Source: an uncultured Bacteroidales bacterium
Lineage (GTDB): Bacteria; Bacteroidota; Bacteroidia; Bacteroidales; Muribaculaceae
Direction: 5' to 3'
Length of the DNA stretch: 64,000 nt
Assembly (NCBI GenBank): GCA_902800715.1
Contig: CADCFN010000001.1
Coordinates: 62,001-126,000 of the forward strand
Shown in pieces: positions 1-64,000 of the stretch. The notes beneath the pieces were generated by a model, which did not search any database, was not told the origin of the DNA, and saw only the letters and a list, made by a program, of their open reading frames with translations. Position numbers and translations under genes: made by a program. Numbering within the stretch: the first letter of the stretch is position 1; the number at the start of each line of letters is the position of its first letter.

Positions 1-172
1 TTTTTTTTTGCAATGATATAGTTGTTGGTCCAAACCCTGCGGGGCTAATGCGAATTACAAGAATCAGACCAATTAATGCGAATTTTTAATATTTTTCGTG
101 AAATTGGCTTATTTGAAATTAGCATTAAAAAACTTTTAGGGTCAACTCCCTATATCGTTACTTTCTTTTTTT
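1..172. other. Non-coding window edge with short direct repeat
   Basis: No gene is seen here. The stretch is AT-rich and carries an 11-bp direct repeat, TAATGCGAATT, near 47-57 and 76-86. It resembles the degenerate GAATTA-type intergenic repeats I associate with Bacteroidales. It lies just beyond the stop of the wbqC-like gene, but I see no convincing terminator hairpin. Confidence 0.4.
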
Positions 173-835
173 TTACCCTGCATTCTCGCCCACTCCATTG
201 CTGCACATCGCCATCAGCGTGAGGATGCCCTCACGCCCCAGGTTCATCATCAGGTCCAGTATGCTCAAGCCAGGAGAGAAGTGGTTCCACATCTGGTAAT
301 AAGGCACGTCATCGATGGGCAACGCGTCAGGTTTCTTCATCCCGATGCGCCCCCGCAGGTCGCAAACGCCGTCAGCCTGCAGTTCCTGTTCGCTGGTCAT
401 GTAGTGCGTCGCCAGGGGTAAATCCATAAAATCAACGATGACACTGTGCATCTGCGCGTTGAATTCATGCAAATAGCGCTGTGAGCCGTTAATCACCCGT
501 GACAGGTCGTCGGCAACATAGTCAAAGTAGGGGGACCTGCCGTAAGCCGAGAAAAGCGCGCCCCAATGCAGACGGCGCCAGTCGCCATGCTCCGAGATGA
601 GCACGTCCCTGAGCGGGGTCATCATGTTGTTGGTAGAGCCCACGAGGGGCACGGTGAGGGTCTGCACGCCATTCGGGCCATCGATGCGGTAGCGGTGGTG
701 ACTGTGGCGCAAGGGCAGACGCCGCTCGTCAAGGTCAACCAGCAACGTGCCGCCCTTGAGGGCAGCCGCATAGCACCGCACGCTGGCTGCACACATGCTG
801 CCCATCAACACTGCCGATGCCGATGTATCATGCAT
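173..835 (-). CDS. WbqC-like family protein
   Basis: The 220-residue protein matches the WbqC-like family by its overall pattern: an LTVPL strand early on, the block HWGALFSAYGRSPYF near residue 90, and a C-terminal NHFSPGLSILDLMMN segment. The family was first noted in O-antigen clusters and its activity is not established. There is no signal peptide or membrane segment, so it is probably cytoplasmic. It lies downstream of lepB on the same strand, an arrangement I recall from other Bacteroidales. The 97-base spacer between the two genes is a heptamer/nonamer repeat array that ends directly at this ATG. Family assignment is fairly sure; function is unknown. Confidence 0.75.
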   Translation of the reverse strand: MHDTSASAVLMGSMCAASVRCYAAALKGGTLLVDLDERRLPLRHSHHRYRIDGPNGVQTLTVPLVGSTNNMMTPLRDVLISEHGDWRRLHWGALFSAYGRSPYFDYVADDLSRVINGSQRYLHEFNAQMHSVIVDFMDLPLATHYMTSEQELQADGVCDLRGRIGMKKPDALPIDDVPYYQMWNHFSPGLSILDLMMNLGREGILTLMAMCSNGVGENAG

Positions 836-932
836 TTTTTTAGTTTTTAGTTTCTAGTCCCTAGTTTCTAGATCTTCTAGATTTTCTAGATAGTCTAGAG
901 AAGCTAACCTCTAAAAGCTAATAGCTAAAAGC
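836..932 (-). repeat. Heptamer/nonamer tandem array, lepB to wbqC-like spacer
   Basis: Read on the minus strand, the spacer has 7-bp units based on GCTATTA or GCTTTTA, then 9-bp units beginning TCTAGA, then 7-bp units GAAACTA, GGGACTA, GAAACTA, AAAACTA, and finally the ATG. The last about 35 bases are nearly identical to the leader of sufS at 44051-44105. The array fills the whole spacer between two co-directional genes. No Shine-Dalgarno sequence is present. Confidence 0.85.
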
Positions 933-2351
933 TCACTTTTTATCGGGATTAGGCATCTTGAAGATGCGGTTCCAGCGGATGCCGCCTTTAAACAGCGTGT
1001 GATCCTTGTCAAACGAGATGAGGATGATGGCAGGCGTGCCCACGATGTGGTCCTCGGGCACGAAGCCCCAGTAGCGGGAGTCAAGCGAGTTGTCACGGTT
1101 GTCGCCCTGCATCCAGTAGTAGTCCATCTTGAAGGTGTAGCTCGTTGCGGGCTTGCCGTTGATGAGAATCTGATTGCCTTTGACCTCGAGGGTGTTGCCC
1201 TCATAATTGCGTATGCAGCGCTCGTAGAGCGGCAGGTTCTGCAAGGTCAAATCCACCTTAGCGCCCTTCTTGGGAATCCAGATGGGACCATAATTGGCGC
1301 GCGTCCAGCCGTAATCGACGCCCACGGGATAGGTGGTTATCGTCTCGCTGGGGTCAGGCTGAATGCGCTCGACCATCTTCACCCAAGGCTTGGACTGGAG
1401 GTTCTTCTTCATCTCCTGGGTGAGCAGGAGCACGTACTGGTTGCCACTGCCATGACGGTCGTCATTGCTGATGCCCAGTTCGTCATACAACTCGTCGGTG
1501 ATGGGAGTGCCGTCGGTCTCGACATAGTAGAGGTACTGCACGCGCTCGGGCTGTGGAATGGCCTTGCCGTTGGCATAGACGATTCCGTCCTTAATCTGCA
1601 GCGTCTCGCCAGGCAGACCCAGACAGCGCTTCACATAGTTGTCGCGGCGGTCAACGGGGCGGTAGACGATATCGCCGAACTGTGACTTGTTGTTGCGCAC
1701 CACATCGCGGCCATACATCTGGCACAGGGTGTAATAGTCGGGATTGGGCATCTTGAGGGCCACGGTGTCACCGGCAGGAAAGTTGAACACGACGATGTCC
1801 ATGCGTTCCACGTTACGCAAGCCTTTCAGACGATGGTAGTCAAGCTGCGGATGCTCGATATAGGACTTGCAGTTGAGGATGGGCAAGGTATTCTGCGCCA
1901 ACGGGAAATGCAGCGGTGTCTGAGGCACGCGGGGACCGTAGGTCACCTTATTGACCCACAGGAAATCGCCCGTGAGCAGTGACTTCTCCAGTGACGAGGA
2001 CGGAATCTGATAATTCTGTCCCACGAACAGGAACAGGAAATAAACCAGCACCAGAGCATAGATGATGGCGTCCACCCAGCTCATGAGGGTGCGCATCGGG
2101 CCAGGTTTCCAGCCTTTCCACGCGCCCCAGGGGATGAACTGCGTCAGGTAGATGTCGGCAAGCAGCAGCAAGCCCAACAGCAGCAACGGGTTGCCCACCC
2201 AGATGGTCCACAGCACATAAATCAGCGCCACAATGCCGAAACGCAACCAGCGCGTCTTTTTAACACGGCCGAGGCGCTCCTTGAGCGAACCAGTCTGACG
2301 TATGTACTGTTCTTCGTTCTTCTCTTTATTCTTGTTCTTGTCGTTTGTCAT
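933..2351 (-). CDS. lepB: Signal peptidase I
   Basis: This membrane serine/lysine peptidase removes signal peptides from exported proteins. Hydrophobic segments lie at about 38-75 and 92-112. Box B follows as IPSSSLEKSL with the presumed nucleophile Ser120. Box C is MDIVVFNFP at 184-192, box D is YVKRCLGLPGE with the presumed general base Lys241, and box E is GDNRDNS at 416-422. At 472 residues it is far longer than the E. coli enzyme (about 320). The extra length lies in insertions between boxes B and C and between D and E, which I regard as typical of Bacteroidales. The wbqC-like gene follows it. No TAnnTTTG promoter was recognised upstream. Confidence 0.96.
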   Translation of the reverse strand: MTNDKNKNKEKNEEQYIRQTGSLKERLGRVKKTRWLRFGIVALIYVLWTIWVGNPLLLLGLLLLADIYLTQFIPWGAWKGWKPGPMRTLMSWVDAIIYALVLVYFLFLFVGQNYQIPSSSLEKSLLTGDFLWVNKVTYGPRVPQTPLHFPLAQNTLPILNCKSYIEHPQLDYHRLKGLRNVERMDIVVFNFPAGDTVALKMPNPDYYTLCQMYGRDVVRNNKSQFGDIVYRPVDRRDNYVKRCLGLPGETLQIKDGIVYANGKAIPQPERVQYLYYVETDGTPITDELYDELGISNDDRHGSGNQYVLLLTQEMKKNLQSKPWVKMVERIQPDPSETITTYPVGVDYGWTRANYGPIWIPKKGAKVDLTLQNLPLYERCIRNYEGNTLEVKGNQILINGKPATSYTFKMDYYWMQGDNRDNSLDSRYWGFVPEDHIVGTPAIILISFDKDHTLFKGGIRWNRIFKMPNPDKK

Positions 2352-2472
2352 AATAATCTATTATTGAAAAAAATCGGTGCGAAATTAATAAATAATGTGG
2401 AAATAAGCAGTAACTTTGCCCAATAAGAATCGTTTTTTAGATAATTTTGGCAGCACCGCAACAAAATTCAAA

Positions 2473-2480
2473 TATATTTG
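2473..2480 (+). promoter_or_regulatory. Promoter -7 element (TATATTTG) for PH-domain gene
   Basis: TATATTTG fits the Bacteroidetes -7 consensus TAnnTTTG. A TTTG at 2446-2449 is in rough position for the -33 element. A second candidate, TAACTTTG, lies at 2411-2418, so tandem promoters are possible. Confidence 0.5.
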
Positions 2481-2517
2481 CATTTGTTTTCGGTAAGCAC
2501 ATCTTTTAGGACAAGTT

Positions 2518-2880
2518 ATGAAAATAAGCAAGATTATATCACCGGGCGAAACCATCATCTATCAGCCTCGACTCAGCAAATGGGCATACCTGCGCTTGGG
2601 CAGCTTCATCCGCAATCTGACGACCACCATCTTCGTGAGCGACAAGCGCTTTTTCCACAGTTTCGGATGGATGCACCGCCATGCCCATGAGATTGTCATC
2701 GGCAAGGTAGAGAGCATCCTGGTGGAACAGAGTTTCTGGGGCCGCATCTTCAACTACGGCACCATCAAGGTCTCGGGCACCGGCGCCGGCACCATCGTGC
2801 TGCACTACATCAAACGCCCCATCGAATTCCAGCGCCAAGTCCGCGCCATCCAAGGCGCCGGCACTGGCACTAATTCATAA
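2518..2880 (+). CDS. Small bacterial PH-domain-like protein
   Basis: The 120-residue protein opens with ISPGETIIYQPRLSKWAYL and then shows a beta-rich run (TTIFVSDKRFFHSFGWMHRH, IVIGKVESILVEQSFWGRI, YGTIKVSGTGAGTIVLHYI). This is the layout of the bacterial PH domain (YdbS/bPH2 type). The family usually sits beside transmembrane helices, but this copy has none, so it may be a stand-alone domain. Ligand and role are unknown. It starts an apparent plus-strand run with the rhamnosidase 30 bases on, although the two need not be related in function. Confidence 0.65.
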   Translation: MKISKIISPGETIIYQPRLSKWAYLRLGSFIRNLTTTIFVSDKRFFHSFGWMHRHAHEIVIGKVESILVEQSFWGRIFNYGTIKVSGTGAGTIVLHYIKRPIEFQRQVRAIQGAGTGTNS

Positions 2881-2910
2881 ATTTACACTCATTATCAAGG
2901 CTTCAGTCTA

Positions 2911-5514
2911 ATGTCGCTCAATTTAAAAAAATCGCTGGCTGCAAGCATGCCTGCTATGTTGAAAGGACATCGCATGGTATTGATGCTGTGTCTGTTCTTT
3001 GCCATGAATATCCATGCCGAGGTGGCAGACTTGAAGTGTGAGGGATTAACAGCACCTTTAGGCATCGACACGGCAATGCCACACTTCAGCTGGAAACACA
3101 CGCTCAGCCACAACGGCGAACGCCAAACGGCCTACGAGATTCAAGTCGCCAGCGACAGCACCGCCTTAGTCAAGGGGCGAGCCGACCTATGGAAAAGCGG
3201 ACGGATAGAAAGCGACAATCAGGTGATGGTTCCCTATCAGGGCTCCCCGCTGGCTGAGCGGCAACTATGCTACTGGCGTGTCCGCACCTGGGACGAACAA
3301 GGCCATCGCTCGGCCTGGAGCGGGATTGAGCGCTTTGCCGTGGGCATCTTGGGCGAGATGTCGGGCCAATTTATCGGCAACTTCCAGGGCGACACCCTCG
3401 CCTCAACGCCGATGTTCCGCAAGACCATCACCATATCCCGCACCCGCAAAGGCATCGCCACGGTGCTTGTTCACATCAACTCATTGGGCTACCACGAACT
3501 TCTCGTCAACGGCTCACGGGTGGGCGAGCACGTGCTGCAGCCTGCCGTGTCCCAGCTTGACCGGCATTCCCTCATCGTGACACAAGACATCACGCCCTAC
3601 CTGCATGAAGGAGAAAACGAAATCCTCATCGCGGTGGGCCAGGGTTGGTACCGCAAGACTACCTTCGGAGCACAATATGACGGTCCCCTGCTGAGGGCTG
3701 AAATCTGCCAACTCGTTGACGGCCGCTGGAAGATACTCGCAGCCACCGATGAGACATGGGACACGGCATCAAGCGGCTACAGCTACACCGGCACCTGGGC
3801 GCCGCTACGTTTCGGCGGCGAGCGGCTGGATGCCACCTCAACGGCAGTATGGCACCCAGCGAGCGCATTTGCCGTGGATAACATGCGTGCCACACCTCAA
3901 GCGTTTGAGGGCAATCGCATCATTGACACGCTCTCGCCCCGCAGCATCACCCGTCAGGAAGACGGCTCGTGGCTCATCGACTTTGGACGCGTCATCACAG
4001 GGTGGCTGCAAGTCGAGTTCGCCCCGTTGCAGCGAGGACAAGAAGTGACGATGGAATACAGTGACCACATTCCCGAGGGCGGCACCTTTGAGTGCCAGGA
4101 GGGCGAGTGTGACTCCTATATAGCGAACGGCAAAAGAGACCATCAGGAGTGTTTCCGCAACAGGTTCCACCATCACGCCTTCCGTTACGTGCGGCTTAAG
4201 GGCGGCGATTTCAGTACAATCAAAGCGCTACAAATCAGCGCGCTGAACCCTGAGGAGGCATCTTCCTTCGCTTGCTCCGACACCCGTCTCAACGCTGTGC
4301 ATGACCTGATTCACTACACGATGCAGTGCCTCACCTTTGGCGGCTATATGGTGGATTGCCCCCACCTGGAGCGCATGGGCTACGGCGGTGACGGTAATTC
4401 ATCGACGATGACGTTACAGACCATGTATGACGTTGTTCCCACCTATATGAACTGGCTGGACGCTTGGGGTGACCTGATGGACGAGGATGGCTCGATACCA
4501 CATGTCGCACCTGCCGGCAGCGGCGGTGGTGGCCCTTACTGGTGCGGATTCATCATCAAGGCCCCCTGGCGCACCTATCTCAACTATGGTGACAATCGGC
4601 TGCTCTCACGCCATTATGAGCAGATGAAACGCTGGCTCGGTTATGTCAAGAAATACAGTGCCGATGACGGCCTGCTGCACCCCTGGCCCGACACCCGGAT
4701 ACGTTTCTGGTTCTTAGGCGACTGGCTTGCTCCTAAAGGCGTCGACGTAAAGGGCGAGTCGGTCCTCCACGCCAACAACTGCTTCATCAGCGAATGCCTG
4801 GGCAACATGACGGACATCGCCCGCTTGCTCGGCCATTCCGATGACGCTCAGGAGTTTGCCGCATGGCGTGAGCGCCTCAAGGCCGCCATTCACAGCCAGT
4901 TATACCATGCCGGCAATCACTGCTATGCCAACGGCACCCCACTTGACAATGCTTATGCCCTGCTGGCCGGAGTGCCTCCCGACAGTGCCATTGCCCGTCA
5001 AGTGCAGCAGCAACTCATCACTGACTCCTACGGCAAATACAACGCACATATCGCTGTAGGCTTGTTCGGCGTGCCTATCTTCACCGAATGGGCGACAAGG
5101 GAGCGCCAGAGTGACCTAATGGCGACCATCCTGCGCCAGGAGGATTACCCGGGTTACCTGTACATGATTAACCACGGCGGCACCGCCACCTGGGAATCTT
5201 GGGACTCGGAACGAAGCCGTGTCCACAACTGTTACAACGGTATCGGCACTTGGTTCTATCAGGCCTTAGCAGGCATCCGTCCCGATGCCGCATCACCGGG
5301 CTATCGCCATTTCTTCATCGACCCGCAACCCACCGAAGGCGTGACTTGGGTCAAGGCCTCCAAGCCCACCCCCTACGGTGACATCAGCGTGGAAATCGCC
5401 GACGGCAAACTCCACCTGACAGTCCCAGTGGGGACCACAGCCACAGTATTTCCCCAGTCAGCCCAGCAACAGACCTTTCCTGCAGGTCGATGGACTATCG
5501 AACAGAAAAAGTAA
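2911..5514 (+). CDS. Secreted alpha-L-rhamnosidase, GH78
   Basis: This glycoside hydrolase is predicted to release terminal alpha-L-rhamnose from plant or bacterial polysaccharides and glycosides. The N terminus has a basic stretch followed by VLMLCLFFAMNIHA, a signal peptide; an internal Met such as residue 22 could also be the start. N-terminal beta domains precede an (alpha/alpha)6 barrel. The GH78 acid motif appears as DCPHLERMGYGGDGN from Asp482, and the second catalytic region is ATWESWD with Glu762. Length (867 residues) is normal. No SusC/SusD pair or sugar-responsive regulator is nearby, so it is not part of a visible polysaccharide utilisation locus. Nine bases separate it from the methyltransferase gene. 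Confidence 0.9.
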   Translation: MSLNLKKSLAASMPAMLKGHRMVLMLCLFFAMNIHAEVADLKCEGLTAPLGIDTAMPHFSWKHTLSHNGERQTAYEIQVASDSTALVKGRADLWKSGRIESDNQVMVPYQGSPLAERQLCYWRVRTWDEQGHRSAWSGIERFAVGILGEMSGQFIGNFQGDTLASTPMFRKTITISRTRKGIATVLVHINSLGYHELLVNGSRVGEHVLQPAVSQLDRHSLIVTQDITPYLHEGENEILIAVGQGWYRKTTFGAQYDGPLLRAEICQLVDGRWKILAATDETWDTASSGYSYTGTWAPLRFGGERLDATSTAVWHPASAFAVDNMRATPQAFEGNRIIDTLSPRSITRQEDGSWLIDFGRVITGWLQVEFAPLQRGQEVTMEYSDHIPEGGTFECQEGECDSYIANGKRDHQECFRNRFHHHAFRYVRLKGGDFSTIKALQISALNPEEASSFACSDTRLNAVHDLIHYTMQCLTFGGYMVDCPHLERMGYGGDGNSSTMTLQTMYDVVPTYMNWLDAWGDLMDEDGSIPHVAPAGSGGGGPYWCGFIIKAPWRTYLNYGDNRLLSRHYEQMKRWLGYVKKYSADDGLLHPWPDTRIRFWFLGDWLAPKGVDVKGESVLHANNCFISECLGNMTDIARLLGHSDDAQEFAAWRERLKAAIHSQLYHAGNHCYANGTPLDNAYALLAGVPPDSAIARQVQQQLITDSYGKYNAHIAVGLFGVPIFTEWATRERQSDLMATILRQEDYPGYLYMINHGGTATWESWDSERSRVHNCYNGIGTWFYQALAGIRPDAASPGYRHFFIDPQPTEGVTWVKASKPTPYGDISVEIADGKLHLTVPVGTTATVFPQSAQQQTFPAGRWTIEQKK

Positions 5515-5523
5515 CAAAACATC

Positions 5524-6327
5524 ATGCCAATCATTGAGATTAATACACTGGAGCACCCTGGAGTCGAGGTTTTTGGGACTTTGACCGAGGCGCAGTTGCG
5601 CAACCGCCTCGAACCGGACAAGGGCATCTTCATCGCCGAGAGCCCCAAGGTCATCCACGTCGCCCTCGATGCGGGCTACGAACCGCTGTCGCTGCTGTGT
5701 GAGCGCCGCCACATCACTGGCGATGCCGCCAGCATTATCGAGCGCTGCGGCGACATTCCCGTCTATACGGGCGAGCGCGACCTGCTGGCAGCACTCACAG
5801 GCTACACCTTGACACGCGGCGTGCTGTGCGCCATGCGCCGCCCCACCCCACTCAGCGTTGAGGATGTCTGCCGCAATGCACAGCGCATTGTGGTCATCGA
5901 CGGCGTGACCGACACGACCAACATCGGCGCCATCTTCCGTTCGGCTGCCGCATTGGGCATCGATGCCGTGCTGCTGACGCCCACCTCATGCGACCCGCTG
6001 AACCGTCGTGCCGTGCGCGTATCGATGGGCTCGGTATTCCTCGTTCCCTGGACTTGGATTGAAGGCGAGGTAACCCCTGCACTGAACACTCTGGGCTTCC
6101 GCACTGCCGCCATGGCATTGAGCGACGACTCCATCACACTCGACGACGCTGTCCTGAAACGTGAGCCCCGCCTGGCGCTCATTATGGGCACCGAGGGCGA
6201 CGGTCTGTCGCGCGAGGCCATTACAGCAGCCGACTATGTAGTGCGCATCCCGATGCAGCACAATGTCGATTCCCTCAACGTCGCCGCCGCTGCAGCCGTC
6301 GCTTTCTGGGAACTGCGGAAACGATAA
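5524..6327 (+). CDS. TrmH/SpoU-family RNA 2'-O-methyltransferase
   Basis: This SAM-dependent SPOUT enzyme is predicted to methylate ribose 2'-OH in tRNA or rRNA. The three family motifs are visible: TNIGAIFRSAAALG near residue 135, IMGTEGDGLS near 220, and IPMQHNVDSLNV near 242. The first about 110 residues form the small N-terminal substrate-binding domain usual in RlmB-type members. The exact target cannot be read from the sequence. It starts 9 bases after the rhamnosidase stop and is followed by a strong terminator hairpin. Confidence 0.9.
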   Translation: MPIIEINTLEHPGVEVFGTLTEAQLRNRLEPDKGIFIAESPKVIHVALDAGYEPLSLLCERRHITGDAASIIERCGDIPVYTGERDLLAALTGYTLTRGVLCAMRRPTPLSVEDVCRNAQRIVVIDGVTDTTNIGAIFRSAAALGIDAVLLTPTSCDPLNRRAVRVSMGSVFLVPWTWIEGEVTPALNTLGFRTAAMALSDDSITLDDAVLKREPRLALIMGTEGDGLSREAITAADYVVRIPMQHNVDSLNVAAAAAVAFWELRKR

Positions 6328-6352
6328 GCATTATATACTAAGAGCATTATAC

Positions 6353-6407
6353 GGGGACGATTCCGATTTGCGTTTCATCTTTTGCAAATCGGAACCGTCT
6401 CCTTTTT
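6353..6407 (+). terminator. Rho-independent terminator after SpoU methyltransferase
   Basis: A 19-bp stem (6353-6371 with 6384-6402, two G-U wobbles, 12-base loop) is followed by TTTTT at 6403-6407. It lies between the convergent methyltransferase and mgtE genes. The U-tract serves the plus strand. Confidence 0.85.
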
Positions 6408-6427
6408 ACTAAACTGTTTCGGCTGTG

Positions 6428-7822
6428 CTAGCCCATCAAAGAGGTAAAGACGTTAATGAGCCAGCCGCTGATGGCCATGTAGATGGTGATGCCCACGATA
6501 TCGTTGGTCACAGTGACAAAGGGGCCTGTGGCAATCGCAGGGTCTATTTTCAAACGCTCGAGCACCAACGGCACCACCGTGCCAAACAGCGAGGCAAACA
6601 TCACCACGAGGAACAACGAAGTAGTTACCGCTGCAGCAGCGATGTTAGACTTGGTGGGGTCATCGTCCACGGGGAAAAAACGGGTGTACAAGAAAATCAA
6701 CAATCCCATCACCAGTGCATTGATAAGCGCTGTGCTAAACTCCTTGAACAAGTGCTTGCCCACATGCTTGATGTCCAGACTGCCGTTAGCAAGACCTTGA
6801 ACGACGATAGCGCTCGACTGTGTGCCCACGTTACCGCCAGTACCGCCAATCAGCGGGATAAACAGTGCCAAACCCGGCAAAACGCGCAGCAGGTCGGCAT
6901 CGCCCTCGCCGCCGCCCAAAATCAAGGCGTTGATAATACCGCCCACCAATCCGATGAGCAACCACGGCAAGCGGGCACGCACCTGACGGAAGACGTTGTC
7001 GTCGGACTCGATGTCACCCCAGATACCTGACGCCATCTGATAGTTGTCCTCGCCCTGTTCACGCACCCGGTCAATGATGTCATCCACAGTGATGCGGCCC
7101 ACCAGTCGCCCGATGCTGTCCACAACGGGCATTGCCACAAGGTCATATTTCTCAAAGTCGAGGGCGACGTCCTCGATGTGGGTATCGGTGCGCACACTCA
7201 GCGGGTCAGGCTCCATGACATGCTTGATTTTGGACGCCGAGGGATTAGTAATAGTCGTCTTCAACGGGAAGATACCCTTCAGGCGGTTATCATCGTCAAC
7301 GACATAGATTACATAGATTTCGTCAATGTCCTCGGCTTGCTGTCGCATCGCCTTGATGCAGTCGGGCATCGACATATTCTCGTTGACAACAATCATCTCG
7401 GTGGACATGTAACCACCGGCAGTATCCTCGTCATATTGCAATAGGTCAACGATATCGCCGGCCTGCTCCACGTCGTCGATGTGCTTGATAACGTCCTCGC
7501 GGTCCTCCTCGTCAAGCTCCTGAATCACGTCAACAGCATCGTCGGCATCCATCTGCTCCACCTGCTTGGCGATTTCCTCGTTGGGCATCATCTCCATCAG
7601 GTCATGACGCTGGTCCTCGTCAAGTTCCACCAGGACATCGGCAGCGGTCTCGTCATCGAGCATGAGCATGATGAAGAGCGCCTCGTCATCATGGAGGTCG
7701 CCTACCAGCTCGGCAAGGTCGGCAGGGTGCAAATCCCGAATCTGGGCCCGCACCAACTCCTCGTTTTTGCTTGCAATCAGCTCGTTAAGATTAGACAGAT
7801 ATTCCTCGCTAAACTCTTTCAT
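6428..7822 (-). CDS. mgtE: Magnesium transporter MgtE
   Basis: This is a Mg2+ channel/transporter of the inner membrane. Residues 1-130 form the acidic MgtE N domain (repeated ADLAELVGDLHDDE-type helices), about 130-260 a CBS pair, and 285-464 five membrane helices. The membrane part keeps GGTGGNVGTQSSAIVVQGLA and the pore-lining ATGPFVTVTNDIVG. In the family the cytosolic domains sense Mg2+ and gate the pore. The length of 464 is standard. It follows rsmA on the same strand after 53 bases, so the two are probably co-transcribed. Confidence 0.96.
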   Translation of the reverse strand: MKEFSEEYLSNLNELIASKNEELVRAQIRDLHPADLAELVGDLHDDEALFIMLMLDDETAADVLVELDEDQRHDLMEMMPNEEIAKQVEQMDADDAVDVIQELDEEDREDVIKHIDDVEQAGDIVDLLQYDEDTAGGYMSTEMIVVNENMSMPDCIKAMRQQAEDIDEIYVIYVVDDDNRLKGIFPLKTTITNPSASKIKHVMEPDPLSVRTDTHIEDVALDFEKYDLVAMPVVDSIGRLVGRITVDDIIDRVREQGEDNYQMASGIWGDIESDDNVFRQVRARLPWLLIGLVGGIINALILGGGEGDADLLRVLPGLALFIPLIGGTGGNVGTQSSAIVVQGLANGSLDIKHVGKHLFKEFSTALINALVMGLLIFLYTRFFPVDDDPTKSNIAAAAVTTSLFLVVMFASLFGTVVPLVLERLKIDPAIATGPFVTVTNDIVGITIYMAISGWLINVFTSLMG

Positions 7823-7875
7823 TTGTTTTCAGTATTTTTTGCTTTAATGGTCCCTCTAGTATATATGCCAGTTTA

Positions 7876-8664
7876 TTACTCCTGACTCTCGGTCGACGTG
7901 GCGAGGCGCGCCAGGTCAACGAAATCCTCAACACTCAATTGCTCGGGACGTTGTCGGAACACGTCGCTTGCCATCACCGATGGGTTAGTGCTGAAAAACG
8001 GCTTTAGGGAACTGCGCAGCATCTTACGCCTCTGACCGAAAGATGCCTTAACCAGTCGCTTGAACATACGCTCATCAACCCCCAGGTCGGTTACGCTGTT
8101 GCGGGTAAGGCGGATGACGCCACTCTTGACCTTGGGAGGGGGATTGAACACATGCTCATCGACAGTGAACAGGTACTCGGTGTCATACCAGGCCTGGAGC
8201 AGTACTGACAGGATACCGTATGTCTTACTGCCCGGCGGTTCTGCGATGCGTTGTGCCACTTCGCGCTGCAACATGCCGCTGCAGCACTTCACCTGGTCAC
8301 GATAATCCAGCACCTTGAAGAAAATCTGTGTCGATATATTATAGGGATAATTGCCGATAATGCAGAAAGGAGAGTCGCCATACAGTTTCTTGAGGTCCAT
8401 CTTCAGGAAGTCCTCACCGATGATGCGACCGTGCAACTGCGGATAAGCGGCTTCGAGATAGTCGACACTCTCCCTGTCCAGCTCCACAACGGTGAGATCC
8501 AGGCCCATTTCAAGCAGGAACTGGGTGAGTACTCCCATGCCGGGACCCACCTCCAGCACCGGCAGGTGCCTGAAGTCGTCCAAGGTGTGGGCTATGCGCT
8601 CGGCAATCGACAAATCGGTCAAGAAATGCTGCCCCAGTGACTTTTTTGCTCTAACTTTCCGCAT
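7876..8664 (-). CDS. rsmA: 16S rRNA (A1518/A1519) dimethyltransferase
   Basis: RsmA (KsgA) dimethylates two adjacent adenines near the 3' end of 16S rRNA and helps check late 30S assembly. The start KKSLGQHFL is typical of the family. The SAM motif reads VLEVGPGMGVLTQ near residue 35, and the catalytic motif IV is GNYPYNIST near residue 102. The C-terminal helical domain is complete. The length of 262 is normal. The upstream region (8690-8809) is one copy of a dispersed repeat that also precedes argS and brings a promoter. Confidence 0.97.
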   Translation of the reverse strand: MRKVRAKKSLGQHFLTDLSIAERIAHTLDDFRHLPVLEVGPGMGVLTQFLLEMGLDLTVVELDRESVDYLEAAYPQLHGRIIGEDFLKMDLKKLYGDSPFCIIGNYPYNISTQIFFKVLDYRDQVKCCSGMLQREVAQRIAEPPGSKTYGILSVLLQAWYDTEYLFTVDEHVFNPPPKVKSGVIRLTRNSVTDLGVDERMFKRLVKASFGQRRKMLRSSLKPFFSTNPSVMASDVFRQRPEQLSVEDFVDLARLATSTESQE

Positions 8665-8689
8665 ATTTGGTCATTTATTGTTACCTTTG

Positions 8690-8809
8690 CAAGTCCTAAT
8701 GCGACCATTAGCAATGTGCAATGACAGTGCAAGTCCAGGGCAGTACGAACGAGATTACTTGTTTTTATGCCGAGACGTTGCCTATCTTCGCATTTTGATT
8801 GCAAAGATA
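8690..8809 (-). repeat. Dispersed promoter-bearing repeat, copy 1 (rsmA leader)
   Basis: Read on the minus strand, it starts with TATCTTTGCA (promoter at 8802-8809), continues through GCGAAGATAGGC and CGTCTCGG, and ends near CTGGACTTGCACTGTCATTG. The argS leader at 59642-59731 follows the same order: TACCTTTGCC, GCGAAGGTAGGC, CGCCTCGG, CTCGACTTGCACTACCTTTG. The middle differs between the copies. At the place where the argS copy has a second promoter, this copy has a decayed version. Confidence 0.65.
8802..8809 (-). promoter_or_regulatory. Promoter -7 element (TATCTTTG) for rsmA-mgtE
   Basis: The minus strand reads TATCTTTG, which fits the Bacteroidetes -7 consensus. It would give rsmA a leader of about 130 bases made largely of the dispersed repeat. 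Confidence 0.6.
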
Positions 8810-8872
8810 ACCATTTTTTGCCGACTTGTCGCACACAGGGCAGATTTTTAAAGCAACCATACAAGAAAAAAC

Positions 8873-9925
8873 GTGAAAAAAGCGATTTCCTATCTCGTGA
8901 AATACGGCATACCCCTCGTCATCGGCGTGGGCCTCATGTATTTCCTCTATAAGAACGTTGACATCAACAGCATGATGGATACGCTCAAGACCGATGTCAA
9001 TTACTGGTGGTTTATCCCCGTGGCAGTGGTGAGTATCTTTAGCCATGTGTTCAGGGCACTGCGATGGCGCCTTCAGCTCAAAGCCATCGACGTGAAGCCG
9101 TCGTTCAGCGCTGTGCTAAACAGCATCTTCGGCACCTATGTCGTCAATCTGGCGTTTCCCCGTCTGGGCGAGGTGTGGCGCTGCGGCTATATAGCCAACC
9201 GTCAGAAGGCCTCGGTCACCCAGGTCATGGGTTCGATGGTTGCCGACCGTCTCTCAGACACCGTCACCGTACTCCTGTTGACACTGGTCACCTTCATGCT
9301 GGCACAGAGCGCCTTCGGCAAGTTCTTTGACGCCTATCCCCAGATGAAGGAGAGTTTCCTCAACGTCGCCAGCGATGCCCGCATCTGGGCAGGCACCGCG
9401 CTTGCCATCATCGCCCTCGGCTGGCTGCTGGTCATGAAGACTGAGAACAAAATCATCCAGAAAATCCAACTCATGGCACGCAACCTGTGGGAAGGTTTCG
9501 CTTCTATCGGACGCATGAAAGGCAAGTGGTGGTTCGTGCTGCTGACTATCCTCATTTGGGGTTGCTACTTCCTGCAGCTCTACTTGGCATGCCAGGCGTT
9601 CTCTTTCACCATCAACCTGAGCGTGCTTGCAGTACTGGTAATGTTTGTGCTGAGCAGCATCGGCATGGGCATTCCCACCAACGGCGGTCTGGGCTCGTGG
9701 CATGTCGCCATCATCTTCGGTCTCTCGCTCTATGGTGTGGGTGTCTTTTCACCATCCAATTTTGACCCCCGTGCATCGGCATTTGCAATGCTCGTGTGGG
9801 GTTTCCAGACCGTCCTGCTCATTGTGCTTGGTATCTATGCCTTCACCAGCATGGCGATTGACCGCAACCGCATCGAGAGCGGCAAGACCAAGGTCGATAC
9901 CACCAACGACGAAATCAAACTCTAA
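8873..9925 (+). CDS. Flippase-like integral membrane protein (UPF0104/LPG synthase TM family)
   Basis: The 350-residue protein has about eight hydrophobic helices, beginning with YGIPLVIGVGLMYFLY. The family block RALRWRLQLKAI and the later GGLGSWHVAIIFGLSLYGVG match the lysylphosphatidylglycerol synthase transmembrane (UPF0104) family. Members act in lipid or glycolipid translocation or lack assigned roles. The catalytic aminoacyl-transfer domain of MprF is absent, so LPG synthesis is not implied. The start is GTG at 8873. It is probably co-transcribed with the one-pass protein 51 bases downstream. Confidence 0.8.
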   Translation: MKKAISYLVKYGIPLVIGVGLMYFLYKNVDINSMMDTLKTDVNYWWFIPVAVVSIFSHVFRALRWRLQLKAIDVKPSFSAVLNSIFGTYVVNLAFPRLGEVWRCGYIANRQKASVTQVMGSMVADRLSDTVTVLLLTLVTFMLAQSAFGKFFDAYPQMKESFLNVASDARIWAGTALAIIALGWLLVMKTENKIIQKIQLMARNLWEGFASIGRMKGKWWFVLLTILIWGCYFLQLYLACQAFSFTINLSVLAVLVMFVLSSIGMGIPTNGGLGSWHVAIIFGLSLYGVGVFSPSNFDPRASAFAMLVWGFQTVLLIVLGIYAFTSMAIDRNRIESGKTKVDTTNDEIKL

Positions 9926-9976
9926 CAAGTATATATTTTCCAACAACAGTCAACATCCACAATCAACTGAAAAGCT

Positions 9977-10543
9977 ATGGACGATAATTTTGATGACCAC
10001 TTCACCGAAGTACACGACCCTGACGAGCAGGCGCCAGTCCATTACGAGACCGAGCAGGAACGCGAGGAACGTGAAATCAAGGAAGCCACTATCGAACGTA
10101 GGGGCAACTCGGTAAAAATGATGCTCATGCTCATCATTCTGGCCATGGTATTGTTCCTGGGCTGGTGGGTGTGGCAATACTATTTCCATCCCTACCGCGT
10201 GAGCCAAGAGAAAGGCTGGATTATGAAGGTGAGCAACGAGGGCTCACTGTTCAAGACCTTTGAGGGAGAGATGGTCAGCGAGGGCTACGTCGATGAGTCA
10301 ATTCCAGCCATTACTACCAATTTCAAGTTCTCGATTCCCAACGATACCCTTGCCCGCGAAGCCATGCGTTGGTCCCAGGACGGCAAACGCATCATCTTGA
10401 CCTATAATGAGTACAAGGGCAACGTGGCATGGCGTGGCAACTCACGCAACGTCGTTACCAAAATCGAGCTCGACAGCCTCCGTCCTACCGATAATCCTTA
10501 CAAGAACGACGAGACTCCTAAAGACAAAGACACTAAAGATTAA
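9977..10543 (+). CDS. One-pass membrane protein of unknown function
   Basis: The 188-residue protein has a highly acidic N-terminal tail (about 40 residues rich in D and E). One strong membrane helix follows at about 44-66 (MMLMLIILAMVLFLGWWVW), then an extracytoplasmic domain of about 110 residues and a charged end with KDKDTKD. I do not recognise a domain. The outer part has small-domain features such as WIMKVSNEGSLFKTFEGEM. The last 11 bases overlap, tail to tail, the 3' end of the glycosyltransferase gene on the other strand. It is probably a real gene, since its composition matches its neighbours and the N terminus is plausible. Confidence 0.7.
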   Translation: MDDNFDDHFTEVHDPDEQAPVHYETEQEREEREIKEATIERRGNSVKMMLMLIILAMVLFLGWWVWQYYFHPYRVSQEKGWIMKVSNEGSLFKTFEGEMVSEGYVDESIPAITTNFKFSIPNDTLAREAMRWSQDGKRIILTYNEYKGNVAWRGNSRNVVTKIELDSLRPTDNPYKNDETPKDKDTKD

Positions 10544-11600
10544 TGCCCGCCTTGGCAAGCACATGGCGGACCGATGCCTCGGGCGACACCCACTCGTTGA
10601 AGTAGTCCCAGGCATTGCGCTTTAATTGCTTCACCAGATTGGCGTCATCGCGCAGCCTGATGATGGCTTCCTCCATTTCCTGGGGAGAAGTAACTTCCAA
10701 GTAGTGCACGCCGTTCTCAAAATTCCCCGGCATCACATTATTTAATGGTGTGGACACGATAGCCTTACCCTCACACAGGAACTCGCCCAATTTCCATCCA
10801 TGGCATCCGATGACCGACGGCGTACTGAATACAAACCACGACCTCCTGTTGCGCTTGTCGTATTCCGCCATGGACAGACGGCTTTGATAAATCATATCGC
10901 TGTACTCCTGCTGGTAGTTGGAATACACTTTGCTCTCCTTCTCAGCAGCAGAAATATAGACGAAACCACCCTCAAAGGTATCCATGTGCTTCTTGCACAG
11001 GCGCATGAAGTCACCACGGTAACGGTTGGTCGTATTGATGGACAGGTCGCCCCACCACAACGTACTCATCGAGAAGAAATATCCCTGCTGCTCCTCATCT
11101 GAGAGACGATGATAGTAGCCGTATCGCTTACGGCGCACAAACATATAGGCATAATCACGGATAAACGACTTCAACGGTTGCTTGAAACTGCCGCCACAAT
11201 CCCGTTTGATAATCCGATAATGCTCAACACCCTTAATCATTGTAGAGACCGGATTCCACAGGCTGATACCGAAATTAGGCCCCATCGGCACGACCTTGTC
11301 GCGCTGGCTATCATCAGGACGAAGGTTGACCTTGCCATAGGCATCGGCCCATTGATACATATCCTCGTTGATGCTGTCGCCATCCCAGCAGTCAAAAAAC
11401 ACACGTTTCTCGACGCCGTCGGCAACAATCTTGACAGCCATACCGCCACTGGGCATCGTGTTGAAATCTTGAAGACACCTGTATTCAATCATCCGTGAGC
11501 CAAACAGGTTCCTCAGTCCTTCAATAAAATAGGACGAGTAATTGATACGGCACCTCGGATCGATGATAATCTTCTTGATATTTGAAGTCATTGTTCTCAA
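10533..11600 (-). CDS. Glycosyltransferase, GT-B-like
   Basis: The 355-residue protein has the C-terminal pattern of GT-B transferases: VIGCHGWKLGEFLCEGKAIV, with an E-x-E style nucleotide-sugar contact, then a closing helix region (ISPQEM-like, LVKQLKRNAWDYFNEW). The N-terminal half is divergent. It is likely cytoplasmic and used in surface glycan or lipid modification, but donor and acceptor are unknown. It stands alone on its strand. Its leader contains a 12-bp tandem repeat and two heptamers (GAGAATT, GAGAACA) touching the ATG. The 3' end overlaps the convergent gene by 11 bases, so no terminator fits between them. Confidence 0.7.
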   Translation of the reverse strand: MRTMTSNIKKIIIDPRCRINYSSYFIEGLRNLFGSRMIEYRCLQDFNTMPSGGMAVKIVADGVEKRVFFDCWDGDSINEDMYQWADAYGKVNLRPDDSQRDKVVPMGPNFGISLWNPVSTMIKGVEHYRIIKRDCGGSFKQPLKSFIRDYAYMFVRRKRYGYYHRLSDEEQQGYFFSMSTLWWGDLSINTTNRYRGDFMRLCKKHMDTFEGGFVYISAAEKESKVYSNYQQEYSDMIYQSRLSMAEYDKRNRRSWFVFSTPSVIGCHGWKLGEFLCEGKAIVSTPLNNVMPGNFENGVHYLEVTSPQEMEEAIIRLRDDANLVKQLKRNAWDYFNEWVSPEASVRHVLAKAGINL

Positions 11601-11644
11601 TTCTCAATATTGTGTGTAGCGTAAGCTGTAAGCCGCTTCGGCGT

Positions 11645-11677
11645 GCTACAACTGATGCTACAACTGATGCTACAACC
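11645..11677. repeat. 12-bp tandem repeat upstream of glycosyltransferase
   Basis: GCTACAACTGAT is repeated twice and then begun a third time (GCTACAACC), all in exact register. It lies 45-77 bases before the glycosyltransferase start, inside the divergent spacer shared with the acyltransferase operon. Confidence 0.8.
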
Positions 11678-11837
11678 TGCAAATTTCGGCAATTTCCAGA
11701 ATGTGTGCAACATTTCATCACATTTTCTATAAATAGCAGACCCTTCAATAACCTCAGAGAAGCATCATGGAAACCGAAAATCCTGCCAAAATGTCACATT
11801 TTAACACTTTTTTGTGTCAGTAGCAGAAAAATGTTTG

Positions 11838-11845
11838 TACCTTTG
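11838..11845 (+). promoter_or_regulatory. Promoter (TACCTTTG) of acyltransferase-lptE-secG operon
   Basis: TACCTTTG is a perfect -7 element and a TTTG at 11811-11814 can serve as the -33 element. The predicted leader before the ATG at 11869 is about 20 bases. Confidence 0.75.
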
Positions 11846-11868
11846 CAGCCGATTTTAAGAACAGGATT

Positions 11869-12741
11869 ATGAACGAAGACAAGATACAACAAGAAGAGCC
11901 CCAGCAGCACAAGCCTATCAAGCCCGATATTCTGGATTATGACGACATCCGCAAGATGGTGCCGTTCTTTGACGGCAAGCCCAAGTTAGTCAAGTGGTTA
12001 TTCCACTTGCTCGACATGGATGACGCCAACTGGATTCACGGCCACAACTGCCATACACCGGGCGTGCCCTTCTGCACCGGAGTGCTCAAGGACCTGAATG
12101 CTACCATCACCTACAATAATGGCGAGGTGCTCGACAACCTGCCCGAGGGAGCCTTTATCACGGTGAGCAACCACCCCTTTGGAGCCGTTGACGGCGTGAT
12201 GATGATTCACATCATCGGCACCCATAGGCCTGACTACAAGTTCATGGTCAACATGATATTGAGCAAGATTGGCGGCATGATGCCCAATTTCATCACCGTC
12301 GATGCGCTTGCCAGCGACGACCCCGCCAAGCGTGCCGTGTCGATGCAAGGCATCAGCGAAACGATGAAACACGTCAAAGCAGGCCACCCGATGGGATTCT
12401 TCCCCGCTGGCGCCGTGAGCAAATTGACGTGGAAACTGCGTGTCGAGGACCGCGAGTGGCAACCCGTCATCATGCGTCTGATTCAAAAGCTCAAGGTGCC
12501 CGTCATCCCTATCTACATCCACGGTCACAACAGCTGGATTTCGCTCGTGATGGGTGCCATCAGCTGGAAACTGAGGACACTGAGGCTGCCCTCCGAGATG
12601 TTCCGCCGCAAGAGCTACGATTTCCGCGTCAGTGTGCATGACCCCATCATGCCCGAGCAGTACGCACAGTATGAAACGCCCGAAGAACTGGGCAAATTCC
12701 TGAAAAACGAAACTTATAAAATGAAGAAATGGCAACAATAA
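11869..12741 (+). CDS. Lysophospholipid/ornithine-lipid-type acyltransferase
   Basis: This is a PlsC-fold acyltransferase predicted to transfer an acyl chain to a lysolipid at the inner membrane. The catalytic block is NHPFGAVDGVMMI near residue 103. It has His and Asp separated by five residues, as in the hemolysin/OlsA-like branch, rather than the four of classical PlsC. A second block, FFPAGAVSKL near residue 178, corresponds to the acceptor-site motif, and PVIPIYIHGHNS follows. No clear transmembrane helix is seen. It opens an operon, and its last 13 bases overlap the sigma-54 activator gene. The substrate (lyso-ornithine lipid, lysophosphatidate or other) is not determined. Confidence 0.8.
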   Translation: MNEDKIQQEEPQQHKPIKPDILDYDDIRKMVPFFDGKPKLVKWLFHLLDMDDANWIHGHNCHTPGVPFCTGVLKDLNATITYNNGEVLDNLPEGAFITVSNHPFGAVDGVMMIHIIGTHRPDYKFMVNMILSKIGGMMPNFITVDALASDDPAKRAVSMQGISETMKHVKAGHPMGFFPAGAVSKLTWKLRVEDREWQPVIMRLIQKLKVPVIPIYIHGHNSWISLVMGAISWKLRTLRLPSEMFRRKSYDFRVSVHDPIMPEQYAQYETPEELGKFLKNETYKMKKWQQ

Positions 12742-13988
12742 GTGACAATAGCATTCGCGCTATCAAGCAGCGCTTTGGCATCGTGGGCGAATCGCCCGCG
12801 CTGATTGCCGCAATCCGTCGTGCCATGCTCGTCGCACCCATCGACCTGAGCGTGCTCATCATCGGCGAAAGTGGTTCGGGTAAGGAACATTTCCCCAAAA
12901 TCATCCATGAGAGCGGCAGTCGCAAACACAAGAAATATATCGCCGTGAACTGCGGTGCCATCCCCGAGGGCACAATCGACAGTGAACTCTTTGGCCACGT
13001 TAAAGGTTCATTTACCGGTGCCATAGCAGACCACAAGGGCTACTTTGAGGAAGCCGACGGCGGCGTCATCTTCCTTGACGAGGTTGCCGAGATGCCGATG
13101 AGCACTCAGGCGCGCCTGCTGCGCGTGCTCGAGAACGGCGAGTACCTGCGTGTGGGCGACAGCACCGTGCGCAAGACCAACATCCGCGTGGTGGCTGCGA
13201 CCAACAAGGACATGCTCAAAGCCGTTAAGGATGGCAAGTTCCGCGAAGACCTGTACTATCGACTCTCGACAGTGCAGATCAACGTGCCGCCCCTGCGCGC
13301 CCGTGGCGACGACATCATACTGCTGTCCAGGCTCTTCCTGCGCAACTTCATCACCGAGAACCGTACCGGCGAGGTCACCCTCACCGATGATGCCCAACGC
13401 TTGCTCAAGTCATACCATTGGCCCGGCAACGTGCGACAGCTCAAGAGCGTCATCGAACAGGTGGCGCTGTTCGAGGCAGGCACCACGGTAGATGCCGCCA
13501 CTTTAAGCCAGTATATGCCTAGCAGCCGCGAGACTGCCCTCACGGTCCAGTCCCAGCCAAACTTCGACTACAATGCCGAACGCGAGCAGCTGTTCACCCT
13601 CATCCTCTCGATGCGCGCCGAAATCGAAGCGCTCAAAAAGCGGATGGACGGTGTGGGCACCACCTCACACGTTTCATCGAGCGTCCATGAGCTCAAGCGT
13701 GAGAGCAATCCCCTGCTCGAGCTTGGCGGAAACGCTGGTGAGATGAATATGGCGTCGCCCTACCGCAACATGCAGCACGAGCCTCAAGAACTGGGGCACG
13801 TTGATGAAGTGCCCGCCATGGATGTGGAGAGCGAGACTGTCAAGACCCTTGACGAGACTGAACGCGAGACGATTGAGAATGCCCTGCGCCGCAACCGCGG
13901 TCGCCGCAAGCTCACCGCCCAGGAGCTCAACATCTCGGAGCGCACCCTGTACCGCAAAATCAAGCAATACAACTTGGAACGGCAGTGA
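12729..13988 (+). CDS. Sigma-54-dependent transcriptional activator lacking a sensor domain
   Basis: This AAA+ enhancer-binding protein is predicted to remodel sigma-54 RNA polymerase. The AAA+ domain starts almost at the N terminus: Walker A GESGSGKE at 46-53, the sigma-54 contact loop GSFTGA at 93-98 (usually GAFTGA), Walker B GGVIFLDEVAEMP, and an arginine-finger region after DLYYRLSTVQ. A Fis-type helix-turn-helix ends the protein (ELNISERTLYRKIKQYNL). With no receiver, GAF or PAS domain, control must come from abundance, a partner or an intrinsic signal. It overlaps the acyltransferase by 13 bases and lptE by 4. A regulator inside an envelope-export operon is an arrangement I recall in Bacteroidetes. 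Confidence 0.92.
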   Translation: MATISDNSIRAIKQRFGIVGESPALIAAIRRAMLVAPIDLSVLIIGESGSGKEHFPKIIHESGSRKHKKYIAVNCGAIPEGTIDSELFGHVKGSFTGAIADHKGYFEEADGGVIFLDEVAEMPMSTQARLLRVLENGEYLRVGDSTVRKTNIRVVAATNKDMLKAVKDGKFREDLYYRLSTVQINVPPLRARGDDIILLSRLFLRNFITENRTGEVTLTDDAQRLLKSYHWPGNVRQLKSVIEQVALFEAGTTVDAATLSQYMPSSRETALTVQSQPNFDYNAEREQLFTLILSMRAEIEALKKRMDGVGTTSHVSSSVHELKRESNPLLELGGNAGEMNMASPYRNMQHEPQELGHVDEVPAMDVESETVKTLDETERETIENALRRNRGRRKLTAQELNISERTLYRKIKQYNLERQ

Positions 13989-14500
13989 AACGGCTTATTC
14001 TCATCTTGACGCTCGCTATCGCCGCCCTGGGTTGGGAGGCTTGCATACCCAGATACACCCTCAACGGTGCGTCCATCGACTATAACGTCTATAAGACCAT
14101 CTCCTTTGGCGAATTTCCCATCCGCGCCGCATTGGTCTATCCGCCGCTGCAGTCGATGTTCGAGAACCGCATGACCGACATGATTGCCCAGCAGACGCGC
14201 TTGCGCGTCGTGGATGGCCGCAACACCGACCTGCACATGGAGGGTGAAATCACCAACTACCAGCTTTCTCCCCAAGCCGTGGGCGAGGACGCTTATGCCA
14301 GCCAGACGCGGTTGACCATCACTGTGCGCGTGCGCTACACCGACAACAAGAACCAAGCACTGAGTAAGGATTTGACCTTCAGCGCCTATCGTGATTTCTC
14401 GAGCAGCGAGCTCTTGGTGGATGTTCAGGATGAACTGTGCAACCAGATATGCAAGGATTTGTCAGACTTGATATTCAACGCCACTTTGGGTGACTGGTAA
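13985..14500 (+). CDS. lptE: LptE-family LPS-assembly lipoprotein
   Basis: LptE plugs the LptD barrel that inserts lipopolysaccharide into the outer membrane. The protein starts with a signal segment (LILILTLAIAALGWEAC) whose Cys20 would be the lipidated residue. The mature part begins IPRYTLNGASIDYNVYKTIS and continues with VYPPLQSMFENRMTDMI and a strand-rich domain, as in Bacteroidetes LptE. The start is GTG at 13985 and overlaps the previous stop (GTGA). The lipobox (GWEAC) is atypical at -3 to -1 but acceptable. Translation is probably coupled to the regulator upstream. Confidence 0.88.
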   Translation: MKRLILILTLAIAALGWEACIPRYTLNGASIDYNVYKTISFGEFPIRAALVYPPLQSMFENRMTDMIAQQTRLRVVDGRNTDLHMEGEITNYQLSPQAVGEDAYASQTRLTITVRVRYTDNKNQALSKDLTFSAYRDFSSSELLVDVQDELCNQICKDLSDLIFNATLGDW

Positions 14501-14548
14501 ATCTTGCATCAAGCGTATTGGAACACTTTTTGCTGACTAAAGACGCGC

Positions 14549-15322
14549 ATGACCACCACGATGACATGGATTGAGGACATCAGACGAATGGCCACCGACC
14601 ACGACGGTGAGGTGTCCAGGCAATGGCTGGAAAACAGCAGGAAAGAAACACCCTACTGTGTCCTGCCGGCACTGCTCTACCTCAAGCGCTGCGGTGTGAA
14701 GGGTAATGAAGACGTGCTGGCACAGCTTGCCATCATCCATCCTGACCGACATGCGCTGGCGCTCATGCTTGGAGAAGATGCCACCGCGTTCTCGGCATTC
14801 ACTCAGCTCGAGAAACTGCCCGAGAGCCCCGACACCATTACCGCCATTGACCGTTTTCTTGACAACTACGGAAAAACCAATCCCGGCGAAGTCGAGGCCA
14901 TCAGCCGTGCCATCTTCAACCCTCAGCCCGACTATGCCGACGTGCTGGCAGCCCAAGAGAAGGAAGAGGGCGGCATGGAGTTCACCGATGGCGATTCTCA
15001 GGACGACCTCATCAACCAGTTCATTGCCGAGCAGATGCAACTGGGTGAGCAAGCCGCCAAGACTCCCATTGCCAACCCCGTTGGCGAGGAGGAAAAGGCA
15101 GAAATTGCCGAGGAAACTATCGAGAATCCTACCAATAATGATGACTCCATGTTGAGTGAAAGTTTGGCAAAAATGTACATCGCCAGACACAAATATTCAC
15201 AGGCTCTTGAAATTATTGAGCGATTAAGTTTGAAGTTTCCAGAAAAAAGTATTTACTTTGCAGACCAAATTCGATTTTTACAGAAATTGGTCTTAAATGA
15301 GACACTAAATTACAAAAAATAA
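14549..15322 (+). CDS. TPR-like protein of the lptE-secG operon
   Basis: The 257-residue soluble protein has helical pairs and ends with a recognisable tetratricopeptide unit, LAKMYIARHKYSQALEIIER followed by LSLKFPEKSIYFADQIRFL. The middle (about 130-195) is rich in E, Q and A and looks disordered. No catalytic motif is seen. Its place between lptE and secG, with spacings of 48 and 6 bases, suggests a partner in envelope biogenesis. That is inference from context only. Codons 1 and 6 are both ATG, so the exact start is uncertain. Confidence 0.75.
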   Translation: MTTTMTWIEDIRRMATDHDGEVSRQWLENSRKETPYCVLPALLYLKRCGVKGNEDVLAQLAIIHPDRHALALMLGEDATAFSAFTQLEKLPESPDTITAIDRFLDNYGKTNPGEVEAISRAIFNPQPDYADVLAAQEKEEGGMEFTDGDSQDDLINQFIAEQMQLGEQAAKTPIANPVGEEEKAEIAEETIENPTNNDDSMLSESLAKMYIARHKYSQALEIIERLSLKFPEKSIYFADQIRFLQKLVLNETLNYKK

Positions 15323-15328
15323 GAAAAA

Positions 15329-15739
15329 ATGTACATTGCTTTAGCTATTCTGATCGCGATTGCATCGTTATTGCTTATCGGTGTAATCCTTATTCAAAAA
15401 TCAAAAGGTGGCGGCCTTGCTGCCAACGTAAACAACTATAACCAGTTTATGGGCGTGCGCAAGACCACCGATTTCGTGGAAAAAGCAACTTGGACTTTAG
15501 CGGCTTTTATCTGCGCGATGAGTATTATCACTGCTTTTGTTAGTGCTCCCACCATCATCGAGGGTGCTCCCCAAATCAAGAAGTTACCCACCAGCGAGAC
15601 TCAGGCTCCCAACTTCGGTACTCAGACCGAGGCTGCCGCTCCCGCCGCTACCCCTGCAGGCAAGGCCGAGGCTACCAGCACGGTAACTGTTCCCGCCAAG
15701 AAGGACGCTGCTCCCGCTAAGGAAGAGGGTGCCAAGTAA
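15329..15739 (+). CDS. secG: Preprotein translocase subunit SecG
   Basis: SecG is the small auxiliary subunit of the SecYEG channel. Two membrane helices are visible (IALAILIAIASLLLIGVILI at 3-22 and TLAAFICAMSIITAF near 55-70), joined by the conserved loop QKSKGGGLAAN. A Pro/Ala-rich cytoplasmic tail of about 45 residues ends the protein, as in other Bacteroidales. It starts 6 bases after the TPR-like gene and is the last gene before a strong terminator. Confidence 0.95.
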   Translation: MYIALAILIAIASLLLIGVILIQKSKGGGLAANVNNYNQFMGVRKTTDFVEKATWTLAAFICAMSIITAFVSAPTIIEGAPQIKKLPTSETQAPNFGTQTEAAAPAATPAGKAEATSTVTVPAKKDAAPAKEEGAK

Positions 15740-15769
15740 TCCCTATCGCATCTGTAACCAACTTTAAAG

Positions 15770-15823
15770 GATGCGGTATGTCGTATCCGCATCACAGCGG
15801 AACAAGACATACCGCATCTTTTT
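15770..15823 (+). terminator. Terminator of the lptE-secG operon
   Basis: A perfect 13-bp stem, GATGCGGTATGTC (15770-15782) with GACATACCGCATC (15806-15818), is followed by TTTTT. It lies between secG and the peptidase gene. It also shows that an upstream ATG at 15771 lies in the hairpin and is not the peptidase start. Confidence 0.93.
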
Positions 15824-15833
15824 GTTTTACAAT

Positions 15834-16805
15834 ATGAAAATGACATTATTATATATAGTACTGGCAGCCATAATGACCGCATGTGGCAGCACGGGAAGTT
15901 CTACCACCGACTCTAGTGCGTCAGATGACAATGCGACGGCAGCAACAACCACGCGCAAGCCGTTTGACGGTCAGGCCGCTTTCTCGCTCACGCAGCAGCA
16001 ATGCGAGTTCGGTCCCCGTGTTCCCAAGAGCCCTGCCCACAGCAAGTGTGCCGACTGGCTCATGGCAACACTGCAAGAGGCATGCGACACGGTCATCATG
16101 CAGACGGGTACTGTCCAGACCGCAACCGAAGGCAGCTTAGGCATTAAGAATATCATCGGCATCATTAATCCTGATGCCAGCCAGAGGCTGCTGCTGCTTG
16201 CTCATTGGGACACCCGACCCTGGGCAGACAATGACCCCGACCCAGCCAACCGCAACAAACCCGTCATGGGCGCTAACGACGGTGCCAGCGGTGTGGGTGT
16301 GCTGCTCCAACTGGCACGCCAGCTCAAGACCGACAAGACCGAACTGGGCGTGGATATCGTGCTTGTCGATGCCGAGGACATGGGTGAGAGCGATAACGAG
16401 GAATCTTGGGGACTGGGCACACAGTACTGGGCTGCACATCCCCATGTGGCAGGCTACAAGCCTCTTTTCGGCATCCTGCTCGACATGGTAGGCGCCAGCG
16501 ATGCCACGTTCTCGCGCGAGTACTACTCGACACAATATGCAGGCGGCTTTGTTGACCTCGTCTGGAAATGCGCTGCAGGCAACCACTTCGTCAATTCTCA
16601 AGGCGGTGCCGTGACCGATGACCATGTCTTTGTCAACCAGGCAGGCATTCCCTGTGTCGACATCATCGATATGCGCAGCAACAGCGACACCGGTTTCTGC
16701 CCCGTGTGGCATACCGTCAACGACACGATGAGCGGCATCGACCCCGCCACCCTGGGCGAGGTCGGCCAGACGCTGCTCAACGTCATTGCCAACCTCGAGC
16801 AGTAA
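15834..16805 (+). CDS. M28-family zinc peptidase / glutaminyl cyclase-like lipoprotein
   Basis: This is a predicted surface or periplasmic zinc enzyme, either an aminopeptidase or a glutaminyl-peptide cyclotransferase. From the ATG at 15834 the protein has 323 residues and a lipoprotein signal ending in MTACGS. Metal-binding motifs are LLAHWDTRPWADND, GANDGASGVG, DAEDMGE, LLDMVGASD and VTDDHVFVNQAGIPC. The order and the WDTRP block resemble Bacteroidetes glutaminyl cyclases, which cyclise N-terminal Gln exposed after signal cleavage. Peptidase activity cannot be excluded. The reading frame stays open further 5' to 15771, but that ATG sits inside the secG terminator and would spoil the signal peptide. 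Confidence 0.87.
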   Translation: MKMTLLYIVLAAIMTACGSTGSSTTDSSASDDNATAATTTRKPFDGQAAFSLTQQQCEFGPRVPKSPAHSKCADWLMATLQEACDTVIMQTGTVQTATEGSLGIKNIIGIINPDASQRLLLLAHWDTRPWADNDPDPANRNKPVMGANDGASGVGVLLQLARQLKTDKTELGVDIVLVDAEDMGESDNEESWGLGTQYWAAHPHVAGYKPLFGILLDMVGASDATFSREYYSTQYAGGFVDLVWKCAAGNHFVNSQGGAVTDDHVFVNQAGIPCVDIIDMRSNSDTGFCPVWHTVNDTMSGIDPATLGEVGQTLLNVIANLEQ

Positions 16806-16887
16806 CCCCTTCATCGTGGGCCGAGAGATTCAATCATGCGATATTTCCTGTTCACGTTTTTTATAATTCTCATCAATTGATTTAGGC

Positions 16888-18150
16888 ATGAAGAAATCGG
16901 GAATACTGTTACCAGTGATTGCGCTGATATGCGTCACGATTATCGGCGGGGTAGCCCTTCGCATCCTGGTCTCCGACTGGAATACCGAGAGCAGAACCCG
17001 CATCATCATGCTCATCGCGGTTGTGCTGCTGATGGCTCACGGATGGTACCGCGCCCTGGTGCACATCAGGCCGGGAACATCGGTGGACGAGGTGGATAAA
17101 GTCGAGGACGAGGTGGAACAGGCCCAGTCGGTAAAGGCGGTAATCGGCGCTTTCTTCAACCCGATGAAGATGAGATTCCGCACCTCACTCAGCATCTTCA
17201 TCCTTGTTCTTGCCTACTTGTTTGCCACGCCCTTCATCTTCTGGGCACTGTTAATCCTGCTGATTGCACTCAAGGGCTACTTGCTCTACCAGTTGATCAG
17301 ATACCACAAGGCTATCAAGGAATTAGCGCAACTCTCGGCTGAGCAAACTGCCGATGAGGTCGAATTTGATGAAGAGAAGGTGAGCCACTACATGGAATTG
17401 CTCAAGTCCTTTGCTCGTGACACCATCCATATCTCGTTTGCAAACAACTGTAACGCTCCATTGCCAGCCGGTTGCTCCAAATATGGCGGGCGGCCTGATG
17501 TGCCTGCTGATTTCCAGTGGCCCCACGACAACAACGGCCGCCCCCTATCATTGCTGCTGCAAATCGATTGTGCTGCCCTCGCGCCCCTCGACCACGAGGG
17601 CATATTGCCCGCAAGCGGACACCTGTATTTCTTCTACGAACTCAGCCAGATGGATTGGGACGGCACTGAAAACGATGTCCGAGTCATCTATAACGACCTG
17701 CCTTCATCACAACTGCATCCCCTTGATTTCCCGGAGAATCTTGCCGATGAGTACCAGTTGAAGGAATGGCCCTTGCAATTCACCCATGGCTCAAGCATCC
17801 CGACGATCGAGGAACTGAGTCAATTGACGGATGAACCATTCAACGAGGAGGATGAGGATGAGCGCTATGAGGCATTTGACCGATTGTGGAAAGAATCCTT
17901 GATTGGAATCGGATCCATCGGCAGCATGCTCGGTTTCGCCTCTCTCATTCAAGATCCTATCGTCGATGACCTGTCAAGTGAGGTACTCCTGCTGCAACTC
18001 GATTCCAATGGCGAGTATTGGCGGGAGGACGACGAGACACCGCACGACCTGCTATTTGGCGACGACGGCAGCATCTACTTCTACATCAAGCGTGAAGACC
18101 TGCGGGCAAGACGATTTGACAAAATTAAATTTGCCCTCCAGTGCTATTAA
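16888..18150 (+). CDS. Membrane protein with DUF1963 (YwqG-like) domain
   Basis: The 420-residue protein has hydrophobic segments at about 5-27, 34-50, 96-118 and 120-135. A cytoplasmic DUF1963 domain follows from about residue 190: CSKYGGRPDVPADFQWP, LSLLLQIDCAALAPLD, GHLYFFYELSQMDW, and near the end ETPHDLLFGDDGSIYFYI. The YwqG/DUF1963 family is structurally known but has no assigned reaction. Attachment to membrane helices is less common than the free domain. An 82-base spacer separates it from the peptidase gene. Confidence 0.8.
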   Translation: MKKSGILLPVIALICVTIIGGVALRILVSDWNTESRTRIIMLIAVVLLMAHGWYRALVHIRPGTSVDEVDKVEDEVEQAQSVKAVIGAFFNPMKMRFRTSLSIFILVLAYLFATPFIFWALLILLIALKGYLLYQLIRYHKAIKELAQLSAEQTADEVEFDEEKVSHYMELLKSFARDTIHISFANNCNAPLPAGCSKYGGRPDVPADFQWPHDNNGRPLSLLLQIDCAALAPLDHEGILPASGHLYFFYELSQMDWDGTENDVRVIYNDLPSSQLHPLDFPENLADEYQLKEWPLQFTHGSSIPTIEELSQLTDEPFNEEDEDERYEAFDRLWKESLIGIGSIGSMLGFASLIQDPIVDDLSSEVLLLQLDSNGEYWREDDETPHDLLFGDDGSIYFYIKREDLRARRFDKIKFALQCY

Positions 18151-18206
18151 CCCATTTGACAATCCAATCAACCAATAACCATAAACAATAAATTAACAAT
18201 CAAACA

Positions 18207-20327
18207 ATGAGAAAAGAAAGGATTTTACTCATGAGCAGTGTACTCATCGCAGCGTCGGCTGTGACGGCGCAGGCTCGCATCAACTATCCCGACACCCGTC
18301 GCGTGGACACGGTTGACACTTACTTCGGCACCCAGGTGCCCGACCCTTACCGCTGGCTCGAGGATGACAACAGCCCCGAGACCGAGGCGTGGGTAGCCGC
18401 CCAGAACAAGGTCACCCAGAACTATCTTGCCAAGATCCCCTTCCGCAAGGACGTGAAAAAGCGCATCACCGAACTCGCCAACTACGAGAAGATGGGTGCT
18501 CCTTTCAAGATCAAGGACAAATTCTATTTCTTCAAGAACAACGGTCTGCAGAACCAGAGCGTTCTTTACGAGTATGACAAGAATGGCAACCACAAGATGG
18601 TGCTCGACCCCAACACGCTGAGTGAAGACGGCACCGTGGCACTGCAGCAGCTGAACTTCTCCAACGACGGCCGCTACCTCGCCTATGTCATCACCCGCAG
18701 CGGCAGTGACTGGAACGAAATCTTCGTGAAAGACCTCAAGGAGGACCGAGTGCTCGACGACCACATCGTTTGGGCCAAGTTCACCGATGCCCAATGGCTG
18801 GGTGACGGCTTCTTCTACAGCGGCTATGACGCCCCCGAGGATGCCAAGTCGTCCAAGAACGAGTTCCAAAAGGTGTATTACCACAAGCTGGGCACTCCCC
18901 AAAGCGAGGACTACATCGAGTATCAGGACAAGGGTGAGCCCTTGCATTTCCACCAGGTGAGCGTGAGCGATGATGAGCGTTATGTTATCCTGTGGAAGAG
19001 CGACGCCGAGGGTAACGACATCTATGTCAAGGATCTCAAGGACCGCAACCCGCACTATGTGCAGCTGATTGGCGGCATGAAGTATGAGCGTGGCATCATC
19101 GGCATCGACAACGGCAAAATCTATGTGATGACCAACGAGAATGCCCCCAAGGGCAAGATTGTCACCTACGATGCCGAGACGCTGTCTCCCGCCAGTTGCG
19201 CTGAATTCATTCGTGAACAGGAATCGGTATTGACGGGCGCCACTATGGCCGACCACAAGTTTATCCTCACCTACGACAAGGATGCTTCAAACCATCCCTA
19301 CCTGTATGACAAAAACGGCAAACTCATCCGTGAAATCAAGCTGCCGACCTACGGCTCAGTAGGTTTCTCCTGCAAGAAGGATGCTAAGGAGGTCTTCTAC
19401 AGCTTCGCCAGCTACACCTTCCCCGGTGCCATCTACAAGTATGACCTGGAGACCGGCAACAGCGAACTCTTCTTCCAGCCCAAGGTCAACCTCAAGAGCG
19501 ATGACTATGTCACCGAGCAGGTCTTCTTCCCCAGCAAGGACGGCACGCGCATTCCCATGTTCCTCGTCTATAAGAAGGGCTTGAAGCGCGACGGCCAGCG
19601 TCCCACCTTCCTCTACGGTTACGGTGGCTTCAACGTGGGCCTCAACCCCGCCTTCACCTACACCCGCACCCTGTTTGCCATGCTCGACTGCGGCGGCATC
19701 TGCGCCTATGTCAACCTGCGTGGCGGTAGCGAGTACGGCGAGGAGTGGCACCAGGCTGGTACCAAGATGAACAAGCAGAACGTGTTTGACGACTTCATCG
19801 CCGCTGCCGAGTGGCTCATCGCCAACAACTACACCAACCCCAAGAAGCTTGCATGCAACGGTGCCAGCAATGGCGGTCTGCTCGTCGGCGCTGTCGTTAA
19901 CCAGCGTCCCGACCTGTTTGCCGCTGCAGTGCCCCAGGTGGGTGTGATGGACATGCTGCGCTACCACGAGTTCACCATCGGCTGGAACTGGGCCCCCGAT
20001 TACGGCCGCAGTGACGACAGCCCCGAGATGTTCCGGTACCTGCGCAACTACTCGCCCCTGCACAACATCAAGAACGACGGCACCCCCTACCCCGCCATCA
20101 TGGTGACCACCGGTGACCACGATGACCGCGTGGTGCCCGCCCACAGCTTCAAATATGCTGCCGAGCTGCAGCATTGCAACACCGGCGACCAGCCCAAGCT
20201 CATACGCATCGACAGCAAGGCTGGCCACGGCCACAGCAAGCCCATCAGCAAGATTATCGACGAGTACACCGACATCCAGTCCTTCATCATGTACAACCTG
20301 GGCGTCAAGTACAAATACAAAAAGTAA
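18207..20327 (+). CDS. Prolyl oligopeptidase, S9A
   Basis: This serine peptidase cuts short peptides after proline. An N-terminal signal (LLMSSVLIAASAVTAQA) suggests export to the periplasm. The S9 start DPYRWLED follows, then a seven-bladed propeller (about 75-430) and the alpha/beta-hydrolase domain. The triad is readable: Ser554 in GASNGG, Asp639 or 640 in GDHDDRVV, and His674 in AGHGHSKP. The propeller-hydrolase order and 706-residue length are typical. The leader is A-rich with no Shine-Dalgarno, as usual here. It stands 109 bases before the UvrA-like gene, which has its own promoter. Confidence 0.95.
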   Translation: MRKERILLMSSVLIAASAVTAQARINYPDTRRVDTVDTYFGTQVPDPYRWLEDDNSPETEAWVAAQNKVTQNYLAKIPFRKDVKKRITELANYEKMGAPFKIKDKFYFFKNNGLQNQSVLYEYDKNGNHKMVLDPNTLSEDGTVALQQLNFSNDGRYLAYVITRSGSDWNEIFVKDLKEDRVLDDHIVWAKFTDAQWLGDGFFYSGYDAPEDAKSSKNEFQKVYYHKLGTPQSEDYIEYQDKGEPLHFHQVSVSDDERYVILWKSDAEGNDIYVKDLKDRNPHYVQLIGGMKYERGIIGIDNGKIYVMTNENAPKGKIVTYDAETLSPASCAEFIREQESVLTGATMADHKFILTYDKDASNHPYLYDKNGKLIREIKLPTYGSVGFSCKKDAKEVFYSFASYTFPGAIYKYDLETGNSELFFQPKVNLKSDDYVTEQVFFPSKDGTRIPMFLVYKKGLKRDGQRPTFLYGYGGFNVGLNPAFTYTRTLFAMLDCGGICAYVNLRGGSEYGEEWHQAGTKMNKQNVFDDFIAAAEWLIANNYTNPKKLACNGASNGGLLVGAVVNQRPDLFAAAVPQVGVMDMLRYHEFTIGWNWAPDYGRSDDSPEMFRYLRNYSPLHNIKNDGTPYPAIMVTTGDHDDRVVPAHSFKYAAELQHCNTGDQPKLIRIDSKAGHGHSKPISKIIDEYTDIQSFIMYNLGVKYKYKK

Positions 20328-20342
20328 CCGTCAATTTATTGC

Positions 20343-20408
20343 TCTCCTTTAGAAGCTCTAGAGGCTCTAGATAATCTAGTTGATCTAGATAGTCTGGAGC
20401 CTCTAGGT
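20343..20408 (+). repeat. Nonamer array (TCTAG type) upstream of UvrA-like gene
   Basis: Nine-base units line up as TCTAGAGGC, TCTAGATAA, TCTAGTTGA, TCTAGATAG, TCTGGAGCC and TCTAGG. Each unit carries all or part of the palindrome TCTAGA. The array ends just upstream of the promoter at 20424-20431, so here it may be outside the transcript. Confidence 0.85.
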
Positions 20409-20423
20409 TTTCAAGAAAAGTAG

Positions 20424-20431
20424 TACCTTTG
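20424..20431 (+). promoter_or_regulatory. Promoter (TACCTTTG) of UvrA-like gene, possibly leaderless
   Basis: TACCTTTG ends five bases before the ATG at 20437. Since Bacteroidetes transcription normally starts a few bases after this element, the mRNA may begin at or next to the start codon. Confidence 0.75.
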
Positions 20432-20436
20432 CAGGC

Positions 20437-22698
20437 ATGAAAGGCGATACCATTATCATTAAGGGAGCGAGAGAGAACAACCTCAAAGACATCTCGCTCG
20501 AGATTCCCAAGCATCAGATTACTGTGTTCACAGGCGTGTCGGGCTCTGGCAAGAGTTCGCTTGTGCTCGATACCATCGCGGCAAAGTCGCGTCGGGAACT
20601 GAACGACACGTTCCCGTCGTTTGTGCAGCAGTACTTACCCAAGTACGGCCGTCCCCACGTGGATGCTATCGAGAATCTACCTATCGCCATCGTCATCGAC
20701 CAGAAAAAGCCCGCCCAGAATTCGCGCTCGACCGTGGCGACCTATACCGACATCGCTGCCCTGCTGCGTCTATTGTTCTCGCGCGTGGGCCAGCCCTTTG
20801 TGGGCTATGCCGAGTCGTTCAGCTTCAACCACCCCGAGGGCAGCTGTCCGCGCTGCTCGGGTCTGGGCGAAATCCGCGAGTTGGACATCCACAAACTGGT
20901 CGATTTCGACAAGAGCCTCAACGATGAGGACACGATACACTACATCGCCTTCGGCAAGGGTGGCTGGCGCTGGATACGCTATGCCCACAGCGGCCTTTTC
21001 GACCTGGACAAGAAAATCAAGGACTACAGCCCCGAGGAGCTCGACCTGTTCCTCAACAGCCCGCAAATCAGGCTCAAAAATCCGCCCGCCAATTGGCCCA
21101 AGTCGGCGAAATATGAGGGCATCATCCCGCGCATGTATCGCAGCATCATCAACAGCGAGGAAGGTCTGCTGCACGCCGCAGTGCTCAACCCCATGCTCAA
21201 CATGGGCGTCTGCCCCGACTGCCACGGCACCCGCTTGAGCCCCCGCGTGCTCTCGTGCAAGATTGACGGCATCAATATCGCCGATGCCTGTGCCATGTCC
21301 ATCACCCGCCTCAACGAATGGGTCAAGGCACTCACGGCGCCGCTGGCTGTGGACATCAAGCAGGCCATCAGCGCACGACTCACGGCGCTAGAGGAAATCG
21401 GGCTGGGCTACCTCAGTCTGGAACGTGCCGTGGGCACCCTGTCAGGCGGTGAGGCTCAGCGCTGCAAGATTGCCAAGTACATCAATTCGTCGCTTGCCGA
21501 CGTGCTCTACATCCTGGATGAGCCCAGCACGGGCCTGCACGACCACGACATCGAGAAGATGAAGCACTCGGTGCGCCGACTGCGTGATGCGGGCAATACC
21601 GTACTGCTCGTTGAGCACCATCGCGAAATGATTGGTATTGCCGACCACATTGTGGACCTGGGACCCGGACCGGGCAGCCAGGGCGGCAACATCATCTTTG
21701 AGGGCAACTATCAGGAACTGCTGCACAGCGGCACGAGCACAGGACAGATGCTCAGCCAGCACGGCGACTTCAAGGCCCAGCCGCGAGAGGTAAAGGAGAC
21801 CTTCCCGCTGCGCCACGCCACCTTGCACAACCTCAAGGATATTTCCATCGAACTGCCCATGGGCATCTTCGCCGCTGTGGCAGGTGTGGCGGGCTCGGGC
21901 AAGAGTTCGCTGATGGAGTGTTTCCGTCGCGAACACGGCAATGTGGTGTATGTCAGCCAGAAGAACATCGGCGTGAGTCTGCGCTCCACTCCGGCGACCT
22001 ATATGGACGTCGCCCCCGACATCCGCAAGCGCTTTGCCAAGGCCTATAAAATCAAGGAACAGTACTTCACCTTCAATGGTAAGGGCGGTTGCCCCGTGTG
22101 CGGCGGCAAGGGCGTGGTCATCTCCGAGATGGCGTTCATGGACAACATCGAGACGACCTGCGAGGCTTGTCACGGCCTGCGCTACTCGCGTGAAGCTCTG
22201 GAATATACCATCGACGGCAAGAATATCGCCGAGGTCATGGACCTGTCGGTGCGCCGTGCCAGCGAATTTTTCAAGGGCACTGTCATTGAGGTAAAATTGA
22301 AACCCATGATGGACGTCGGTCTGCACTATCTGCACCTCAACCAGGCGCTAAGCACCCTCTCGGGTGGCGAGTTGCAGCGCCTAAAGATTGCATCCTACCT
22401 CCAGCAATACACCATGCCCCTCGAAGCAGGCGGCACACGTGGCATGTTTGTCATTGACGAGCCCACCGACGGCCTCCACCTCAAGGACGTGCGACACCTC
22501 ATCGACCTGTTCGAGCAGATGGTGGATATGGGCAACACCGTGTATGTCATCGAGCACAATACCGACGTCATCAAGGCTGCCGACCACGTCATCGAACTCG
22601 GTCCCGGTGCCGGCGACCTGGGCGGCACCATCGTCTTCCAAGGCACCCCCCGCGCCATGCTCACCTGCCCCACCAGCATCACCGCCCCCTACCTGTAA
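20437..22698 (+). CDS. Short UvrA-like ABC ATPase (UvrA2 type)
   Basis: This twin ABC ATPase is of the UvrA class. Walker A motifs are GVSGSGKSS (33-41) and GVAGSGKSS (483-491). Signatures are LSGGEAQR (335-342) and LSGGELQR (641-648), and both Walker B regions are present (LDEPSTGLHD, IDEPTDGLH). Zinc-type Cys pairs are seen (CPRCSGLGE, CPDCHGTR, CPVCGGKG with CEACHG). At 753 residues it is about 190 shorter than canonical UvrA. The first Walker A to signature distance is about 300 residues, some 150 less than I expect for full UvrA, which fits loss of the UvrB-binding region. It may act in damage tolerance or drug protection rather than standard excision repair. Confidence 0.9.
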   Translation: MKGDTIIIKGARENNLKDISLEIPKHQITVFTGVSGSGKSSLVLDTIAAKSRRELNDTFPSFVQQYLPKYGRPHVDAIENLPIAIVIDQKKPAQNSRSTVATYTDIAALLRLLFSRVGQPFVGYAESFSFNHPEGSCPRCSGLGEIRELDIHKLVDFDKSLNDEDTIHYIAFGKGGWRWIRYAHSGLFDLDKKIKDYSPEELDLFLNSPQIRLKNPPANWPKSAKYEGIIPRMYRSIINSEEGLLHAAVLNPMLNMGVCPDCHGTRLSPRVLSCKIDGINIADACAMSITRLNEWVKALTAPLAVDIKQAISARLTALEEIGLGYLSLERAVGTLSGGEAQRCKIAKYINSSLADVLYILDEPSTGLHDHDIEKMKHSVRRLRDAGNTVLLVEHHREMIGIADHIVDLGPGPGSQGGNIIFEGNYQELLHSGTSTGQMLSQHGDFKAQPREVKETFPLRHATLHNLKDISIELPMGIFAAVAGVAGSGKSSLMECFRREHGNVVYVSQKNIGVSLRSTPATYMDVAPDIRKRFAKAYKIKEQYFTFNGKGGCPVCGGKGVVISEMAFMDNIETTCEACHGLRYSREALEYTIDGKNIAEVMDLSVRRASEFFKGTVIEVKLKPMMDVGLHYLHLNQALSTLSGGELQRLKIASYLQQYTMPLEAGGTRGMFVIDEPTDGLHLKDVRHLIDLFEQMVDMGNTVYVIEHNTDVIKAADHVIELGPGAGDLGGTIVFQGTPRAMLTCPTSITAPYL

Positions 22699-22711
22699 GA
22701 AATAATAATAG

Positions 22712-22741
22712 TAAGGACATTAAAGTCTTTAAGGACCTTAT
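22712..22741. repeat. Direct repeat left of four-helix-bundle gene
   Basis: The 30-base sequence starting TAAGGACATTAAAGTC matches 23371-23400 at 26 of 30 positions in the same orientation. It is built of 9-base units (TAAGGACAT, TAAAGTCTT, TAAGGACCT) and is nearly palindromic. Confidence 0.8.
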
Positions 22742-22761
22742 GAAGCTTGGCTGCTAAATGA

Positions 22762-23313
22762 TTAATAGCCTCGATTGTTCTTTCTCATGCGGCTCATCTT
22801 CTCGGCGAAGCCACCATTACTGAGGAAATCCTGCTCAAGGCGTTCCAATTGCTTGTACAACAGATAGTCGGCTTGATGAATTAGGATAATAACCATGTTG
22901 GCAATGGTCTCGGGTGGTCGTGTCTCACACAGTTTCATAAAGTACTCGGCATCATTGTGTGTTCTTCCTAATTCTCTCATTGCAGTCCATTCTACCGAGC
23001 CTTCTTCCCACTGCCTGTGTCCACGGGTTCGCAGATAGTCCATATAGTCCTCTAGCAACTCCTGGAGGCTCGCTTTAGCGACATTAATGAGTTTAATCTC
23101 TGTCTTGGCCGACGTTGCTGATGCGGCACATCCCTCGATGATGTTCTGTTTGCCTGACCTTGCCGCTTGGACCATCTGATCGATGGTACGGTCTTTACCG
23201 CTCAGATACTTGTGGCAGAAGTAGTAAGTCATCTCGTAGATGACTTCAGTCTTCTGGTAAGAGAGCAACTTGCGGTAATTGCCACTGTGACGAATCAGTT
23301 TCTCGTCGTCCAT
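22762..23313 (-). CDS. Four-helix-bundle (S23-like) protein
   Basis: The 183-residue all-helical protein has the pattern of the S23/four-helix-bundle family: LLSYQKTEVIYEMTYYF, then DRTIDQMVQAARSGKQNIIE with the family QxxRSG/SG-xNIxEG core, and AKTEIKLINVAKASLQELLE. A C-terminal extension (about 120-183) resembles the longer suffix variant. Relatives occur in 23S rRNA intervening sequences and as accessory proteins of diversity-generating retroelements. No reverse transcriptase or rRNA is present here. It is the only minus-strand gene between uvrA-like and ruvB, and imperfect 30-base direct repeats lie outside both ends. The molecular role is unknown. Confidence 0.8.
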   Translation of the reverse strand: MDDEKLIRHSGNYRKLLSYQKTEVIYEMTYYFCHKYLSGKDRTIDQMVQAARSGKQNIIEGCAASATSAKTEIKLINVAKASLQELLEDYMDYLRTRGHRQWEEGSVEWTAMRELGRTHNDAEYFMKLCETRPPETIANMVIILIHQADYLLYKQLERLEQDFLSNGGFAEKMSRMRKNNRGY

Positions 23314-23350
23314 AACAGTTAAGTATTAGTTTAAATTAATTAATGGAGCT

Positions 23351-23400
23351 GTTAGGGTCCTTAAGGGCCTTAAGGACTTTAAAGTCTTTAGGGACCTTTG
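23351..23400. repeat. Nonamer array right of four-helix-bundle gene
   Basis: Nine-base units TTAGGGTCC, TTAAGGGCC, TTAAGGACT, TTAAAGTCT and TTAGGGACC are in strict register. The part at 23371-23400 is the right-hand direct repeat of the pair flanking the four-helix-bundle gene. Confidence 0.85.
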
Positions 23401-23447
23401 AAACTGCAAATTTAGGGAAAAATGAGGGCTCTACAAAAAGTTTATAG

Positions 23448-23455
23448 TATCTTTG
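23448..23455 (+). promoter_or_regulatory. Promoter (TATCTTTG) of ruvB, possibly leaderless
   Basis: TATCTTTG ends seven bases before the ruvB ATG at 23463. The mRNA leader would be very short or absent. Confidence 0.75.
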
Positions 23456-23462
23456 CAGCAGT

Positions 23463-24479
23463 ATGGAGGAATTTGATATCAGGAGAGAGTCGTTGAAGAC
23501 CGATCAGGATTTTGAGCGGGCCTTGAGGCCTGTGAGGTTTGAGGACTTTGCCGGGCAGGACAAGATTATCGAGAACCTGCGCGTGTTTGTCGCTGCGGCA
23601 AAACTGCGTGGCGAATCGCTGGACCATGTGCTGTTCCACGGTCCCCCGGGCCTGGGCAAAACGACGTTGAGCAACATCATCGCCAACGAACTGGGCGTGG
23701 GCTTCAAGGTCACGTCTGGTCCCGTGCTGGACAAGCCTGGCGACCTGGCGGGTCTGCTAACCTCACTCGATGAGAACGATGTGCTGTTCATCGACGAGAT
23801 TCACCGCCTGAGCCCCATCGTCGAGGAGTACCTCTACAGCGCGATGGAGGACTACCGCATCGACATCATGATTGATAAGGGTCCCGGTGCACGCTCGGTA
23901 CAGCTCACCCTCGCTCCATTCACCCTCATCGGCGCCACTACACGCAGCGGTCTGCTGACCTCGCCGCTCAGGGCGCGTTTCGGCATCAACTGCCACCTGG
24001 AATATTACGACCACAAGGTGCTGGAAGGCATCATCCGCCGCTCTGCACGCCTGCTGTCCGTTCCCATCGATGACAAAGCCGCCATCGAGATAGCCCTGCG
24101 TAGCCGCGGCACGCCCCGTATCGCCAATTCGCTGCTGCGCCGCGTACGCGACTTCGCCCAGGTGAAGGGCAGCGGCCGCATCGACCTGGAGATTGCCCGC
24201 TATGCACTCGAGGCACTGAACATCGACAAATACGGCCTTGACGAAATCGACAACAAGATTCTACTGACCATCATAGACAAGTTCAACGGCGGTCCCGTGG
24301 GCCTGAATACCATTGCCACAGCGATGAACGAGGACGCAGGCACCATCGAGGAGGTCTATGAGCCTTACCTTATCAAAGAAGGCTTCATCAACCGCACCCC
24401 TCGCGGCCGCGAAGCAACCATGCTCGCCTATAAACACCTCAAACGCCAGCACCCCGGCGAAGTGGGAAGCATTTTTTAA
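23463..24479 (+). CDS. ruvB: Holliday junction branch-migration helicase RuvB
   Basis: RuvB is the hexameric AAA+ motor that drives branch migration with RuvA. The start [19 protein letters not shown] is typical. Walker A is GPPGLGKTT at 60-68, Walker B and DEIH at 108-114, sensor and finger region [19 protein letters not shown]. The C-terminal winged-helix domain includes [20 protein letters not shown]. The length of 338 is standard. A single promoter sits at 23448-23455. The flippase gene follows after a heptamer-array spacer of 96 bases. Confidence 0.98.
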
Positions 24480-24575
24480 TCAAGTTGTCAGCTTTCAGTT
24501 GTCAGTTTTCAGCGGCATCCGCCAACTGGCATCTGATATCTGACAACTGAAAACTGAAAACTGAAAACTGAAACT
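24480..24575 (+). repeat. Inverted heptamer array, ruvB to flippase spacer
   Basis: The left part has units TTGTCAG, CTTTCAG, TTGTCAG, TTTTCAG. The right part has their complements CTGACAA, CTGAAAA, CTGAAAA, CTGAAAA, CTGAAAC, ending in TATG, the flippase start. The centre includes GGCATCCGCCAACTGGCATC. The two arms can pair in several registers, giving a long hairpin in the mRNA. Confidence 0.85.
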
Positions 24576-26075
24576 ATGGCCAACCTGAAATCACTGGCAA
24601 AAGACACCGCCATCTATGGCCTGAGCAGCATCATCGGGCGTTTCCTGAACTACCTGCTCGTGCCGCTATATACCGCCAAAATGACCGCCGCTTCGGGCGG
24701 CTATGGCGTCATCACCAACGTGTATGCCTACACGGCATTGCTGCTCGTCATCCTCACCTACGGTATGGAGACGACCTTCTTCCGCTTTTCCAACAAGAGC
24801 GAGGAGAATCCCAAGACCGTCTATAGCACGACGCTCATGACAGTGGCAAGCACCTCGTTGCTGTTTGTGCTGCTGGTATTCGCCTTCTTGCCAGGCATCT
24901 CGGGCTGGATGGGCTACAGCGCGCATCCTGAGTACGTCTGGACAATGGCAATCGTGGTAGCGCTGGACGCCTTCCAGTGCATCCCGTTTGCCTATCTGCG
25001 TTACCAGCGCAAGCCGTGGAAGTTTGCCGCGCTCAAGTTGCTGTTCATCTTCCTGAACATCGGCTTGAACCTGCTCTACTTCGTTGCCCTGCCAGCGCTC
25101 TACAAGCATTACCCCGATGCCGTGGGTAAGATTTACGACCCCTCGGTCGGCGTGGGCTACGCGTTCTACATCAACCTGTTCTGCACGGGCTTGATTACCT
25201 TCTTCTTCTGGAAGGAGCTGACGGGTATCAAGTACAAGTTTGATGCATCATTGTTGAAGCGTATGCTCGGCTACAGTTGGCCCATCCTGGTGCTGGGTAT
25301 TGCGGGCATTTTGAACCAGACATTCGACAAGATGTTCTTCCCCAAGATTTACAAACAGGCCGACATGCAGACGCAGCTCGCCATCTATGGCGCTGTCGTG
25401 AAAATCGCGATGATTATGGCGCTGATAACCCAAGCCTTCCGCTACGCCTACGAGCCCTTTGTGTTCGGCAAGAGCAAGGAGAAAGATAGCCGTGAGACTT
25501 ACGCCCAGGCGATGCGCTACTTCATCATTTTCACGCTGCTGGCATTCCTGGCGGTGATTGCGTGGATTGACATCTTCAAGATTCTGTTCCTGCGCAACGA
25601 GGACTACTGGGTGGGCCTCAAGGTCGTGCCTATCGTCATGGCAGCCGAAATCATGATGGGCATCTACTTCAACCTGTCATTCTGGTACAAACTGATTGAC
25701 AAGACCATTTGGGGCGCTTGGTTCTCGGGCATTGGCTGCGCCGTGCTCATTCTGGTCAATTTCCTGTTCGTGCCCAAGTTCGGCTATATGGCCTGTGCCT
25801 GGGGTGGTGTTGCCGGCTACGGCACTGCAATGGTGCTGAGCTACCTGGTGGGTCAGAAGTACTACCCCATCAGTTACCCGTTGCGCGACATCGCCCTGTA
25901 CACCGTCGTGGCTGGCATCCTGTTTGCTGCCATGATACTGCCTATCGAGAACATGTGGCTCAGGCTGACTTTCCGTACCGTGCTGCTGTTGCTCTTTGTG
26001 GGCTTCATCTTCCGCAAAGAGCGCCTCGGCGATATGCTCGCCAAGGCGCCCGTTATTGGCCGCTTCTTCAAGTAA
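24576..26075 (+). CDS. Polysaccharide flippase, MOP superfamily (Wzx-like)
   Basis: The 499-residue protein has about 14 hydrophobic helices. It begins LAKDTAIYGLSSIIGRFLNY, the standard start of Bacteroidetes oligosaccharide flippases, and continues with YGVITNVYAYTALLLVILTY and GMETTFFRF. It is predicted to move lipid-linked glycans across the inner membrane. No polymerase or sugar-synthesis cluster is adjacent, so the substrate is unknown. Its stop is only 3 bases from the stop of the convergent dockerin gene, with no terminator between them. The start codon is set by the heptamer array that ends at it. Confidence 0.9.
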   Translation: MANLKSLAKDTAIYGLSSIIGRFLNYLLVPLYTAKMTAASGGYGVITNVYAYTALLLVILTYGMETTFFRFSNKSEENPKTVYSTTLMTVASTSLLFVLLVFAFLPGISGWMGYSAHPEYVWTMAIVVALDAFQCIPFAYLRYQRKPWKFAALKLLFIFLNIGLNLLYFVALPALYKHYPDAVGKIYDPSVGVGYAFYINLFCTGLITFFFWKELTGIKYKFDASLLKRMLGYSWPILVLGIAGILNQTFDKMFFPKIYKQADMQTQLAIYGAVVKIAMIMALITQAFRYAYEPFVFGKSKEKDSRETYAQAMRYFIIFTLLAFLAVIAWIDIFKILFLRNEDYWVGLKVVPIVMAAEIMMGIYFNLSFWYKLIDKTIWGAWFSGIGCAVLILVNFLFVPKFGYMACAWGGVAGYGTAMVLSYLVGQKYYPISYPLRDIALYTVVAGILFAAMILPIENMWLRLTFRTVLLLLFVGFIFRKERLGDMLAKAPVIGRFFK

Positions 26076-26078
26076 GCG

Positions 26079-28343
26079 TCAATCGTTGTTCACTCCCAAA
26101 ATATAGTTGATGAGGACGTTGAGGTCGGCGACAGTCAGTTCGCCGTCATTGTTCAGGTCACCAACGAGTATTTGGTATCCGCCATGATGCTTAATCACGG
26201 CAGGGAGTATCTCCATCTCGTCATGAAAACTGTACACGAAGCCCGTCACATCACAGGTGTTGTCACCGCCTACCCATTCAAATGACGTTTCGCCCGACAC
26301 AATGCGGCTAATCAGTTCATTGACATCAGCTATGCCAACCTCCGCGTCCCAGTTCAAGTCATAGCAGTACAAGTCATAGAGCTCCTCGATGACCGAGATG
26401 TTGAACTGATTGTACAATTTAATCTCATTATTGCCATCGCTCATGGTCCATGAGCGTGTTTGCCCATCATAATCAGAGAGCTCCACGCCCTTGAATAGCA
26501 GCAAGTGGTGCATCTTTTTCTTGTCAACACTAGCGATAGTAGCCTCGGCAGGTTGGACAGCGGGACCGTGTCCCGAAGACACAAACGAGGAAGGAACTGC
26601 AGGACGTATCTCTTCCATGCCGGCATAGGGTAAGGGCTTAGCCACTGCATCCTGAATGATGTCACCGTTGACAAATGCGCCATCGACAGAACCAAAGACC
26701 AATCCGAAGTCGCCATAGACATCCCGGACATACAAATAGTTGTTATGCTGATAGACCGCTGTGAGCGGCGTAGTGAAATGGCCACTCAGGTTGAAATATT
26801 CGCCTAGCATGTCGTCATCCAGTTTGTAAAGTGTCTTCAAGCGTTTTATATCAGCGATATCATCATATCCGCAATTTAGATGAATGCCCGTGATGCGTAC
26901 CCGATAACCACTGTTTCCAAATTCGCTGTACTCCTCAACCGTGCCATATATGTCATAGCTCCAGCACAGGACTGCAGGCAGAATGGGATTAAAAGTGAGA
27001 AGCGCTGCACAGGACTCTCCTTCAAGGTTCCAAATAGAATAGGGCGAGTAACCCACCTGCTTGAGCACGACATCGTAACCACAAGTCGCTGGTCCGACCT
27101 GGCTAGGAGTGATTACAAGAAGCTCCGTTGGACACGGCACCAATTTCACCGGCAGGAGCTGGTAGATTGTGTTTTCACGACCATAGGAACCCACAATGGC
27201 CCACACGTTGAAGTGACCATTTTCCAGATTGTTTGATGGCGTCACTCCCATGGAACCGAAGTAAACAGGATACTCATGGCCATTGGCATCAATCATCACA
27301 TAAGTGTATCCACTCACTTGCCTGAAAGTCACATTCTCGAAATAAAGGTAATGGGCAAAGAGTTCCGGCCCCAAGACATCCCCTTCGATCATTTCGGGTT
27401 CAATGGAGACATTGCCTGAGGCTGGGCTGAAACCCGAAAGGTCTTTAAACTCCCGCTCTCCGCTATAGGTAGTGATTGTCATCGAGAAGCCTGGAGGAAT
27501 CACGTCACCGCTCTGATAAGTCTGTCCCGTGCTGCCATAGAAGTAGGCATAACCGCCACACTGGTCCTTCACATACAGATTGTTATTATATTGTGCCAGC
27601 ACATAGACGGGAGCGGTCATGGTCACACGAGTGCCATCGGGCAAGTCCATCAGGCCGTCAAAACAGCTTGAACCAGGAAGTTCCTGGAAATCATAGTTGG
27701 CAGTGACGACATCGCTCACTTCACCATCCAGACAGGATATTGCCTTGACCGTCGTGGGCTCAGTAATCACAAACGGAGCGGTATAACGGGTCGAAGAGGT
27801 CGTCGGCATCGTTCCGTCAAGTGTGTAGTAAATCTCAGCGTCCGGTGTGCTGCAGCGCATTGTCACCTCAATGGGACCATAATAGGTATCACTGGCAGGG
27901 CTAATGGCGGGCGGCATCAGCGTAGTGGTGCCGTCATCGAGCGTGACAACAATCTTGGTGATGCGCACCTGATTTTTGTAGGCGGTAAACACGACACGGT
28001 AAGCCGAACCAGTCCATTCGCCAATCTTGCCTTCAATCTGATAGTCCCCTGGCTCGACCATAAAGCCACCTGGGCCATACTGATTGTCACCCTCGCCAAC
28101 ACAGTAAAGCACAATCCGTGACATGGGACCACAAGAAGAGGTAATCACCATTTGCTGACCCTTATAAACACGAATCATCTGGCCATTGTCAAGACCATTG
28201 CTGATTTCAATGTTGATACAGCCTTGAGTGATTGAGAAAGCCTGAGCAGTAGTCGGCCAGCCAGTAGGTAAAATCGTGACATCAGACGCCCATGCTGCAC
28301 TAGCCAGCATCAACATCAACAGGGAGTAGAATACTTTTTTCAT
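26079..28343 (-). CDS. Secreted multidomain protein with split dockerin-like tail
   Basis: From ATG 28343 the 754-residue protein starts with a clean signal peptide (KKVFYSLLMLMLASAAWA); the frame opens 12 codons earlier, but that start would bury the signal. After an N-terminal beta domain comes a chitobiase-type C-terminal repeat (EIYYTLDGTMPTTSSTRY, TTVKAISCLDGEVSD) and then two OB-like modules with NLYVKDQCGGYAYFYG and YLYVRDVYGDFGLVFG. It ends with two dockerin-like segments: DLNWDAEVGIADVNELI and, about 50 residues later, GDLNNDGELTVADLNVLI. No catalytic motif is seen. It is a close architectural paralogue of the next gene at 29214-31700. A surface or extracellular role is inferred. Confidence 0.8.
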   Translation of the reverse strand: MKKVFYSLLMLMLASAAWASDVTILPTGWPTTAQAFSITQGCINIEISNGLDNGQMIRVYKGQQMVITSSCGPMSRIVLYCVGEGDNQYGPGGFMVEPGDYQIEGKIGEWTGSAYRVVFTAYKNQVRITKIVVTLDDGTTTLMPPAISPASDTYYGPIEVTMRCSTPDAEIYYTLDGTMPTTSSTRYTAPFVITEPTTVKAISCLDGEVSDVVTANYDFQELPGSSCFDGLMDLPDGTRVTMTAPVYVLAQYNNNLYVKDQCGGYAYFYGSTGQTYQSGDVIPPGFSMTITTYSGEREFKDLSGFSPASGNVSIEPEMIEGDVLGPELFAHYLYFENVTFRQVSGYTYVMIDANGHEYPVYFGSMGVTPSNNLENGHFNVWAIVGSYGRENTIYQLLPVKLVPCPTELLVITPSQVGPATCGYDVVLKQVGYSPYSIWNLEGESCAALLTFNPILPAVLCWSYDIYGTVEEYSEFGNSGYRVRITGIHLNCGYDDIADIKRLKTLYKLDDDMLGEYFNLSGHFTTPLTAVYQHNNYLYVRDVYGDFGLVFGSVDGAFVNGDIIQDAVAKPLPYAGMEEIRPAVPSSFVSSGHGPAVQPAEATIASVDKKKMHHLLLFKGVELSDYDGQTRSWTMSDGNNEIKLYNQFNISVIEELYDLYCYDLNWDAEVGIADVNELISRIVSGETSFEWVGGDNTCDVTGFVYSFHDEMEILPAVIKHHGGYQILVGDLNNDGELTVADLNVLINYILGVNND

Positions 28344-29137
28344 TTTGCCAATTATCCTGAATCCTAAATATGATAACACATTTCATCGCAAGGAGATTGT
28401 TGAAACGGGCAGGATTCAGTATAACCCATTTCTTCAACCTTTATATCATCGTCTGCCGCGGCATCAGGAGTGTAGTTGCCATGACAGTGTTGGCAGGGAA
28501 TCAACCAATAACGCCAAGAAGGCACTTGACAGCAAATAGCAAAACGAGCAAAAGACGGCACATGGCTAGTCTCTCGCTCGCTTAACTGAGTTATATGCTT
28601 GCTTGTCGCATAAAATGCAATTGATTGATAAAGTCCAAGTTACTTAAACTATTGCTACAAAATTACTATAAAAGACCGCCCAAAGCAATTTTTTAACTTT
28701 TTTTTCGACTCAAGTTCATCCCCATAACTATTCAGCAAATCACAGTGATGCCCAACCCCACGCTAAGCCGCAAAGGCGCTAAGTTTTTTATAATCAATGT
28801 CATAAGTTTATCTATGGAAATCATCTCATGGCTTTAACACATTGGGGCTTATTTTTTTAAGCCCGTAGGGCTGTCAGGTTATAGGCAGGAGTGTAGCGAA
28901 GCGGAACTCCTGTAATTAAGTGCCACACATGAACAATAGCCCCACTAGGGGCGACAGTTTGTGTATCAAGGTTTTAGCGCCGCCCCGATGGGGCTAAGAC
29001 AAGCATGTTTACTACCGCAGGAGTTGCGTTCGGCTTCGCCTCACTACACCCCTGCCTATGCTCTGAGCGCCCCTAACGGGGCTTTTACCTGACGCTAATG
29101 AAAAAAAAACGGCTGACCCTCATGTGTCGCTCTGCTT
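28344..29137. other. Long non-coding spacer between dockerin paralogues
   Basis: The spacer holds no credible gene; the few short open frames lack start context and family features. At 28752-28786 there is a CGCTAAG/CGCAAAGG type repeat of 8-9-base units. At 28861-29093 lies a long inverted-repeat element. The rest is AT-rich sequence in which I see nothing. Confidence 0.7.
28861..29093. repeat. REP-like inverted-repeat element
   Basis: The outer arms are GTCAGGT (28873-28879) and ACCTGAC (29087-29093). Inner arms start ATAGGCAGGAGTGTAG (28881 on) and end CTACACCCCTGCCTAT (29044-29059); the arm tips are CAGGAGTT-like. The interior has small GC palindromes CCCCACTAGGGGC and GCCCCGATGGGGC. It has no open reading frame. 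The layout suggests a folded non-autonomous mobile or REP/BIME-like element. Confidence 0.7.
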
Positions 29138-29176
29138 AAAAAAATCGGGGAATCCCGTCTTGGGAATCCCCGATTT
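29138..29176 (-). terminator. Terminator of the 828-residue dockerin protein gene
   Basis: A perfect 15-bp stem (29142-29156 with 29162-29176, loop GTCTT) is followed on the minus strand by a run of seven T. It lies 38 bases past the stop at 29214. Confidence 0.93.
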
Positions 29177-29213
29177 GTCAGTTAGCAGTCAGTCTGCTAG
29201 TTTCTGCTTGGAA

Positions 29214-31700
29214 TCAATTGCCGCCAACAATGATTTTGATAATCTCATTGACATCGGCAATGGTGATTTCCATGTCACTGTTGACATCGGCACGAGCGAC
29301 ATACTCTTCCTTCACAGGCTGACCCAAGATAATCGAGATAACGATGTTAGCGTCGGCGATGGTCACCTCACCGTCACCATTCACATCACCCTTCAGGATT
29401 TGGATATCAGGATCTATGTCAATCGAGATGGGATAGAATTCTCTCTCGTTCTTGTAAAGGGTGAGGAAGCCCCAGATGTCGTGGGTATTGTCATCCTCGG
29501 GAATTTCAATATTGAATTTGTTGAACAGAATCATGGCCTCACCATCATCCATCATGGTGTTGTCACCGTCCTTGTAGATGTATGCATCATTAACGCGAAT
29601 ATACCAGTGAACCATATCCTGAGAAATCTCCTCAATGGGATAAACCACGGGCATTACGGGGCCATTATTACCTACTGCCTCATTGAAGGTGCCATTAGCA
29701 GGCTTCAACTGCTTATTGTTATTGTATGTTGTCCAGCTAGCCGCTGCGTCCTCAATGATGTCACCGTTCTTAAACTTGCCATCGACAAAACCATAAACCA
29801 AGGAATAGGTTTCATCCTGGTCGATAACATACAAATTGGGACCATTCTGATAGATGGCAGTCAGCGGAGTGGTGAAAGTAGCAACCACGCCCTCGTTCTT
29901 GGCATACAATTCTTCGATGCTCCCTACATAGACAGGTTTGGGAATAAAGACAATGCGGGTAAGCAAAACCTGATAGTTGGTCCTGAAGGAACCCACAATA
30001 GCGTAAACGGTATAGCTCTGAGTCAAGTCTTCGGGGAAAGGAATACCGAAACGGTCATAGTAACCGATTTCGTGACCCTCGGCATCTTTAAGCACCTTAT
30101 TCTCGGTATCGATAAAGACATTCTCAAGCTTGATATACTGGCCCCAGATGCTATGGCCGATTTCAGGAATGCGTGTCGGTCTTGCATCCTTCTCCAGCTG
30201 TTCAACGCCACCGATGTTACCCTTTGCGGGTTTGAAACCGGTGAGAGTCTTCAACTCGGGCTCCATGTCATAGGTGGTCTTGGTACCGCCATAGCCTGCG
30301 GGAATGATGTCACCAGGCTTATAGGTCTGGCCACATGAACCATAGGCGAGACCGAAGCCGCAATCATCCTTGAGATACAGATAAGAGCCCTGCTGGGCCA
30401 GCACGATAGCATCATGTTCCATGGTGACAACCGTGTTGTCGGGGAGGTCACCCAGAGAGGCGAGAGTACCGTCACAGCCAGGATCACCTATTTTGTGAAC
30501 CAAAGTGGGCAACAACTGATAAACGACATTGTCCTTGCCATAGGAACCTACAATGGCCTCGACAAGATACTTTGCGGTCAAGTCGGAGGGAGCGCTCACA
30601 CCCATTGTGCCGAAATAGACAGCGCAAGTATTGCCGTCCTCATCGGTGAGGGTATAGTTCTTGTTGTCCTCGGTGCTGATGGTAACATTCTCTAAACGTA
30701 CATACCATCCAAACGTCGGGTGACCGACAATATCGGCGCTTATGTCAACAGGTTCAATGGGGCTGTTGCCAGATGCAGGCTGGAAACCAACCAAATCCTT
30801 CAACTCAGGTTCACCATTGTAGGTGGTCTTGGTACCCACAAAGCCAGCGGGAATCACATCACCGTTCTTATAAGTCTGTCCACAGTTGCCATAGAACAAA
30901 GCATAGCCCGACTCATCCTTTACAAAGAGGTAACCCTTGTTCTGTTTAAGCACGTTGACAGGATTGGTGAACTTCACTACCGTTTCGTCAGCAACCTGCT
31001 GATAAGCCTTGATGTTGGGCACAGGGGTTGCACTAGCGAACACATACTCGGCAGTTGCCACAGCAGTCACGTCACCATCCTTAGCGGCAATAGCCTTGAC
31101 AGTAGTGTTGCCGCTAACAGTAAAGGGAGCAGTGTACTGTGTCGAGCTGGTCGTGGGGTCGCTGCCATTGGTGGTGTAGTAAATCTTGGCACCAGCGGTC
31201 ATGCAAGTGATGGACACAGTGATGGGATCGTAATAGGTGCCACCTTCGGGACTGATGACGGGAATTGACAAGCCACCATCGGGCACGGTTACGATAATCT
31301 TGGTGCAACGAACCTGATTGGCCGATGCAGTGAGCACAACACTGGAAGCAGCGCCGGTCCAAGTGCCGATTGCGCCTTCATAGGTGTAGGTGCCTGCAGC
31401 TGCAGTGAAGCAGCCAGGACCATACTGGGCATCGCCCTCAGCAGTACACTCAAACACAATCTTGCTGATATCACCCACCAGAGAGGTGAAAGTAGCAGTC
31501 TGGCTCTTGTAGATGCGATACTGGTTTGAGTTGGCAAGACCATTGGAGATGTCAATCTTGACGCCGCCTTTCTCAATGGAAAAAGCCTGTGCGGTACCGG
31601 GGCTGTTGCCATTGTCAACACCAGCCACGAACTCAATGTCAAGAGCCCAAGCGGCAGATGCCAGCAAACACATGGTTAATAAAGTAAATAATTTCCTCAT
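29214..31700 (-). CDS. Secreted multidomain protein with dockerin-like tail (paralogue)
   Basis: The 828-residue protein has a signal peptide (LFTLLTMCLLASAAWA) and the same order of parts as its neighbour at 26079-28343. These are an N-terminal beta domain (VDNGNSPGTAQAFSIEKGG, GDAQYGPGCFTA), a chitobiase-type repeat (KIYYTTNGSDPTTSSTQY) and three rather than two OB-like modules (GYLFVKDESGYALFYG, YLYLKDDCGFGLAYG, NLYVIDQDETYSLVYG). It ends with a full two-part dockerin-like tail, GDVNGDGEVTIADANIVI and ADVNSDMEITIADVNEII. It has its own promoter and terminator. No enzyme motif is visible; ligand binding or scaffold function is possible. Confidence 0.82.
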   Translation of the reverse strand: MRKLFTLLTMCLLASAAWALDIEFVAGVDNGNSPGTAQAFSIEKGGVKIDISNGLANSNQYRIYKSQTATFTSLVGDISKIVFECTAEGDAQYGPGCFTAAAGTYTYEGAIGTWTGAASSVVLTASANQVRCTKIIVTVPDGGLSIPVISPEGGTYYDPITVSITCMTAGAKIYYTTNGSDPTTSSTQYTAPFTVSGNTTVKAIAAKDGDVTAVATAEYVFASATPVPNIKAYQQVADETVVKFTNPVNVLKQNKGYLFVKDESGYALFYGNCGQTYKNGDVIPAGFVGTKTTYNGEPELKDLVGFQPASGNSPIEPVDISADIVGHPTFGWYVRLENVTISTEDNKNYTLTDEDGNTCAVYFGTMGVSAPSDLTAKYLVEAIVGSYGKDNVVYQLLPTLVHKIGDPGCDGTLASLGDLPDNTVVTMEHDAIVLAQQGSYLYLKDDCGFGLAYGSCGQTYKPGDIIPAGYGGTKTTYDMEPELKTLTGFKPAKGNIGGVEQLEKDARPTRIPEIGHSIWGQYIKLENVFIDTENKVLKDAEGHEIGYYDRFGIPFPEDLTQSYTVYAIVGSFRTNYQVLLTRIVFIPKPVYVGSIEELYAKNEGVVATFTTPLTAIYQNGPNLYVIDQDETYSLVYGFVDGKFKNGDIIEDAAASWTTYNNNKQLKPANGTFNEAVGNNGPVMPVVYPIEEISQDMVHWYIRVNDAYIYKDGDNTMMDDGEAMILFNKFNIEIPEDDNTHDIWGFLTLYKNEREFYPISIDIDPDIQILKGDVNGDGEVTIADANIVISIILGQPVKEEYVARADVNSDMEITIADVNEIIKIIVGGN

Positions 31701-31758
31701 TGCAATGAAAGTTTATTAAATGGTTAATAATGATAAGTTCGACATCTATATATTTGGG

Positions 31759-31766
31759 CAAAGGTA
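31759..31766 (-). promoter_or_regulatory. Promoter (TACCTTTG) of 828-residue dockerin protein
   Basis: The minus strand reads TACCTTTG 58 bases upstream of the ATG at 31700, giving a leader of about 50 bases. Confidence 0.75.
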
Positions 31767-31891
31767 CTATTTTTTTCATTATCACTTAACCTGTTGACAT
31801 CATTTTTTTTAATATTTTTCCTTATCATCGTCAAAAACAGTGTTTTTGGAAAAAAGGGCCCTTTCGAGACCTCATTATTGGCAAATTTTCC

Positions 31892-31899
31892 TATCTTTG
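31892..31899 (+). promoter_or_regulatory. Promoter (TATCTTTG) of CotH-dockerin gene
   Basis: TATCTTTG lies 31 bases before the ATG at 31931. A TTG at 31904 would sit at the expected transcription start and is therefore unlikely to be used as start codon. Confidence 0.75.
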
Positions 31900-31930
31900 T
31901 AGTTTGGTTTCATCTATTAGAAGAGTATTA

Positions 31931-33661
31931 ATGTCAATATCAGGTTTTACATCAAGAATTGTCCTGTTGGTGTTGGTCCTCAGTACCCCATTCTTGGCGT
32001 CGGCTCAAGGAATTCGCATCGGCGACTATAAAGCGGTGCAAGACAAAGCCAGTGACCAATGGCTGTGTTGCGTGCCACGGCAAGTGTTCGGTACCGACTG
32101 GACTGTAACAGTCCTGCCCGACAGCACTTGGAGCTACCTTACCTTCCTGGCTAACGCCACCTCCAGTGGTGAGACGACCACATTCCATCATATCGAGGGC
32201 GGGAAACTGTTCCCGTTCACCGCAACCGTCGGTGACAGTGCCATTAACGGTAACGTCACTTTCACCTGGCTTCCCATTTTGGAACTGGATGGGGACATTG
32301 GATTCGACTATTCCGAGGGCTCGGTGAGCGTGAATGCCGCCGACAGCACAAGCAAGGATAACATGCGCGCAAAACTCAAATGGCGTGGCAATCACAGCAA
32401 TGACTCCAGTAAGCACAAGCGAAATTACAGCATCAAGTTCCTGGACAAGAACGGCGGAAAGAAGAACCGCAGCCTCCTGGGGATGCGCAAGGATAACCAC
32501 TGGAAACTGGATGGTGGACAGTCTGACCCGCTGCGTGTGCGCAACCGCGTCATTACCGACCTGTGGCTTGATATGGCACGCGCACCGTGGCACCAAGACT
32601 TGGATAGCAGTGCTGTTAACGGCTCACATGGCAAAATCACCGAAGTATTCCTCAACGGCAACTACATCGGTATTTACAATCTGATGGAACCCATCGACCG
32701 CAAACAACTGGCGCTGGTCAAGTATGACACCGTGCGCAACGAGTTCCATGGCCAAATGTGGTGTGTCAAGACTTGGTGCCGCACTGGAACGATGTCCCAA
32801 CCCATTGAGTGGAGCAACGACAGTGAGACGTGGGACGGTATCGAGGTTTCATACCCAGACTTTGAGGAAGTCTGCCCAACCGACTGGAGCACGCTCGCTA
32901 ATGCGGTCACCTTTATCAAGCAGACTGATGTCGATGACAAATGGATAGAACATGACGACTCACTGGACGTTTATTTTGACATGCCGGTGATGCAGGATTA
33001 CTTTATCCTTATAGCCACCATGCAGTTGATTGACAACGAATCCAAGAATCTGTATTACAGCGTGTTTGACAAGACGATTGACCATCGCCTCACCATGACG
33101 CCTTGGGACTTGAACGTGGGTGCTGGAGCACGCTCCATTCCATACATGACACCACCGATGATTAGCCCGGAACGCCCCTTGAACTGGATATCGCACATTC
33201 CCATGTATGCCATGTTCAATATTTCCAATCGCCTTCGACAACAGGTGATTGACCGCTACTGGGAGTTGAGGAAGACATGGTTGGACACCGACAGTCTGGT
33301 GAACCGCTTCCAGAGAGCGGTTGACGAACTGCAGCAGTGTGGTGCCGTGGCTCGTGAAGAGGCCCGATGGAAGGGAGATAGCGACCTGGGCAACCAGGAA
33401 CTGGACTTCAATGCCGAGATGGAATATATTGCCGACTGGATTAGGCGGCGCATGGCATACCTCGACACCAACGTGTTTAATCGACCGAATGTCATCACTG
33501 GAGACGTGAATGGGGATCACGAGGTGAGCGTTGCCGATATCAACTGGGTTATCAACGACATCGTGACAGGCGCCAATTCCTCCAATTGTGACGTAGATGG
33601 TGACGGCGAAGTCAGCATCAACGACGTCAACCGAATTATCAGCATCATCGTCCAGCATTGA
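31931..33661 (+). CDS. Secreted CotH-kinase-family protein with dockerin-like tail
   Basis: From ATG 31931 the protein has 576 residues. The signal peptide is SRIVLLVLVLSTPFLASAQG. The CotH-like core shows KLKWRGNHSNDSSKHKRNYS, SLLGMRKDNHWKLDGG, RVRNRVITDLWLDM, ITEVFLNGNYIGIYNLMEPI and the late acidic motif TPWDLNVGAG. Spore CotH is an atypical protein kinase, and secreted bacterial relatives often join carbohydrate-binding or dockerin parts; the activity of this one is unproven. The tail has both dockerin-like halves, GDVNGDHEVSVADINWVI and CDVDGDGEVSINDVNRII. Frame-open codons upstream to 31904 begin with TTG and are less likely. recA follows with its own promoter. Confidence 0.86.
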   Translation: MSISGFTSRIVLLVLVLSTPFLASAQGIRIGDYKAVQDKASDQWLCCVPRQVFGTDWTVTVLPDSTWSYLTFLANATSSGETTTFHHIEGGKLFPFTATVGDSAINGNVTFTWLPILELDGDIGFDYSEGSVSVNAADSTSKDNMRAKLKWRGNHSNDSSKHKRNYSIKFLDKNGGKKNRSLLGMRKDNHWKLDGGQSDPLRVRNRVITDLWLDMARAPWHQDLDSSAVNGSHGKITEVFLNGNYIGIYNLMEPIDRKQLALVKYDTVRNEFHGQMWCVKTWCRTGTMSQPIEWSNDSETWDGIEVSYPDFEEVCPTDWSTLANAVTFIKQTDVDDKWIEHDDSLDVYFDMPVMQDYFILIATMQLIDNESKNLYYSVFDKTIDHRLTMTPWDLNVGAGARSIPYMTPPMISPERPLNWISHIPMYAMFNISNRLRQQVIDRYWELRKTWLDTDSLVNRFQRAVDELQQCGAVAREEARWKGDSDLGNQELDFNAEMEYIADWIRRRMAYLDTNVFNRPNVITGDVNGDHEVSVADINWVINDIVTGANSSNCDVDGDGEVSINDVNRIISIIVQH

Positions 33662-33685
33662 TTTGCGGGATAACAAAAAAATCAT

Positions 33686-33693
33686 TATCTTTG
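33686..33693 (+). promoter_or_regulatory. Promoter (TATCTTTG) of recA
   Basis: TATCTTTG lies 46 bases before the recA ATG. No obvious SOS-box palindrome was recognised next to it. Confidence 0.75.
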
Positions 33694-33739
33694 CCACTCA
33701 ATACAAACACAAACTAGACATTATACAACACTAATCATT

Positions 33740-34786
33740 ATGGCAGAAGAAATCATCAATCAAGAAGGAACTAACCAGCCGCAGCGCAAGGAGGTTTCTC
33801 CCGAGAAACTCAAAGCCCTACAGGTGGCTATGGACAAGATAGACAAGACATTTGGCAGCGGTTCAATCATGAAGCTGGGCGATGACCACATCGAGGACAT
33901 CGAAGTCATCCCCACGGGCTCCATCGGTCTGGACAATGCCCTGGGCGTGGGCGGCTATCCCCGCGGCCGCATCATCGAGATTTACGGTCCCGAGTCATCG
34001 GGTAAGACGACGTTGGCAATCCATGCCATTGCCGAGGCGCAGAAGATGGGTGGCATCGCCGCCATCATCGACGCCGAGCATGCCTTCGACCGCTTCTATG
34101 CCGAGTCGCTGGGTGTGGACGTGAACAACTTGTGGATTGCACAGCCCGACAGCGGTGAGCAGGCACTGGAGATTGCCGACCAGCTCATCCGCAGCAGCGC
34201 CATCGACATCATCGTCATCGACAGCGTCGCCGCCTTGACCCCCAAGGCCGAAATCGAGGGCGAGATGGGTGAGAGCAAGATGGGTCTGCAGGCCCGTCTG
34301 ATGAGCCAGGCGCTGAGAAAGCTCACCGCCACCATCAGCCGCACCAACACCTGCTGCATCTTCATCAACCAGCTGCGCGAGAAGCTTGGCGTGATGTTCG
34401 GCAACCCCGAGACCACGACTGGCGGCAACGCACTGAAGTTCTACAGCAGCGTCCGTCTGGACATCCGCCGTATCGGCCAGCTTAAGGATGGCGACCAAGT
34501 GACCGGCAGTCTCACCAGAGTGAAAGTCGTTAAGAACAAGGTGGCGCCTCCCTTCCGCAAGGCAGAGTTTGAAATCCGCTTCGGCGAAGGCATCAGCAAG
34601 GTGGGCGAAATCATCGACCTGGGTGTCGAGTTCGGTATAGTCAAGAAGAGCGGAGCCTGGTTCTCCTACGAGGGCACCAAGCTGGGTCAGGGACGTGACG
34701 CTGCCAAGCAGATGGTGACCGACAACCCCGAACTGGCAGAGGAAATCGAAGCCAAGATCAAGGACGCCATGAAGGCTCCCAAATAA
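33740..34786 (+). CDS. recA: Recombinase RecA
   Basis: RecA forms filaments on single-stranded DNA, drives strand exchange and stimulates LexA-type cleavage. Core motifs are [11 protein letters not shown], Walker A GPESSGKT at 83-90, [18 protein letters not shown], the Walker B region [20 protein letters not shown], and L2 region [15 protein letters not shown]. The protein has 348 residues with the normal short acidic/basic tail. It is followed by an unusual 60-base palindrome rather than a standard terminator. Confidence 0.99.
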
Positions 34787-34832
34787 CCACCGTCACCCCT
34801 CCCGCAAAACAGAATCCCGGGATAAAAGAGAA

Positions 34833-34892
34833 GACAATAAATGCAATGAAATACAATCTGGCGCCAGGTTGTATTTCATTGCATTTATTGTC
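34833..34892. repeat. 60-base near-perfect palindrome between recA and BspA-like gene
   Basis: The left arm 34833-34862 and the right arm 34863-34892 are inverse complements at 29 of 30 positions and meet at GGCGCC with no loop. An outer GGGATAA/TTATCCC pair (34819-34825, 34894-34900) extends the fold. It lies between convergent genes and may terminate both, but there is no clean T-run next to the stem. Confidence 0.9.
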
Positions 34893-34929
34893 GTTATCCC
34901 TCCTATTTTAAGTGAGGAAATAACGATTA

Positions 34930-36240
34930 TTAATGTCCACTCAGGATCCTGGTGATAAGAGTTGTGATATCTTCGATGTTGACACCACCATCACCGTTGA
35001 CATCTCCGGCCTCCTCGCTGAACACGACAACAAGTTTTGCGCCTTCATGGAGTCGACTCACCAGTGTCGAATCCTCGACCGATGCAGTAACATCAAGGCC
35101 ATCGACGAGTACCTGATACAGTATATAGCCGCTCCTGGGAGTGAAGACAAACGTGTTGTTGGCATCGCTGCTGATTTGCACCTCAACAATGTCACCGGCA
35201 GTTACCTCCGCACCGTTCACTGTGATTGTACCCTTGTTGTTGCTGGCAATAGTCACGATGTTATGTGTCAAGGCGGTAATCGTGGGAATCACATTCCATC
35301 CGGCAGTGTTCTTGTAGGTGTTGACCAGATCTCTAGGCACATAGAGCGTGGCATTGGTAGCGCTGCTGAAGGTGCTGGTACTAATCTCAAAGACCCTGGT
35401 AATGTAGCAATAGATGCTTTCGAGGTTAGAACAACCTGAGAATGCATTATATGCGATGCTGGTGATACTTTCAGGGAGATTGATCGTCGTCAGATTGGTT
35501 CTGCCCATGAATGCATATTCGCCGATGCTCACGACGCCATCAGGAATGACGGTGGAAATACCACCAATAACCAACCCATTGGTAGCCGTGTTAATAATGG
35601 CATTGCAATTGTTACGGGAATCATATACCGTGTTCGCCGGGTCCACAGTGATTTCACTCAACATCGGGCAGTTCATAAAGGCCTGAAATGATACCCATGC
35701 AACCGAAGCCGGAATTTCTATACCGCTCAGTGATTTGCAATAATAGAAAGCAAGTCCACTGATTTTCTCTAAAGATTCTGACAATTTAATTTGCTGCAGA
35801 TTTTCACACCATGCAAAAGCATAGGAATACATCATTGTCACAGAATTAGGCATCTCAAAATGTGTAAGGCCGTTGCAGTAAGCAAAAGCCGCTTCACCAA
35901 TTTTAGTCACAGTTGTCGGCAGGGTTACCGATGTGACTGTGGTATAGGCTCTGAAGCTCATCGGGATCGAATCGCCATCATAGTATTCGATGTTGGTAAT
36001 GTAGCCAAACGCGCCACTACCCACCTCGGTGACCATATAGGTGGTTCCATTGTGTGTTACCGATTCAGGCACGACAATATCGCCTGTATAAGACGTATAC
36101 ATGGCCTTATAAGTCACCCTAACAGTGACACTGTCACTATTGATTTTATAGGCAAGCCCGCCTTCCATAAAATCATAAGCATGAAGTGATGACACACAAC
36201 ACAACAGAGCAAAAATTGAAAGTAGTCTAAATGTCCTCAT
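34930..36240 (-). CDS. BspA-like leucine-rich-repeat surface protein with half dockerin tail
   Basis: The 436-residue protein has a signal peptide (LLSIFALLCCVSSLHA). LRR_5/BspA repeats follow from about 65 to 285: SVTLPTTVTKIGEAAFAYCN, HFEMPNSVTMMYSYAFAWC, KISGLAFYYCKSLSGIEIP, VSIGEYAFMGRTNLTTINLP. A beta domain of about 90 residues comes next (TIASNNKGTITVNGAEVTAG, FTPRSGYILYQVLVDGLDV). The protein ends with a single dockerin-like half, GDVNGDGGVNIEDITTLI. BspA-type proteins often bind host or bacterial surfaces; that role here is inference. The single repeat half is shorter than the tails elsewhere in the window. Confidence 0.85.
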   Translation of the reverse strand: MRTFRLLSIFALLCCVSSLHAYDFMEGGLAYKINSDSVTVRVTYKAMYTSYTGDIVVPESVTHNGTTYMVTEVGSGAFGYITNIEYYDGDSIPMSFRAYTTVTSVTLPTTVTKIGEAAFAYCNGLTHFEMPNSVTMMYSYAFAWCENLQQIKLSESLEKISGLAFYYCKSLSGIEIPASVAWVSFQAFMNCPMLSEITVDPANTVYDSRNNCNAIINTATNGLVIGGISTVIPDGVVSIGEYAFMGRTNLTTINLPESITSIAYNAFSGCSNLESIYCYITRVFEISTSTFSSATNATLYVPRDLVNTYKNTAGWNVIPTITALTHNIVTIASNNKGTITVNGAEVTAGDIVEVQISSDANNTFVFTPRSGYILYQVLVDGLDVTASVEDSTLVSRLHEGAKLVVVFSEEAGDVNGDGGVNIEDITTLITRILSGH

Positions 36241-36389
36241 AACCGTTCTTTATTTTAGTTAAACATATTACTTAATTTCAAATTGATGGTGTCAGTAAAT
36301 CAAGCCTGATTGTCTGGCTTGGATTGTCCTCAATGAATGAGCGCCAGTATTCCTTGCCAAGGCAGGTAACTGGATAAGCGAGCACGTCG

Positions 36390-36397
36390 CAAAATTA
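36390..36397 (-). promoter_or_regulatory. Candidate promoter (TAATTTTG) of BspA-like gene
   Basis: The minus strand reads TAATTTTG, which fits TAnnTTTG. It would give a leader of about 145 bases that includes the CAAGCC/GGCTTG hairpin. Confidence 0.45.
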
Positions 36398-36476
36398 GAA
36401 AAACGCATTCAAATTTGCAAGCCTGTGACATTAAAAATCATCACCACTATGAGAGAAAAACAGCCACCACCAAATC

Positions 36477-36519
36477 AATAAAGGGAATGAGCTCCGCGAC
36501 GGAGCTCATTCCCTTTATT
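36477..36519 (-). terminator. Terminator downstream of metK
   Basis: A perfect 19-bp stem (36477-36495 with 36501-36519, loop GCGAC) contains GGGAATGAGCTCC. On the minus strand it ends TTTATTGATTT, a weak T-rich tail. It is about 110 bases past the metK stop. Confidence 0.75.
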
Positions 36520-36630
36520 ACGTTTTCAGTCAAGTCCTTAGTGTCGATTGCACCGACATGACATGACAACATCACCCCGGGTATCGACAGGAGCAGCGTA
36601 CGTCGCTCAAAGCGACCCCTTGCCTATTCT

Positions 36631-37899
36631 TTAGTTGAGGCCGAAGGCGGCGCGCAGGGCCTCGGTACGGTTGAGTTTTTCCCAAGTGAAGAGTTCTACC
36701 TCGACTTCCTTGGTCTCGTTGTAGAGCGACTCAAACTTCTTCACCTTCAACTCATACTTGCGGCCCATGTGACCATAGGCTGCGGTCTCGGTGTAGATGG
36801 GATTGAGCAGCTTCAGGTCCCTAATGATGGCTGCGGGTCGCAGGTCGAACATGCTCCGCAGGATGTCAGCAATCTCGGCGTCGCTCATGTTTACATGGCT
36901 GGTGCCATAGGTGTTGATGTTGAAGCTCACAGGCTCGGCAACACCGATAGCGTAAGCCACCTGTACCAGTACCTCGTCGGCTATGCCGGCAGCAACGACA
37001 TTCTTGGCAATGTGACGGCAGGCATAGGCGGCACTGCGGTCCACCTTGCTCGGATCTTTACCCGAGAAGGCACCACCGCCGTGGGCTCCGCGTCCACCAT
37101 AGGTGTCCACGATGATTTTGCGGCCCGTCAAGCCCGTATCACCGTGAGGACCACCGATGACGAACTTGCCCGTGGGGTTGACCTTATACTGTGTATCGCT
37201 GTCAACCATGTTGCGGATTTCCTGGCTGAAGTGTTCGAGCGTCCTGGGGATGAGAATCTCCTTCACATCCTTCTGGATGCGTTCCCTGTCCACATTGTCG
37301 TCGTGCTGAGTGCTCACCACGATGGTATCGACGTGTACGGGACGTCGTGTTTCTCCGTCATACTCGACGGTTACCTGAGCCTTGGCATCAGGACGGAGAT
37401 AGGGCATCAGTTCAAGGTGATTGTGGCGGATGTCTGCCAGCTCATGCATCAAGGCGTGTGCCAGGTCGAGCGTCAGCGGCATGTAGTTAGGAGTCTCGTT
37501 GCAGGCAAAGCCGAACATCATGCCTTGGTCGCCAGCGCCCTGGTCGTCCTGGTTGTCATCGGCCTTGTCCACACCCTGCTTGATGTCGCCGCTCTGCTCA
37601 TGCACGCTGTTGAGAATGCCGCAGGAATTGGCGTCAAACTGGTATTCGCTCTTGGTATAGCCGATTTTGGCAATCATCTCACGCGCAGTGCGCTGCAGGT
37701 CGATGTAAACATTGGTCGTTACCTCACCCGAAATAATCACCTGGCCCGTGGTTACGAGTGTCTCGCAAGCCACATGTGCATTAGGGTCAAAGGCGAGGAA
37801 CTTATCAAGGATGGCGTCGCTAATCTGGTCAGCAACTTTGTCGGGGTGTCCTTCGGACACGCTCTCGGACGTGAAAAGAAAATTGTTCTTACTGTTCAT
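36631..37899 (-). CDS. metK: S-adenosylmethionine synthetase
   Basis: MetK makes S-adenosylmethionine from methionine and ATP in the cytoplasm. Family motifs are [20 protein letters not shown] at the N terminus, [13 protein letters not shown], the P-loop-like [20 protein letters not shown], and [20 protein letters not shown]. The 422-residue length is slightly above the E. coli enzyme (384) because of a short insertion around 90-110 and a longer end, as in other Bacteroidales. The long leader (about 145 bases) holds a possible SAM-responsive element. Confidence 0.98.
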
Positions 37900-37972
37900 T
37901 GTACCATAAATTAAAAATCCTTGTGGAACAAGAACGCTAAAAGAAACCGATAAAGTGATTGATTATCGCAGT

Positions 37973-38018
37973 TTTAGCATTTTTTCAAGTGGTTGCAAGC
38001 AGCCAAATTTGTCCACTG
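37973..38018 (-). promoter_or_regulatory. Possible SAM-II-like riboswitch in metK leader
   Basis: On the minus strand a five-base stem, AGTGG (38017-38013) with CCACT (37992-37988), encloses AATTT and TTGCA, and is followed by TGAAAAAATGCTAAA. The order stem, AUUU, UUGCA, stem, GA-A-rich, GCUAAA recalls the SAM-II aptamer. However, I cannot find the expected pseudoknot partner, and three bases are bulged on the 5' side. Treat it as a hypothesis. Confidence 0.35.
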
Positions 38019-38047
38019 TTACTATAAGTTGTTATTAAATGTGGCTG

Positions 38048-38055
38048 CAAAGGTA
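38048..38055 (-). promoter_or_regulatory. Promoter (TACCTTTG) of metK
   Basis: The minus strand reads TACCTTTG, giving metK a leader of about 145 bases. Confidence 0.75.
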
Positions 38056-38235
38056 CAACAAAGTTTTCACTTGGCACCGTTCTATCCCCACTTTTTTTAT
38101 TGAACGACAGAATCATATCATTTCCCATCAAGTGTAACGTAGCAATTATAGGCAATACCACTGAAAAATCTTGGCTTTTAGTGCCGTTGCTCTGGAAAAT
38201 ACGGTCATCATGGATGGGAAGTGAAATCTTTTTGC

Positions 38236-38243
38236 TAACTTTG
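38236..38243 (+). promoter_or_regulatory. Promoter (TAACTTTG) of lolD
   Basis: TAACTTTG ends 13 bases before the lolD ATG, giving a very short leader. Confidence 0.75.
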
Positions 38244-38256
38244 CAATCCATTTGAA

Positions 38257-38940
38257 ATGTCACAAGCAATGATTGAGGCTAGAAACATAGTAAAACGGTT
38301 TGGCGAGCTGGAGGTGCTGCGGGGTGTTGACCTTGACATCGCCCAAGGCGAAATCGTGTCGATAGTGGGTCCCAGCGGTGCCGGCAAGACGACGCTGCTG
38401 CAGATTATCGGTACCCTTGACACGCCTCAGCAGGGCGAAGTGCGCTATGAGGGCAAAAACGTGCTGACGCTAAAAGACAAGGAGATGGCACACTTCCGCA
38501 ACCGCAACATCGGCTTCGTGTTCCAGTTCCACCAGCTGCTGCCCGAATTCACGATGCTCGAGAATGTCGCCATCCCTGCATTGCTGGGCGGTGACAACCG
38601 CAGCGATGCCTACGCCCGTGCCAAGCACTTGCTGGAACGCATGCATCTTGCCGACCGCCTTGATCACAAGCCGTCGCAGTTGAGCGGTGGCGAATGCCAA
38701 CGCGTAGCAGTGGCAAGAGCGCTCATCAACAGCCCCAAGGTCATCCTCGCCGATGAGCCCTCGGGCAGCCTTGACAGTCAGAACAAAGAGGAGCTGCACC
38801 GCCTGTTCTTTGAATTGCGCGATGAGCTGGGCCAGACTTTTATCATTGTGACACATGACGAGCGCCTGGCAGCCCAGGCCGACCGCACGCTGCACATGCG
38901 CGACGGCATGATAGTTGAACAAAGCACCCGCACCGACTGA
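38257..38940 (+). CDS. lolD: ABC transporter ATPase, LolD-like
   Basis: The 227-residue ATPase is of the LolD/MacB branch. LolD powers release of lipoproteins from the inner membrane together with LolC/E. Motifs: [20 protein letters not shown], Walker [10 protein letters not shown] near 41, Q-loop [12 protein letters not shown], signature [15 protein letters not shown] near 144, and Walker [13 protein letters not shown]. The membrane partners are not in the window. The stop overlaps the next ATG (TGATG), so the lipoprotein gene is translationally coupled. MacB-type efflux is the alternative, but length and motif spacing favour LolD. Confidence 0.88.
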
Positions 38941-39608
38941 TGAAACAACTGCTCTATCTGCCCATATTACTACTGATAGTCCTCGTTGCCCTTGTCGCAT
39001 GTGACAAGCAGAAGGACATCGACCGCACCTATACTGACTACCGCTACGACATTGTCACCTATCTGGGACAGAACGGCACGGGAGCAGTGTTCGAGTACTT
39101 GGGGCACGGCGATTCGGCATCTGTCACGTTGCAGTCGCGTGTGATTGTGAACGAGGTCAAAGTCCACGAGCGCGTGTTGTTGCGCTATGATTTCGCTGAC
39201 AAAGCCACAAGGGCAGCGACGCGCAACATCGATGTGTATGGCTGCAATGGCATCTTCAGCGACTCGCTGCGCATGATTATGGAGTCGCCCGACAGCTTGC
39301 CACGCCACCGCGTGAAGCTGCGCAGCCTGTGGCGCACAGGAGAGTTCATCAACCTGCATTGCCAGGTGGAGTTCACCGGCAAGTCGCGTACATTTATGCT
39401 CGTTGCTGACGGCAACACGCTCACCAACGACACCGTGCATTGCTACCTGACGCACGGCTTGAAGGGCGAGACGGGCACCTTCTGGCGCGATTGCTATGCC
39501 TCGTTCAATGTGGGTGCCCTGTGGCACAAGGACACGTTCAAGTGCCTGCGCATCCACCTCAATGACGTGACATTTCCCGATATAGAATATTACGATTTTA
39601 ACAAATAA
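38940..39608 (+). CDS. NigD-like lipoprotein
   Basis: The 222-residue protein has a lipoprotein signal, LLLIVLVALVACDKQ, with Cys21 as the likely lipidated residue. An early strand region (YRYDIVTYLGQNG, VTLQSRVIVNEVKVHERVLL) precedes a beta-rich domain (INLHCQVEFTGKSRTFMLVA). This is the pattern of Bacteroidales NigD-like proteins, for which no biochemical function is settled; the name comes from a bacteriocin cluster. Overlap by one base with lolD points to joint expression. Confidence 0.65.
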   Translation: MKQLLYLPILLLIVLVALVACDKQKDIDRTYTDYRYDIVTYLGQNGTGAVFEYLGHGDSASVTLQSRVIVNEVKVHERVLLRYDFADKATRAATRNIDVYGCNGIFSDSLRMIMESPDSLPRHRVKLRSLWRTGEFINLHCQVEFTGKSRTFMLVADGNTLTNDTVHCYLTHGLKGETGTFWRDCYASFNVGALWHKDTFKCLRIHLNDVTFPDIEYYDFNK

Positions 39609-39641
39609 TCATTTATTTAAAGCATTCATAATTAATTCATT

Positions 39642-39965
39642 ATGGCAAACGAAAATCAGAACCAAAACCAGATTAAGATTGAAATTCCCAAGGAAGAGTT
39701 GCAAGGACGTTACGCTAACATGGCAATGATTGCCCATGGTCCCAACGACTTCTTTATCGATATGATCCTGCGCGGTCCCAACATGCCTCAGGCACGCGTA
39801 CAGAGCCGCATCATCATGGCTCCCCAGCACGCCAAGGAACTGATGCTTGCCCTGCAGGACAACATCCGCCGCTATGAGAGCAACTTCGGCGAGATTAAGA
39901 TTAACCGTCCCGCCGGCGGCAACAGCAACATCATGGACTTCCCCCTGCCCAAGGGTCAGGCATAA
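39642..39965 (+). CDS. DUF3467 protein
   Basis: The 107-residue soluble protein starts with a Gln/Asn-rich stretch and then has the DUF3467 pattern: YANMAMIAHGPNDFFIDM, QARVQSRIIMAPQHAKELML and ALQDNIRRYESNFGEI. The family is conserved in many phyla and has no known function. It lies in the lolD-cysS run. Its TAA stop is immediately followed by the bipartite heptamer linker that leads to cysS. Confidence 0.88.
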   Translation: MANENQNQNQIKIEIPKEELQGRYANMAMIAHGPNDFFIDMILRGPNMPQARVQSRIIMAPQHAKELMLALQDNIRRYESNFGEIKINRPAGGNSNIMDFPLPKGQA

Positions 39966-40068
39966 ACAGTTAATAGTTAATAGTTAACAGTTAATAGTTA
40001 ATGGTTGGCATCAACTGAAAACTGAAAACTGAAAACTGAAAACTGAAAACTGAAAACTGACAACTGAA
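39966..40068 (+). repeat. Bipartite heptamer linker, DUF3467 to cysS
   Basis: Five units of AGTTAAT (39968-40002; one reads AGTTAAC) are followed by GGTTGGCATC. Eight units of AACTGAA (40013-40068; the seventh reads AACTGAC) then touch the cysS ATG at 40069. The whole 103-base spacer is repeat. The spacer at 57703-57807 has the same three-part order. Confidence 0.95.
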
Positions 40069-41544
40069 ATGGAACATCCCCTTTTTATATACAACACGCT
40101 GACTAGGCGCAAGGAGCATTTCGTGCCCCTGAATGAGCCGATGGTGGGCATGTATGTGTGCGGACCTACGGTCTATGGTGACCCTCACTTGGGCCACACC
40201 CGTCCCGCTATCACGTTTGACGTGCTGTTCCGTTACCTGCAACAGTTGGGCTACAAGGTGCGCTATGTGCGCAACATCACCGATGTGGGCCATTTGGAAC
40301 ACGATGCCGACGAGGGCGAGGACAAAATCGCCAAGAAGGCCCGTCTGGAGCAACTCGAGCCCATGGAAGTGGCACAGTACTACACCAACCGCTACCATGC
40401 AGCGATGCAGTCGCTCAACGTGCTGCCTCCCAGCATCGAACCTCATGCCACTGGACACATCATCGAGCAGGAGGAACTGGTGAAGCAGATTATGGCCAAC
40501 GGTTACGCCTATGAGAGCAACGGCAGCGTGTATTTTGACATCGATGCCTATAACCGCGACCACCGTTACGGTGTGCTCTCGGGCCGCAACCTCGATGACA
40601 TCCTCAACGCCAGCCGCGAACTCGATGGCGTTGGCGAGAAGCACAATCAAGCCGATTTCGCCCTGTGGAAGAAGGCACAACCCGAGCACATCATGCGCTG
40701 GCCGTCGCCCTGGAGCGACGGTTTCCCCGGCTGGCACTGCGAGTGTACAGCCATGGGCCGCAAGTACCTGGGCAAGCACTTTGACATCCATGGTGGCGGC
40801 ATGGACCTTGTGTTCCCGCACCACGAGTGTGAAATCGCTCAGGCTGTTGCAAGCCAGGGTGACGAGATGGTACGCTACTGGATGCACAACAACATGATTA
40901 CCATCAACGGGCAGAAGATGGGTAAGTCATTGGGCAACTTCATCACTCTGGAGCAGTTCTTCACGGGCGACCATCCCGCGTTGACGCAAGCCTACACGCC
41001 CATGACCATCCGCTTCTTCATCCTTCAGGCCCACTATCGTGGCACCGTTGATTTCAGCAACGAAGCCCTGCAGGCTGCCGAGAAGGCCCTCGAGCGCATA
41101 TTAGACGGCTGGCACCGCCTGAACGCCCTCACCGCGTCAGCCCAATCGTCACTCACGCTGGACAACTATCGCCAGCGCTGCGCCGATGCGATGAACGACG
41201 ACCTCAACACGCCGACCGTCATCGCTACCCTGTTTGACGCCTGCAAGGTCATCAACCAAGCCAATGACGGCCATGCCACCTTGAGCCAGGCCGACATCGA
41301 CGAACTGAAGAGCGTCTTCCAGACTTACTTGTTCGACGTGCTGGGCATCCGCGACGATGCCGCCGGCGGTGACAGCGTGAACCTGGAACCGTATCGTCAG
41401 GCCGTTGACCTGCTGCTGGAGATGCGCCGCAACGCCAAAGCCGCCAAGGACTGGGCAACCAGTGACCTCATCCGCGACAAACTCGCTGAGTTTGGCTTCG
41501 AGGTCAAGGATACCAAGGACGGTTTTGAATGGAAAGTAAAGTAA
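40069..41544 (+). CDS. cysS: Cysteinyl-tRNA synthetase
   Basis: This class I synthetase charges tRNA-Cys. The N-terminal [13 protein letters not shown] has the HIGH-type HLGH at 40-43 and zinc-ligand Cys31. Further zinc-site parts are seen at [10 protein letters not shown] and HHECEIAQ, and KMGKS at 283-287 stands for KMSKS. The anticodon-binding helices fill the C terminus. The length of 491 is normal. The start is fixed by the heptamer array that runs directly into the ATG. Confidence 0.98.
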
Positions 41545-41626
41545 ACCATTTAAAAGTTGACAGTTAAAAGCGAATAGTCGTTTGCTTTTAGCTGTCGACT
41601 TTTAATATCAACTATCGACTAAAGAA
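41545..41626 (+). repeat. Heptamer-based hairpin spacer, cysS to GT2
   Basis: A 20-bp stem (41552-41571 with 41584-41603, two G-U wobbles, 12-base loop) is made of units such as AGTTGAC and AGTTAAA and their complements. It is followed by ATCAACT, ATCGACT and AAAGAA up to the GTG start. It could slow or end transcription between the genes, though no T-run follows. Confidence 0.75.
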
Positions 41627-42601
41627 GTGGAGCCGCTCATATCAGTCATCGTTCCCGTATATAATGTGGAAGACTATCTGGACCAGTGCATGGAAAGCAT
41701 TGTGGGCCAGACCTATCCTCATCTCGAAATCCTCATGGTGGACGACGGCAGTACCGATAACAGTGGCACCCTCTGCGACCAGTGGGCCGAGCGCGACCAG
41801 CGCATCCGTGTTATCCATCAGGAGAACGGAGGACTCTCGGCAGCCCGCAACACCGCCTTGGATGCCATGAGCGGCGAACTGGTCATCATGGTAGACAGCG
41901 ATGACGTGCTGCACCCCGATGCTGTGAGCATCCTTTTACAAGCCATCCAAGCGCATCATGCCGACGTCGCCATCGGCAGTTTCGTCGTTTTTGATGGCAA
42001 GGATGTCAACTGGCCCACAATAACCAGCGAAAATACTGTAAGGCATTATGACAGCCAAGCAGCATTAAAGGCAATCTATTACCAAGACAAGCTGACCAAC
42101 TCGTCGTGCTGGCGGTTGTTTAAGGCTTCGCTTTTTAATGACGTACGTTATCCTGTGGGGAAGTATTACGAGGATTTGGCAATCGTTTATCCCTTGTACA
42201 AGAAATGCAGCCTCGTTGTCGGCATCGATGATGCGGTATATGGCTACCGCCAACGCAATGACAGTATCTTGGGCAGGTTCTCACTCAAGCGTGCCGACGT
42301 TCTTGACATCTGTGAGCAATTGGAACGACAAGTGCAGACCGAAGACGTCGAACTGCTGCACGCTGTGCGCAGCAGACTCCTAAGTGCCTATTTCAACATC
42401 CTGCTGCTAAGCTATCAGGACAAGGAACAAGATTTCAAGGAACTGCAAGACCGCTGCTGGAAGGGCATCAAGCGCCTGCGCCACAATTGCCTGATTGATA
42501 GCAATGTGCGCCCGAAAAACAAAGCCGGCATCATCGCGTCTTACCTTGGACGCACCTTCCTGTGTGATATCCTAGGAAAAAGATACCATCCCAAACGATA
42601 G
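41627..42601 (+). CDS. Family 2 glycosyltransferase
   Basis: This GT-A fold transferase opens with PLISVIVPVYNVEDYLDQCM, followed by QTYPHLEILMVDDGSTDNSG and the metal-binding VMVDSDD near residue 90. The C-terminal half (about 200-300) is helical and probably contacts the acceptor. It likely adds a sugar to a surface glycan; the linkage is unknown. The start is GTG at 41627, preceded by a heptamer-type hairpin. It ends the plus-strand run before a bidirectional terminator. Confidence 0.92.
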   Translation: MEPLISVIVPVYNVEDYLDQCMESIVGQTYPHLEILMVDDGSTDNSGTLCDQWAERDQRIRVIHQENGGLSAARNTALDAMSGELVIMVDSDDVLHPDAVSILLQAIQAHHADVAIGSFVVFDGKDVNWPTITSENTVRHYDSQAALKAIYYQDKLTNSSCWRLFKASLFNDVRYPVGKYYEDLAIVYPLYKKCSLVVGIDDAVYGYRQRNDSILGRFSLKRADVLDICEQLERQVQTEDVELLHAVRSRLLSAYFNILLLSYQDKEQDFKELQDRCWKGIKRLRHNCLIDSNVRPKNKAGIIASYLGRTFLCDILGKRYHPKR

Positions 42602-42784
42602 TTTTCGGGTTTTAATGCAATAATTATGGCTATTCTACTGAAAAATACGTATCTTTTGTAGATTTTATTTGCATATTTCGTTTTTTCACCCTTATTTTGC
42701 ACTATACAAAATTATCTCATCCTTAAATCTTAATATCCGACTACATTTGGGTTTAGTTAAAAGTTTTTTAGGCTTCAGAACACA

Positions 42785-42824
42785 AAAAAGAAGACCAGAT
42801 GCGAATCTGGTCTTTTTATTTTAT
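42785..42824. terminator. Bidirectional terminator between GT2 and sufS
   Basis: The stem AAGACCAGAT (42791-42800) with ATCTGGTCTT (42805-42814) has a four-base loop and T-runs on both sides when read on either strand. It sits between the convergent GT2 and sufS genes. Confidence 0.9.
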
Positions 42825-42838
42825 CCAATGGATGGAAT

Positions 42839-44050
42839 CTAGCGCAGCATGTCGGCAACACGACGCGTAGCGGCGACAAATGCGGCAACCTCGTCGAGTG
42901 TGTTATATACAGCAAACGATGCCCTGACCATGCCCGTCACACCATAACGCGCCATGAGGGGTTGGGCGCAGTGGTGGCCCGTGCGGACTGCGATGCCAAG
43001 TTTGTCGAGCAACAGACCCATGTCATAACTGCTGATGTCGTTCACCAGGAAGGACACCACGCCGCTCTTGTTCAGGGACGTGCCAAACAAGCGCATACCC
43101 TCGATGCCCATGAGGCCATCGACAGCCGCGGTGAGCAACTCATGCTCATGAGCAGCGATATTGTCAATGCCCAAAGACCGAATGTAGTCGATAGCGGCAC
43201 CAAAAGCCGCGATATCAACAAAGTCAGGCGTTCCAGCCTCGAACTTGAACGGCAATTCGGCAAACGTGGTGCGCTCGAATGTCACCTGTCCAATCATCTC
43301 TCCCCCACCCTGATAAGGCGGCATCTGATTCAGCCAGTAACGCTTACCGTAGAGGATGCCCACACCGGCAGGGCCATACATCTTGTGGCTCGAGAAAGCA
43401 TAGAAATCACAATCCAAATCCTGCACATCGACATGCACATGGGGCGCAGCCTGGGCTCCATCGATGAGCACGGGCACTCCATGACGGTGGGCGATTTCTA
43501 TCATCTGCTTGACGGGATTGACCGTGCCCAACACGTTAGACACGTGAGCCACAGCGACAAAGCGGGTGTTGTCGCTGAACAAATCCTCGTAGGCCTGCAT
43601 ATCAATCTCGCCACGCTCATTGATGGGCACAACCCGCAAGGTCACACGTTTGCGCTGCCCGATGAGCTGCCAGGGCACAATATTGCTATGGTGTTCCATG
43701 ACGCTGACGATAATCTCGTCACCATTCTCGAGCATCTGGCCAAACGACGAAGCCACCAGGTTGATGCCCTCGGTGGTGCCACGGGTGAAAATAACCTCCT
43801 GAGTACTGCCAGCGTTGATGAAGGCACGCACCTTTTCACGGGTGAGTTCCACCAAGTCGGTTGCCTCCTGCGAGAGCGTATGTACTCCACGGTGCACATT
43901 GGCCTTGTAATGGTAATACATCTTGTCGATGGCTTCCACCACAGGACGTGGCGTCTGGGACGTGGCGGCATTGTCCAGATAAATCAGCGGTCGTCCCTCT
44001 ATCTGGCGTTGCAGGATAGGATAATCCTCACGTATCTTGTTGATGTCCAT
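42839..44050 (-). CDS. sufS: Cysteine desulfurase SufS
   Basis: This PLP enzyme takes sulfur from cysteine for Fe-S cluster assembly. The start reads IREDYPILQRQIEGRPLIYL and DNAATSQTPRPV. The PLP lysine is in FSSHKMYGPAGVG and the active Cys361 is in RTGHHCAQPL, the group II (SufS) pattern. The length of 403 is normal. It is the last gene of sufBCDS. Its leader repeats almost exactly the array found before the wbqC-like gene, so the two unrelated genes share a 5' module. Confidence 0.97.
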   Translation of the reverse strand: MDINKIREDYPILQRQIEGRPLIYLDNAATSQTPRPVVEAIDKMYYHYKANVHRGVHTLSQEATDLVELTREKVRAFINAGSTQEVIFTRGTTEGINLVASSFGQMLENGDEIIVSVMEHHSNIVPWQLIGQRKRVTLRVVPINERGEIDMQAYEDLFSDNTRFVAVAHVSNVLGTVNPVKQMIEIAHRHGVPVLIDGAQAAPHVHVDVQDLDCDFYAFSSHKMYGPAGVGILYGKRYWLNQMPPYQGGGEMIGQVTFERTTFAELPFKFEAGTPDFVDIAAFGAAIDYIRSLGIDNIAAHEHELLTAAVDGLMGIEGMRLFGTSLNKSGVVSFLVNDISSYDMGLLLDKLGIAVRTGHHCAQPLMARYGVTGMVRASFAVYNTLDEVAAFVAATRRVADMLR

Positions 44051-44113
44051 TGTTTTTTAGTTTCTAGTCCTTAGTTTCTAGAAGTTCTAGATTTACTAGA
44101 TTATTAAAACAAA
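44051..44113 (-). repeat. Heptamer/nonamer array, sufD to sufS spacer
   Basis: Read on the minus strand: nonamers TCTAGTAAA, TCTAGAACT and TCTAGAAAC, then heptamers TAAGGAC, TAGAAAC, TAAAAAAC, and ATG. From TCTAGAAAC on, it matches the wbqC-like leader closely. Confidence 0.85.
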
Positions 44114-45466
44114 CTACTCGGTTGGGCGGCAGGCTGCCATGCAACCGGCGCAGTTGCTCAAGGTGCCAGCAAAACGCTTTTCCACCAAGTAATGCAGTCG
44201 GTCCTTGAGGGCATCGAGGCGCACACCGTCGATGACGTCGGCGACAAAGGCCTGCATCAACAGTCGGCGTGCCTCATCAATACCGATTCCACGAGTGCGC
44301 ATATAGAACAGCGCATCCTCGTCGAGCTGTCCTACCGCCGAGCCGTGTGAACACATCACATCGTCGGTGTAAATCTCGAGTTGCGGTTTGGTGTACATCT
44401 TGGCTGTGGGAGCTCCACACAGGTTACGATTACCCTGATAAGCCTCAACACGCGGGCAATTGGGCTGCACTAGAATCTTTCCGGCAAATGCACCGACAGC
44501 GTTGTCGTTAAGCACATACTTGAACATCTCGTTGCTGTTGCAACGCGGTGCATTGTGGCTGATAAAAGTGTGGCTATCCACATGCTGTTCACCACTGGCA
44601 ATTGTCATGCCCAACAGATGTGTCTCGGCATGCTCGCCATTCACCTCAACGTGGTAGTTGTTGCGGGTGAAGCCGTTGATGAGGGTGATACCGTCGATAA
44701 GCACATTACTGCCCTCGTGCTGGTCCACATAGACTGACGACACGCGGCTGGTCTTGGGCGTGCTCTCTTCCAAGTCATAGAAATCCACATGGCTTCCGCT
44801 CATGGCGACAATTTCTATCACCTGATTGTTCAGGTAGTGGTAATCGGGACTCTGGGTGTGGTCACACGCCAGCAGTTTGATGCTTGCATTCTTACCCACG
44901 ATGATGAGCAGGCGGCGCTGCACCATCATGTCAAGGGCAGCGTTGAAAATATTGACCAACTGTATCGGGCGCTCGGCAACGACACCATCGGGCACATAGA
45001 TGAACAAGCCATCCTGCACCAGCAAGCTGTTGAGTGCCACCGTAGGATCACTCAGGTTAGCAAGTTTTCCATAATAGGAAGCCATCAGCTCAGGGTAATC
45101 TACCGCTGCCATGCTGAAAGGCTCGACCACCACCTGGCCGATGTTGCGCTCGGCGGTGGCGCTGCTGTGAAACGCGTCATTGCTGCTGTAGTACAGACAA
45201 GTGCTCATATTGGGCACGTCGCAGTGGAAGGTGTTGGATGGATCGGCGTCAAAAGGCAGACGGTTCACGTTCACGCCATAGTCATGGGCAAACACCGCCT
45301 CCAAATCAGACGCCTCATAGTCCTCGCTGCCCTTGCGCGGCAACCGTGCTGTAGCCAGTTGCTCTCGGGCCTCTCGCCGCGACATGTTGAGCAATGCAGG
45401 TGACTGTTGCTCAATGAACTCGCGGTTCGCGTCATACAGGTCAATATATTGCTGTAGTGCGTTCAT
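44114..45466 (-). CDS. sufD: Fe-S assembly scaffold subunit SufD
   Basis: SufD pairs with SufB and SufC in the SufBC2D scaffold. The protein has 450 residues with the right-handed beta-helix core typical of the family (NPHVEVNGEHAETHLLGMTI-like run, HVDSHTFISHNAPRCNSNEM, and CSHGSAVGQLDEDALFYMRT near the end). The helical N terminus starts QQYIDLYDANREFIEQQSPA. It ends with Cys-containing NCAGCMAACRPTE, longer than a plain SufD end. It is eight bases from sufC in the same operon. Confidence 0.96.
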   Translation of the reverse strand: MNALQQYIDLYDANREFIEQQSPALLNMSRREAREQLATARLPRKGSEDYEASDLEAVFAHDYGVNVNRLPFDADPSNTFHCDVPNMSTCLYYSSNDAFHSSATAERNIGQVVVEPFSMAAVDYPELMASYYGKLANLSDPTVALNSLLVQDGLFIYVPDGVVAERPIQLVNIFNAALDMMVQRRLLIIVGKNASIKLLACDHTQSPDYHYLNNQVIEIVAMSGSHVDFYDLEESTPKTSRVSSVYVDQHEGSNVLIDGITLINGFTRNNYHVEVNGEHAETHLLGMTIASGEQHVDSHTFISHNAPRCNSNEMFKYVLNDNAVGAFAGKILVQPNCPRVEAYQGNRNLCGAPTAKMYTKPQLEIYTDDVMCSHGSAVGQLDEDALFYMRTRGIGIDEARRLLMQAFVADVIDGVRLDALKDRLHYLVEKRFAGTLSNCAGCMAACRPTE

Positions 45467-45474
45467 GACTTGGA

Positions 45475-46233
45475 TTATTGCTGTGAATCGACTTGTTCCT
45501 TAATCCAGTCATAGCCCTTATCCTCGAGTTCCAATGCCAATTCGGGACCGGCACTCATGACGATGCGTCCCTTGTAGAGCACATGAACAAAGTCGGGCTT
45601 GATGTAATCCAACAGGCGCTGGTAGTGGGTGATAACGATGGTAGCGTTTTCCTTGCTCTTGAGCGTATTCACGCCGCTGGCTACGATGCGCAGTGCATCG
45701 ATGTCCAGACCGCTGTCGGTCTCGTCGAGGATGCTCAGCTTGGGCTCCAGCATCGCCATCTGGAAAATCTCGTTGCGCTTCTTTTCGCCACCCGAGAAAC
45801 CCTCATTGACGGCACGCGAGGCGAGCTTGTTGTCGAGCTGGACAATGGAGCGCTTCTCTCGCATGAGTTTCAAGAAGTCGGCAGCACTCAACGGCTCCTG
45901 GCCAAAGTACTTGCGCTTCTCGTTCAAAGCGGTGCGCATGAAGTTCACCATCGACACGCCGGGAATTTCAACAGGATACTGGAAACTCAAGAACAGGCCC
46001 TCGTGGGCACGGTCCTCGGGAGATAATGCCAGCAGGTCCTTGCCGTAGAACTCGACGCTACCGCCAGTGACGGTATAGGCGGGATTGCCCGTGAGCACAG
46101 CACTCAAGGTACTCTTGCCCGACCCGTTGGGTCCCATGATGGCATGCACCTCACCGGGCTTGACGGTCAAGTTGATACCTTTTAATATCTGCTTATCCTC
46201 GATTGAGGCCTGTAAATCCTTAATAATTAACAT
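45475..46233 (-). CDS. sufC: Fe-S assembly ATPase SufC
   Basis: SufC is the ABC-type ATPase of the SufBC2D complex. Walker A is [10 protein letters not shown] near 36, the Q-loop is [14 protein letters not shown], the signature [19 protein letters not shown] near 150, and the Walker [11 protein letters not shown]. The length of 252 is standard. The 73-base spacer to sufB has degenerate nonamers. Expression follows the sufB promoter. Confidence 0.98.
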
Positions 46234-46306
46234 GATATTATAGTTTATTGTTTTTCTCTCTTGTTTTTCTAGATAATCCAGATGCTCTAAACTGTCGAGA
46301 TTTGTA
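46234..46306 (-). repeat. Degenerate nonamer array, sufB to sufC spacer
   Basis: On the minus strand the units TCTCGACAG, TTTAGAGCA, TCTGGATTA and TCTAGAAAA can be lined up, then an A-rich stretch leads to the sufC ATG. It is weaker than the arrays at 836-932 and 44051-44113 but of the same type. Confidence 0.55.
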
Positions 46307-47767
46307 TTATCCTACTGAGCCTTCGAGCGAGATGCTGAGCAGTTTCTGAGCCTCGACGGCGAACTCCATCGGCAACTTGGACATCACTTCCTTGGCATAG
46401 CCGTTGACGATGAGGCCCACGGCGTCCTCTGTCGGAATGCCACGCTGGTTGCAGTAGAAAATCTGGTCCTCGTTGATTTTGCTCGTTGTTGCCTCATGCT
46501 CGACCACCGACGTGTCGTTGCCCACCTCGATGACGGGGAAGGTGTGGGCGCCGCTGGTGTCGCTCAGCAACAAGCTGTCGCACTGGGTAAAATTGCGGCA
46601 TCCGGTCGCCTTAGGTGCAATCTTGACCATGCCACGGTAGCTATTCTGGCTATGACCGGCGCTGATACCCTTGCTCACGATGGTGCTCGTGCTGTTTTTG
46701 CCCAAGTGGATCATCTTTGTGCCCGTGTCGGCCTCCTGCCAGTTGTTTGTCAGCGCCACACTGTAGAATTCGCCTACCGAATGGTCGCCCTTGAGCACAC
46801 AACTCGGGTATTTCCAGGTAATGGCGCTACCTGTTTCGACCTGGGTCCACGACAACTTGCTGTGGTCGCCACGGCACAGGCCTCGCTTGGTCACCAGGTT
46901 GTAGATGCCGCCCTTGCCGTCCTTGTCACCGGGGTACCAGTTCTGGACGGTACTGTACTTGACTTCGGCACGGTCCTCGACGATAATCTCGACGATAGCG
47001 GCATGCAACTGGTTCTCGTCACGCATGGGGGCAGTGCAGCCCTCGAGATAGGAGACATAGGCATCGTCATCGGCAACGATGAGCGTACGCTCAAACTGGC
47101 CCGTCTGTGCCGCATTGATGCGGAAATAGGTGGACAGTTCCATCGGGCAACGCACGCCCTTGGGAATATAGACAAACGAGCCGTCACTGAAGACTGCCGA
47201 GTTCAAGGCAGCATAGAAATTGTCGGTATAAGGCACCACTTTGCCCAGGTACTTGCGCACCAGGTCAGGATAGTCCTTCACCGCCTCGCTGATGGAGCAG
47301 AAGATGACGCCTAGCTCGGCCAGTCGCTCGCGATAGGTCGTCTTGACGCTCACGCTGTCCATCACGGCGTCCACAGCCATACCGCTCAGTCGCAACTGTT
47401 CCTCCAACGGGATGCCCAACTTGTCGAATGTCTTCTTCAGTTCAGGGTCAATCTCCTTTTTCTCGCCAGCCTTCTTCTGTCGCGGAGCGGCATAGTAGCT
47501 GATGTCCTGATAGTCGATTTCGGGCACATGGACATGGCCCCACGTCGGAGCCTTCAAGGTCAGCCAGTATCGGTAGGCTTTCAAGCGGAATTCCAGCAAC
47601 CACTCGGGCTCACCCTTCAGGGCGGAGATGCGGCGCACCACATCCTCGTCAAGTCCCTTGGGGATGACCTCGGTCTCAATGTCGGTCACAAAGCCGTACT
47701 TGTACTCGGCCTGCGCCGCTTCCTCTATGATTTGATTCCCTTTTTCAGGTTTTTCGTTTTCTTTCAT
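46307..47767 (-). CDS. sufB: Fe-S assembly scaffold subunit SufB
   Basis: SufB is the subunit on which the cluster is built. The 486-residue protein has the family start [20 protein letters not shown], then [12 protein letters not shown], the beta-helix core ([72 protein letters not shown]) and the end [15 protein letters not shown]. It is the first gene of the operon, with a single clear promoter and a palindromic operator candidate upstream. Confidence 0.98.
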
Positions 47768-47801
47768 TGGTCAAATTAGTTACCCATTTGATTTGAGCCC
47801 A

Positions 47802-47809
47802 CAAAGGTA
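47802..47809 (-). promoter_or_regulatory. Promoter (TACCTTTG) of sufBCDS
   Basis: The minus strand reads TACCTTTG 35 bases before the sufB ATG. A TTG on the minus strand at 47831-47829 is in the -33 position with a 19-base spacer. Confidence 0.8.
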
Positions 47810-47815
47810 CAACAA

Positions 47816-47847
47816 ATTGCCCAATGGGCAATCATTTGACTGCCCAT
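47816..47847. promoter_or_regulatory. Overlapping palindromic operator candidate at the suf promoter
   Basis: ATTGCCC (47816-47822) and GGGCAAT (47826-47832) form an inverted repeat with a 3-base spacer. ATGGGCA (47824-47830) and TGCCCAT (47841-47847) form a second one. They cover the -33 element and part of the spacer. The regulator is unknown; Fur-like, Rrf2/IscR-like or other proteins are possible. Confidence 0.6.
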
Positions 47848-47872
47848 TTCCAGCAAATATGATTTTCAAATT

Positions 47873-50341
47873 TTATTGACCGAGAATGATGCTGATGACC
47901 GAATTGATGTCGGCAACGGTGACCTCGCCGTCGCGGTTCACATCGGCAGTACCATTGACAACACCCTTCAAGATGACCTCGATGATGGAGTTGACATCAG
48001 CCACGCTCACCTCACCGTCAAGGTTCACGTCACCAAAGGGATATATTGGCTCAACATGATGGCTGGTGTAATGGCAATAGAACGACTTCAGGTTCATCGT
48101 GTGCGCACCCAACTGAGTATCCTTGCTGAGGTTGAACTTGATGGTCTTGAGCGTGATGGGATAAGTGCCCACATAGTCAGCGCCACCCAGCGACTCCAGG
48201 TCAATCAACAGGATGTGGTCCTCGCCCACGGTAAATGTCGCGGCATCGTTCTCGGGCTTGAACTTGAGGTAGTTGGTCATTGTTTTGAAGCGGTTGCGCG
48301 TATCAATCTGTACATTCTCCACCAGCATGGTCGTATTGAATACCAGGGCAATCGTATCGGGCAAGCCGAACAGTTTCAAATCATTAGTAAACTGCAGATA
48401 AGGAGCACGGTTAGAGGCATACTCACATGTAATCTCGCCGGTTTCCTTATTGAAGTTGATGTTCTTTGGACCAGCGCCCTTCACCGTCCAGTCTTCCCAA
48501 GACAAATTCTGATAGGCATCTGGACTGATTTCCACAGTCAACTCACTGGAACCGCTGTAAGGTCCCACATTATAGGCATAGGAGGTGGTACCATTCTGCT
48601 TGCCGCGCACCACGCCATCGGTGATTTCAGCGACATCAGTGTCGCCAATCGACCAGTCGAAGATTGAAGGATCGTAGTAATAAGTATTGTTCACAATCTG
48701 CGAGGTCAACTCGATGGGATACTCGCGGTCATCAATCAAGAGTGGTGTCAGCACCAGACTGGGCTGAGCGGGCATGATGTGGACGGGAACTGTCGCGGTC
48801 ATGCCATTGAGCGTGGCGGTGAGTTCTCCGCGTGTGTCTCCGCCGCCCGCAATAAAGGTAGAGTCGCTAGCAATACCCAGAGCAGCATCACACGACAAGG
48901 TGAAGCCCTTGACATCCTCATCAATCAGCTCGCCAATCTTATTGTAACCCAAGATGCGGGGCACAGTCATCGAATATTCACCGATGTCAATGCGGAAGTT
49001 GTCAAAGGCGATACTTGCAACCTCGTAATCTTCCTCGCCAATGGCCTCGACCATCCAGCCGGTAGCGACGCCACGCGGCGTGCCCTCGGTGGTCGTGTTG
49101 ATGACCTGTCCGCCCACCAGCATCTCGGAAGAGCCGCCGGCATCCATGTTGATAGCAACCTGGATGTCGGGCCACACCGATTTCATAATCTGGCACGCTT
49201 CGGCAGTGGGGCAGCCACGCGACAAGCCATACTTGGGGCTCGTCGAGAGGTCGATAACCATCAGGTACAGGCGCTTGCCATCGCCATTGGTGCCGTAGAT
49301 GGTGCGTGAATAGTTGGGCGTGTTATAACCGTCGTTGTAGTTACGCGACGTGAGTTCGCCATTCAGTATGAGCGTCGCTTGTCCCCAAACAAGGTTTTCG
49401 ATGCGGGGGTATAACTCAGGCTGACTTTCATCGAGCGTACGGAAGCCCGAAGTCACCTCAATGGTGTCGCCCACCTGGAGTACCGACATCGCAGCCTTGT
49501 TAGCGTCACCAGTGACAGCAAGAGCAGCATTGGAATAGCCCAGGTTCTTGCGGTCCTCACCATACACAATGCGATTCACCACAAACTTCATGGGGCTGTT
49601 GGTTTTCCATTGCTCTTTCACTTCATTCTCATCGATGACAAACGACAAGTAATAATTATCGGTCTGGTTGTCACCGCGCGTGTCGTAGTTAATCCAGTCA
49701 TCCTCGAACTCACGGTTGCGCTGGAAAGCGGGGTTATACAAGCAAATCTCGCCTCTGACGGCACGGCGGTTGATGTTATGATAGGGCAACGGAGCAGCCA
49801 GCTTGCTCGACGTGATGGTACCCTCCCACATGACGCGGCCCATCACCAGGCGTTTGTCGGTAGTGATGCCTGCAGCGCCCGTCATCCACGGTCCACCACC
49901 CCACTGGTCCACAGTGTTGTTGTCGTTGACGATAGTGGTGTCATTGCGCACTACACCACCAAACGGGAACAGCTTTTGCGAAGCCGCCAGGGGACCACTT
50001 GTCGCCACATTCCAGAAGTTGGCGTTGCAAGCCACCAGCGGACGCTTGGTCGGGGTCCTGTGACGAATCATTGATGTAGACAGCAGTTCAGTTCTTCCCA
50101 ACAAGCCGTTGCCGAAGGTCGTTTCCACACGATTGTTGGGATTGTTAAGGTCGGTCTCGATAAAATAGACATTAAGCGGAATGTCGGGAATACGGACAAT
50201 CGTGTTGATGGTACCTGGCGCCACTTGTCGCCTCACCAATGTGTCGGCATGATGCGAGATGCCGTTAATCACAATATCAGCACGCGACGGCATAATGGCA
50301 ACAACAGCCATCAGCAGCATGAGCAGTAGTTCTTTTTTCAT
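47873..50341 (-). CDS. Secreted phosphodiester-glycosidase (NAGPA-like) protein with dockerin-like tail
   Basis: From ATG 50341 the protein has 822 residues and a signal peptide (LLLMLLMAVVAIMPSRA); the frame stays open to 50431, but that lies upstream of the promoter. The N-terminal 450 residues have the NAGPA/phosphodiester glycosidase pattern: RPLVACNANFWN, MVIDLSTSPKYGLSRGCPTA, and IQVAINMDAGGSSEMLVGG. The middle is beta-rich with Big-like parts (TYYYDPSIFDWSIGDTDVAE). The end is a full dockerin-like pair, GDVNLDGEVSVADVNSII and ADVNRDGEVTVADINSVI. The family removes N-acetylglucosamine from phosphodiester links; the bacterial substrate is unknown. Confidence 0.85.
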   Translation of the reverse strand: MKKELLLMLLMAVVAIMPSRADIVINGISHHADTLVRRQVAPGTINTIVRIPDIPLNVYFIETDLNNPNNRVETTFGNGLLGRTELLSTSMIRHRTPTKRPLVACNANFWNVATSGPLAASQKLFPFGGVVRNDTTIVNDNNTVDQWGGGPWMTGAAGITTDKRLVMGRVMWEGTITSSKLAAPLPYHNINRRAVRGEICLYNPAFQRNREFEDDWINYDTRGDNQTDNYYLSFVIDENEVKEQWKTNSPMKFVVNRIVYGEDRKNLGYSNAALAVTGDANKAAMSVLQVGDTIEVTSGFRTLDESQPELYPRIENLVWGQATLILNGELTSRNYNDGYNTPNYSRTIYGTNGDGKRLYLMVIDLSTSPKYGLSRGCPTAEACQIMKSVWPDIQVAINMDAGGSSEMLVGGQVINTTTEGTPRGVATGWMVEAIGEEDYEVASIAFDNFRIDIGEYSMTVPRILGYNKIGELIDEDVKGFTLSCDAALGIASDSTFIAGGGDTRGELTATLNGMTATVPVHIMPAQPSLVLTPLLIDDREYPIELTSQIVNNTYYYDPSIFDWSIGDTDVAEITDGVVRGKQNGTTSYAYNVGPYSGSSELTVEISPDAYQNLSWEDWTVKGAGPKNINFNKETGEITCEYASNRAPYLQFTNDLKLFGLPDTIALVFNTTMLVENVQIDTRNRFKTMTNYLKFKPENDAATFTVGEDHILLIDLESLGGADYVGTYPITLKTIKFNLSKDTQLGAHTMNLKSFYCHYTSHHVEPIYPFGDVNLDGEVSVADVNSIIEVILKGVVNGTADVNRDGEVTVADINSVISIILGQ

Positions 50342-50402
50342 TATCATCTGATTTTTAAGGACGCCATCGCGCTTGCCAACGACAGCGACACGGTTTATTG
50401 TG

Positions 50403-50410
50403 CAAATATA
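50403..50410 (-). promoter_or_regulatory. Promoter (TATATTTG) of NAGPA-dockerin gene
   Basis: The minus strand reads TATATTTG, about 60 bases before the chosen ATG at 50341. It rules out the more upstream start in the same frame. Confidence 0.7.
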
Positions 50411-50499
50411 CACAAAATCCAGAACCCGCAAAAAAAATCTGCGGTTTTCTATCTGCCAGAAAGGTAAACAATTAAAAGGTCTAAAAAGATTTTAACTCA

Positions 50500-51576
50500 T
50501 CAGCTTTTGCCGATGATGTATCTGTGGAAAGGCAACATCCTGAGAAGCAACACGAGCACCAGGCACACAACAAATGCCAGCACGCCACTCACCAGGCAGT
50601 CAACGACCACGGGGGCGGTGCCCAACCAGGATTCAGTCATCGGCCACACGACCTGCCGCAAGACCAGCATCTGAGAGAGATAAATACCAAAGGTACACAC
50701 GCTCAACAGGGGCCACCACGCAGCACTAGCCGAATGGCGCTGACGGTCGTAACGCTCGGGAGAGAAATGACGCACAGCAACAAAAATCAGTGTCGCCATA
50801 GCAATGTTGTTGACGCTGATGTCGCTGGTAATGGTATCGATGTGCTGTTGCCATGAAATGTCGAAATGCCCCTGCACCAAAAATTCAAACGCGGGCATCA
50901 CCACGATGCCGAAAGCCAACAACAAGGCCCATATCGCAACGTTGCCACGCGAGAAACGGGGCAAGCCGTAGTTGTGCAGGTAGTAGCCCAGCAGAACATA
51001 GCCGTAATAGTTGGCAAAAGCGCCGAACATGTTGTGGCTGTACTGCGATGCCTCGATGAACACGCCATGCTGATAAGGAATGAACGAAGACAGCACCCAC
51101 AACACCAGCAAGACCTCGACACCACGTTTGCCGATAGCGCCGATACACTTGCTCACCAAGGGCAAGGTCAGATAGATGACCAGCAGCACATAGACATACC
51201 ACAACAGCCCCTCAACCGGGTGGAACAATACCGAAGTCAACAGGCGCGGGGTGAAGTTGTGCAACAAGAAGGCGTGCTCCAGCAGGTAGATAACGGTCCA
51301 TACGACCAACGGCGGCAACACCACAAGCAGGCGCCGCTTGATGAAACGACTGCCTGACTTGCTGACGGGCAACAGCAGGGCACCCGAAATCATGAAAAAC
51401 AGGTTGCAGTTCACCGCCACCAGCACGGTGTAGATAGCACCTGCCAATGACGGTGTGTTGTAGTAAGTGTCATATTGCCTGATGGGCGTGTGGATAAGGA
51501 TGACCAGCATGCAAGCGATGACACGCAGGATGTCAAGATAAGGGATGCGGCGCTGAAGTCGGTCCTCGCTCAACAT
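50500..51576 (-). CDS. Acyltransferase family 3 membrane protein
   Basis: The 358-residue protein has about ten hydrophobic helices. It starts with the family motif YLDILRVIACMLVILIHTP, with the R and H expected for acyl-transfer proteins of the OafA/WecH type. It probably O-acetylates a surface polysaccharide or lipid-linked sugar. The start is close (13 bases) to the ispF stop, so it is probably co-expressed with it. The acceptor is unknown. Confidence 0.88.
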   Translation of the reverse strand: MLSEDRLQRRIPYLDILRVIACMLVILIHTPIRQYDTYYNTPSLAGAIYTVLVAVNCNLFFMISGALLLPVSKSGSRFIKRRLLVVLPPLVVWTVIYLLEHAFLLHNFTPRLLTSVLFHPVEGLLWYVYVLLVIYLTLPLVSKCIGAIGKRGVEVLLVLWVLSSFIPYQHGVFIEASQYSHNMFGAFANYYGYVLLGYYLHNYGLPRFSRGNVAIWALLLAFGIVVMPAFEFLVQGHFDISWQQHIDTITSDISVNNIAMATLIFVAVRHFSPERYDRQRHSASAAWWPLLSVCTFGIYLSQMLVLRQVVWPMTESWLGTAPVVVDCLVSGVLAFVVCLVLVLLLRMLPFHRYIIGKS

Positions 51577-51589
51577 AAAGAGTCCGGAA

Positions 51590-52069
51590 TTAGGTGTTCT
51601 CTGTTATCAGTGCCACGGCATAGGCGGCAATGCCCTCGCCACGTCCAGTGTAACCCAATTTCTCGGTTGTAGTCGCCTTGATGGAGACCTGACCGGGATC
51701 ACACGACATACAAGCCGCCAATTCCTGCTGCATGGCAGGGATGTGCGGGTTGAGTTTAGGCTGCTCGGCACAGATGGTGATGTCACAATTGCCCAAACTA
51801 TAGCCCCGCTCGTTAAGCAACGCCATCACTTGGCGCAACAGCAGGCGGCTGTCAATGCCCTTGTAACGAGGGTCGGTATCGGGAAAATGGTAACCGATGT
51901 CACGCAATGCGGCAGCACCCAGCAGCGCATCGCACAAGGCATGGATGGCGACGTCGGCATCGCTGTGGCCCAAGAGACCTCGTTCCCAGGGGATATTCAC
52001 TCCTCCGAGCCACAGTTCCCGGCCCTCAACGAGCCGATGGACGTCAAAACCCATTCCAATGCGCGCCAT
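51590..52069 (-). CDS. ispF: 2-C-methyl-D-erythritol 2,4-cyclodiphosphate synthase
   Basis: IspF closes the ring of methylerythritol cyclodiphosphate in the non-mevalonate isoprenoid pathway. The metal-site motif GMGFDVHRL is at the start, followed by [20 protein letters not shown] and [15 protein letters not shown]. The end has the expected [20 protein letters not shown]. The length of 159 is normal for this trimeric enzyme. The spacer to porV includes GGACCTTAAGGTCC. Confidence 0.98.
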
Positions 52070-52128
52070 TGTTCTCAGTAGTTAGGGACCTTAAGGTCCT
52101 GTAAGTCGCTAACGACTATATTTGATGA
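52070..52128 (-). repeat. Nonamer palindrome spacer, porV to ispF
   Basis: The perfect 14-bp palindrome GGACCTTAAGGTCC is flanked by CCTAAC and CTTACA. It resembles the nonamer arrays around the four-helix-bundle gene (TTAAGGACC units). Confidence 0.6.
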
Positions 52129-53301
52129 TTATCTGCCGCTGAAGAGGCCTTTGATACCGTCCATGTCAAACGACAAGGTGAAACGCAACGTCTGGTCCAA
52201 CGGACTATTCTGGGCGGTAGCAATCATGTAGCTGGCGTCAATCTTAATCACTTGAAGCGCGAAACCGGCACCCAAACCGAAGTACTGACGGTTACCGGCG
52301 TATTTGCTCTCGTAGTAGTAACCGCCACGCAGGAAGAACTTCTGGTCGTAAGCATACTCAGCACCTACCGAATAGGTAATGCGCTTGACGAAATTGTCCT
52401 TAAAGCTATCGAAGATACCTGCGATAGACGACTTGTTCTTCCACTCCTCCAGAGCATCATCAAAGGCCAAATCATCTTCAAAATCGGCACGACGGGGCTT
52501 GGCAGGAACGAGCAGCTTGTTGGCATCAAAAGCAAGCGTCAGGTTGTTGGCATCGGCTACGGGGAAGGTGAACGACGTACCCAGCTTCATGTTAGCGGGC
52601 AAATAGGCAGGGTCGTTGCCCTTGTTGTAGGACACCTTGGAACCGATATTGGACAAGTTGAAACCAAGCGACCACTGGCACTCGTTACGTCCAATGATAG
52701 GGTATGTGGTATAGTAACCCGAAAGGTCAGCCGAGAAAGCCGATGCGCTCGACGTCTGGTCTCCCGTATTCATATCACTGTAACCCAAGTCACTGTAGAT
52801 GTAACGCAACGTAACACCCATCGCGAACTTCTCACTCAACTTGCGGCTATAGCCCAAATCCACCGAGAGCTCAAACGGGTTGATGGTTCCCAGGGTGGCA
52901 CCCTCGCCGTCGGTCGACATCACCTCGCCCAGCGAGAAATAGCGTAACGAGGCACTCACCGCCTGGTTGTCGCTGCTGCCAATCTTGTAGTATCCCGAGA
53001 GGTTAGCCAAGTAGATGTCGTTCACAATCTTGCGCAACCAAGGAGTGTATGACAACGACACGCCTGCGCGGCTGAAAGCGAAAGCATACTTCGACGGGTT
53101 CCAAAACTGGGAGTTCACGTCAGGCTCGGTAGCAGCACCCAAGTCACCCATCGACGCACCACGCGCATCAGGGGTAATACTCAACGAGGTGACACCCGTG
53201 GTCACGGGGTTAAATTCGGTGTTCTTGATGTCGTCCTGAGCCCAAGCGGTTAATGTTGTGGCCATCAGAGCGATGGCAATTATCGATTTTGTCAGTTTCA
53301 T
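52129..53301 (-). CDS. porV: Type IX secretion outer-membrane protein PorV
   Basis: PorV is the outer-membrane barrel that receives type IX cargo and passes it to the attachment complex. The 390-residue protein has a signal peptide (SIIAIALMATTLTAWA). It continues with the PorV/PorQ family start SLSITPDARGASMGDLGAAT and NSQFWNPSKYAF, then alternating strands to a C-terminal LRFTLSFDMDGIKGLF. It is a FadL-like barrel. It suggests the organism has a type IX system, yet no cargo here shows a standard type IX C-terminal domain. The next gene upstream is the dockerin-tailed amylase. Confidence 0.9.
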   Translation of the reverse strand: MKLTKSIIAIALMATTLTAWAQDDIKNTEFNPVTTGVTSLSITPDARGASMGDLGAATEPDVNSQFWNPSKYAFAFSRAGVSLSYTPWLRKIVNDIYLANLSGYYKIGSSDNQAVSASLRYFSLGEVMSTDGEGATLGTINPFELSVDLGYSRKLSEKFAMGVTLRYIYSDLGYSDMNTGDQTSSASAFSADLSGYYTTYPIIGRNECQWSLGFNLSNIGSKVSYNKGNDPAYLPANMKLGTSFTFPVADANNLTLAFDANKLLVPAKPRRADFEDDLAFDDALEEWKNKSSIAGIFDSFKDNFVKRITYSVGAEYAYDQKFFLRGGYYYESKYAGNRQYFGLGAGFALQVIKIDASYMIATAQNSPLDQTLRFTLSFDMDGIKGLFSGR

Positions 53302-53401
53302 TTCTTGTCAGCGAAAAATTAGTTTATCTTTACCTAATTAACTAAGAAAACCGCTTTTTATTGTATAGACACCCACAATTATGCGCGATTGGGCACCAGG
53401 G

Positions 53402-55495
53402 CTAATTATTGCCGTTCAGCAACCAGTCAATCAAGTCAGTCACGTCGGCGATAGAGATTTGGTCATCAGCATTCATGTCGGCATTATCAGCGTTAATCGC
53501 ACTGGCATTACCGTTCAACAGGTAGTCGATTAATGCCGTCACATCGGCAATGGAGACATTGCCGTCATCATTCACGTCACCGATAACGATATCATTGTCC
53601 AGATAAGGCAGATAATCGGCTGTCACATCACGCACCTGGTATTTGTTGGTCTGCGTCGTTACCTCAAAGAAAGCGGTCTCGCGCACACCCGTCACGTCCA
53701 CAGTCTGGTGGCTGCCTGCCGTGCTGCCGCCCTGGTTGAACACAAAGTTCACAAAGTAGTTGGAACCGGTGATGGTGAATGTTTTGTAATAGAACTTCTC
53801 GCCATGTACCATGCGGGTGTCGGTCACCACCTCACCCGGCCAATTGCCGCACTGCTGTGCATCGTTGCTGTCCCAGCAGTAGTACACGACCCGTGGCCAG
53901 TTGTTGGGAGCCACAGTCGGGTCCTTAAGATAGACCGTGATTTCATAGGCTTCATAGCCTTCCTCGTTGATGACAGTATAATTGCGGGTGATAACTCCTG
54001 TCACAGTGCCATTAACGAGCAAGCCGGCTTTGAGTGTCAGGCACTTGTTGATGCGCACACTCTCACCGCTGGCAATAACAATGCCATTGGTAGCGGTCGG
54101 CTCGGTACCATCAAGTGTATAGACAATCTGTGCGCCCGTGTTCTGACTGATTGCCGTCAACGTCACATTGAACGGGTCCTGACTCACGCCACTGGGCACA
54201 CTTGCCCAAGCCGTCTCGGTCGATTTACTCAAGGCAAGGCGGTAGTTGGTGCCACTTGCCACCACGACGTAGGACGAGGGCATCGTGAAGGCCGAGCCAC
54301 CCATGGCTGCCATCAAGGTGCCACGCGAGCCTGTAGTGCGCTGGACGTAATAGTTGTTGTTATTGCTGTAAGCATACTGGGCAGTGGCACTGGTGTTGGT
54401 AATACCAGCCAACTGGCGGGCATAAATCATCTGCTTGATGCTCTCTTTGTAGCTCATCCAGTGCTTGAGGAAAACGCACGGAGTGCCTGGCATAGCCATC
54501 ATATAGGCATTGGCAGCCTCGACATACTGCGTGATGGGATCCTGGGGATTGCTGGCATCGCGGTATTGCGTGTCGTGGTTCTCGACAAAGGTTACCGCAT
54601 ATCGCATGTAGTTGCTTTCGGTGTTCAGACCCTTGCCGGTACCCGACAGGTTGGTCCACTTGTTATTGTTCACCGCATCGCGAATGGTATAGCGGAAGGG
54701 AAAATCAAATGCTGCGCTCTGCACTACGCCATTGACCTTGGTGCCGTCAATCCATGCCTTGACTGCGCTCAGATTGCCGTCCCAGTACTCTCCCACCGAA
54801 TAGGTGGGGTTGGCATAGGCGTTATACATGCCCGTAAATCTGGCGGCATAACCCCTGGTCATATCGTAGCGGAAACCGACATAGCCCATGTCATCAAGCA
54901 GCATCTTAATATAGGCCTTGACGTTGTTCTGAACATTGGTACTGTTATGGTCCAGGTCACGCATACCACTCCAGTCCTCTCCAGTGTCGTTGTTGGTGCT
55001 CAGCGAATAGCCATGGGAGGTCGCCCAACTCAATGCCTGTCCGCCATCGTCATCACGGCAGATGTCGGTGGACTTGAGCTGATAGGTCACGCCCTTGTAG
55101 GTCTCGGCGGGGAAATCCACCCAGTTGGAAACATTCTTGCGGTGGTTGATGACCACGTCGGCTATTGTGCCAATGCCCTTACTGCTGAAGGTGTTAATCA
55201 TTGACTGCAGCTGCGCCTTTGAGCCAAAGGAACTATTGTAGTTGGTAAACCAATACAAGGGATCATAGCCCATTGAGGTATATCCGCTGCAATAGCCGCT
55301 CTGCGGTATCCACACAAGGCTGAAGAACTCAGCAAACTCGTCGGCTTGAGCCTCGAGGTTGGTCCACTTGCTGTCATTGTAGGAGTCCCAATAGAATCCC
55401 TGAAGCATCACACCGCCATAATTTGTGGGCCAGCCTTGTGCCATCAACAACACGGGCGTCAGCATCCACATTGCAATTAAAATCATCCGTTTCAT
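53402..55495 (-). CDS. Secreted alpha-amylase, GH13, with dockerin-like tail
   Basis: This is a GH13 amylase acting on starch outside the cell. The 697-residue protein has a signal peptide (ILIAMWMLTPVLLMAQG), then GGVMLQGFYWDSYND. The conserved regions are DVVINH (113-118), GFRYDMTRG with nucleophile Asp211, GEYW with acid/base Glu236, and FVENHD with Asp308. After the barrel comes a beta domain with a chitobiase-like segment (QIVYTLDGTEPTATNG) and a starch-binding-like part (WPRVVYYCWDSNDAQQCGNW). The end is a full dockerin-like pair, GDVNDDGNVSIADVTALI and ADMNADDQISIADVTDLI. It has its own promoter. Confidence 0.95.
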   Translation of the reverse strand: MKRMILIAMWMLTPVLLMAQGWPTNYGGVMLQGFYWDSYNDSKWTNLEAQADEFAEFFSLVWIPQSGYCSGYTSMGYDPLYWFTNYNSSFGSKAQLQSMINTFSSKGIGTIADVVINHRKNVSNWVDFPAETYKGVTYQLKSTDICRDDDGGQALSWATSHGYSLSTNNDTGEDWSGMRDLDHNSTNVQNNVKAYIKMLLDDMGYVGFRYDMTRGYAARFTGMYNAYANPTYSVGEYWDGNLSAVKAWIDGTKVNGVVQSAAFDFPFRYTIRDAVNNNKWTNLSGTGKGLNTESNYMRYAVTFVENHDTQYRDASNPQDPITQYVEAANAYMMAMPGTPCVFLKHWMSYKESIKQMIYARQLAGITNTSATAQYAYSNNNNYYVQRTTGSRGTLMAAMGGSAFTMPSSYVVVASGTNYRLALSKSTETAWASVPSGVSQDPFNVTLTAISQNTGAQIVYTLDGTEPTATNGIVIASGESVRINKCLTLKAGLLVNGTVTGVITRNYTVINEEGYEAYEITVYLKDPTVAPNNWPRVVYYCWDSNDAQQCGNWPGEVVTDTRMVHGEKFYYKTFTITGSNYFVNFVFNQGGSTAGSHQTVDVTGVRETAFFEVTTQTNKYQVRDVTADYLPYLDNDIVIGDVNDDGNVSIADVTALIDYLLNGNASAINADNADMNADDQISIADVTDLIDWLLNGNN

Positions 55496-55528
55496 AGTCT
55501 TTGCGCTTAATCTTGATTAATAACAGCA

Positions 55529-55536
55529 CAAATATA
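55529..55536 (-). promoter_or_regulatory. Promoter (TATATTTG) of alpha-amylase gene
   Basis: The minus strand reads TATATTTG 33 bases before the amylase ATG. Confidence 0.75.
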
Positions 55537-55578
55537 TCACTTTTCCCGAAATCAGCCACAAAAAAGCGTCAGGAAACT

Positions 55579-55613
55579 AAAAAATGATGCGCCACCCGGC
55601 AGTGGCGCACCAT
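55579..55613 (-). terminator. Terminator after repeat-dockerin protein gene
   Basis: The stem ATGATGCGCCAC (55584-55595) with GTGGCGCACCAT (55602-55613) has one A/C mismatch. On the minus strand it is followed by TTTTTT. Confidence 0.85.
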
Positions 55614-55642
55614 TTCAATTCAATATGCTACACAGTAATTGA

Positions 55643-56782
55643 TTAATTATTGTGCATGATGTAGTCAATGATTGCGGTCACGTCAGAAATCGCAACCTGC
55701 CCGTCATTGTTAAAGTCGGCACCGTCAACATTAATTCCGCCAACATTAACGCCCAAGACGTAATCGATGATTGCGGTCACGTCGTTCACAGTTACCTTGC
55801 CGTCTCCATCAGCGTCACCTGGGATAACAGTAACCATAGCAGGGATTTCAACGTAGTACTCAACTTCGGTATAGCCAATTAAAGCATTCTCATTTGCCTG
55901 GGCGGTGGCCCACACGTTTACATAAGTGGTTTCAGAACCGCGTGGTATCTCAAAGACTACGCTTTCCTCACCCAAGAAGGACTCGGTGGTCATCTCACCA
56001 GTAGCATTGTCGATGAACTGGATGTAGAGCGTTACAATACCCTCACCAGTGGCGGTGAAAATCATAGCGTCATCGGTCAAGTCATATTGCAAAACAGGAG
56101 CGGGAGTCACGTAGGGGTCAGCAGGTTCGCCTGGAACAAATACAATATAATAAATATATTCACTCATCTCCCAACCATCTACCTGAGCTGTAGCAGAAAA
56201 GACGTATTCCTCTCCATCGGGTTCATCGCTATATGGAATAAAAAATCCAACAGAGCCATCGTCTATGGCAACAAGTTCACCATCCAAGTACAGACAAATG
56301 GTGCCCTCACCGGTTACGGTGACCAAAATACCATCTCCAGTATCCTCGTGATACAACTCGGGGCAGGGAGTAATTTGGGGAGGCATCTCTTGAGCAGGAA
56401 TCTCAATGTAATACTGAACGGGTATAACCCCAGGAACAGCATCATCGTTTGCCTGGGCGCTTGCCCACACGTTAACATAGGTGGTTTCATAATCGCGCGG
56501 GACCTCTACGGAAACGGCTCCATAATCTGAGTATTGCTCGTTGGTCACCTCTCCAGTCCAATTGTCAATATACTGGATGTAAAGCGTCACAGTACCCTCA
56601 CCAGTAGCGGTAAAAATCATAGCATAATCAGTCAACTCATAGCTCAAAATCGGAGCAGGCGTCTCGTAGGGGTCATCATCCCTAGTCTGATTCTCAGCAA
56701 CACCAAGAACAGGGGCATTCTCACTCGACCACATGATGCCGACAGTCATCAACATCAAGGATAAAAATAAAAATCTCTTCAT
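55643..56782 (-). CDS. Secreted internal-repeat protein with dockerin-like tail
   Basis: The 379-residue protein has a signal peptide (LFLSLMLMTVGIMWSS) and three related beta modules of about 90 residues. The first (from PAPILSYELTDYAMIFTATG) and third (from PAPVLQYDLTDDAMIFTATG) are nearly the same; the middle one (ELYHEDTGDGILVTVTGEG) has diverged. They look like chitobiase- or Ig-type folds. The end is a full dockerin-like pair, GDADGDGKVTVNDVTAII and ADFNNDGQVAISDVTAII. It is strongly acidic and has no catalytic motif. A binding role on the surface is inferred. Confidence 0.78.
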   Translation of the reverse strand: MKRFLFLSLMLMTVGIMWSSENAPVLGVAENQTRDDDPYETPAPILSYELTDYAMIFTATGEGTVTLYIQYIDNWTGEVTNEQYSDYGAVSVEVPRDYETTYVNVWASAQANDDAVPGVIPVQYYIEIPAQEMPPQITPCPELYHEDTGDGILVTVTGEGTICLYLDGELVAIDDGSVGFFIPYSDEPDGEEYVFSATAQVDGWEMSEYIYYIVFVPGEPADPYVTPAPVLQYDLTDDAMIFTATGEGIVTLYIQFIDNATGEMTTESFLGEESVVFEIPRGSETTYVNVWATAQANENALIGYTEVEYYVEIPAMVTVIPGDADGDGKVTVNDVTAIIDYVLGVNVGGINVDGADFNNDGQVAISDVTAIIDYIMHNN

Positions 56783-56843
56783 ACGGTAATAGGTTTTAAA
56801 AGTTAAGACACATCATGGCTGGGCTACAGCCAGCAAACATCGG

Positions 56844-56851
56844 CAAAGGTA
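56844..56851 (-). promoter_or_regulatory. Promoter (TACCTTTG) of repeat-dockerin protein
   Basis: The minus strand reads TACCTTTG, about 60 bases before the ATG at 56782. Confidence 0.75.
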
Positions 56852-56907
56852 ATGAAAAACATGGCAAAAAGCAAATCTAAAAGGCACTTTCATAGGACTA
56901 TAGCAGC

Positions 56908-56946
56908 AAAAATCAACCCCGGTAGCTTTTTCGCTATCGGGGTTGA
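56908..56946 (-). terminator. Terminator after Bax-inhibitor-like gene
   Basis: A 14-bp stem (56913-56926 with 56933-56946, one wobble, six-base loop) is followed on the minus strand by TTTTT. It lies 27 bases past the stop at 56974. Confidence 0.9.
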
Positions 56947-56973
56947 ATATGGGAATTCTCTTTTTCAGAAAAA

Positions 56974-57702
56974 TCAGTTGCGGTTACCGAAGATGCGCAG
57001 CAAGTAGATGAACAGGTTGATGAAGTCGAGGTAGAGCGTCAAGGCACCCATGGTGGCAACCTTGCCTACCATCGTCGAATCGGCCTCGGCACACATGCGC
57101 TTGATAGCCTGAGTGTCCCAAGCGGTCAATCCCACAAAGATGAGCACACCGGCGAAGCTGATAAGCAACTCAAACATTGAGTTCTGCCAGAACATATTAA
57201 CAAGCAGGCATGCGATAAGTCCGAAAAGTGCCATCACCAGGAAAGAGCCGATTCTAGACAAATCCTGACGGGTGACGTAACCGAAAATGGTCATCGCGCC
57301 GAACATACCTGTCGTGATAAAGAATGCCTTAGCAATGCTAGCTCCCGTATAGACCAAGAAGATTGGAGCCAAGGTGGCACCATTCAAGGCGCTATAGAGG
57401 AAGAACAGTGCCGTAGCAGCACCAGTACTCAGCTTGTTGATGCGAGCGCTCAGGTAGATAACCAGACCGATTTCAACGGCAAACAGAATCCAAATAGCCG
57501 CGCGAGTGCTGAAGAGCAAACTCAAAGCTGCTGGGCTTGATACCACCAGCAATGAAGTGACGGCAGTTAGCAGCAAGCCCAAAGTCATTTTGCCATACAC
57601 CCGACGCATCACGGCAGCGACGTAACGCTGCAGCGTCATTTCGTTCTCGGCTTGAACGGCGCTCTGATAGCCGTTCTCATAGTTATTATTCCAATTGTCC
57701 AT
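56974..57702 (-). CDS. Bax inhibitor-1/YccA-family membrane protein
   Basis: The 242-residue protein has seven hydrophobic helices. The family marks include MRRVYGKMTLGLLLTAVTSL, YSALNGATLAPIFLVYTG, FGAMTIFGYVTRQDLSRIGS and FVGLTAWDTQAIKRM. Bacterial members such as YccA and YetJ bind or leak Ca2+ or interact with FtsH; no precise role can be given here. It follows argS, and the spacer between them is the second copy of the bipartite heptamer linker. Confidence 0.92.
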   Translation of the reverse strand: MDNWNNNYENGYQSAVQAENEMTLQRYVAAVMRRVYGKMTLGLLLTAVTSLLVVSSPAALSLLFSTRAAIWILFAVEIGLVIYLSARINKLSTGAATALFFLYSALNGATLAPIFLVYTGASIAKAFFITTGMFGAMTIFGYVTRQDLSRIGSFLVMALFGLIACLLVNMFWQNSMFELLISFAGVLIFVGLTAWDTQAIKRMCAEADSTMVGKVATMGALTLYLDFINLFIYLLRIFGNRN

Positions 57703-57807
57703 ATTGTTCAGTTGTCAGTTTTCAGTTGTCAGTTTTCAGTTGTCAGTTATCTACAGCAATTACCATGCCAACTTTATAACTATTAACTATTCTCTATTAA
57801 CTATTAA
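57703..57807 (-). repeat. Bipartite heptamer linker, argS to Bax-inhibitor-like gene
   Basis: On the minus strand, units of AGTTAAT begin at the argS stop (one unit reads AGAGAAT). GTTGGCAT (57772-57765) follows, then alternating units AACTGAC and AACTGAA end in CAATATG, the start. The order is the same as in the cysS linker at 39966-40068. Confidence 0.93.
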
Positions 57808-59592
57808 CTACATGCGGTTGGGCATCTCGATACCCAGCAGCGACATGCCGCGCTTGATAACGTCGGCTACGGTCTCGCTCAGCAGCTGGCGGAAACAACG
57901 CACGGCCGTGTCTTGCTCCTTGAGGATGCTGCAGTCATGGTAGAACTGGTTGTACTCCTTAGCGAGGTCATAGACGTAGTTGGCGATGAGTGCGGGGCTG
58001 TAGTTGCGACCGGCATCAGCAACGACAGTGGTGAAATCGGCGAGTTTCTGAATCAGCGAGATCTCCTTCTCGTTGGGAGCCACACCGCTGATGTCCTCGG
58101 CCTTGTAGTCCTCACAGCACTTGCGCAATACCGACTGGATGCGGGCATAGGTGTACTGGATGAAGGGACCGGTGTTGCCGTTGAAGTCGATGGACTCGCT
58201 GGGGTCGAACAGCATGGTCTTCCTGGGGTCCACCTTGAGGATGAAATACTTCAAGGCACCCAAGCCAATCATGCGCAGCACATCGTCACGCTCATCCTCG
58301 GGTACACCCTGCAGGCGGCCAGGCTCGTTAGCCATATCAGTGGCGGTGGCAATCATCTCATCCATGAGTTCATCGGCATCGACCACAGTACCCTCGCGAG
58401 ACTTCATCTTACCGTTGGGCAACTCAACCATGCCATAGGAGAAGTGCACCAAATCCTTACCCCACTTGAAGCCCAACTTGTCGAGCAACAGCGAGAGCAC
58501 CTGGAAGTGGTAGTTCTGCTCATTACCCACGACATAAATCATGCGGTCGATGGGATAGTCCTTGTAACGCAACTGGGCGGTACCAATATCCTGGGTCATA
58601 TAGACCGACGTGCCGTCGCTGCGCAGCAACAGCTTGTTGTCCAAGCCGTCGGCAGTGAGGTCAGCCCACACGCTATTGTCCTCCTTGCGGTAGAAGATGC
58701 CCTTCTCGAGGCCCTCAAGCACGGTGTCGCGTCCCACGAGGTAGGTGTCGCTCTCGTAGTAGATTTTGTCGAACGCCACGCCCATGCGCTTGTAGGTCTC
58801 ATCAAAGCCGGCATAAACCCAGTTGTTCATCTTCTCCCACAGGGCACGCACCTCAGGATCGCCAGCCTCCCAGCGACGCAGCATATCGTGTGCCTCCTGG
58901 ATGAGGGGAGCCTGTTTCTCGGCTTCTTCAGGACTCATGCCCTTCTCGATGAGTTCCTTGATTTCGGCCTTATAGTGCTTATCAAATGCCACGTAGAAGT
59001 CGCCAATCAGGTGGTCGCCCTTCTTGCCGGTCGATTCGGGTGTTGCGCCATTGCCCCACTTGAGCCATGCGAGCATCGACTTACAGATGTGGATGCCGCG
59101 GTCGTTGACGATGTTGGTCTTGACCACCTTATAGCCGTTGGCCTCCATAATCTTGGAGAGGCTGTAACCCAGCAGGTTGTTGCGCACGTGGCCCAGGTGT
59201 AGCGGCTTGTTGGTGTTGGGCGAGGAGTACTCAATCATCACCAGTTGGCTGTCATCACTGGCTGCCGTGAAGCCGTAGTCGGGCGTCTCGGCGACGTGCT
59301 TCAGCACACCCGTCCAGAACGACGGCTTGATGGTGATGTTCAAGAAGCCCTTGATGACGTTGAATTTCTCCACTGCCTCGCAGTGGGCCAACATGTGCTC
59401 GCCGATTTCCTGTGCAGTTACATCGGGCGCCTTATGGGACGCCTTCAGGAACGGGAACACCACAATCGTCTCATTGCCCTCAAACTCCTTCTTGGTCGTC
59501 TGGGGAACAATCTTCTCGGCGGGAAAATCCACGCCATACAACTCCTTCACCGCCTGAGCGGTAGCCTGTGCAAGTATATTATCAATAGACAT
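57808..59592 (-). CDS. argS: Arginyl-tRNA synthetase
   Basis: This class I synthetase charges tRNA-Arg. It has the N-terminal tRNA D-loop domain (add-1), then EYSSPNTNKPLHLGHVRNN with HLGH as the HIGH motif, and GKMKSREGTVVDADEL in place of a normal KMSKS, as usual for ArgS. The C-terminal helical anticodon domain ends RGMSLLGIEMPNRM. The length of 594 is typical. Two tandem promoters lie in a dispersed repeat upstream, and a short heptamer-like leader precedes the ATG. Confidence 0.98.
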   Translation of the reverse strand: MSIDNILAQATAQAVKELYGVDFPAEKIVPQTTKKEFEGNETIVVFPFLKASHKAPDVTAQEIGEHMLAHCEAVEKFNVIKGFLNITIKPSFWTGVLKHVAETPDYGFTAASDDSQLVMIEYSSPNTNKPLHLGHVRNNLLGYSLSKIMEANGYKVVKTNIVNDRGIHICKSMLAWLKWGNGATPESTGKKGDHLIGDFYVAFDKHYKAEIKELIEKGMSPEEAEKQAPLIQEAHDMLRRWEAGDPEVRALWEKMNNWVYAGFDETYKRMGVAFDKIYYESDTYLVGRDTVLEGLEKGIFYRKEDNSVWADLTADGLDNKLLLRSDGTSVYMTQDIGTAQLRYKDYPIDRMIYVVGNEQNYHFQVLSLLLDKLGFKWGKDLVHFSYGMVELPNGKMKSREGTVVDADELMDEMIATATDMANEPGRLQGVPEDERDDVLRMIGLGALKYFILKVDPRKTMLFDPSESIDFNGNTGPFIQYTYARIQSVLRKCCEDYKAEDISGVAPNEKEISLIQKLADFTTVVADAGRNYSPALIANYVYDLAKEYNQFYHDCSILKEQDTAVRCFRQLLSETVADVIKRGMSLLGIEMPNRM

Positions 59593-59640
59593 AATCTTTA
59601 AGTTTTTAGACGCTAGTCATCAGTCGCTAGTCCATTTAAA
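59593..59640 (-). repeat. Heptamer-like argS leader
   Basis: On the minus strand the units GGACTAG, CGACTGA, TGACTAG, CGTCTAA and AAACTTA share ACT or close variants at positions 3-5, then AAGATTATG. They lie downstream of the promoter, so they are in the mRNA. Confidence 0.65.
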
Positions 59641-59643
59641 CTG

Positions 59644-59651
59644 CAAAGGTA
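59644..59651 (-). promoter_or_regulatory. Proximal promoter (TACCTTTG) of argS
   Basis: The minus strand reads TACCTTTG 52 bases before the argS ATG. A second one is at 59724-59731. Confidence 0.75.
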
Positions 59652-59723
59652 GTGCAAGTCGAGCGGAATGCCAAATTAATTTGAGCATTCCCGAGGCGCA
59701 GCCTACCTTCGCCAATTAATTGG

Positions 59724-59731
59724 CAAAGGTA
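59724..59731 (-). promoter_or_regulatory. Distal promoter (TACCTTTG) of argS
   Basis: The minus strand reads TACCTTTG within a 28-base palindrome (59704-59731). The plus-strand half reads TACCTTCG, a damaged copy of the same element. Confidence 0.6.
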
Positions 59732-59879
59732 CAAAAAAGTTTTGAGTTTCTTGTCGTTAGTCCATAGTTTCTAGTCAGTAGCCACCATTTTGACTCACAA
59801 CAGAACATTCAGGACACAATCATGCGGACCGAGGCAAAGCCGCGGTTTACTCAACAAAGCCCACTCATGCGAACCGCTA

Positions 59880-62800
59880 TTATACCAGGTTGCCGCGATG
59901 GTCGAGGATGGTGTCATCGAGGATGTACCAGATGCGACCAGCAATGGGGGTGTCAGGGAAGACAAGACGCAGTTTGTCAATGTAACGGTTCACTTGACGG
60001 ATGTAGCGTTTGTCGTCTCGCTGGCCGCTTTTGTAATCGATGACGAGCAAAGTGCCGTCAGGGCGGCGTATGATGCGGTCTGGCCTCAAATTCTCGATAC
60101 CGTCCTCGTCCCAAAGCGAAGTGGATGCCGTTGTGATGGTCCGCTCACTGTAAACCTTGTTATCGGGGTCAAACCATGCGGCGACAGGACTGCTCAGGTC
60201 AAGAATGGGACGGCAGACGTGAGCCTTGACATTCTCGAGGTTGCAGGGGTCTTCCGGGGCATCGGTAATGACACCATGTTTGACTCCCTGGTCGATAACC
60301 CGCTCCAAGTCATTTCGGTCATGGACGCGGCTCAAGAGGCTGTGAAGCCTAAGACCCGCCTTGATGTGGACGCTTGCCGCTTCTTCCACTTTGACATTGA
60401 TTTTGAGGGGGATGGGCCTGATGGTGTATTGGTCGATAGGTTCCTGCTTGACTAGGTCATCCCCGTTTTTGCTGAGATGGGCCTGTATTTCTTCGCGCGA
60501 AGATTCCACACCATACTCAAACCAGCCTTCGGCATCAGCGATGGGCGCCATCTGCTCCTTGCAATAGAGTTTCATGAGTTCAGACACGTCTTTGCAAGCG
60601 GCGGCCTCGTCAACGGGAGCCTTCTTGGCCTTTTTGGGCTTGTCGTCGGCTTTCTCTTCCTTGGATTTTCCGTCAGGACTGCTGAAGATGTGCATCTCGC
60701 TGCAAGGGCGGGTGAAAGCCACATAGGTCTTGTTGAGGTTCTCGACAAGCAGGTCAGTCTGCTGTTTATCATAGAACTTTTTCATCTCACCAGCGACCAA
60801 CTCGCCATTCATCAACTCGCGGCAGAACTTCTTGCTCACATGGAGCAATGGCGGCACAATAGCGCTATCACAGGGTGCGGCATCGGTTGGCAACGCTGTC
60901 AAGGCATCGGCAAAGACCTCCTTAGGCATCCAATAGCTATGCTCCTTGCTGTTGTCGGTAAGTTCCCAATCGGCATAAGGAATGAGCACACAATCAAACT
61001 CCAGACCTTTGGCGGCATGGATGGTCATGATATTGACGGCATTCTGGCTGTCGGGCATGCCGACAGAGAACTTGCTCTTCTTTTCGTCCCAATACTTGAG
61101 GAATTCCCTCACGCTGCCACCATTGCGCTGTGTCGTGAACTGCATGACACAATCCTGGAATGCCAGCAGGAAGGCGGTTTCGCGGTCTACATCGTTTGTG
61201 CCCTTGGGGTCCTTCTTGAAGTGGGCAATGATGGTTTCCACGATGTTCACCAGTGTGGAGAGTTCGCTGTCTGACGGCAACAACTCATCAAGCAAGCCGG
61301 CAACAGGTTGCGGGTTCTCATCATTCTCGGGCAAAGCCACAACAGCGCTGCGACTCAAGCAGTCGGCGAGCATCAGTCCTGTTTCCTCGTCGGTAGCCTC
61401 GGGTTTAGCCGAAATCTGCTGGATGAAGTCATTCAAAGCGACATACAAGCGCTGGTCGCTCATGCGCTTCTTGAGGATGCGGCGCCCTATCGTGTCGTCG
61501 GTCATTGCCTCAGTATCATCGTCATCATCAGACCGGCTGAACTGACTCACGTCGATAAAACGCAGCATCGCAATGATGCGGCGAATGATGGGTGAGTTAT
61601 TGAGCAACAACGACTCTCCCGAGATGATGCTGATTTTCTCGCCCGTGGTATGCTTGTTGTACTCAAGGATGCACTCCACCAGCTTGTTGCCCTGGGCATG
61701 GGTGTTGACCAGAATGCCAATCTGTCCCCATTCGTAACGCTCATGCAAGCGCAGCAGGTAACCGGGTATCAGCGTTTCCACTTTCACCACATCGGGGTTA
61801 TCATCCTCGGCAACAGGCAGCAATGCAGCGGCACCACCGATAACCGGATCGGTCAGCAGCTGTCCGTAATTGCCCGTGAGAACGCGCACATAGCCCGGCA
61901 CCTTCTTCACGTCGATACCTGGCGAGAGCCCCTGTCGCACGTCACCATAGGTAGTGGTCACGACAGGATTGTCACCATAATGATGCCGCACGAACTCAAA
62001 CAGGCTGTTGTTGAACTCAATGATGTTGCGGGAACTGCGGTAATTGACTGAGCGCGGAGCTCCTTCCTCGACCTGCGGCTCATAGATGTACCGGCTGAAG
62101 TCCTCGCCCACTCGCTCACGGAACACGGTGAGGTCGGCATTGCGGAACCGGTAAATCGACTGCTTGGCATCACCGATGAGCATATTGAAATGTCCGCTCG
62201 ACAAACTCTCATGCAGCAGATGGCTGAAATTCTCATACTGCTTGGCGCTCGTGTCCTGGAACTCGTCAATCATGAAGTGCAGAATGGTTGACCCCACCCG
62301 CTCGAAGACAAAATCGGACCCGCTCTCGAGCACAGCCCCAATCAGCTCGTTGGTGTCGCCGATGAGAATGGAGTTGGACTCATGGCGGTATTCCTCCAGA
62401 TAACGGTCTATCATCGCCAGCAGTCCCAATGACCCCAAGTCATCCTCTATGCTCTTGAGAAACAGCACCCACGGCCAGAGCCTGAAGTAGCGCGTTACCA
62501 GTTCGAGCAAGCGGGCAGTCAAGGCATCATCGGGTTGGAAGTCCTTGAGAAACTGGCCATTGATGACGCCTTCGTCGGCTTTAGCGAGCGTGCTTGACAA
62601 GGGGCTCATGTCACCCTTGATGAGCCATTTCTTGAACGACTTGCTACCACTCAGACCGTCTCGGACGGTGTCCAGTTCCCTCGTTAGCGTTTCCAAGATG
62701 TCCTTGACGGCGGTTTCCAGTGACTCAGCCACGTCGTGAAGGTATTTCTTGAAGGCGTTGATTCGAGTGAAATCACTACGCAGGGTGCCATCGTCATCGA

Positions 62801-63518
62801 CCTTGCTCAAGTAGGCACGAATCTCATCCATGCGGCTACGGAACAACTCGCTCTTAATCTGCTTGGCAAAGCCGAACAGGTCGCCACCGTCGTTAAAGAA
62901 CTTCCAGTCCTTGGTCTTGGCGTCGTCACGAATCATGTGGCGCTGATACTCCTTCACCCATTGGTCCACCTGGGTGGGCTGTCCCTCATGGCCCAGCGAC
63001 AGCAGGAAATTGTGGACTGCCACACGTACGGCATAGTCCTCCTCGAGCTGGATATCATAATTGAAGTCTCGGTCCAGCTCACGGGCAAAGTTGCGCAGAA
63101 TGCTCTGGAAAAACGAGTCGATGGTGCTCACATTGAAATTGCTGTAATCAAACAGCAACTCATTCAACGCCAAACGCGCCAATTCGCGTATTCTCGACTC
63201 GGGCAGACCGCTACCGTCGATGAACTGCTGCAGGTAGTCACTCTTGGCGCCAGGTTGTGCGAGAAGGTAAAGCTCGTTGACAATGCGCTCTTTCATCTCG
63301 TTGGTCGCCTTGTTGGTAAAGGTGATGGCCAGCAGCAGACGGTGTGCGTTAATCGGGCGGGTGTCGCCAGGGGCACGGCGCGGCAACAGCCTGCCGCTGC
63401 CCTCGCTTGTCGTGAACAGCAGATGCGTGATGTACTGCAAGGCCAGGTTATAGGTCTTGCCCGAGCCCGCCGATGCCTTGATGACGAGCAATTGTCTATT
63501 ATCGATATTATCGCTCAT
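59880..63518 (-). CDS. UvrD-family helicase-nuclease, RecB/AddA-like
   Basis: The 1212-residue protein joins a superfamily 1A helicase to a nuclease. Walker A is ASAGSGKTYNLALQY (15-29), motif II includes IDEFQDTSAKQYENF, motif III is LIGDAKQSIYRFRNAD, and a late motif is MTIHAAKGLEFDCVLIPY. The C-terminal PD-(D/E)XK nuclease shows RPDRIIRRPDGTLLVIDYKS followed by QVNRYIDKL. This matches AddA/RecB-type double-strand-break processing enzymes of Bacteroidetes. An AddB partner is not in the window and may lie elsewhere. It starts 43 bases after the SUI1-like gene and shares its promoter. Confidence 0.93.
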   Translation of the reverse strand: MSDNIDNRQLLVIKASAGSGKTYNLALQYITHLLFTTSEGSGRLLPRRAPGDTRPINAHRLLLAITFTNKATNEMKERIVNELYLLAQPGAKSDYLQQFIDGSGLPESRIRELARLALNELLFDYSNFNVSTIDSFFQSILRNFARELDRDFNYDIQLEEDYAVRVAVHNFLLSLGHEGQPTQVDQWVKEYQRHMIRDDAKTKDWKFFNDGGDLFGFAKQIKSELFRSRMDEIRAYLSKVDDDGTLRSDFTRINAFKKYLHDVAESLETAVKDILETLTRELDTVRDGLSGSKSFKKWLIKGDMSPLSSTLAKADEGVINGQFLKDFQPDDALTARLLELVTRYFRLWPWVLFLKSIEDDLGSLGLLAMIDRYLEEYRHESNSILIGDTNELIGAVLESGSDFVFERVGSTILHFMIDEFQDTSAKQYENFSHLLHESLSSGHFNMLIGDAKQSIYRFRNADLTVFRERVGEDFSRYIYEPQVEEGAPRSVNYRSSRNIIEFNNSLFEFVRHHYGDNPVVTTTYGDVRQGLSPGIDVKKVPGYVRVLTGNYGQLLTDPVIGGAAALLPVAEDDNPDVVKVETLIPGYLLRLHERYEWGQIGILVNTHAQGNKLVECILEYNKHTTGEKISIISGESLLLNNSPIIRRIIAMLRFIDVSQFSRSDDDDDTEAMTDDTIGRRILKKRMSDQRLYVALNDFIQQISAKPEATDEETGLMLADCLSRSAVVALPENDENPQPVAGLLDELLPSDSELSTLVNIVETIIAHFKKDPKGTNDVDRETAFLLAFQDCVMQFTTQRNGGSVREFLKYWDEKKSKFSVGMPDSQNAVNIMTIHAAKGLEFDCVLIPYADWELTDNSKEHSYWMPKEVFADALTALPTDAAPCDSAIVPPLLHVSKKFCRELMNGELVAGEMKKFYDKQQTDLLVENLNKTYVAFTRPCSEMHIFSSPDGKSKEEKADDKPKKAKKAPVDEAAACKDVSELMKLYCKEQMAPIADAEGWFEYGVESSREEIQAHLSKNGDDLVKQEPIDQYTIRPIPLKINVKVEEAASVHIKAGLRLHSLLSRVHDRNDLERVIDQGVKHGVITDAPEDPCNLENVKAHVCRPILDLSSPVAAWFDPDNKVYSERTITTASTSLWDEDGIENLRPDRIIRRPDGTLLVIDYKSGQRDDKRYIRQVNRYIDKLRLVFPDTPIAGRIWYILDDTILDHRGNLV

Positions 63519-63561
63519 ATTGTCAGTTCCCAGTTGGCAATAAAACTCCTATCCTACTATA
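63519..63561 (-). repeat. Short heptamer leader of helicase gene
   Basis: On the minus strand CCAACTG, GGAACTG and ACAATATG are in 7-base register and end at the start codon. This is a two- to three-unit version of the longer arrays. Confidence 0.5.
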
Positions 63562-63918
63562 CTAAATAATGCGAGCCTTGAAGCCCATAGATGTTAGCAC
63601 ATCCAACACGCGCTGACGAAAGTCGCCCTGTATCAGGATTTCGCCGCCACGGGCACTGCCCCCCACACCAAGCGTGCGCTTGAGTTGTGACGCCTCCTGC
63701 TTGAGCGCCTCGTCATCACATGTGAAACCCGTGACGATGGTCGCCTGCTTGCCGCCACGCCCTTTGCGTTCCAGCACGATATCCAGACGTGTCTTTCCTT
63801 GCTGTTGCACGGCATCCTCCCTGTCGGGCTGGGGTTCTTCTTCAGGAGTCGCCTGTTCCTCGTTATCGGGCAGATTAAACGCCTTGCCCAGTGCTTCTTT
63901 CCAGTCGGTAGTATTCAT
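63562..63918 (-). CDS. SUI1-like translation initiation factor (YciH family)
   Basis: The 118-residue protein has the eIF1/SUI1 fold pattern in its second half: ERKGRGGKQATIVTGF, LKQEASQLKRTLGVGGSARG, GEILIQGDFRQRVLDVLTSM and GFKARII. The first 45 residues are acidic and probably unstructured. Bacterial YciH may proofread initiation; its role is not settled. It is the first gene of a two-gene operon with the helicase-nuclease. Confidence 0.93.
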   Translation of the reverse strand: MNTTDWKEALGKAFNLPDNEEQATPEEEPQPDREDAVQQQGKTRLDIVLERKGRGGKQATIVTGFTCDDEALKQEASQLKRTLGVGGSARGGEILIQGDFRQRVLDVLTSMGFKARII

Positions 63919-63967
63919 GAAAAATAAAAAATCACTTATCGTTTAAACTTTTTTGTTTCCTGTTCAT

Positions 63968-63975
63968 CAAAGGTA
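63968..63975 (-). promoter_or_regulatory. Promoter (TACCTTTG) of SUI1-helicase operon
   Basis: The minus strand reads TACCTTTG 50 bases before the ATG at 63918, with a T-rich stretch upstream of it. Confidence 0.75.
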
Positions 63976-64000
63976 CAAAAAAAACGTGAGAAAAAGGCAA

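Follow-up and report, generated by a model that had tools for sequence, protein, structure and literature searches.

A putative non-cellulosomal cohesin–dockerin display system in an uncultured Muribaculaceae bacterium

The cellulosomes of clostridia and Ruminococcus are cohesin–dockerin systems. With them, the uncultured Muribaculaceae bacterium considered here (GenBank assembly GCA_902800715.1) shares secreted proteins with dockerin tails, the dockerin fold, its two repeated calcium loops and—in relatives of this genome—cohesin scaffoldins and adaptors that combine one cohesin with one dockerin. Unlike cellulosomes, the present system occurs together with type IX machinery, its cargo is rich in C10 peptidases, LRR proteins and CotH proteins, with few glycosidases among the families listed, its own cohesins lie beyond the reach of the Pfam profile PF00963, and its single-cohesin anchors bear a dockerin of their own.

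Other described systems each share part of this arrangement. In the part of the account available to us, Candidatus Stygibacter (Cloacimonadota) has a cellulosome-like complex, with one scaffoldin of 3,755 residues that carries tandem cohesins and CBMs and with five dockerin proteins named (PMC8542988). As far as that account extends, the likeness lies in peptidases and glycosidases with C-terminal dockerins, in a CTD-bearing cohesin scaffoldin for surface attachment and in a target other than cellulose, and the difference in the roughly 150 dockerin proteins, two tandem one-cohesin LRR anchors and two dockerin classes found here, genus-wide. The machine for type IX surface anchoring (SprA/PorU/PorV, acting with a C-terminal domain, CTD) is present in our genome and the anchors end in CTD-like tails but, unlike usual type IX substrates, the cargo has a dockerin in place of a CTD. 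For 'Ca. Paraporphyromonas', the portion of the report available describes 42 CAZyme genes as CTD-bearing and identifies no cohesin or dockerin (PMC5831590). Single-cell genomes from the cockroach hindgut hold PF00404 dockerins in Alistipes, Bacteroides and another member of the Bacteroidales, with a PF00963 cohesin only in a Christensenellales genome; unlike the present case, no dockerin expansion, receptor or anchor is described for those Bacteroidales in the available part of that paper (PMC10266427). The mucinolysome of Limousia, presented in the accessible text as a cellulosome-like assembly specialised for mucin degradation, is likewise a gut-bacterial assembly with a target other than cellulose (PMC12997984). 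Among the titles and abstract openings that made up our literature search, with most subscription journals outside its scope, no comparable dockerin expansion or set of cohesin anchors is described.

We propose, with a probability of about three in four, that some 150 dockerin proteins of this bacterium dock on a few diverged cohesins, two of them on anchors exported by the type IX system, in a non-cellulosomal surface display with two dockerin classes, T and N. The proposal builds on dockerins, cohesins (recognised through intermediates), SprA/PorU/PorV, gene layout and class structure, all read from sequence. If it is true, the 'dockerin-containing' proteins of a species-rich genus would form one surface-display system bearing peptidases, LRR proteins and CotH proteins, not cellulases.

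Dockerin tails in the window and across the genome

The window is a stretch of 64,000 nucleotides (contig CADCFN010000001.1, positions 62,001 to 126,000), in which a preliminary description had reported seven open reading frames (ORFs) with tails of the GD-N-DG-V-I-DV type. All seven tails are present, as full pairs, one half and one split pair (Table 1); the CotH gene is on the forward strand and the other six genes are on the reverse strand. Pfam Dockerin_1 scores above its cut-off in five of the seven proteins (those starting at 29214, 31931, 47873, 53402 and 55643), while Pfam (E ≤ 0.01) detects no dockerin in the protein at 26079, where reading by eye shows two complete calcium-loop halves spaced by ~67 residues rather than the usual ~33. 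The cargo names given earlier agree with Pfam (Alpha-amylase, NAGPA, CotH and LRR_5, with CHB_HEX_C/Fn3_assoc in both 26079 and 29214), and Pfam finds no domain other than the dockerin in 55643.

Table 1: Dockerin tails and PorV in the window (positions counted from its first nucleotide).
Feature	Position	Strand	Protein	Details
Dockerin half, C-terminal (DLNNDGELTVADLNVLINYILG)	26082..26159	-	CHB_HEX_C/Fn3_assoc protein, 26079-28379	N class by eye; from translation, no Pfam dockerin match
Dockerin half, upstream (DLNWDAEVGIADVNELISRI)	26295..26360	-	26079-28379	~67 residues before the other half (split pair); from translation
C-terminal dockerin	29232..29393	-	CHB_HEX_C/Fn3_assoc protein, 29214-31700	PF00404 41.6 bits; G000:C1:91232-91393; N class by eye
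C-terminal dockerin	33500..33643	+	CotH protein, 31931-33661	PF00404 29.2 bits; N class
Half dockerin, C-terminal	34939..35010	-	BspA-like LRR protein, 34930-36240	PF00404 19.0 bits (cut-off 22.9); T type by eye
C-terminal dockerin	47885..48034	-	NAGPA phosphodiester glycosidase-like protein, 47873-50431	PF00404 28.8 bits; N class
C-terminal dockerin	53426..53581	-	GH13 amylase, 53402-55495	PF00404 34.7 bits; AlphaFold2 pLDDT 78.8; T class
C-terminal dockerin	55658..55822	-	55643-56782	PF00404 32.3 bits; T class
PorV, type IX secretion outer-membrane protein	52129..53301	-		NF033710 461.5 bits

When an AlphaFold2 model of the amylase tail was compared with the PDB using Foldseek, all 34 matches were dockerins (probability 1.00; lowest E 4.5e-3, with no match below 0.001) and none came from another EF-hand family, which bears on the earlier question of whether these might be ordinary EF-hand-like tails. 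Judged by sequence and by this model, the window tails are dockerins. The reported absence of a standard type IX CTD was confirmed: the seven proteins gave no match to CTD models, and a scan of the window ORFs other than 26079 (six in all) with our CTD profiles A4 and A5 was likewise negative.

Collecting all tailed proteins, as had been suggested, gave 154 PF00404 matches in the genome (E ≤ 10), of which 150, in 148 ORFs, were taken into the dockerin analyses; two of these entries derive from a single gene interrupted by an in-frame stop, whose 18-residue remnant was left out of the domain scan (147 ORFs). In 128/148 ORFs, no more than 60 residues separate the dockerin from the C-terminus; in 117 it ends within ten residues of the C-terminus, and in 12 it stands immediately behind the signal peptide. 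Loops, lipoboxes and signal peptides were scored with custom patterns of this analysis: by a crude score, 137/148 dockerin ORFs have a Sec-type signal, and the lipobox pattern gave no convincing match in the 148. The genome seems, from these sequences, to encode about 150 secreted dockerin proteins, and the window is a sample of them. At the genome rate (150 of the 154 matches over 3.30 Mb), 2.9 dockerins are expected per 64 kb, against six in the window (Poisson P = 0.075), so the density earlier taken as the sign of a common system is a genome-wide property: the shared tail does extend across genome and genus, but the window itself is no special cluster and local clustering is unsupported.

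Among the matches listed for the 147 scanned ORFs are 20 to Peptidase_C10 and 30 to LRR_5, and among those listed for the first 100 dockerin ORFs are 11 to CotH, while glycosidases are few among the 25 families listed for each batch of the 147. The cargo consists largely of C10 cysteine peptidases, BspA LRR proteins and CotH proteins; the families listed for these 147 ORFs are not those of a cellulosome in the strict sense, with its mainly plant-cell-wall glycoside hydrolase cargo. Classified by their halves, 78 dockerin ORFs are T/T, 36 are N/N and none is T/N, and homologous cargo swaps class (the two members differ in 102 of 251 homologous pairs).

Cohesins, anchors and scaffoldins

The preliminary description saw no cohesin, which holds for the window and, with PF00963, for the whole genome (zero matches). 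It fails with profile A1, built from the cohesin modules of congeners with this genome excluded, which locates three cohesins (E 2.9e-18, 4.5e-18 and 1.8e-15). Since PF00963 finds none and the congener profile three, the apparent absence is a matter of profile sensitivity, the PF00963 search of the genome itself is misleading and missing PF00963 matches are no evidence that cohesins are absent. Two of the three lie on tandem proteins (G000:C4, frames of 716 and 706 residues), the anchors, both of which run from a signal peptide through BspA LRRs, a dockerin of their own and the cohesin to a C-terminal tail that is a candidate type IX signal. The third cohesin (G000:C1:142939-143331) stands alone on a secreted protein without dockerin or CTD, 17 kb beyond the window. 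A profile from the short cohesin ORFs of relatives (n = 12, including one partial frame; all found via profile A2, hence not fully independent), run against the lone cohesin together with the 148 dockerin ORFs (149 own proteins), selects exactly these three cohesins. Three diverged cohesins, of which two belong to proteins whose tails are type IX candidates, lend support to an option raised earlier, that of an unrecognised cohesin-like receptor.

Sequence comparison points to homology of the three modules with known cohesins, through intermediates only (from A1 to PF00963 and the PDB): 8 of the 19 A1 modules match PF00963 at E ≤ 1 (best 29.4 bits, above the cut-off), and cohesins come out on top when A1 is compared with PDB sequences (5n5p_A, E 8.8e-6). 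Profile A2, which was built without three G309 scaffoldin modules present in A1, aligned with Pfam-positive cohesins of the same order with an hhalign probability of 95.7, against 0.2 for a control with a CTD profile; for profile A3, 22 of 30 cohesin loci were used. The anchor cohesins are very diverged. When 42 of them were compared with Pfam at E ≤ 1, PF00963 was matched by seven, DUF11 by seven and Fn3-like families by six, and a profile of anchor cohesins alone found no cohesin in the PDB and scored 90.3 against known cohesins by hhalign. The Pfam-positive cohesin profile performed weakly over the 149 own proteins (lone cohesin E 0.012, one anchor 0.027), with two other own proteins ranking at or above these and a protein other than the cohesins in first place, and a Pfam hmmscan of an entire 919-residue scaffoldin from a relative lists no cohesins, though single modules pass. 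Scans of viral contigs and of genome contigs found no cohesin loci; the genome-contig scan turned up a single Clostridia LRR locus.

Cohesins of this kind occur in 61/61 genus genomes searched, drawn from a larger number, and at least 40 dockerins in each of the ten genus genomes scored, this one included. They may also answer an earlier call to look for a co-occurring beta-sandwich protein: outside the genus, dockerins were found in 22 of 28 cohesin-positive and 24 of 111 cohesin-negative genomes (Fisher p 3.6e-8, uncorrected for kinship). One genome, G295, has 31 dockerins and zero cohesins by A2. Scaffoldins that also carry a dockerin have six cohesins in congeners G351 and G426, three in G443 and two in G442, and six cohesin matches fall in a single frame of 916–921 residues in G448, G449, G466 and G478; in two congeners, the six-cohesin scaffoldin with dockerin adjoins a dockerin–cohesin–CTD protein. 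The tandem layout in 20 relatives is partly a choice, because they were picked for close pairs of cohesin matches or frames of ~700 residues; the further loci examined in relatives were picked for cohesin matches, and the relatives' dockerins sampled are the best-scoring matches. The adaptors and the scaffoldins with two, three or six cohesins and a dockerin that relatives add point to a non-cellulosomal cohesin–dockerin display system. In our genome (88.9% complete), three single cohesins and no multi-cohesin scaffoldin were found; this result, with a ratio of three to ~150 dockerins, counts against the display model, as do the divergence of the anchor cohesins and the case of G295.

Export and surface attachment

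PorV does adjoin the amylase gene, as first described, and SprA (2547 bits) and PorU (956 bits) are also present; PorV likely belongs to the apparatus by which the cohesin anchors would be exported. Under the display model, cargo with a Sec-type signal, which means nearly all of the ~150 proteins, would dock by its calcium-loop dockerin to the diverged cohesins; SprA/PorU/PorV would export both tandem anchors and fix them on the outer surface, and the lone secreted cohesin would join the small cohesin set. Binding, the pairing of class with cohesin, the export route and the surface location are what we infer, and a calcium-dependent surface complex would fit the data.

How dockerin cargo without a CTD would cross the outer membrane is a point against this model, and a question for Gram-negative secretion: by what route do ~150 proteins that are exported by Sec and lack a type IX signal get outside, if they do? 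On a reading that we regard as doubtful, the dockerin would be an export or sorting ticket that works in trans: cargo would fold in the periplasm, be caught there by an anchor cohesin and leave in complex via SprA to be fixed at the surface, with two carriers, orthogonal for T and N, serving ~150 proteins. An indirect, piggy-back role of this sort is what may remain of the earlier suggestion that the tail is used by an export machine.

It is improbable that the complexes are instead soluble, assembled in the medium or periplasm on adaptors or scaffoldins and not attached to the surface, with anchor tails that are not type IX signals. The anchor tails do lack matches to TIGR04183 and PF18962, the lone cohesin has neither dockerin nor CTD, and most of the cargo combines a Sec-type signal with no convincing lipobox. 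Against this, the second anchor's tail type resembles PF18962-matching and congener tails (hhalign 84.6, E 6.8e-6, with one of the five own reference tails above the PF18962 cut-off), the first anchor's type, for which the likeness is weak (14.7), occurs at 30 genome places (E ≤ 1e-4, C-terminal position not confirmed for each), and cohesin proteins with CTD-like tails recur among relatives.

We give still less credit to partnerless tails, in which EF-hand-like modules would bind calcium as linkers or stabilisers and the cohesin-like modules would be unrelated beta-sandwiches. The anchor domains match DUF11 or Fn3-like families about as often as cohesin and reach no PDB cohesin, and three single cohesins are few for ~150 dockerins; but the Foldseek matches are dockerins without exception, cohesins and dockerins co-occur and, in relatives, share proteins in scaffoldin layout, and a spacer would not need the absence of T/N ORFs while cargo swaps class. 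That the dockerin itself replaces the usual CTD as a type IX signal, read directly by PorV/PorU, is very improbable: a type IX system is present, most dockerins end close to the C-terminus and their overlap with candidate CTDs is small (two anchors and one ORF by A4/A5, plus one weak PF18962 match in a further dockerin ORF), but the reading is disfavoured mainly by the 12 dockerins directly behind a signal peptide, and also by the separate C-terminal tail that the likely anchors carry, by the candidate CTD retained at those 30 places, by the co-occurrence of cohesins with dockerins and by a modelled fold that is a dockerin and not the beta-sandwich of a CTD.

Dockerin classes and anchors

In the display model, the class structure would acquire a meaning. 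Each of the two anchors carries a different dockerin class and, among the 42 anchor cohesins, those of first and second anchors in the own clade separate into two groups, both supported at 100/99; T/S dockerins accompany one group and N dockerins the other. Two classes, one per anchor, suggest two specificities, and in the own clade T and N each probably pair with a cohesin specificity of their own; alternatively, they could be two ancient dockerin families whose difference has no bearing on receptors. As matched specificities, they may be natural orthogonal plug–socket pairs. The swapping of class extends to close homologues: of two amylases that are 68% identical, one is T and the other N.

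Dockerins of the window, the genome and the genus

The dockerin-like tails claimed in the preliminary description for seven ORFs of the window are all real: five exceed the Pfam Dockerin_1 cut-off, and the other two are a half, lying below that cut-off at the C-terminus of the BspA-like protein, and a split pair in the protein at 26079, with its two calcium-loop halves ~67 residues apart. Pfam also bore out the names given to the cargo (GH13 amylase, NAGPA, CotH, LRR_5 and CHB_HEX_C/Fn3_assoc proteins), and the neighbouring PorV is genuine. The amylase tail was modelled with AlphaFold2 using five aligned window tails as input (pLDDT 78.8); in Foldseek the model matched 34 PDB chains, all of them dockerins (best E 4.5e-3, none <0.001), and many of these structures include a bound cohesin.

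Such tails occur throughout the genome, of which the window shows only a sample. The 3.30-Mb assembly (88.9% complete) gives 154 Dockerin_1 matches at E ≤ 10; of the 150 listed, nearly all exceed the cut-off, and these 150 yielded 148 ORFs, the genome-wide collection proposed earlier. The dockerin ends ≤10 residues from the C-terminus in 117 ORFs and within 60 in 11 more; it is internal in eight and directly follows the signal peptide in 12, seven of which extend beyond the sequence used. Several of these 12 (L042, L136, L129, L053, L128, L067 and six others) look Fib_succ-type or SUMF1-like by eye. A signal-like start was scored, crudely, in 137 of the 148; none of the five matches to a lipobox pattern was judged genuine. 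By Pfam, 147 of the ORFs include 20 with Peptidase C10, 30 with LRR_5 (counting both anchor proteins described below) and few glycosidases among the families listed; CotH proteins number 11 among the first 100. Spi-type inhibitor domains occur in 17/147, and dockerin genes adjoin in runs at L109 and L110 (contig C11, 127–156 kb), one in L109 being a C10 peptidase by Pfam.

The dockerin expansion is genus-wide, with at least 40 in this genome and in each of nine congeners sampled; among other family members, dockerins were found at E ≤ 0.001 in 46/139 genomes, mostly one or two. In the relative G331 (L229–L232), the 22-residue motif of each repeat (DVNGDGEVTGSDVTALYNHILF and its partner) is the same in nine of 12 sampled dockerins, suggesting that the tail was recently duplicated or underwent gene conversion.

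Cohesins in the genome and its relatives

The earlier statement that no cohesin is in sight holds for the window and, genome-wide, for PF00963, which has no match even at E 10 and exceeds its cut-off in three of nine congeners sampled, but fails with a profile of 19 congener modules, none from this genome (A1), which finds three places at E 2.9e-18 to 1.8e-15. Two belong to tandem frames of 716 and 706 aa, the first and second anchors, each comprising signal peptide, BspA LRRs, dockerin, cohesin and tail; the third adjoins a dockerin gene of CotH-like look. A 267-aa frame with cohesin and CTD-like tail in G413 has a neighbour gene that looks, by eye, the same as that of this lone cohesin.

Cohesin and sortase features of the genome
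Feature	Position	Context	Evidence
One cohesin of tandem pair	C4:300909-301274		A1 profile
Other cohesin of tandem pair	C4:302977-303351		A1 profile
Lone cohesin	C1:142939-143331	175-aa secreted protein without dockerin or CTD, 17 kb past the window	A1 profile
Two PorU-type sortase genes	C1:131375-134872 and C1:126457-129918 (L142)	right of the window, ~1.5 kb apart	956 and 704 bits to NF033707

The same three cohesins, and no others, were picked out of 149 own proteins (the lone cohesin and the 148 dockerin ORFs) by a second profile, built on 12 short cohesin ORFs from relatives. One of the 12 is a partial frame, and every one had been located with A2, a profile lacking the three G309 scaffoldin modules of A1. 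Eight of the 19 A1 modules match PF00963 at E ≤ 1 (best 29.4 bits vs. cut-off 24.1), and A1 ranked cohesins first among PDB sequences (5n5p_A, 8.8e-6). In profile-profile comparison (hhalign probabilities), A2 scored 95.7 against 22 Pfam-positive cohesins of the same order (0.2 for the CTD control), and the anchor cohesins alone 90.3 against known cohesins (control 0.5). An anchor-only profile retrieved no cohesin from the PDB, single anchor cohesins match DUF11 or Fn3-like domains about as often as cohesin, and a profile of Pfam-positive cohesins scores weakly on the genome's own. The anchor cohesins are thus more diverged than the A1/A2 set, and identification of the genome's modules as cohesins rests on intermediate sequences.

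Cohesins were present at E ≤ 0.001 in 61/61 genus genomes (1 to 16 each), some profile rows coming from the genomes searched. Outside the genus they occur in 28/139 genomes, with dockerins in 22 of these 28 vs. 24 of the 111 cohesin-negative genomes (Fisher p 3.6e-8, kinship ignored). G295 (85% complete) breaks the pattern: it has 31 dockerins, yet A2 finds no cohesin in it, which would mean that contigs are missing or that its receptor has diverged even further. Across the order, PF00963 matches 90/295 genomes at E ≤ 0.01 and exceeds the cut-off in 76; the figure of 90 is more than the portions of the literature consulted suggest.

In two congeners a 919-aa frame combines six cohesin modules with a C-terminal dockerin and adjoins a 574–576 aa frame with dockerin, cohesin and CTD-like tail; four more congeners have six cohesin hits within one 916–921 aa frame. 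Among loci of relatives picked for their cohesin hits, 11 short ORFs (213–228 aa) carry a cohesin and C-terminal dockerin, nine of them adjoining a larger frame in which two cohesins flank a dockerin of a different type ahead of a CTD-like tail. G442 and G443 add scaffoldins in which a dockerin repeat is joined to two and three cohesins, respectively.

Of the systems described in the sections consulted, the putative complex of Ca. Stygibacter comes closest: there, dockerins on peptidases and glycosidases accompany one large CTD-tailed cohesin scaffoldin (PMC8542988). In the portions consulted, the S24-7 genome paper reports a type IX system and CTD proteins that include a C10 peptidase homolog, and the word dockerin does not appear (PMC4936053).

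Export and probable anchoring

SprA is present (2547 bits), along with PorV, PorU (956 bits) and a further PorU-like protein (704 bits); a second, partial SprA match (527 bits) lies in a 483-aa frame at C3:76143-77489. The first anchor's tail type recurs at 30 places in the genome at E ≤ 1e-4, one inside a dockerin ORF, and the second's at six (E ≤ 0.1). Against a set of nine reference tails (four from congeners, and five from this genome that match PF18962, one above cut-off), the second anchor's type scored 84.6 and the first's 14.7; both proteins are therefore probable type IX anchors. CTDs are absent from the dockerin cargo, few cases excepted; this cargo would cross the outer membrane either by an unseen route or bound to an anchor. 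The latter is conceivable because the type IX system carries folded proteins.

Dockerin classes and anchors

Classed by the residue two positions after the last loop aspartate, the genome's dockerin ORFs comprise 78 T/T, 36 N/N, no T/N, 17 other combinations and 17 unassigned by pattern (by match, 77, 34 and one T/N). Class differs in 102/251 homologous cargo pairs, which are not independent; the closest such pair is two amylases 68% identical, T in the window and N at L103. These swaps, with T/N absent or rare, mean that class moves between cargo and is hardly ever mixed inside one dockerin.

Among best-scoring dockerin matches sampled from relatives, G386 has N in 7/7 and two N anchors, and G331 T in 12/12 and T-type anchors (the second with one A repeat). 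G413, with one readable T repeat per anchor, has 11 S/S, two S/T and one T/T; samples are T in G426 (5/5), G351 (6/6) and G400 (1/1), the first two genomes also having an anchor of another type. Shared receptors would give such a pattern, but class would be evened out by gene conversion among dockerins too, and T and N might be two old dockerin families that carry no receptor meaning.

The genome's own first anchor carries a T dockerin and the second an N, and eight of 20 chosen relatives share this order and the same two cohesin groups. G459 has S then N, and G451 T then N but with cohesins outside the two groups. Within the clade, cohesins of first and second anchors form two groups (support 100/99) of 11 and 10 species, this genome counted; G492 is represented by its first anchor alone.
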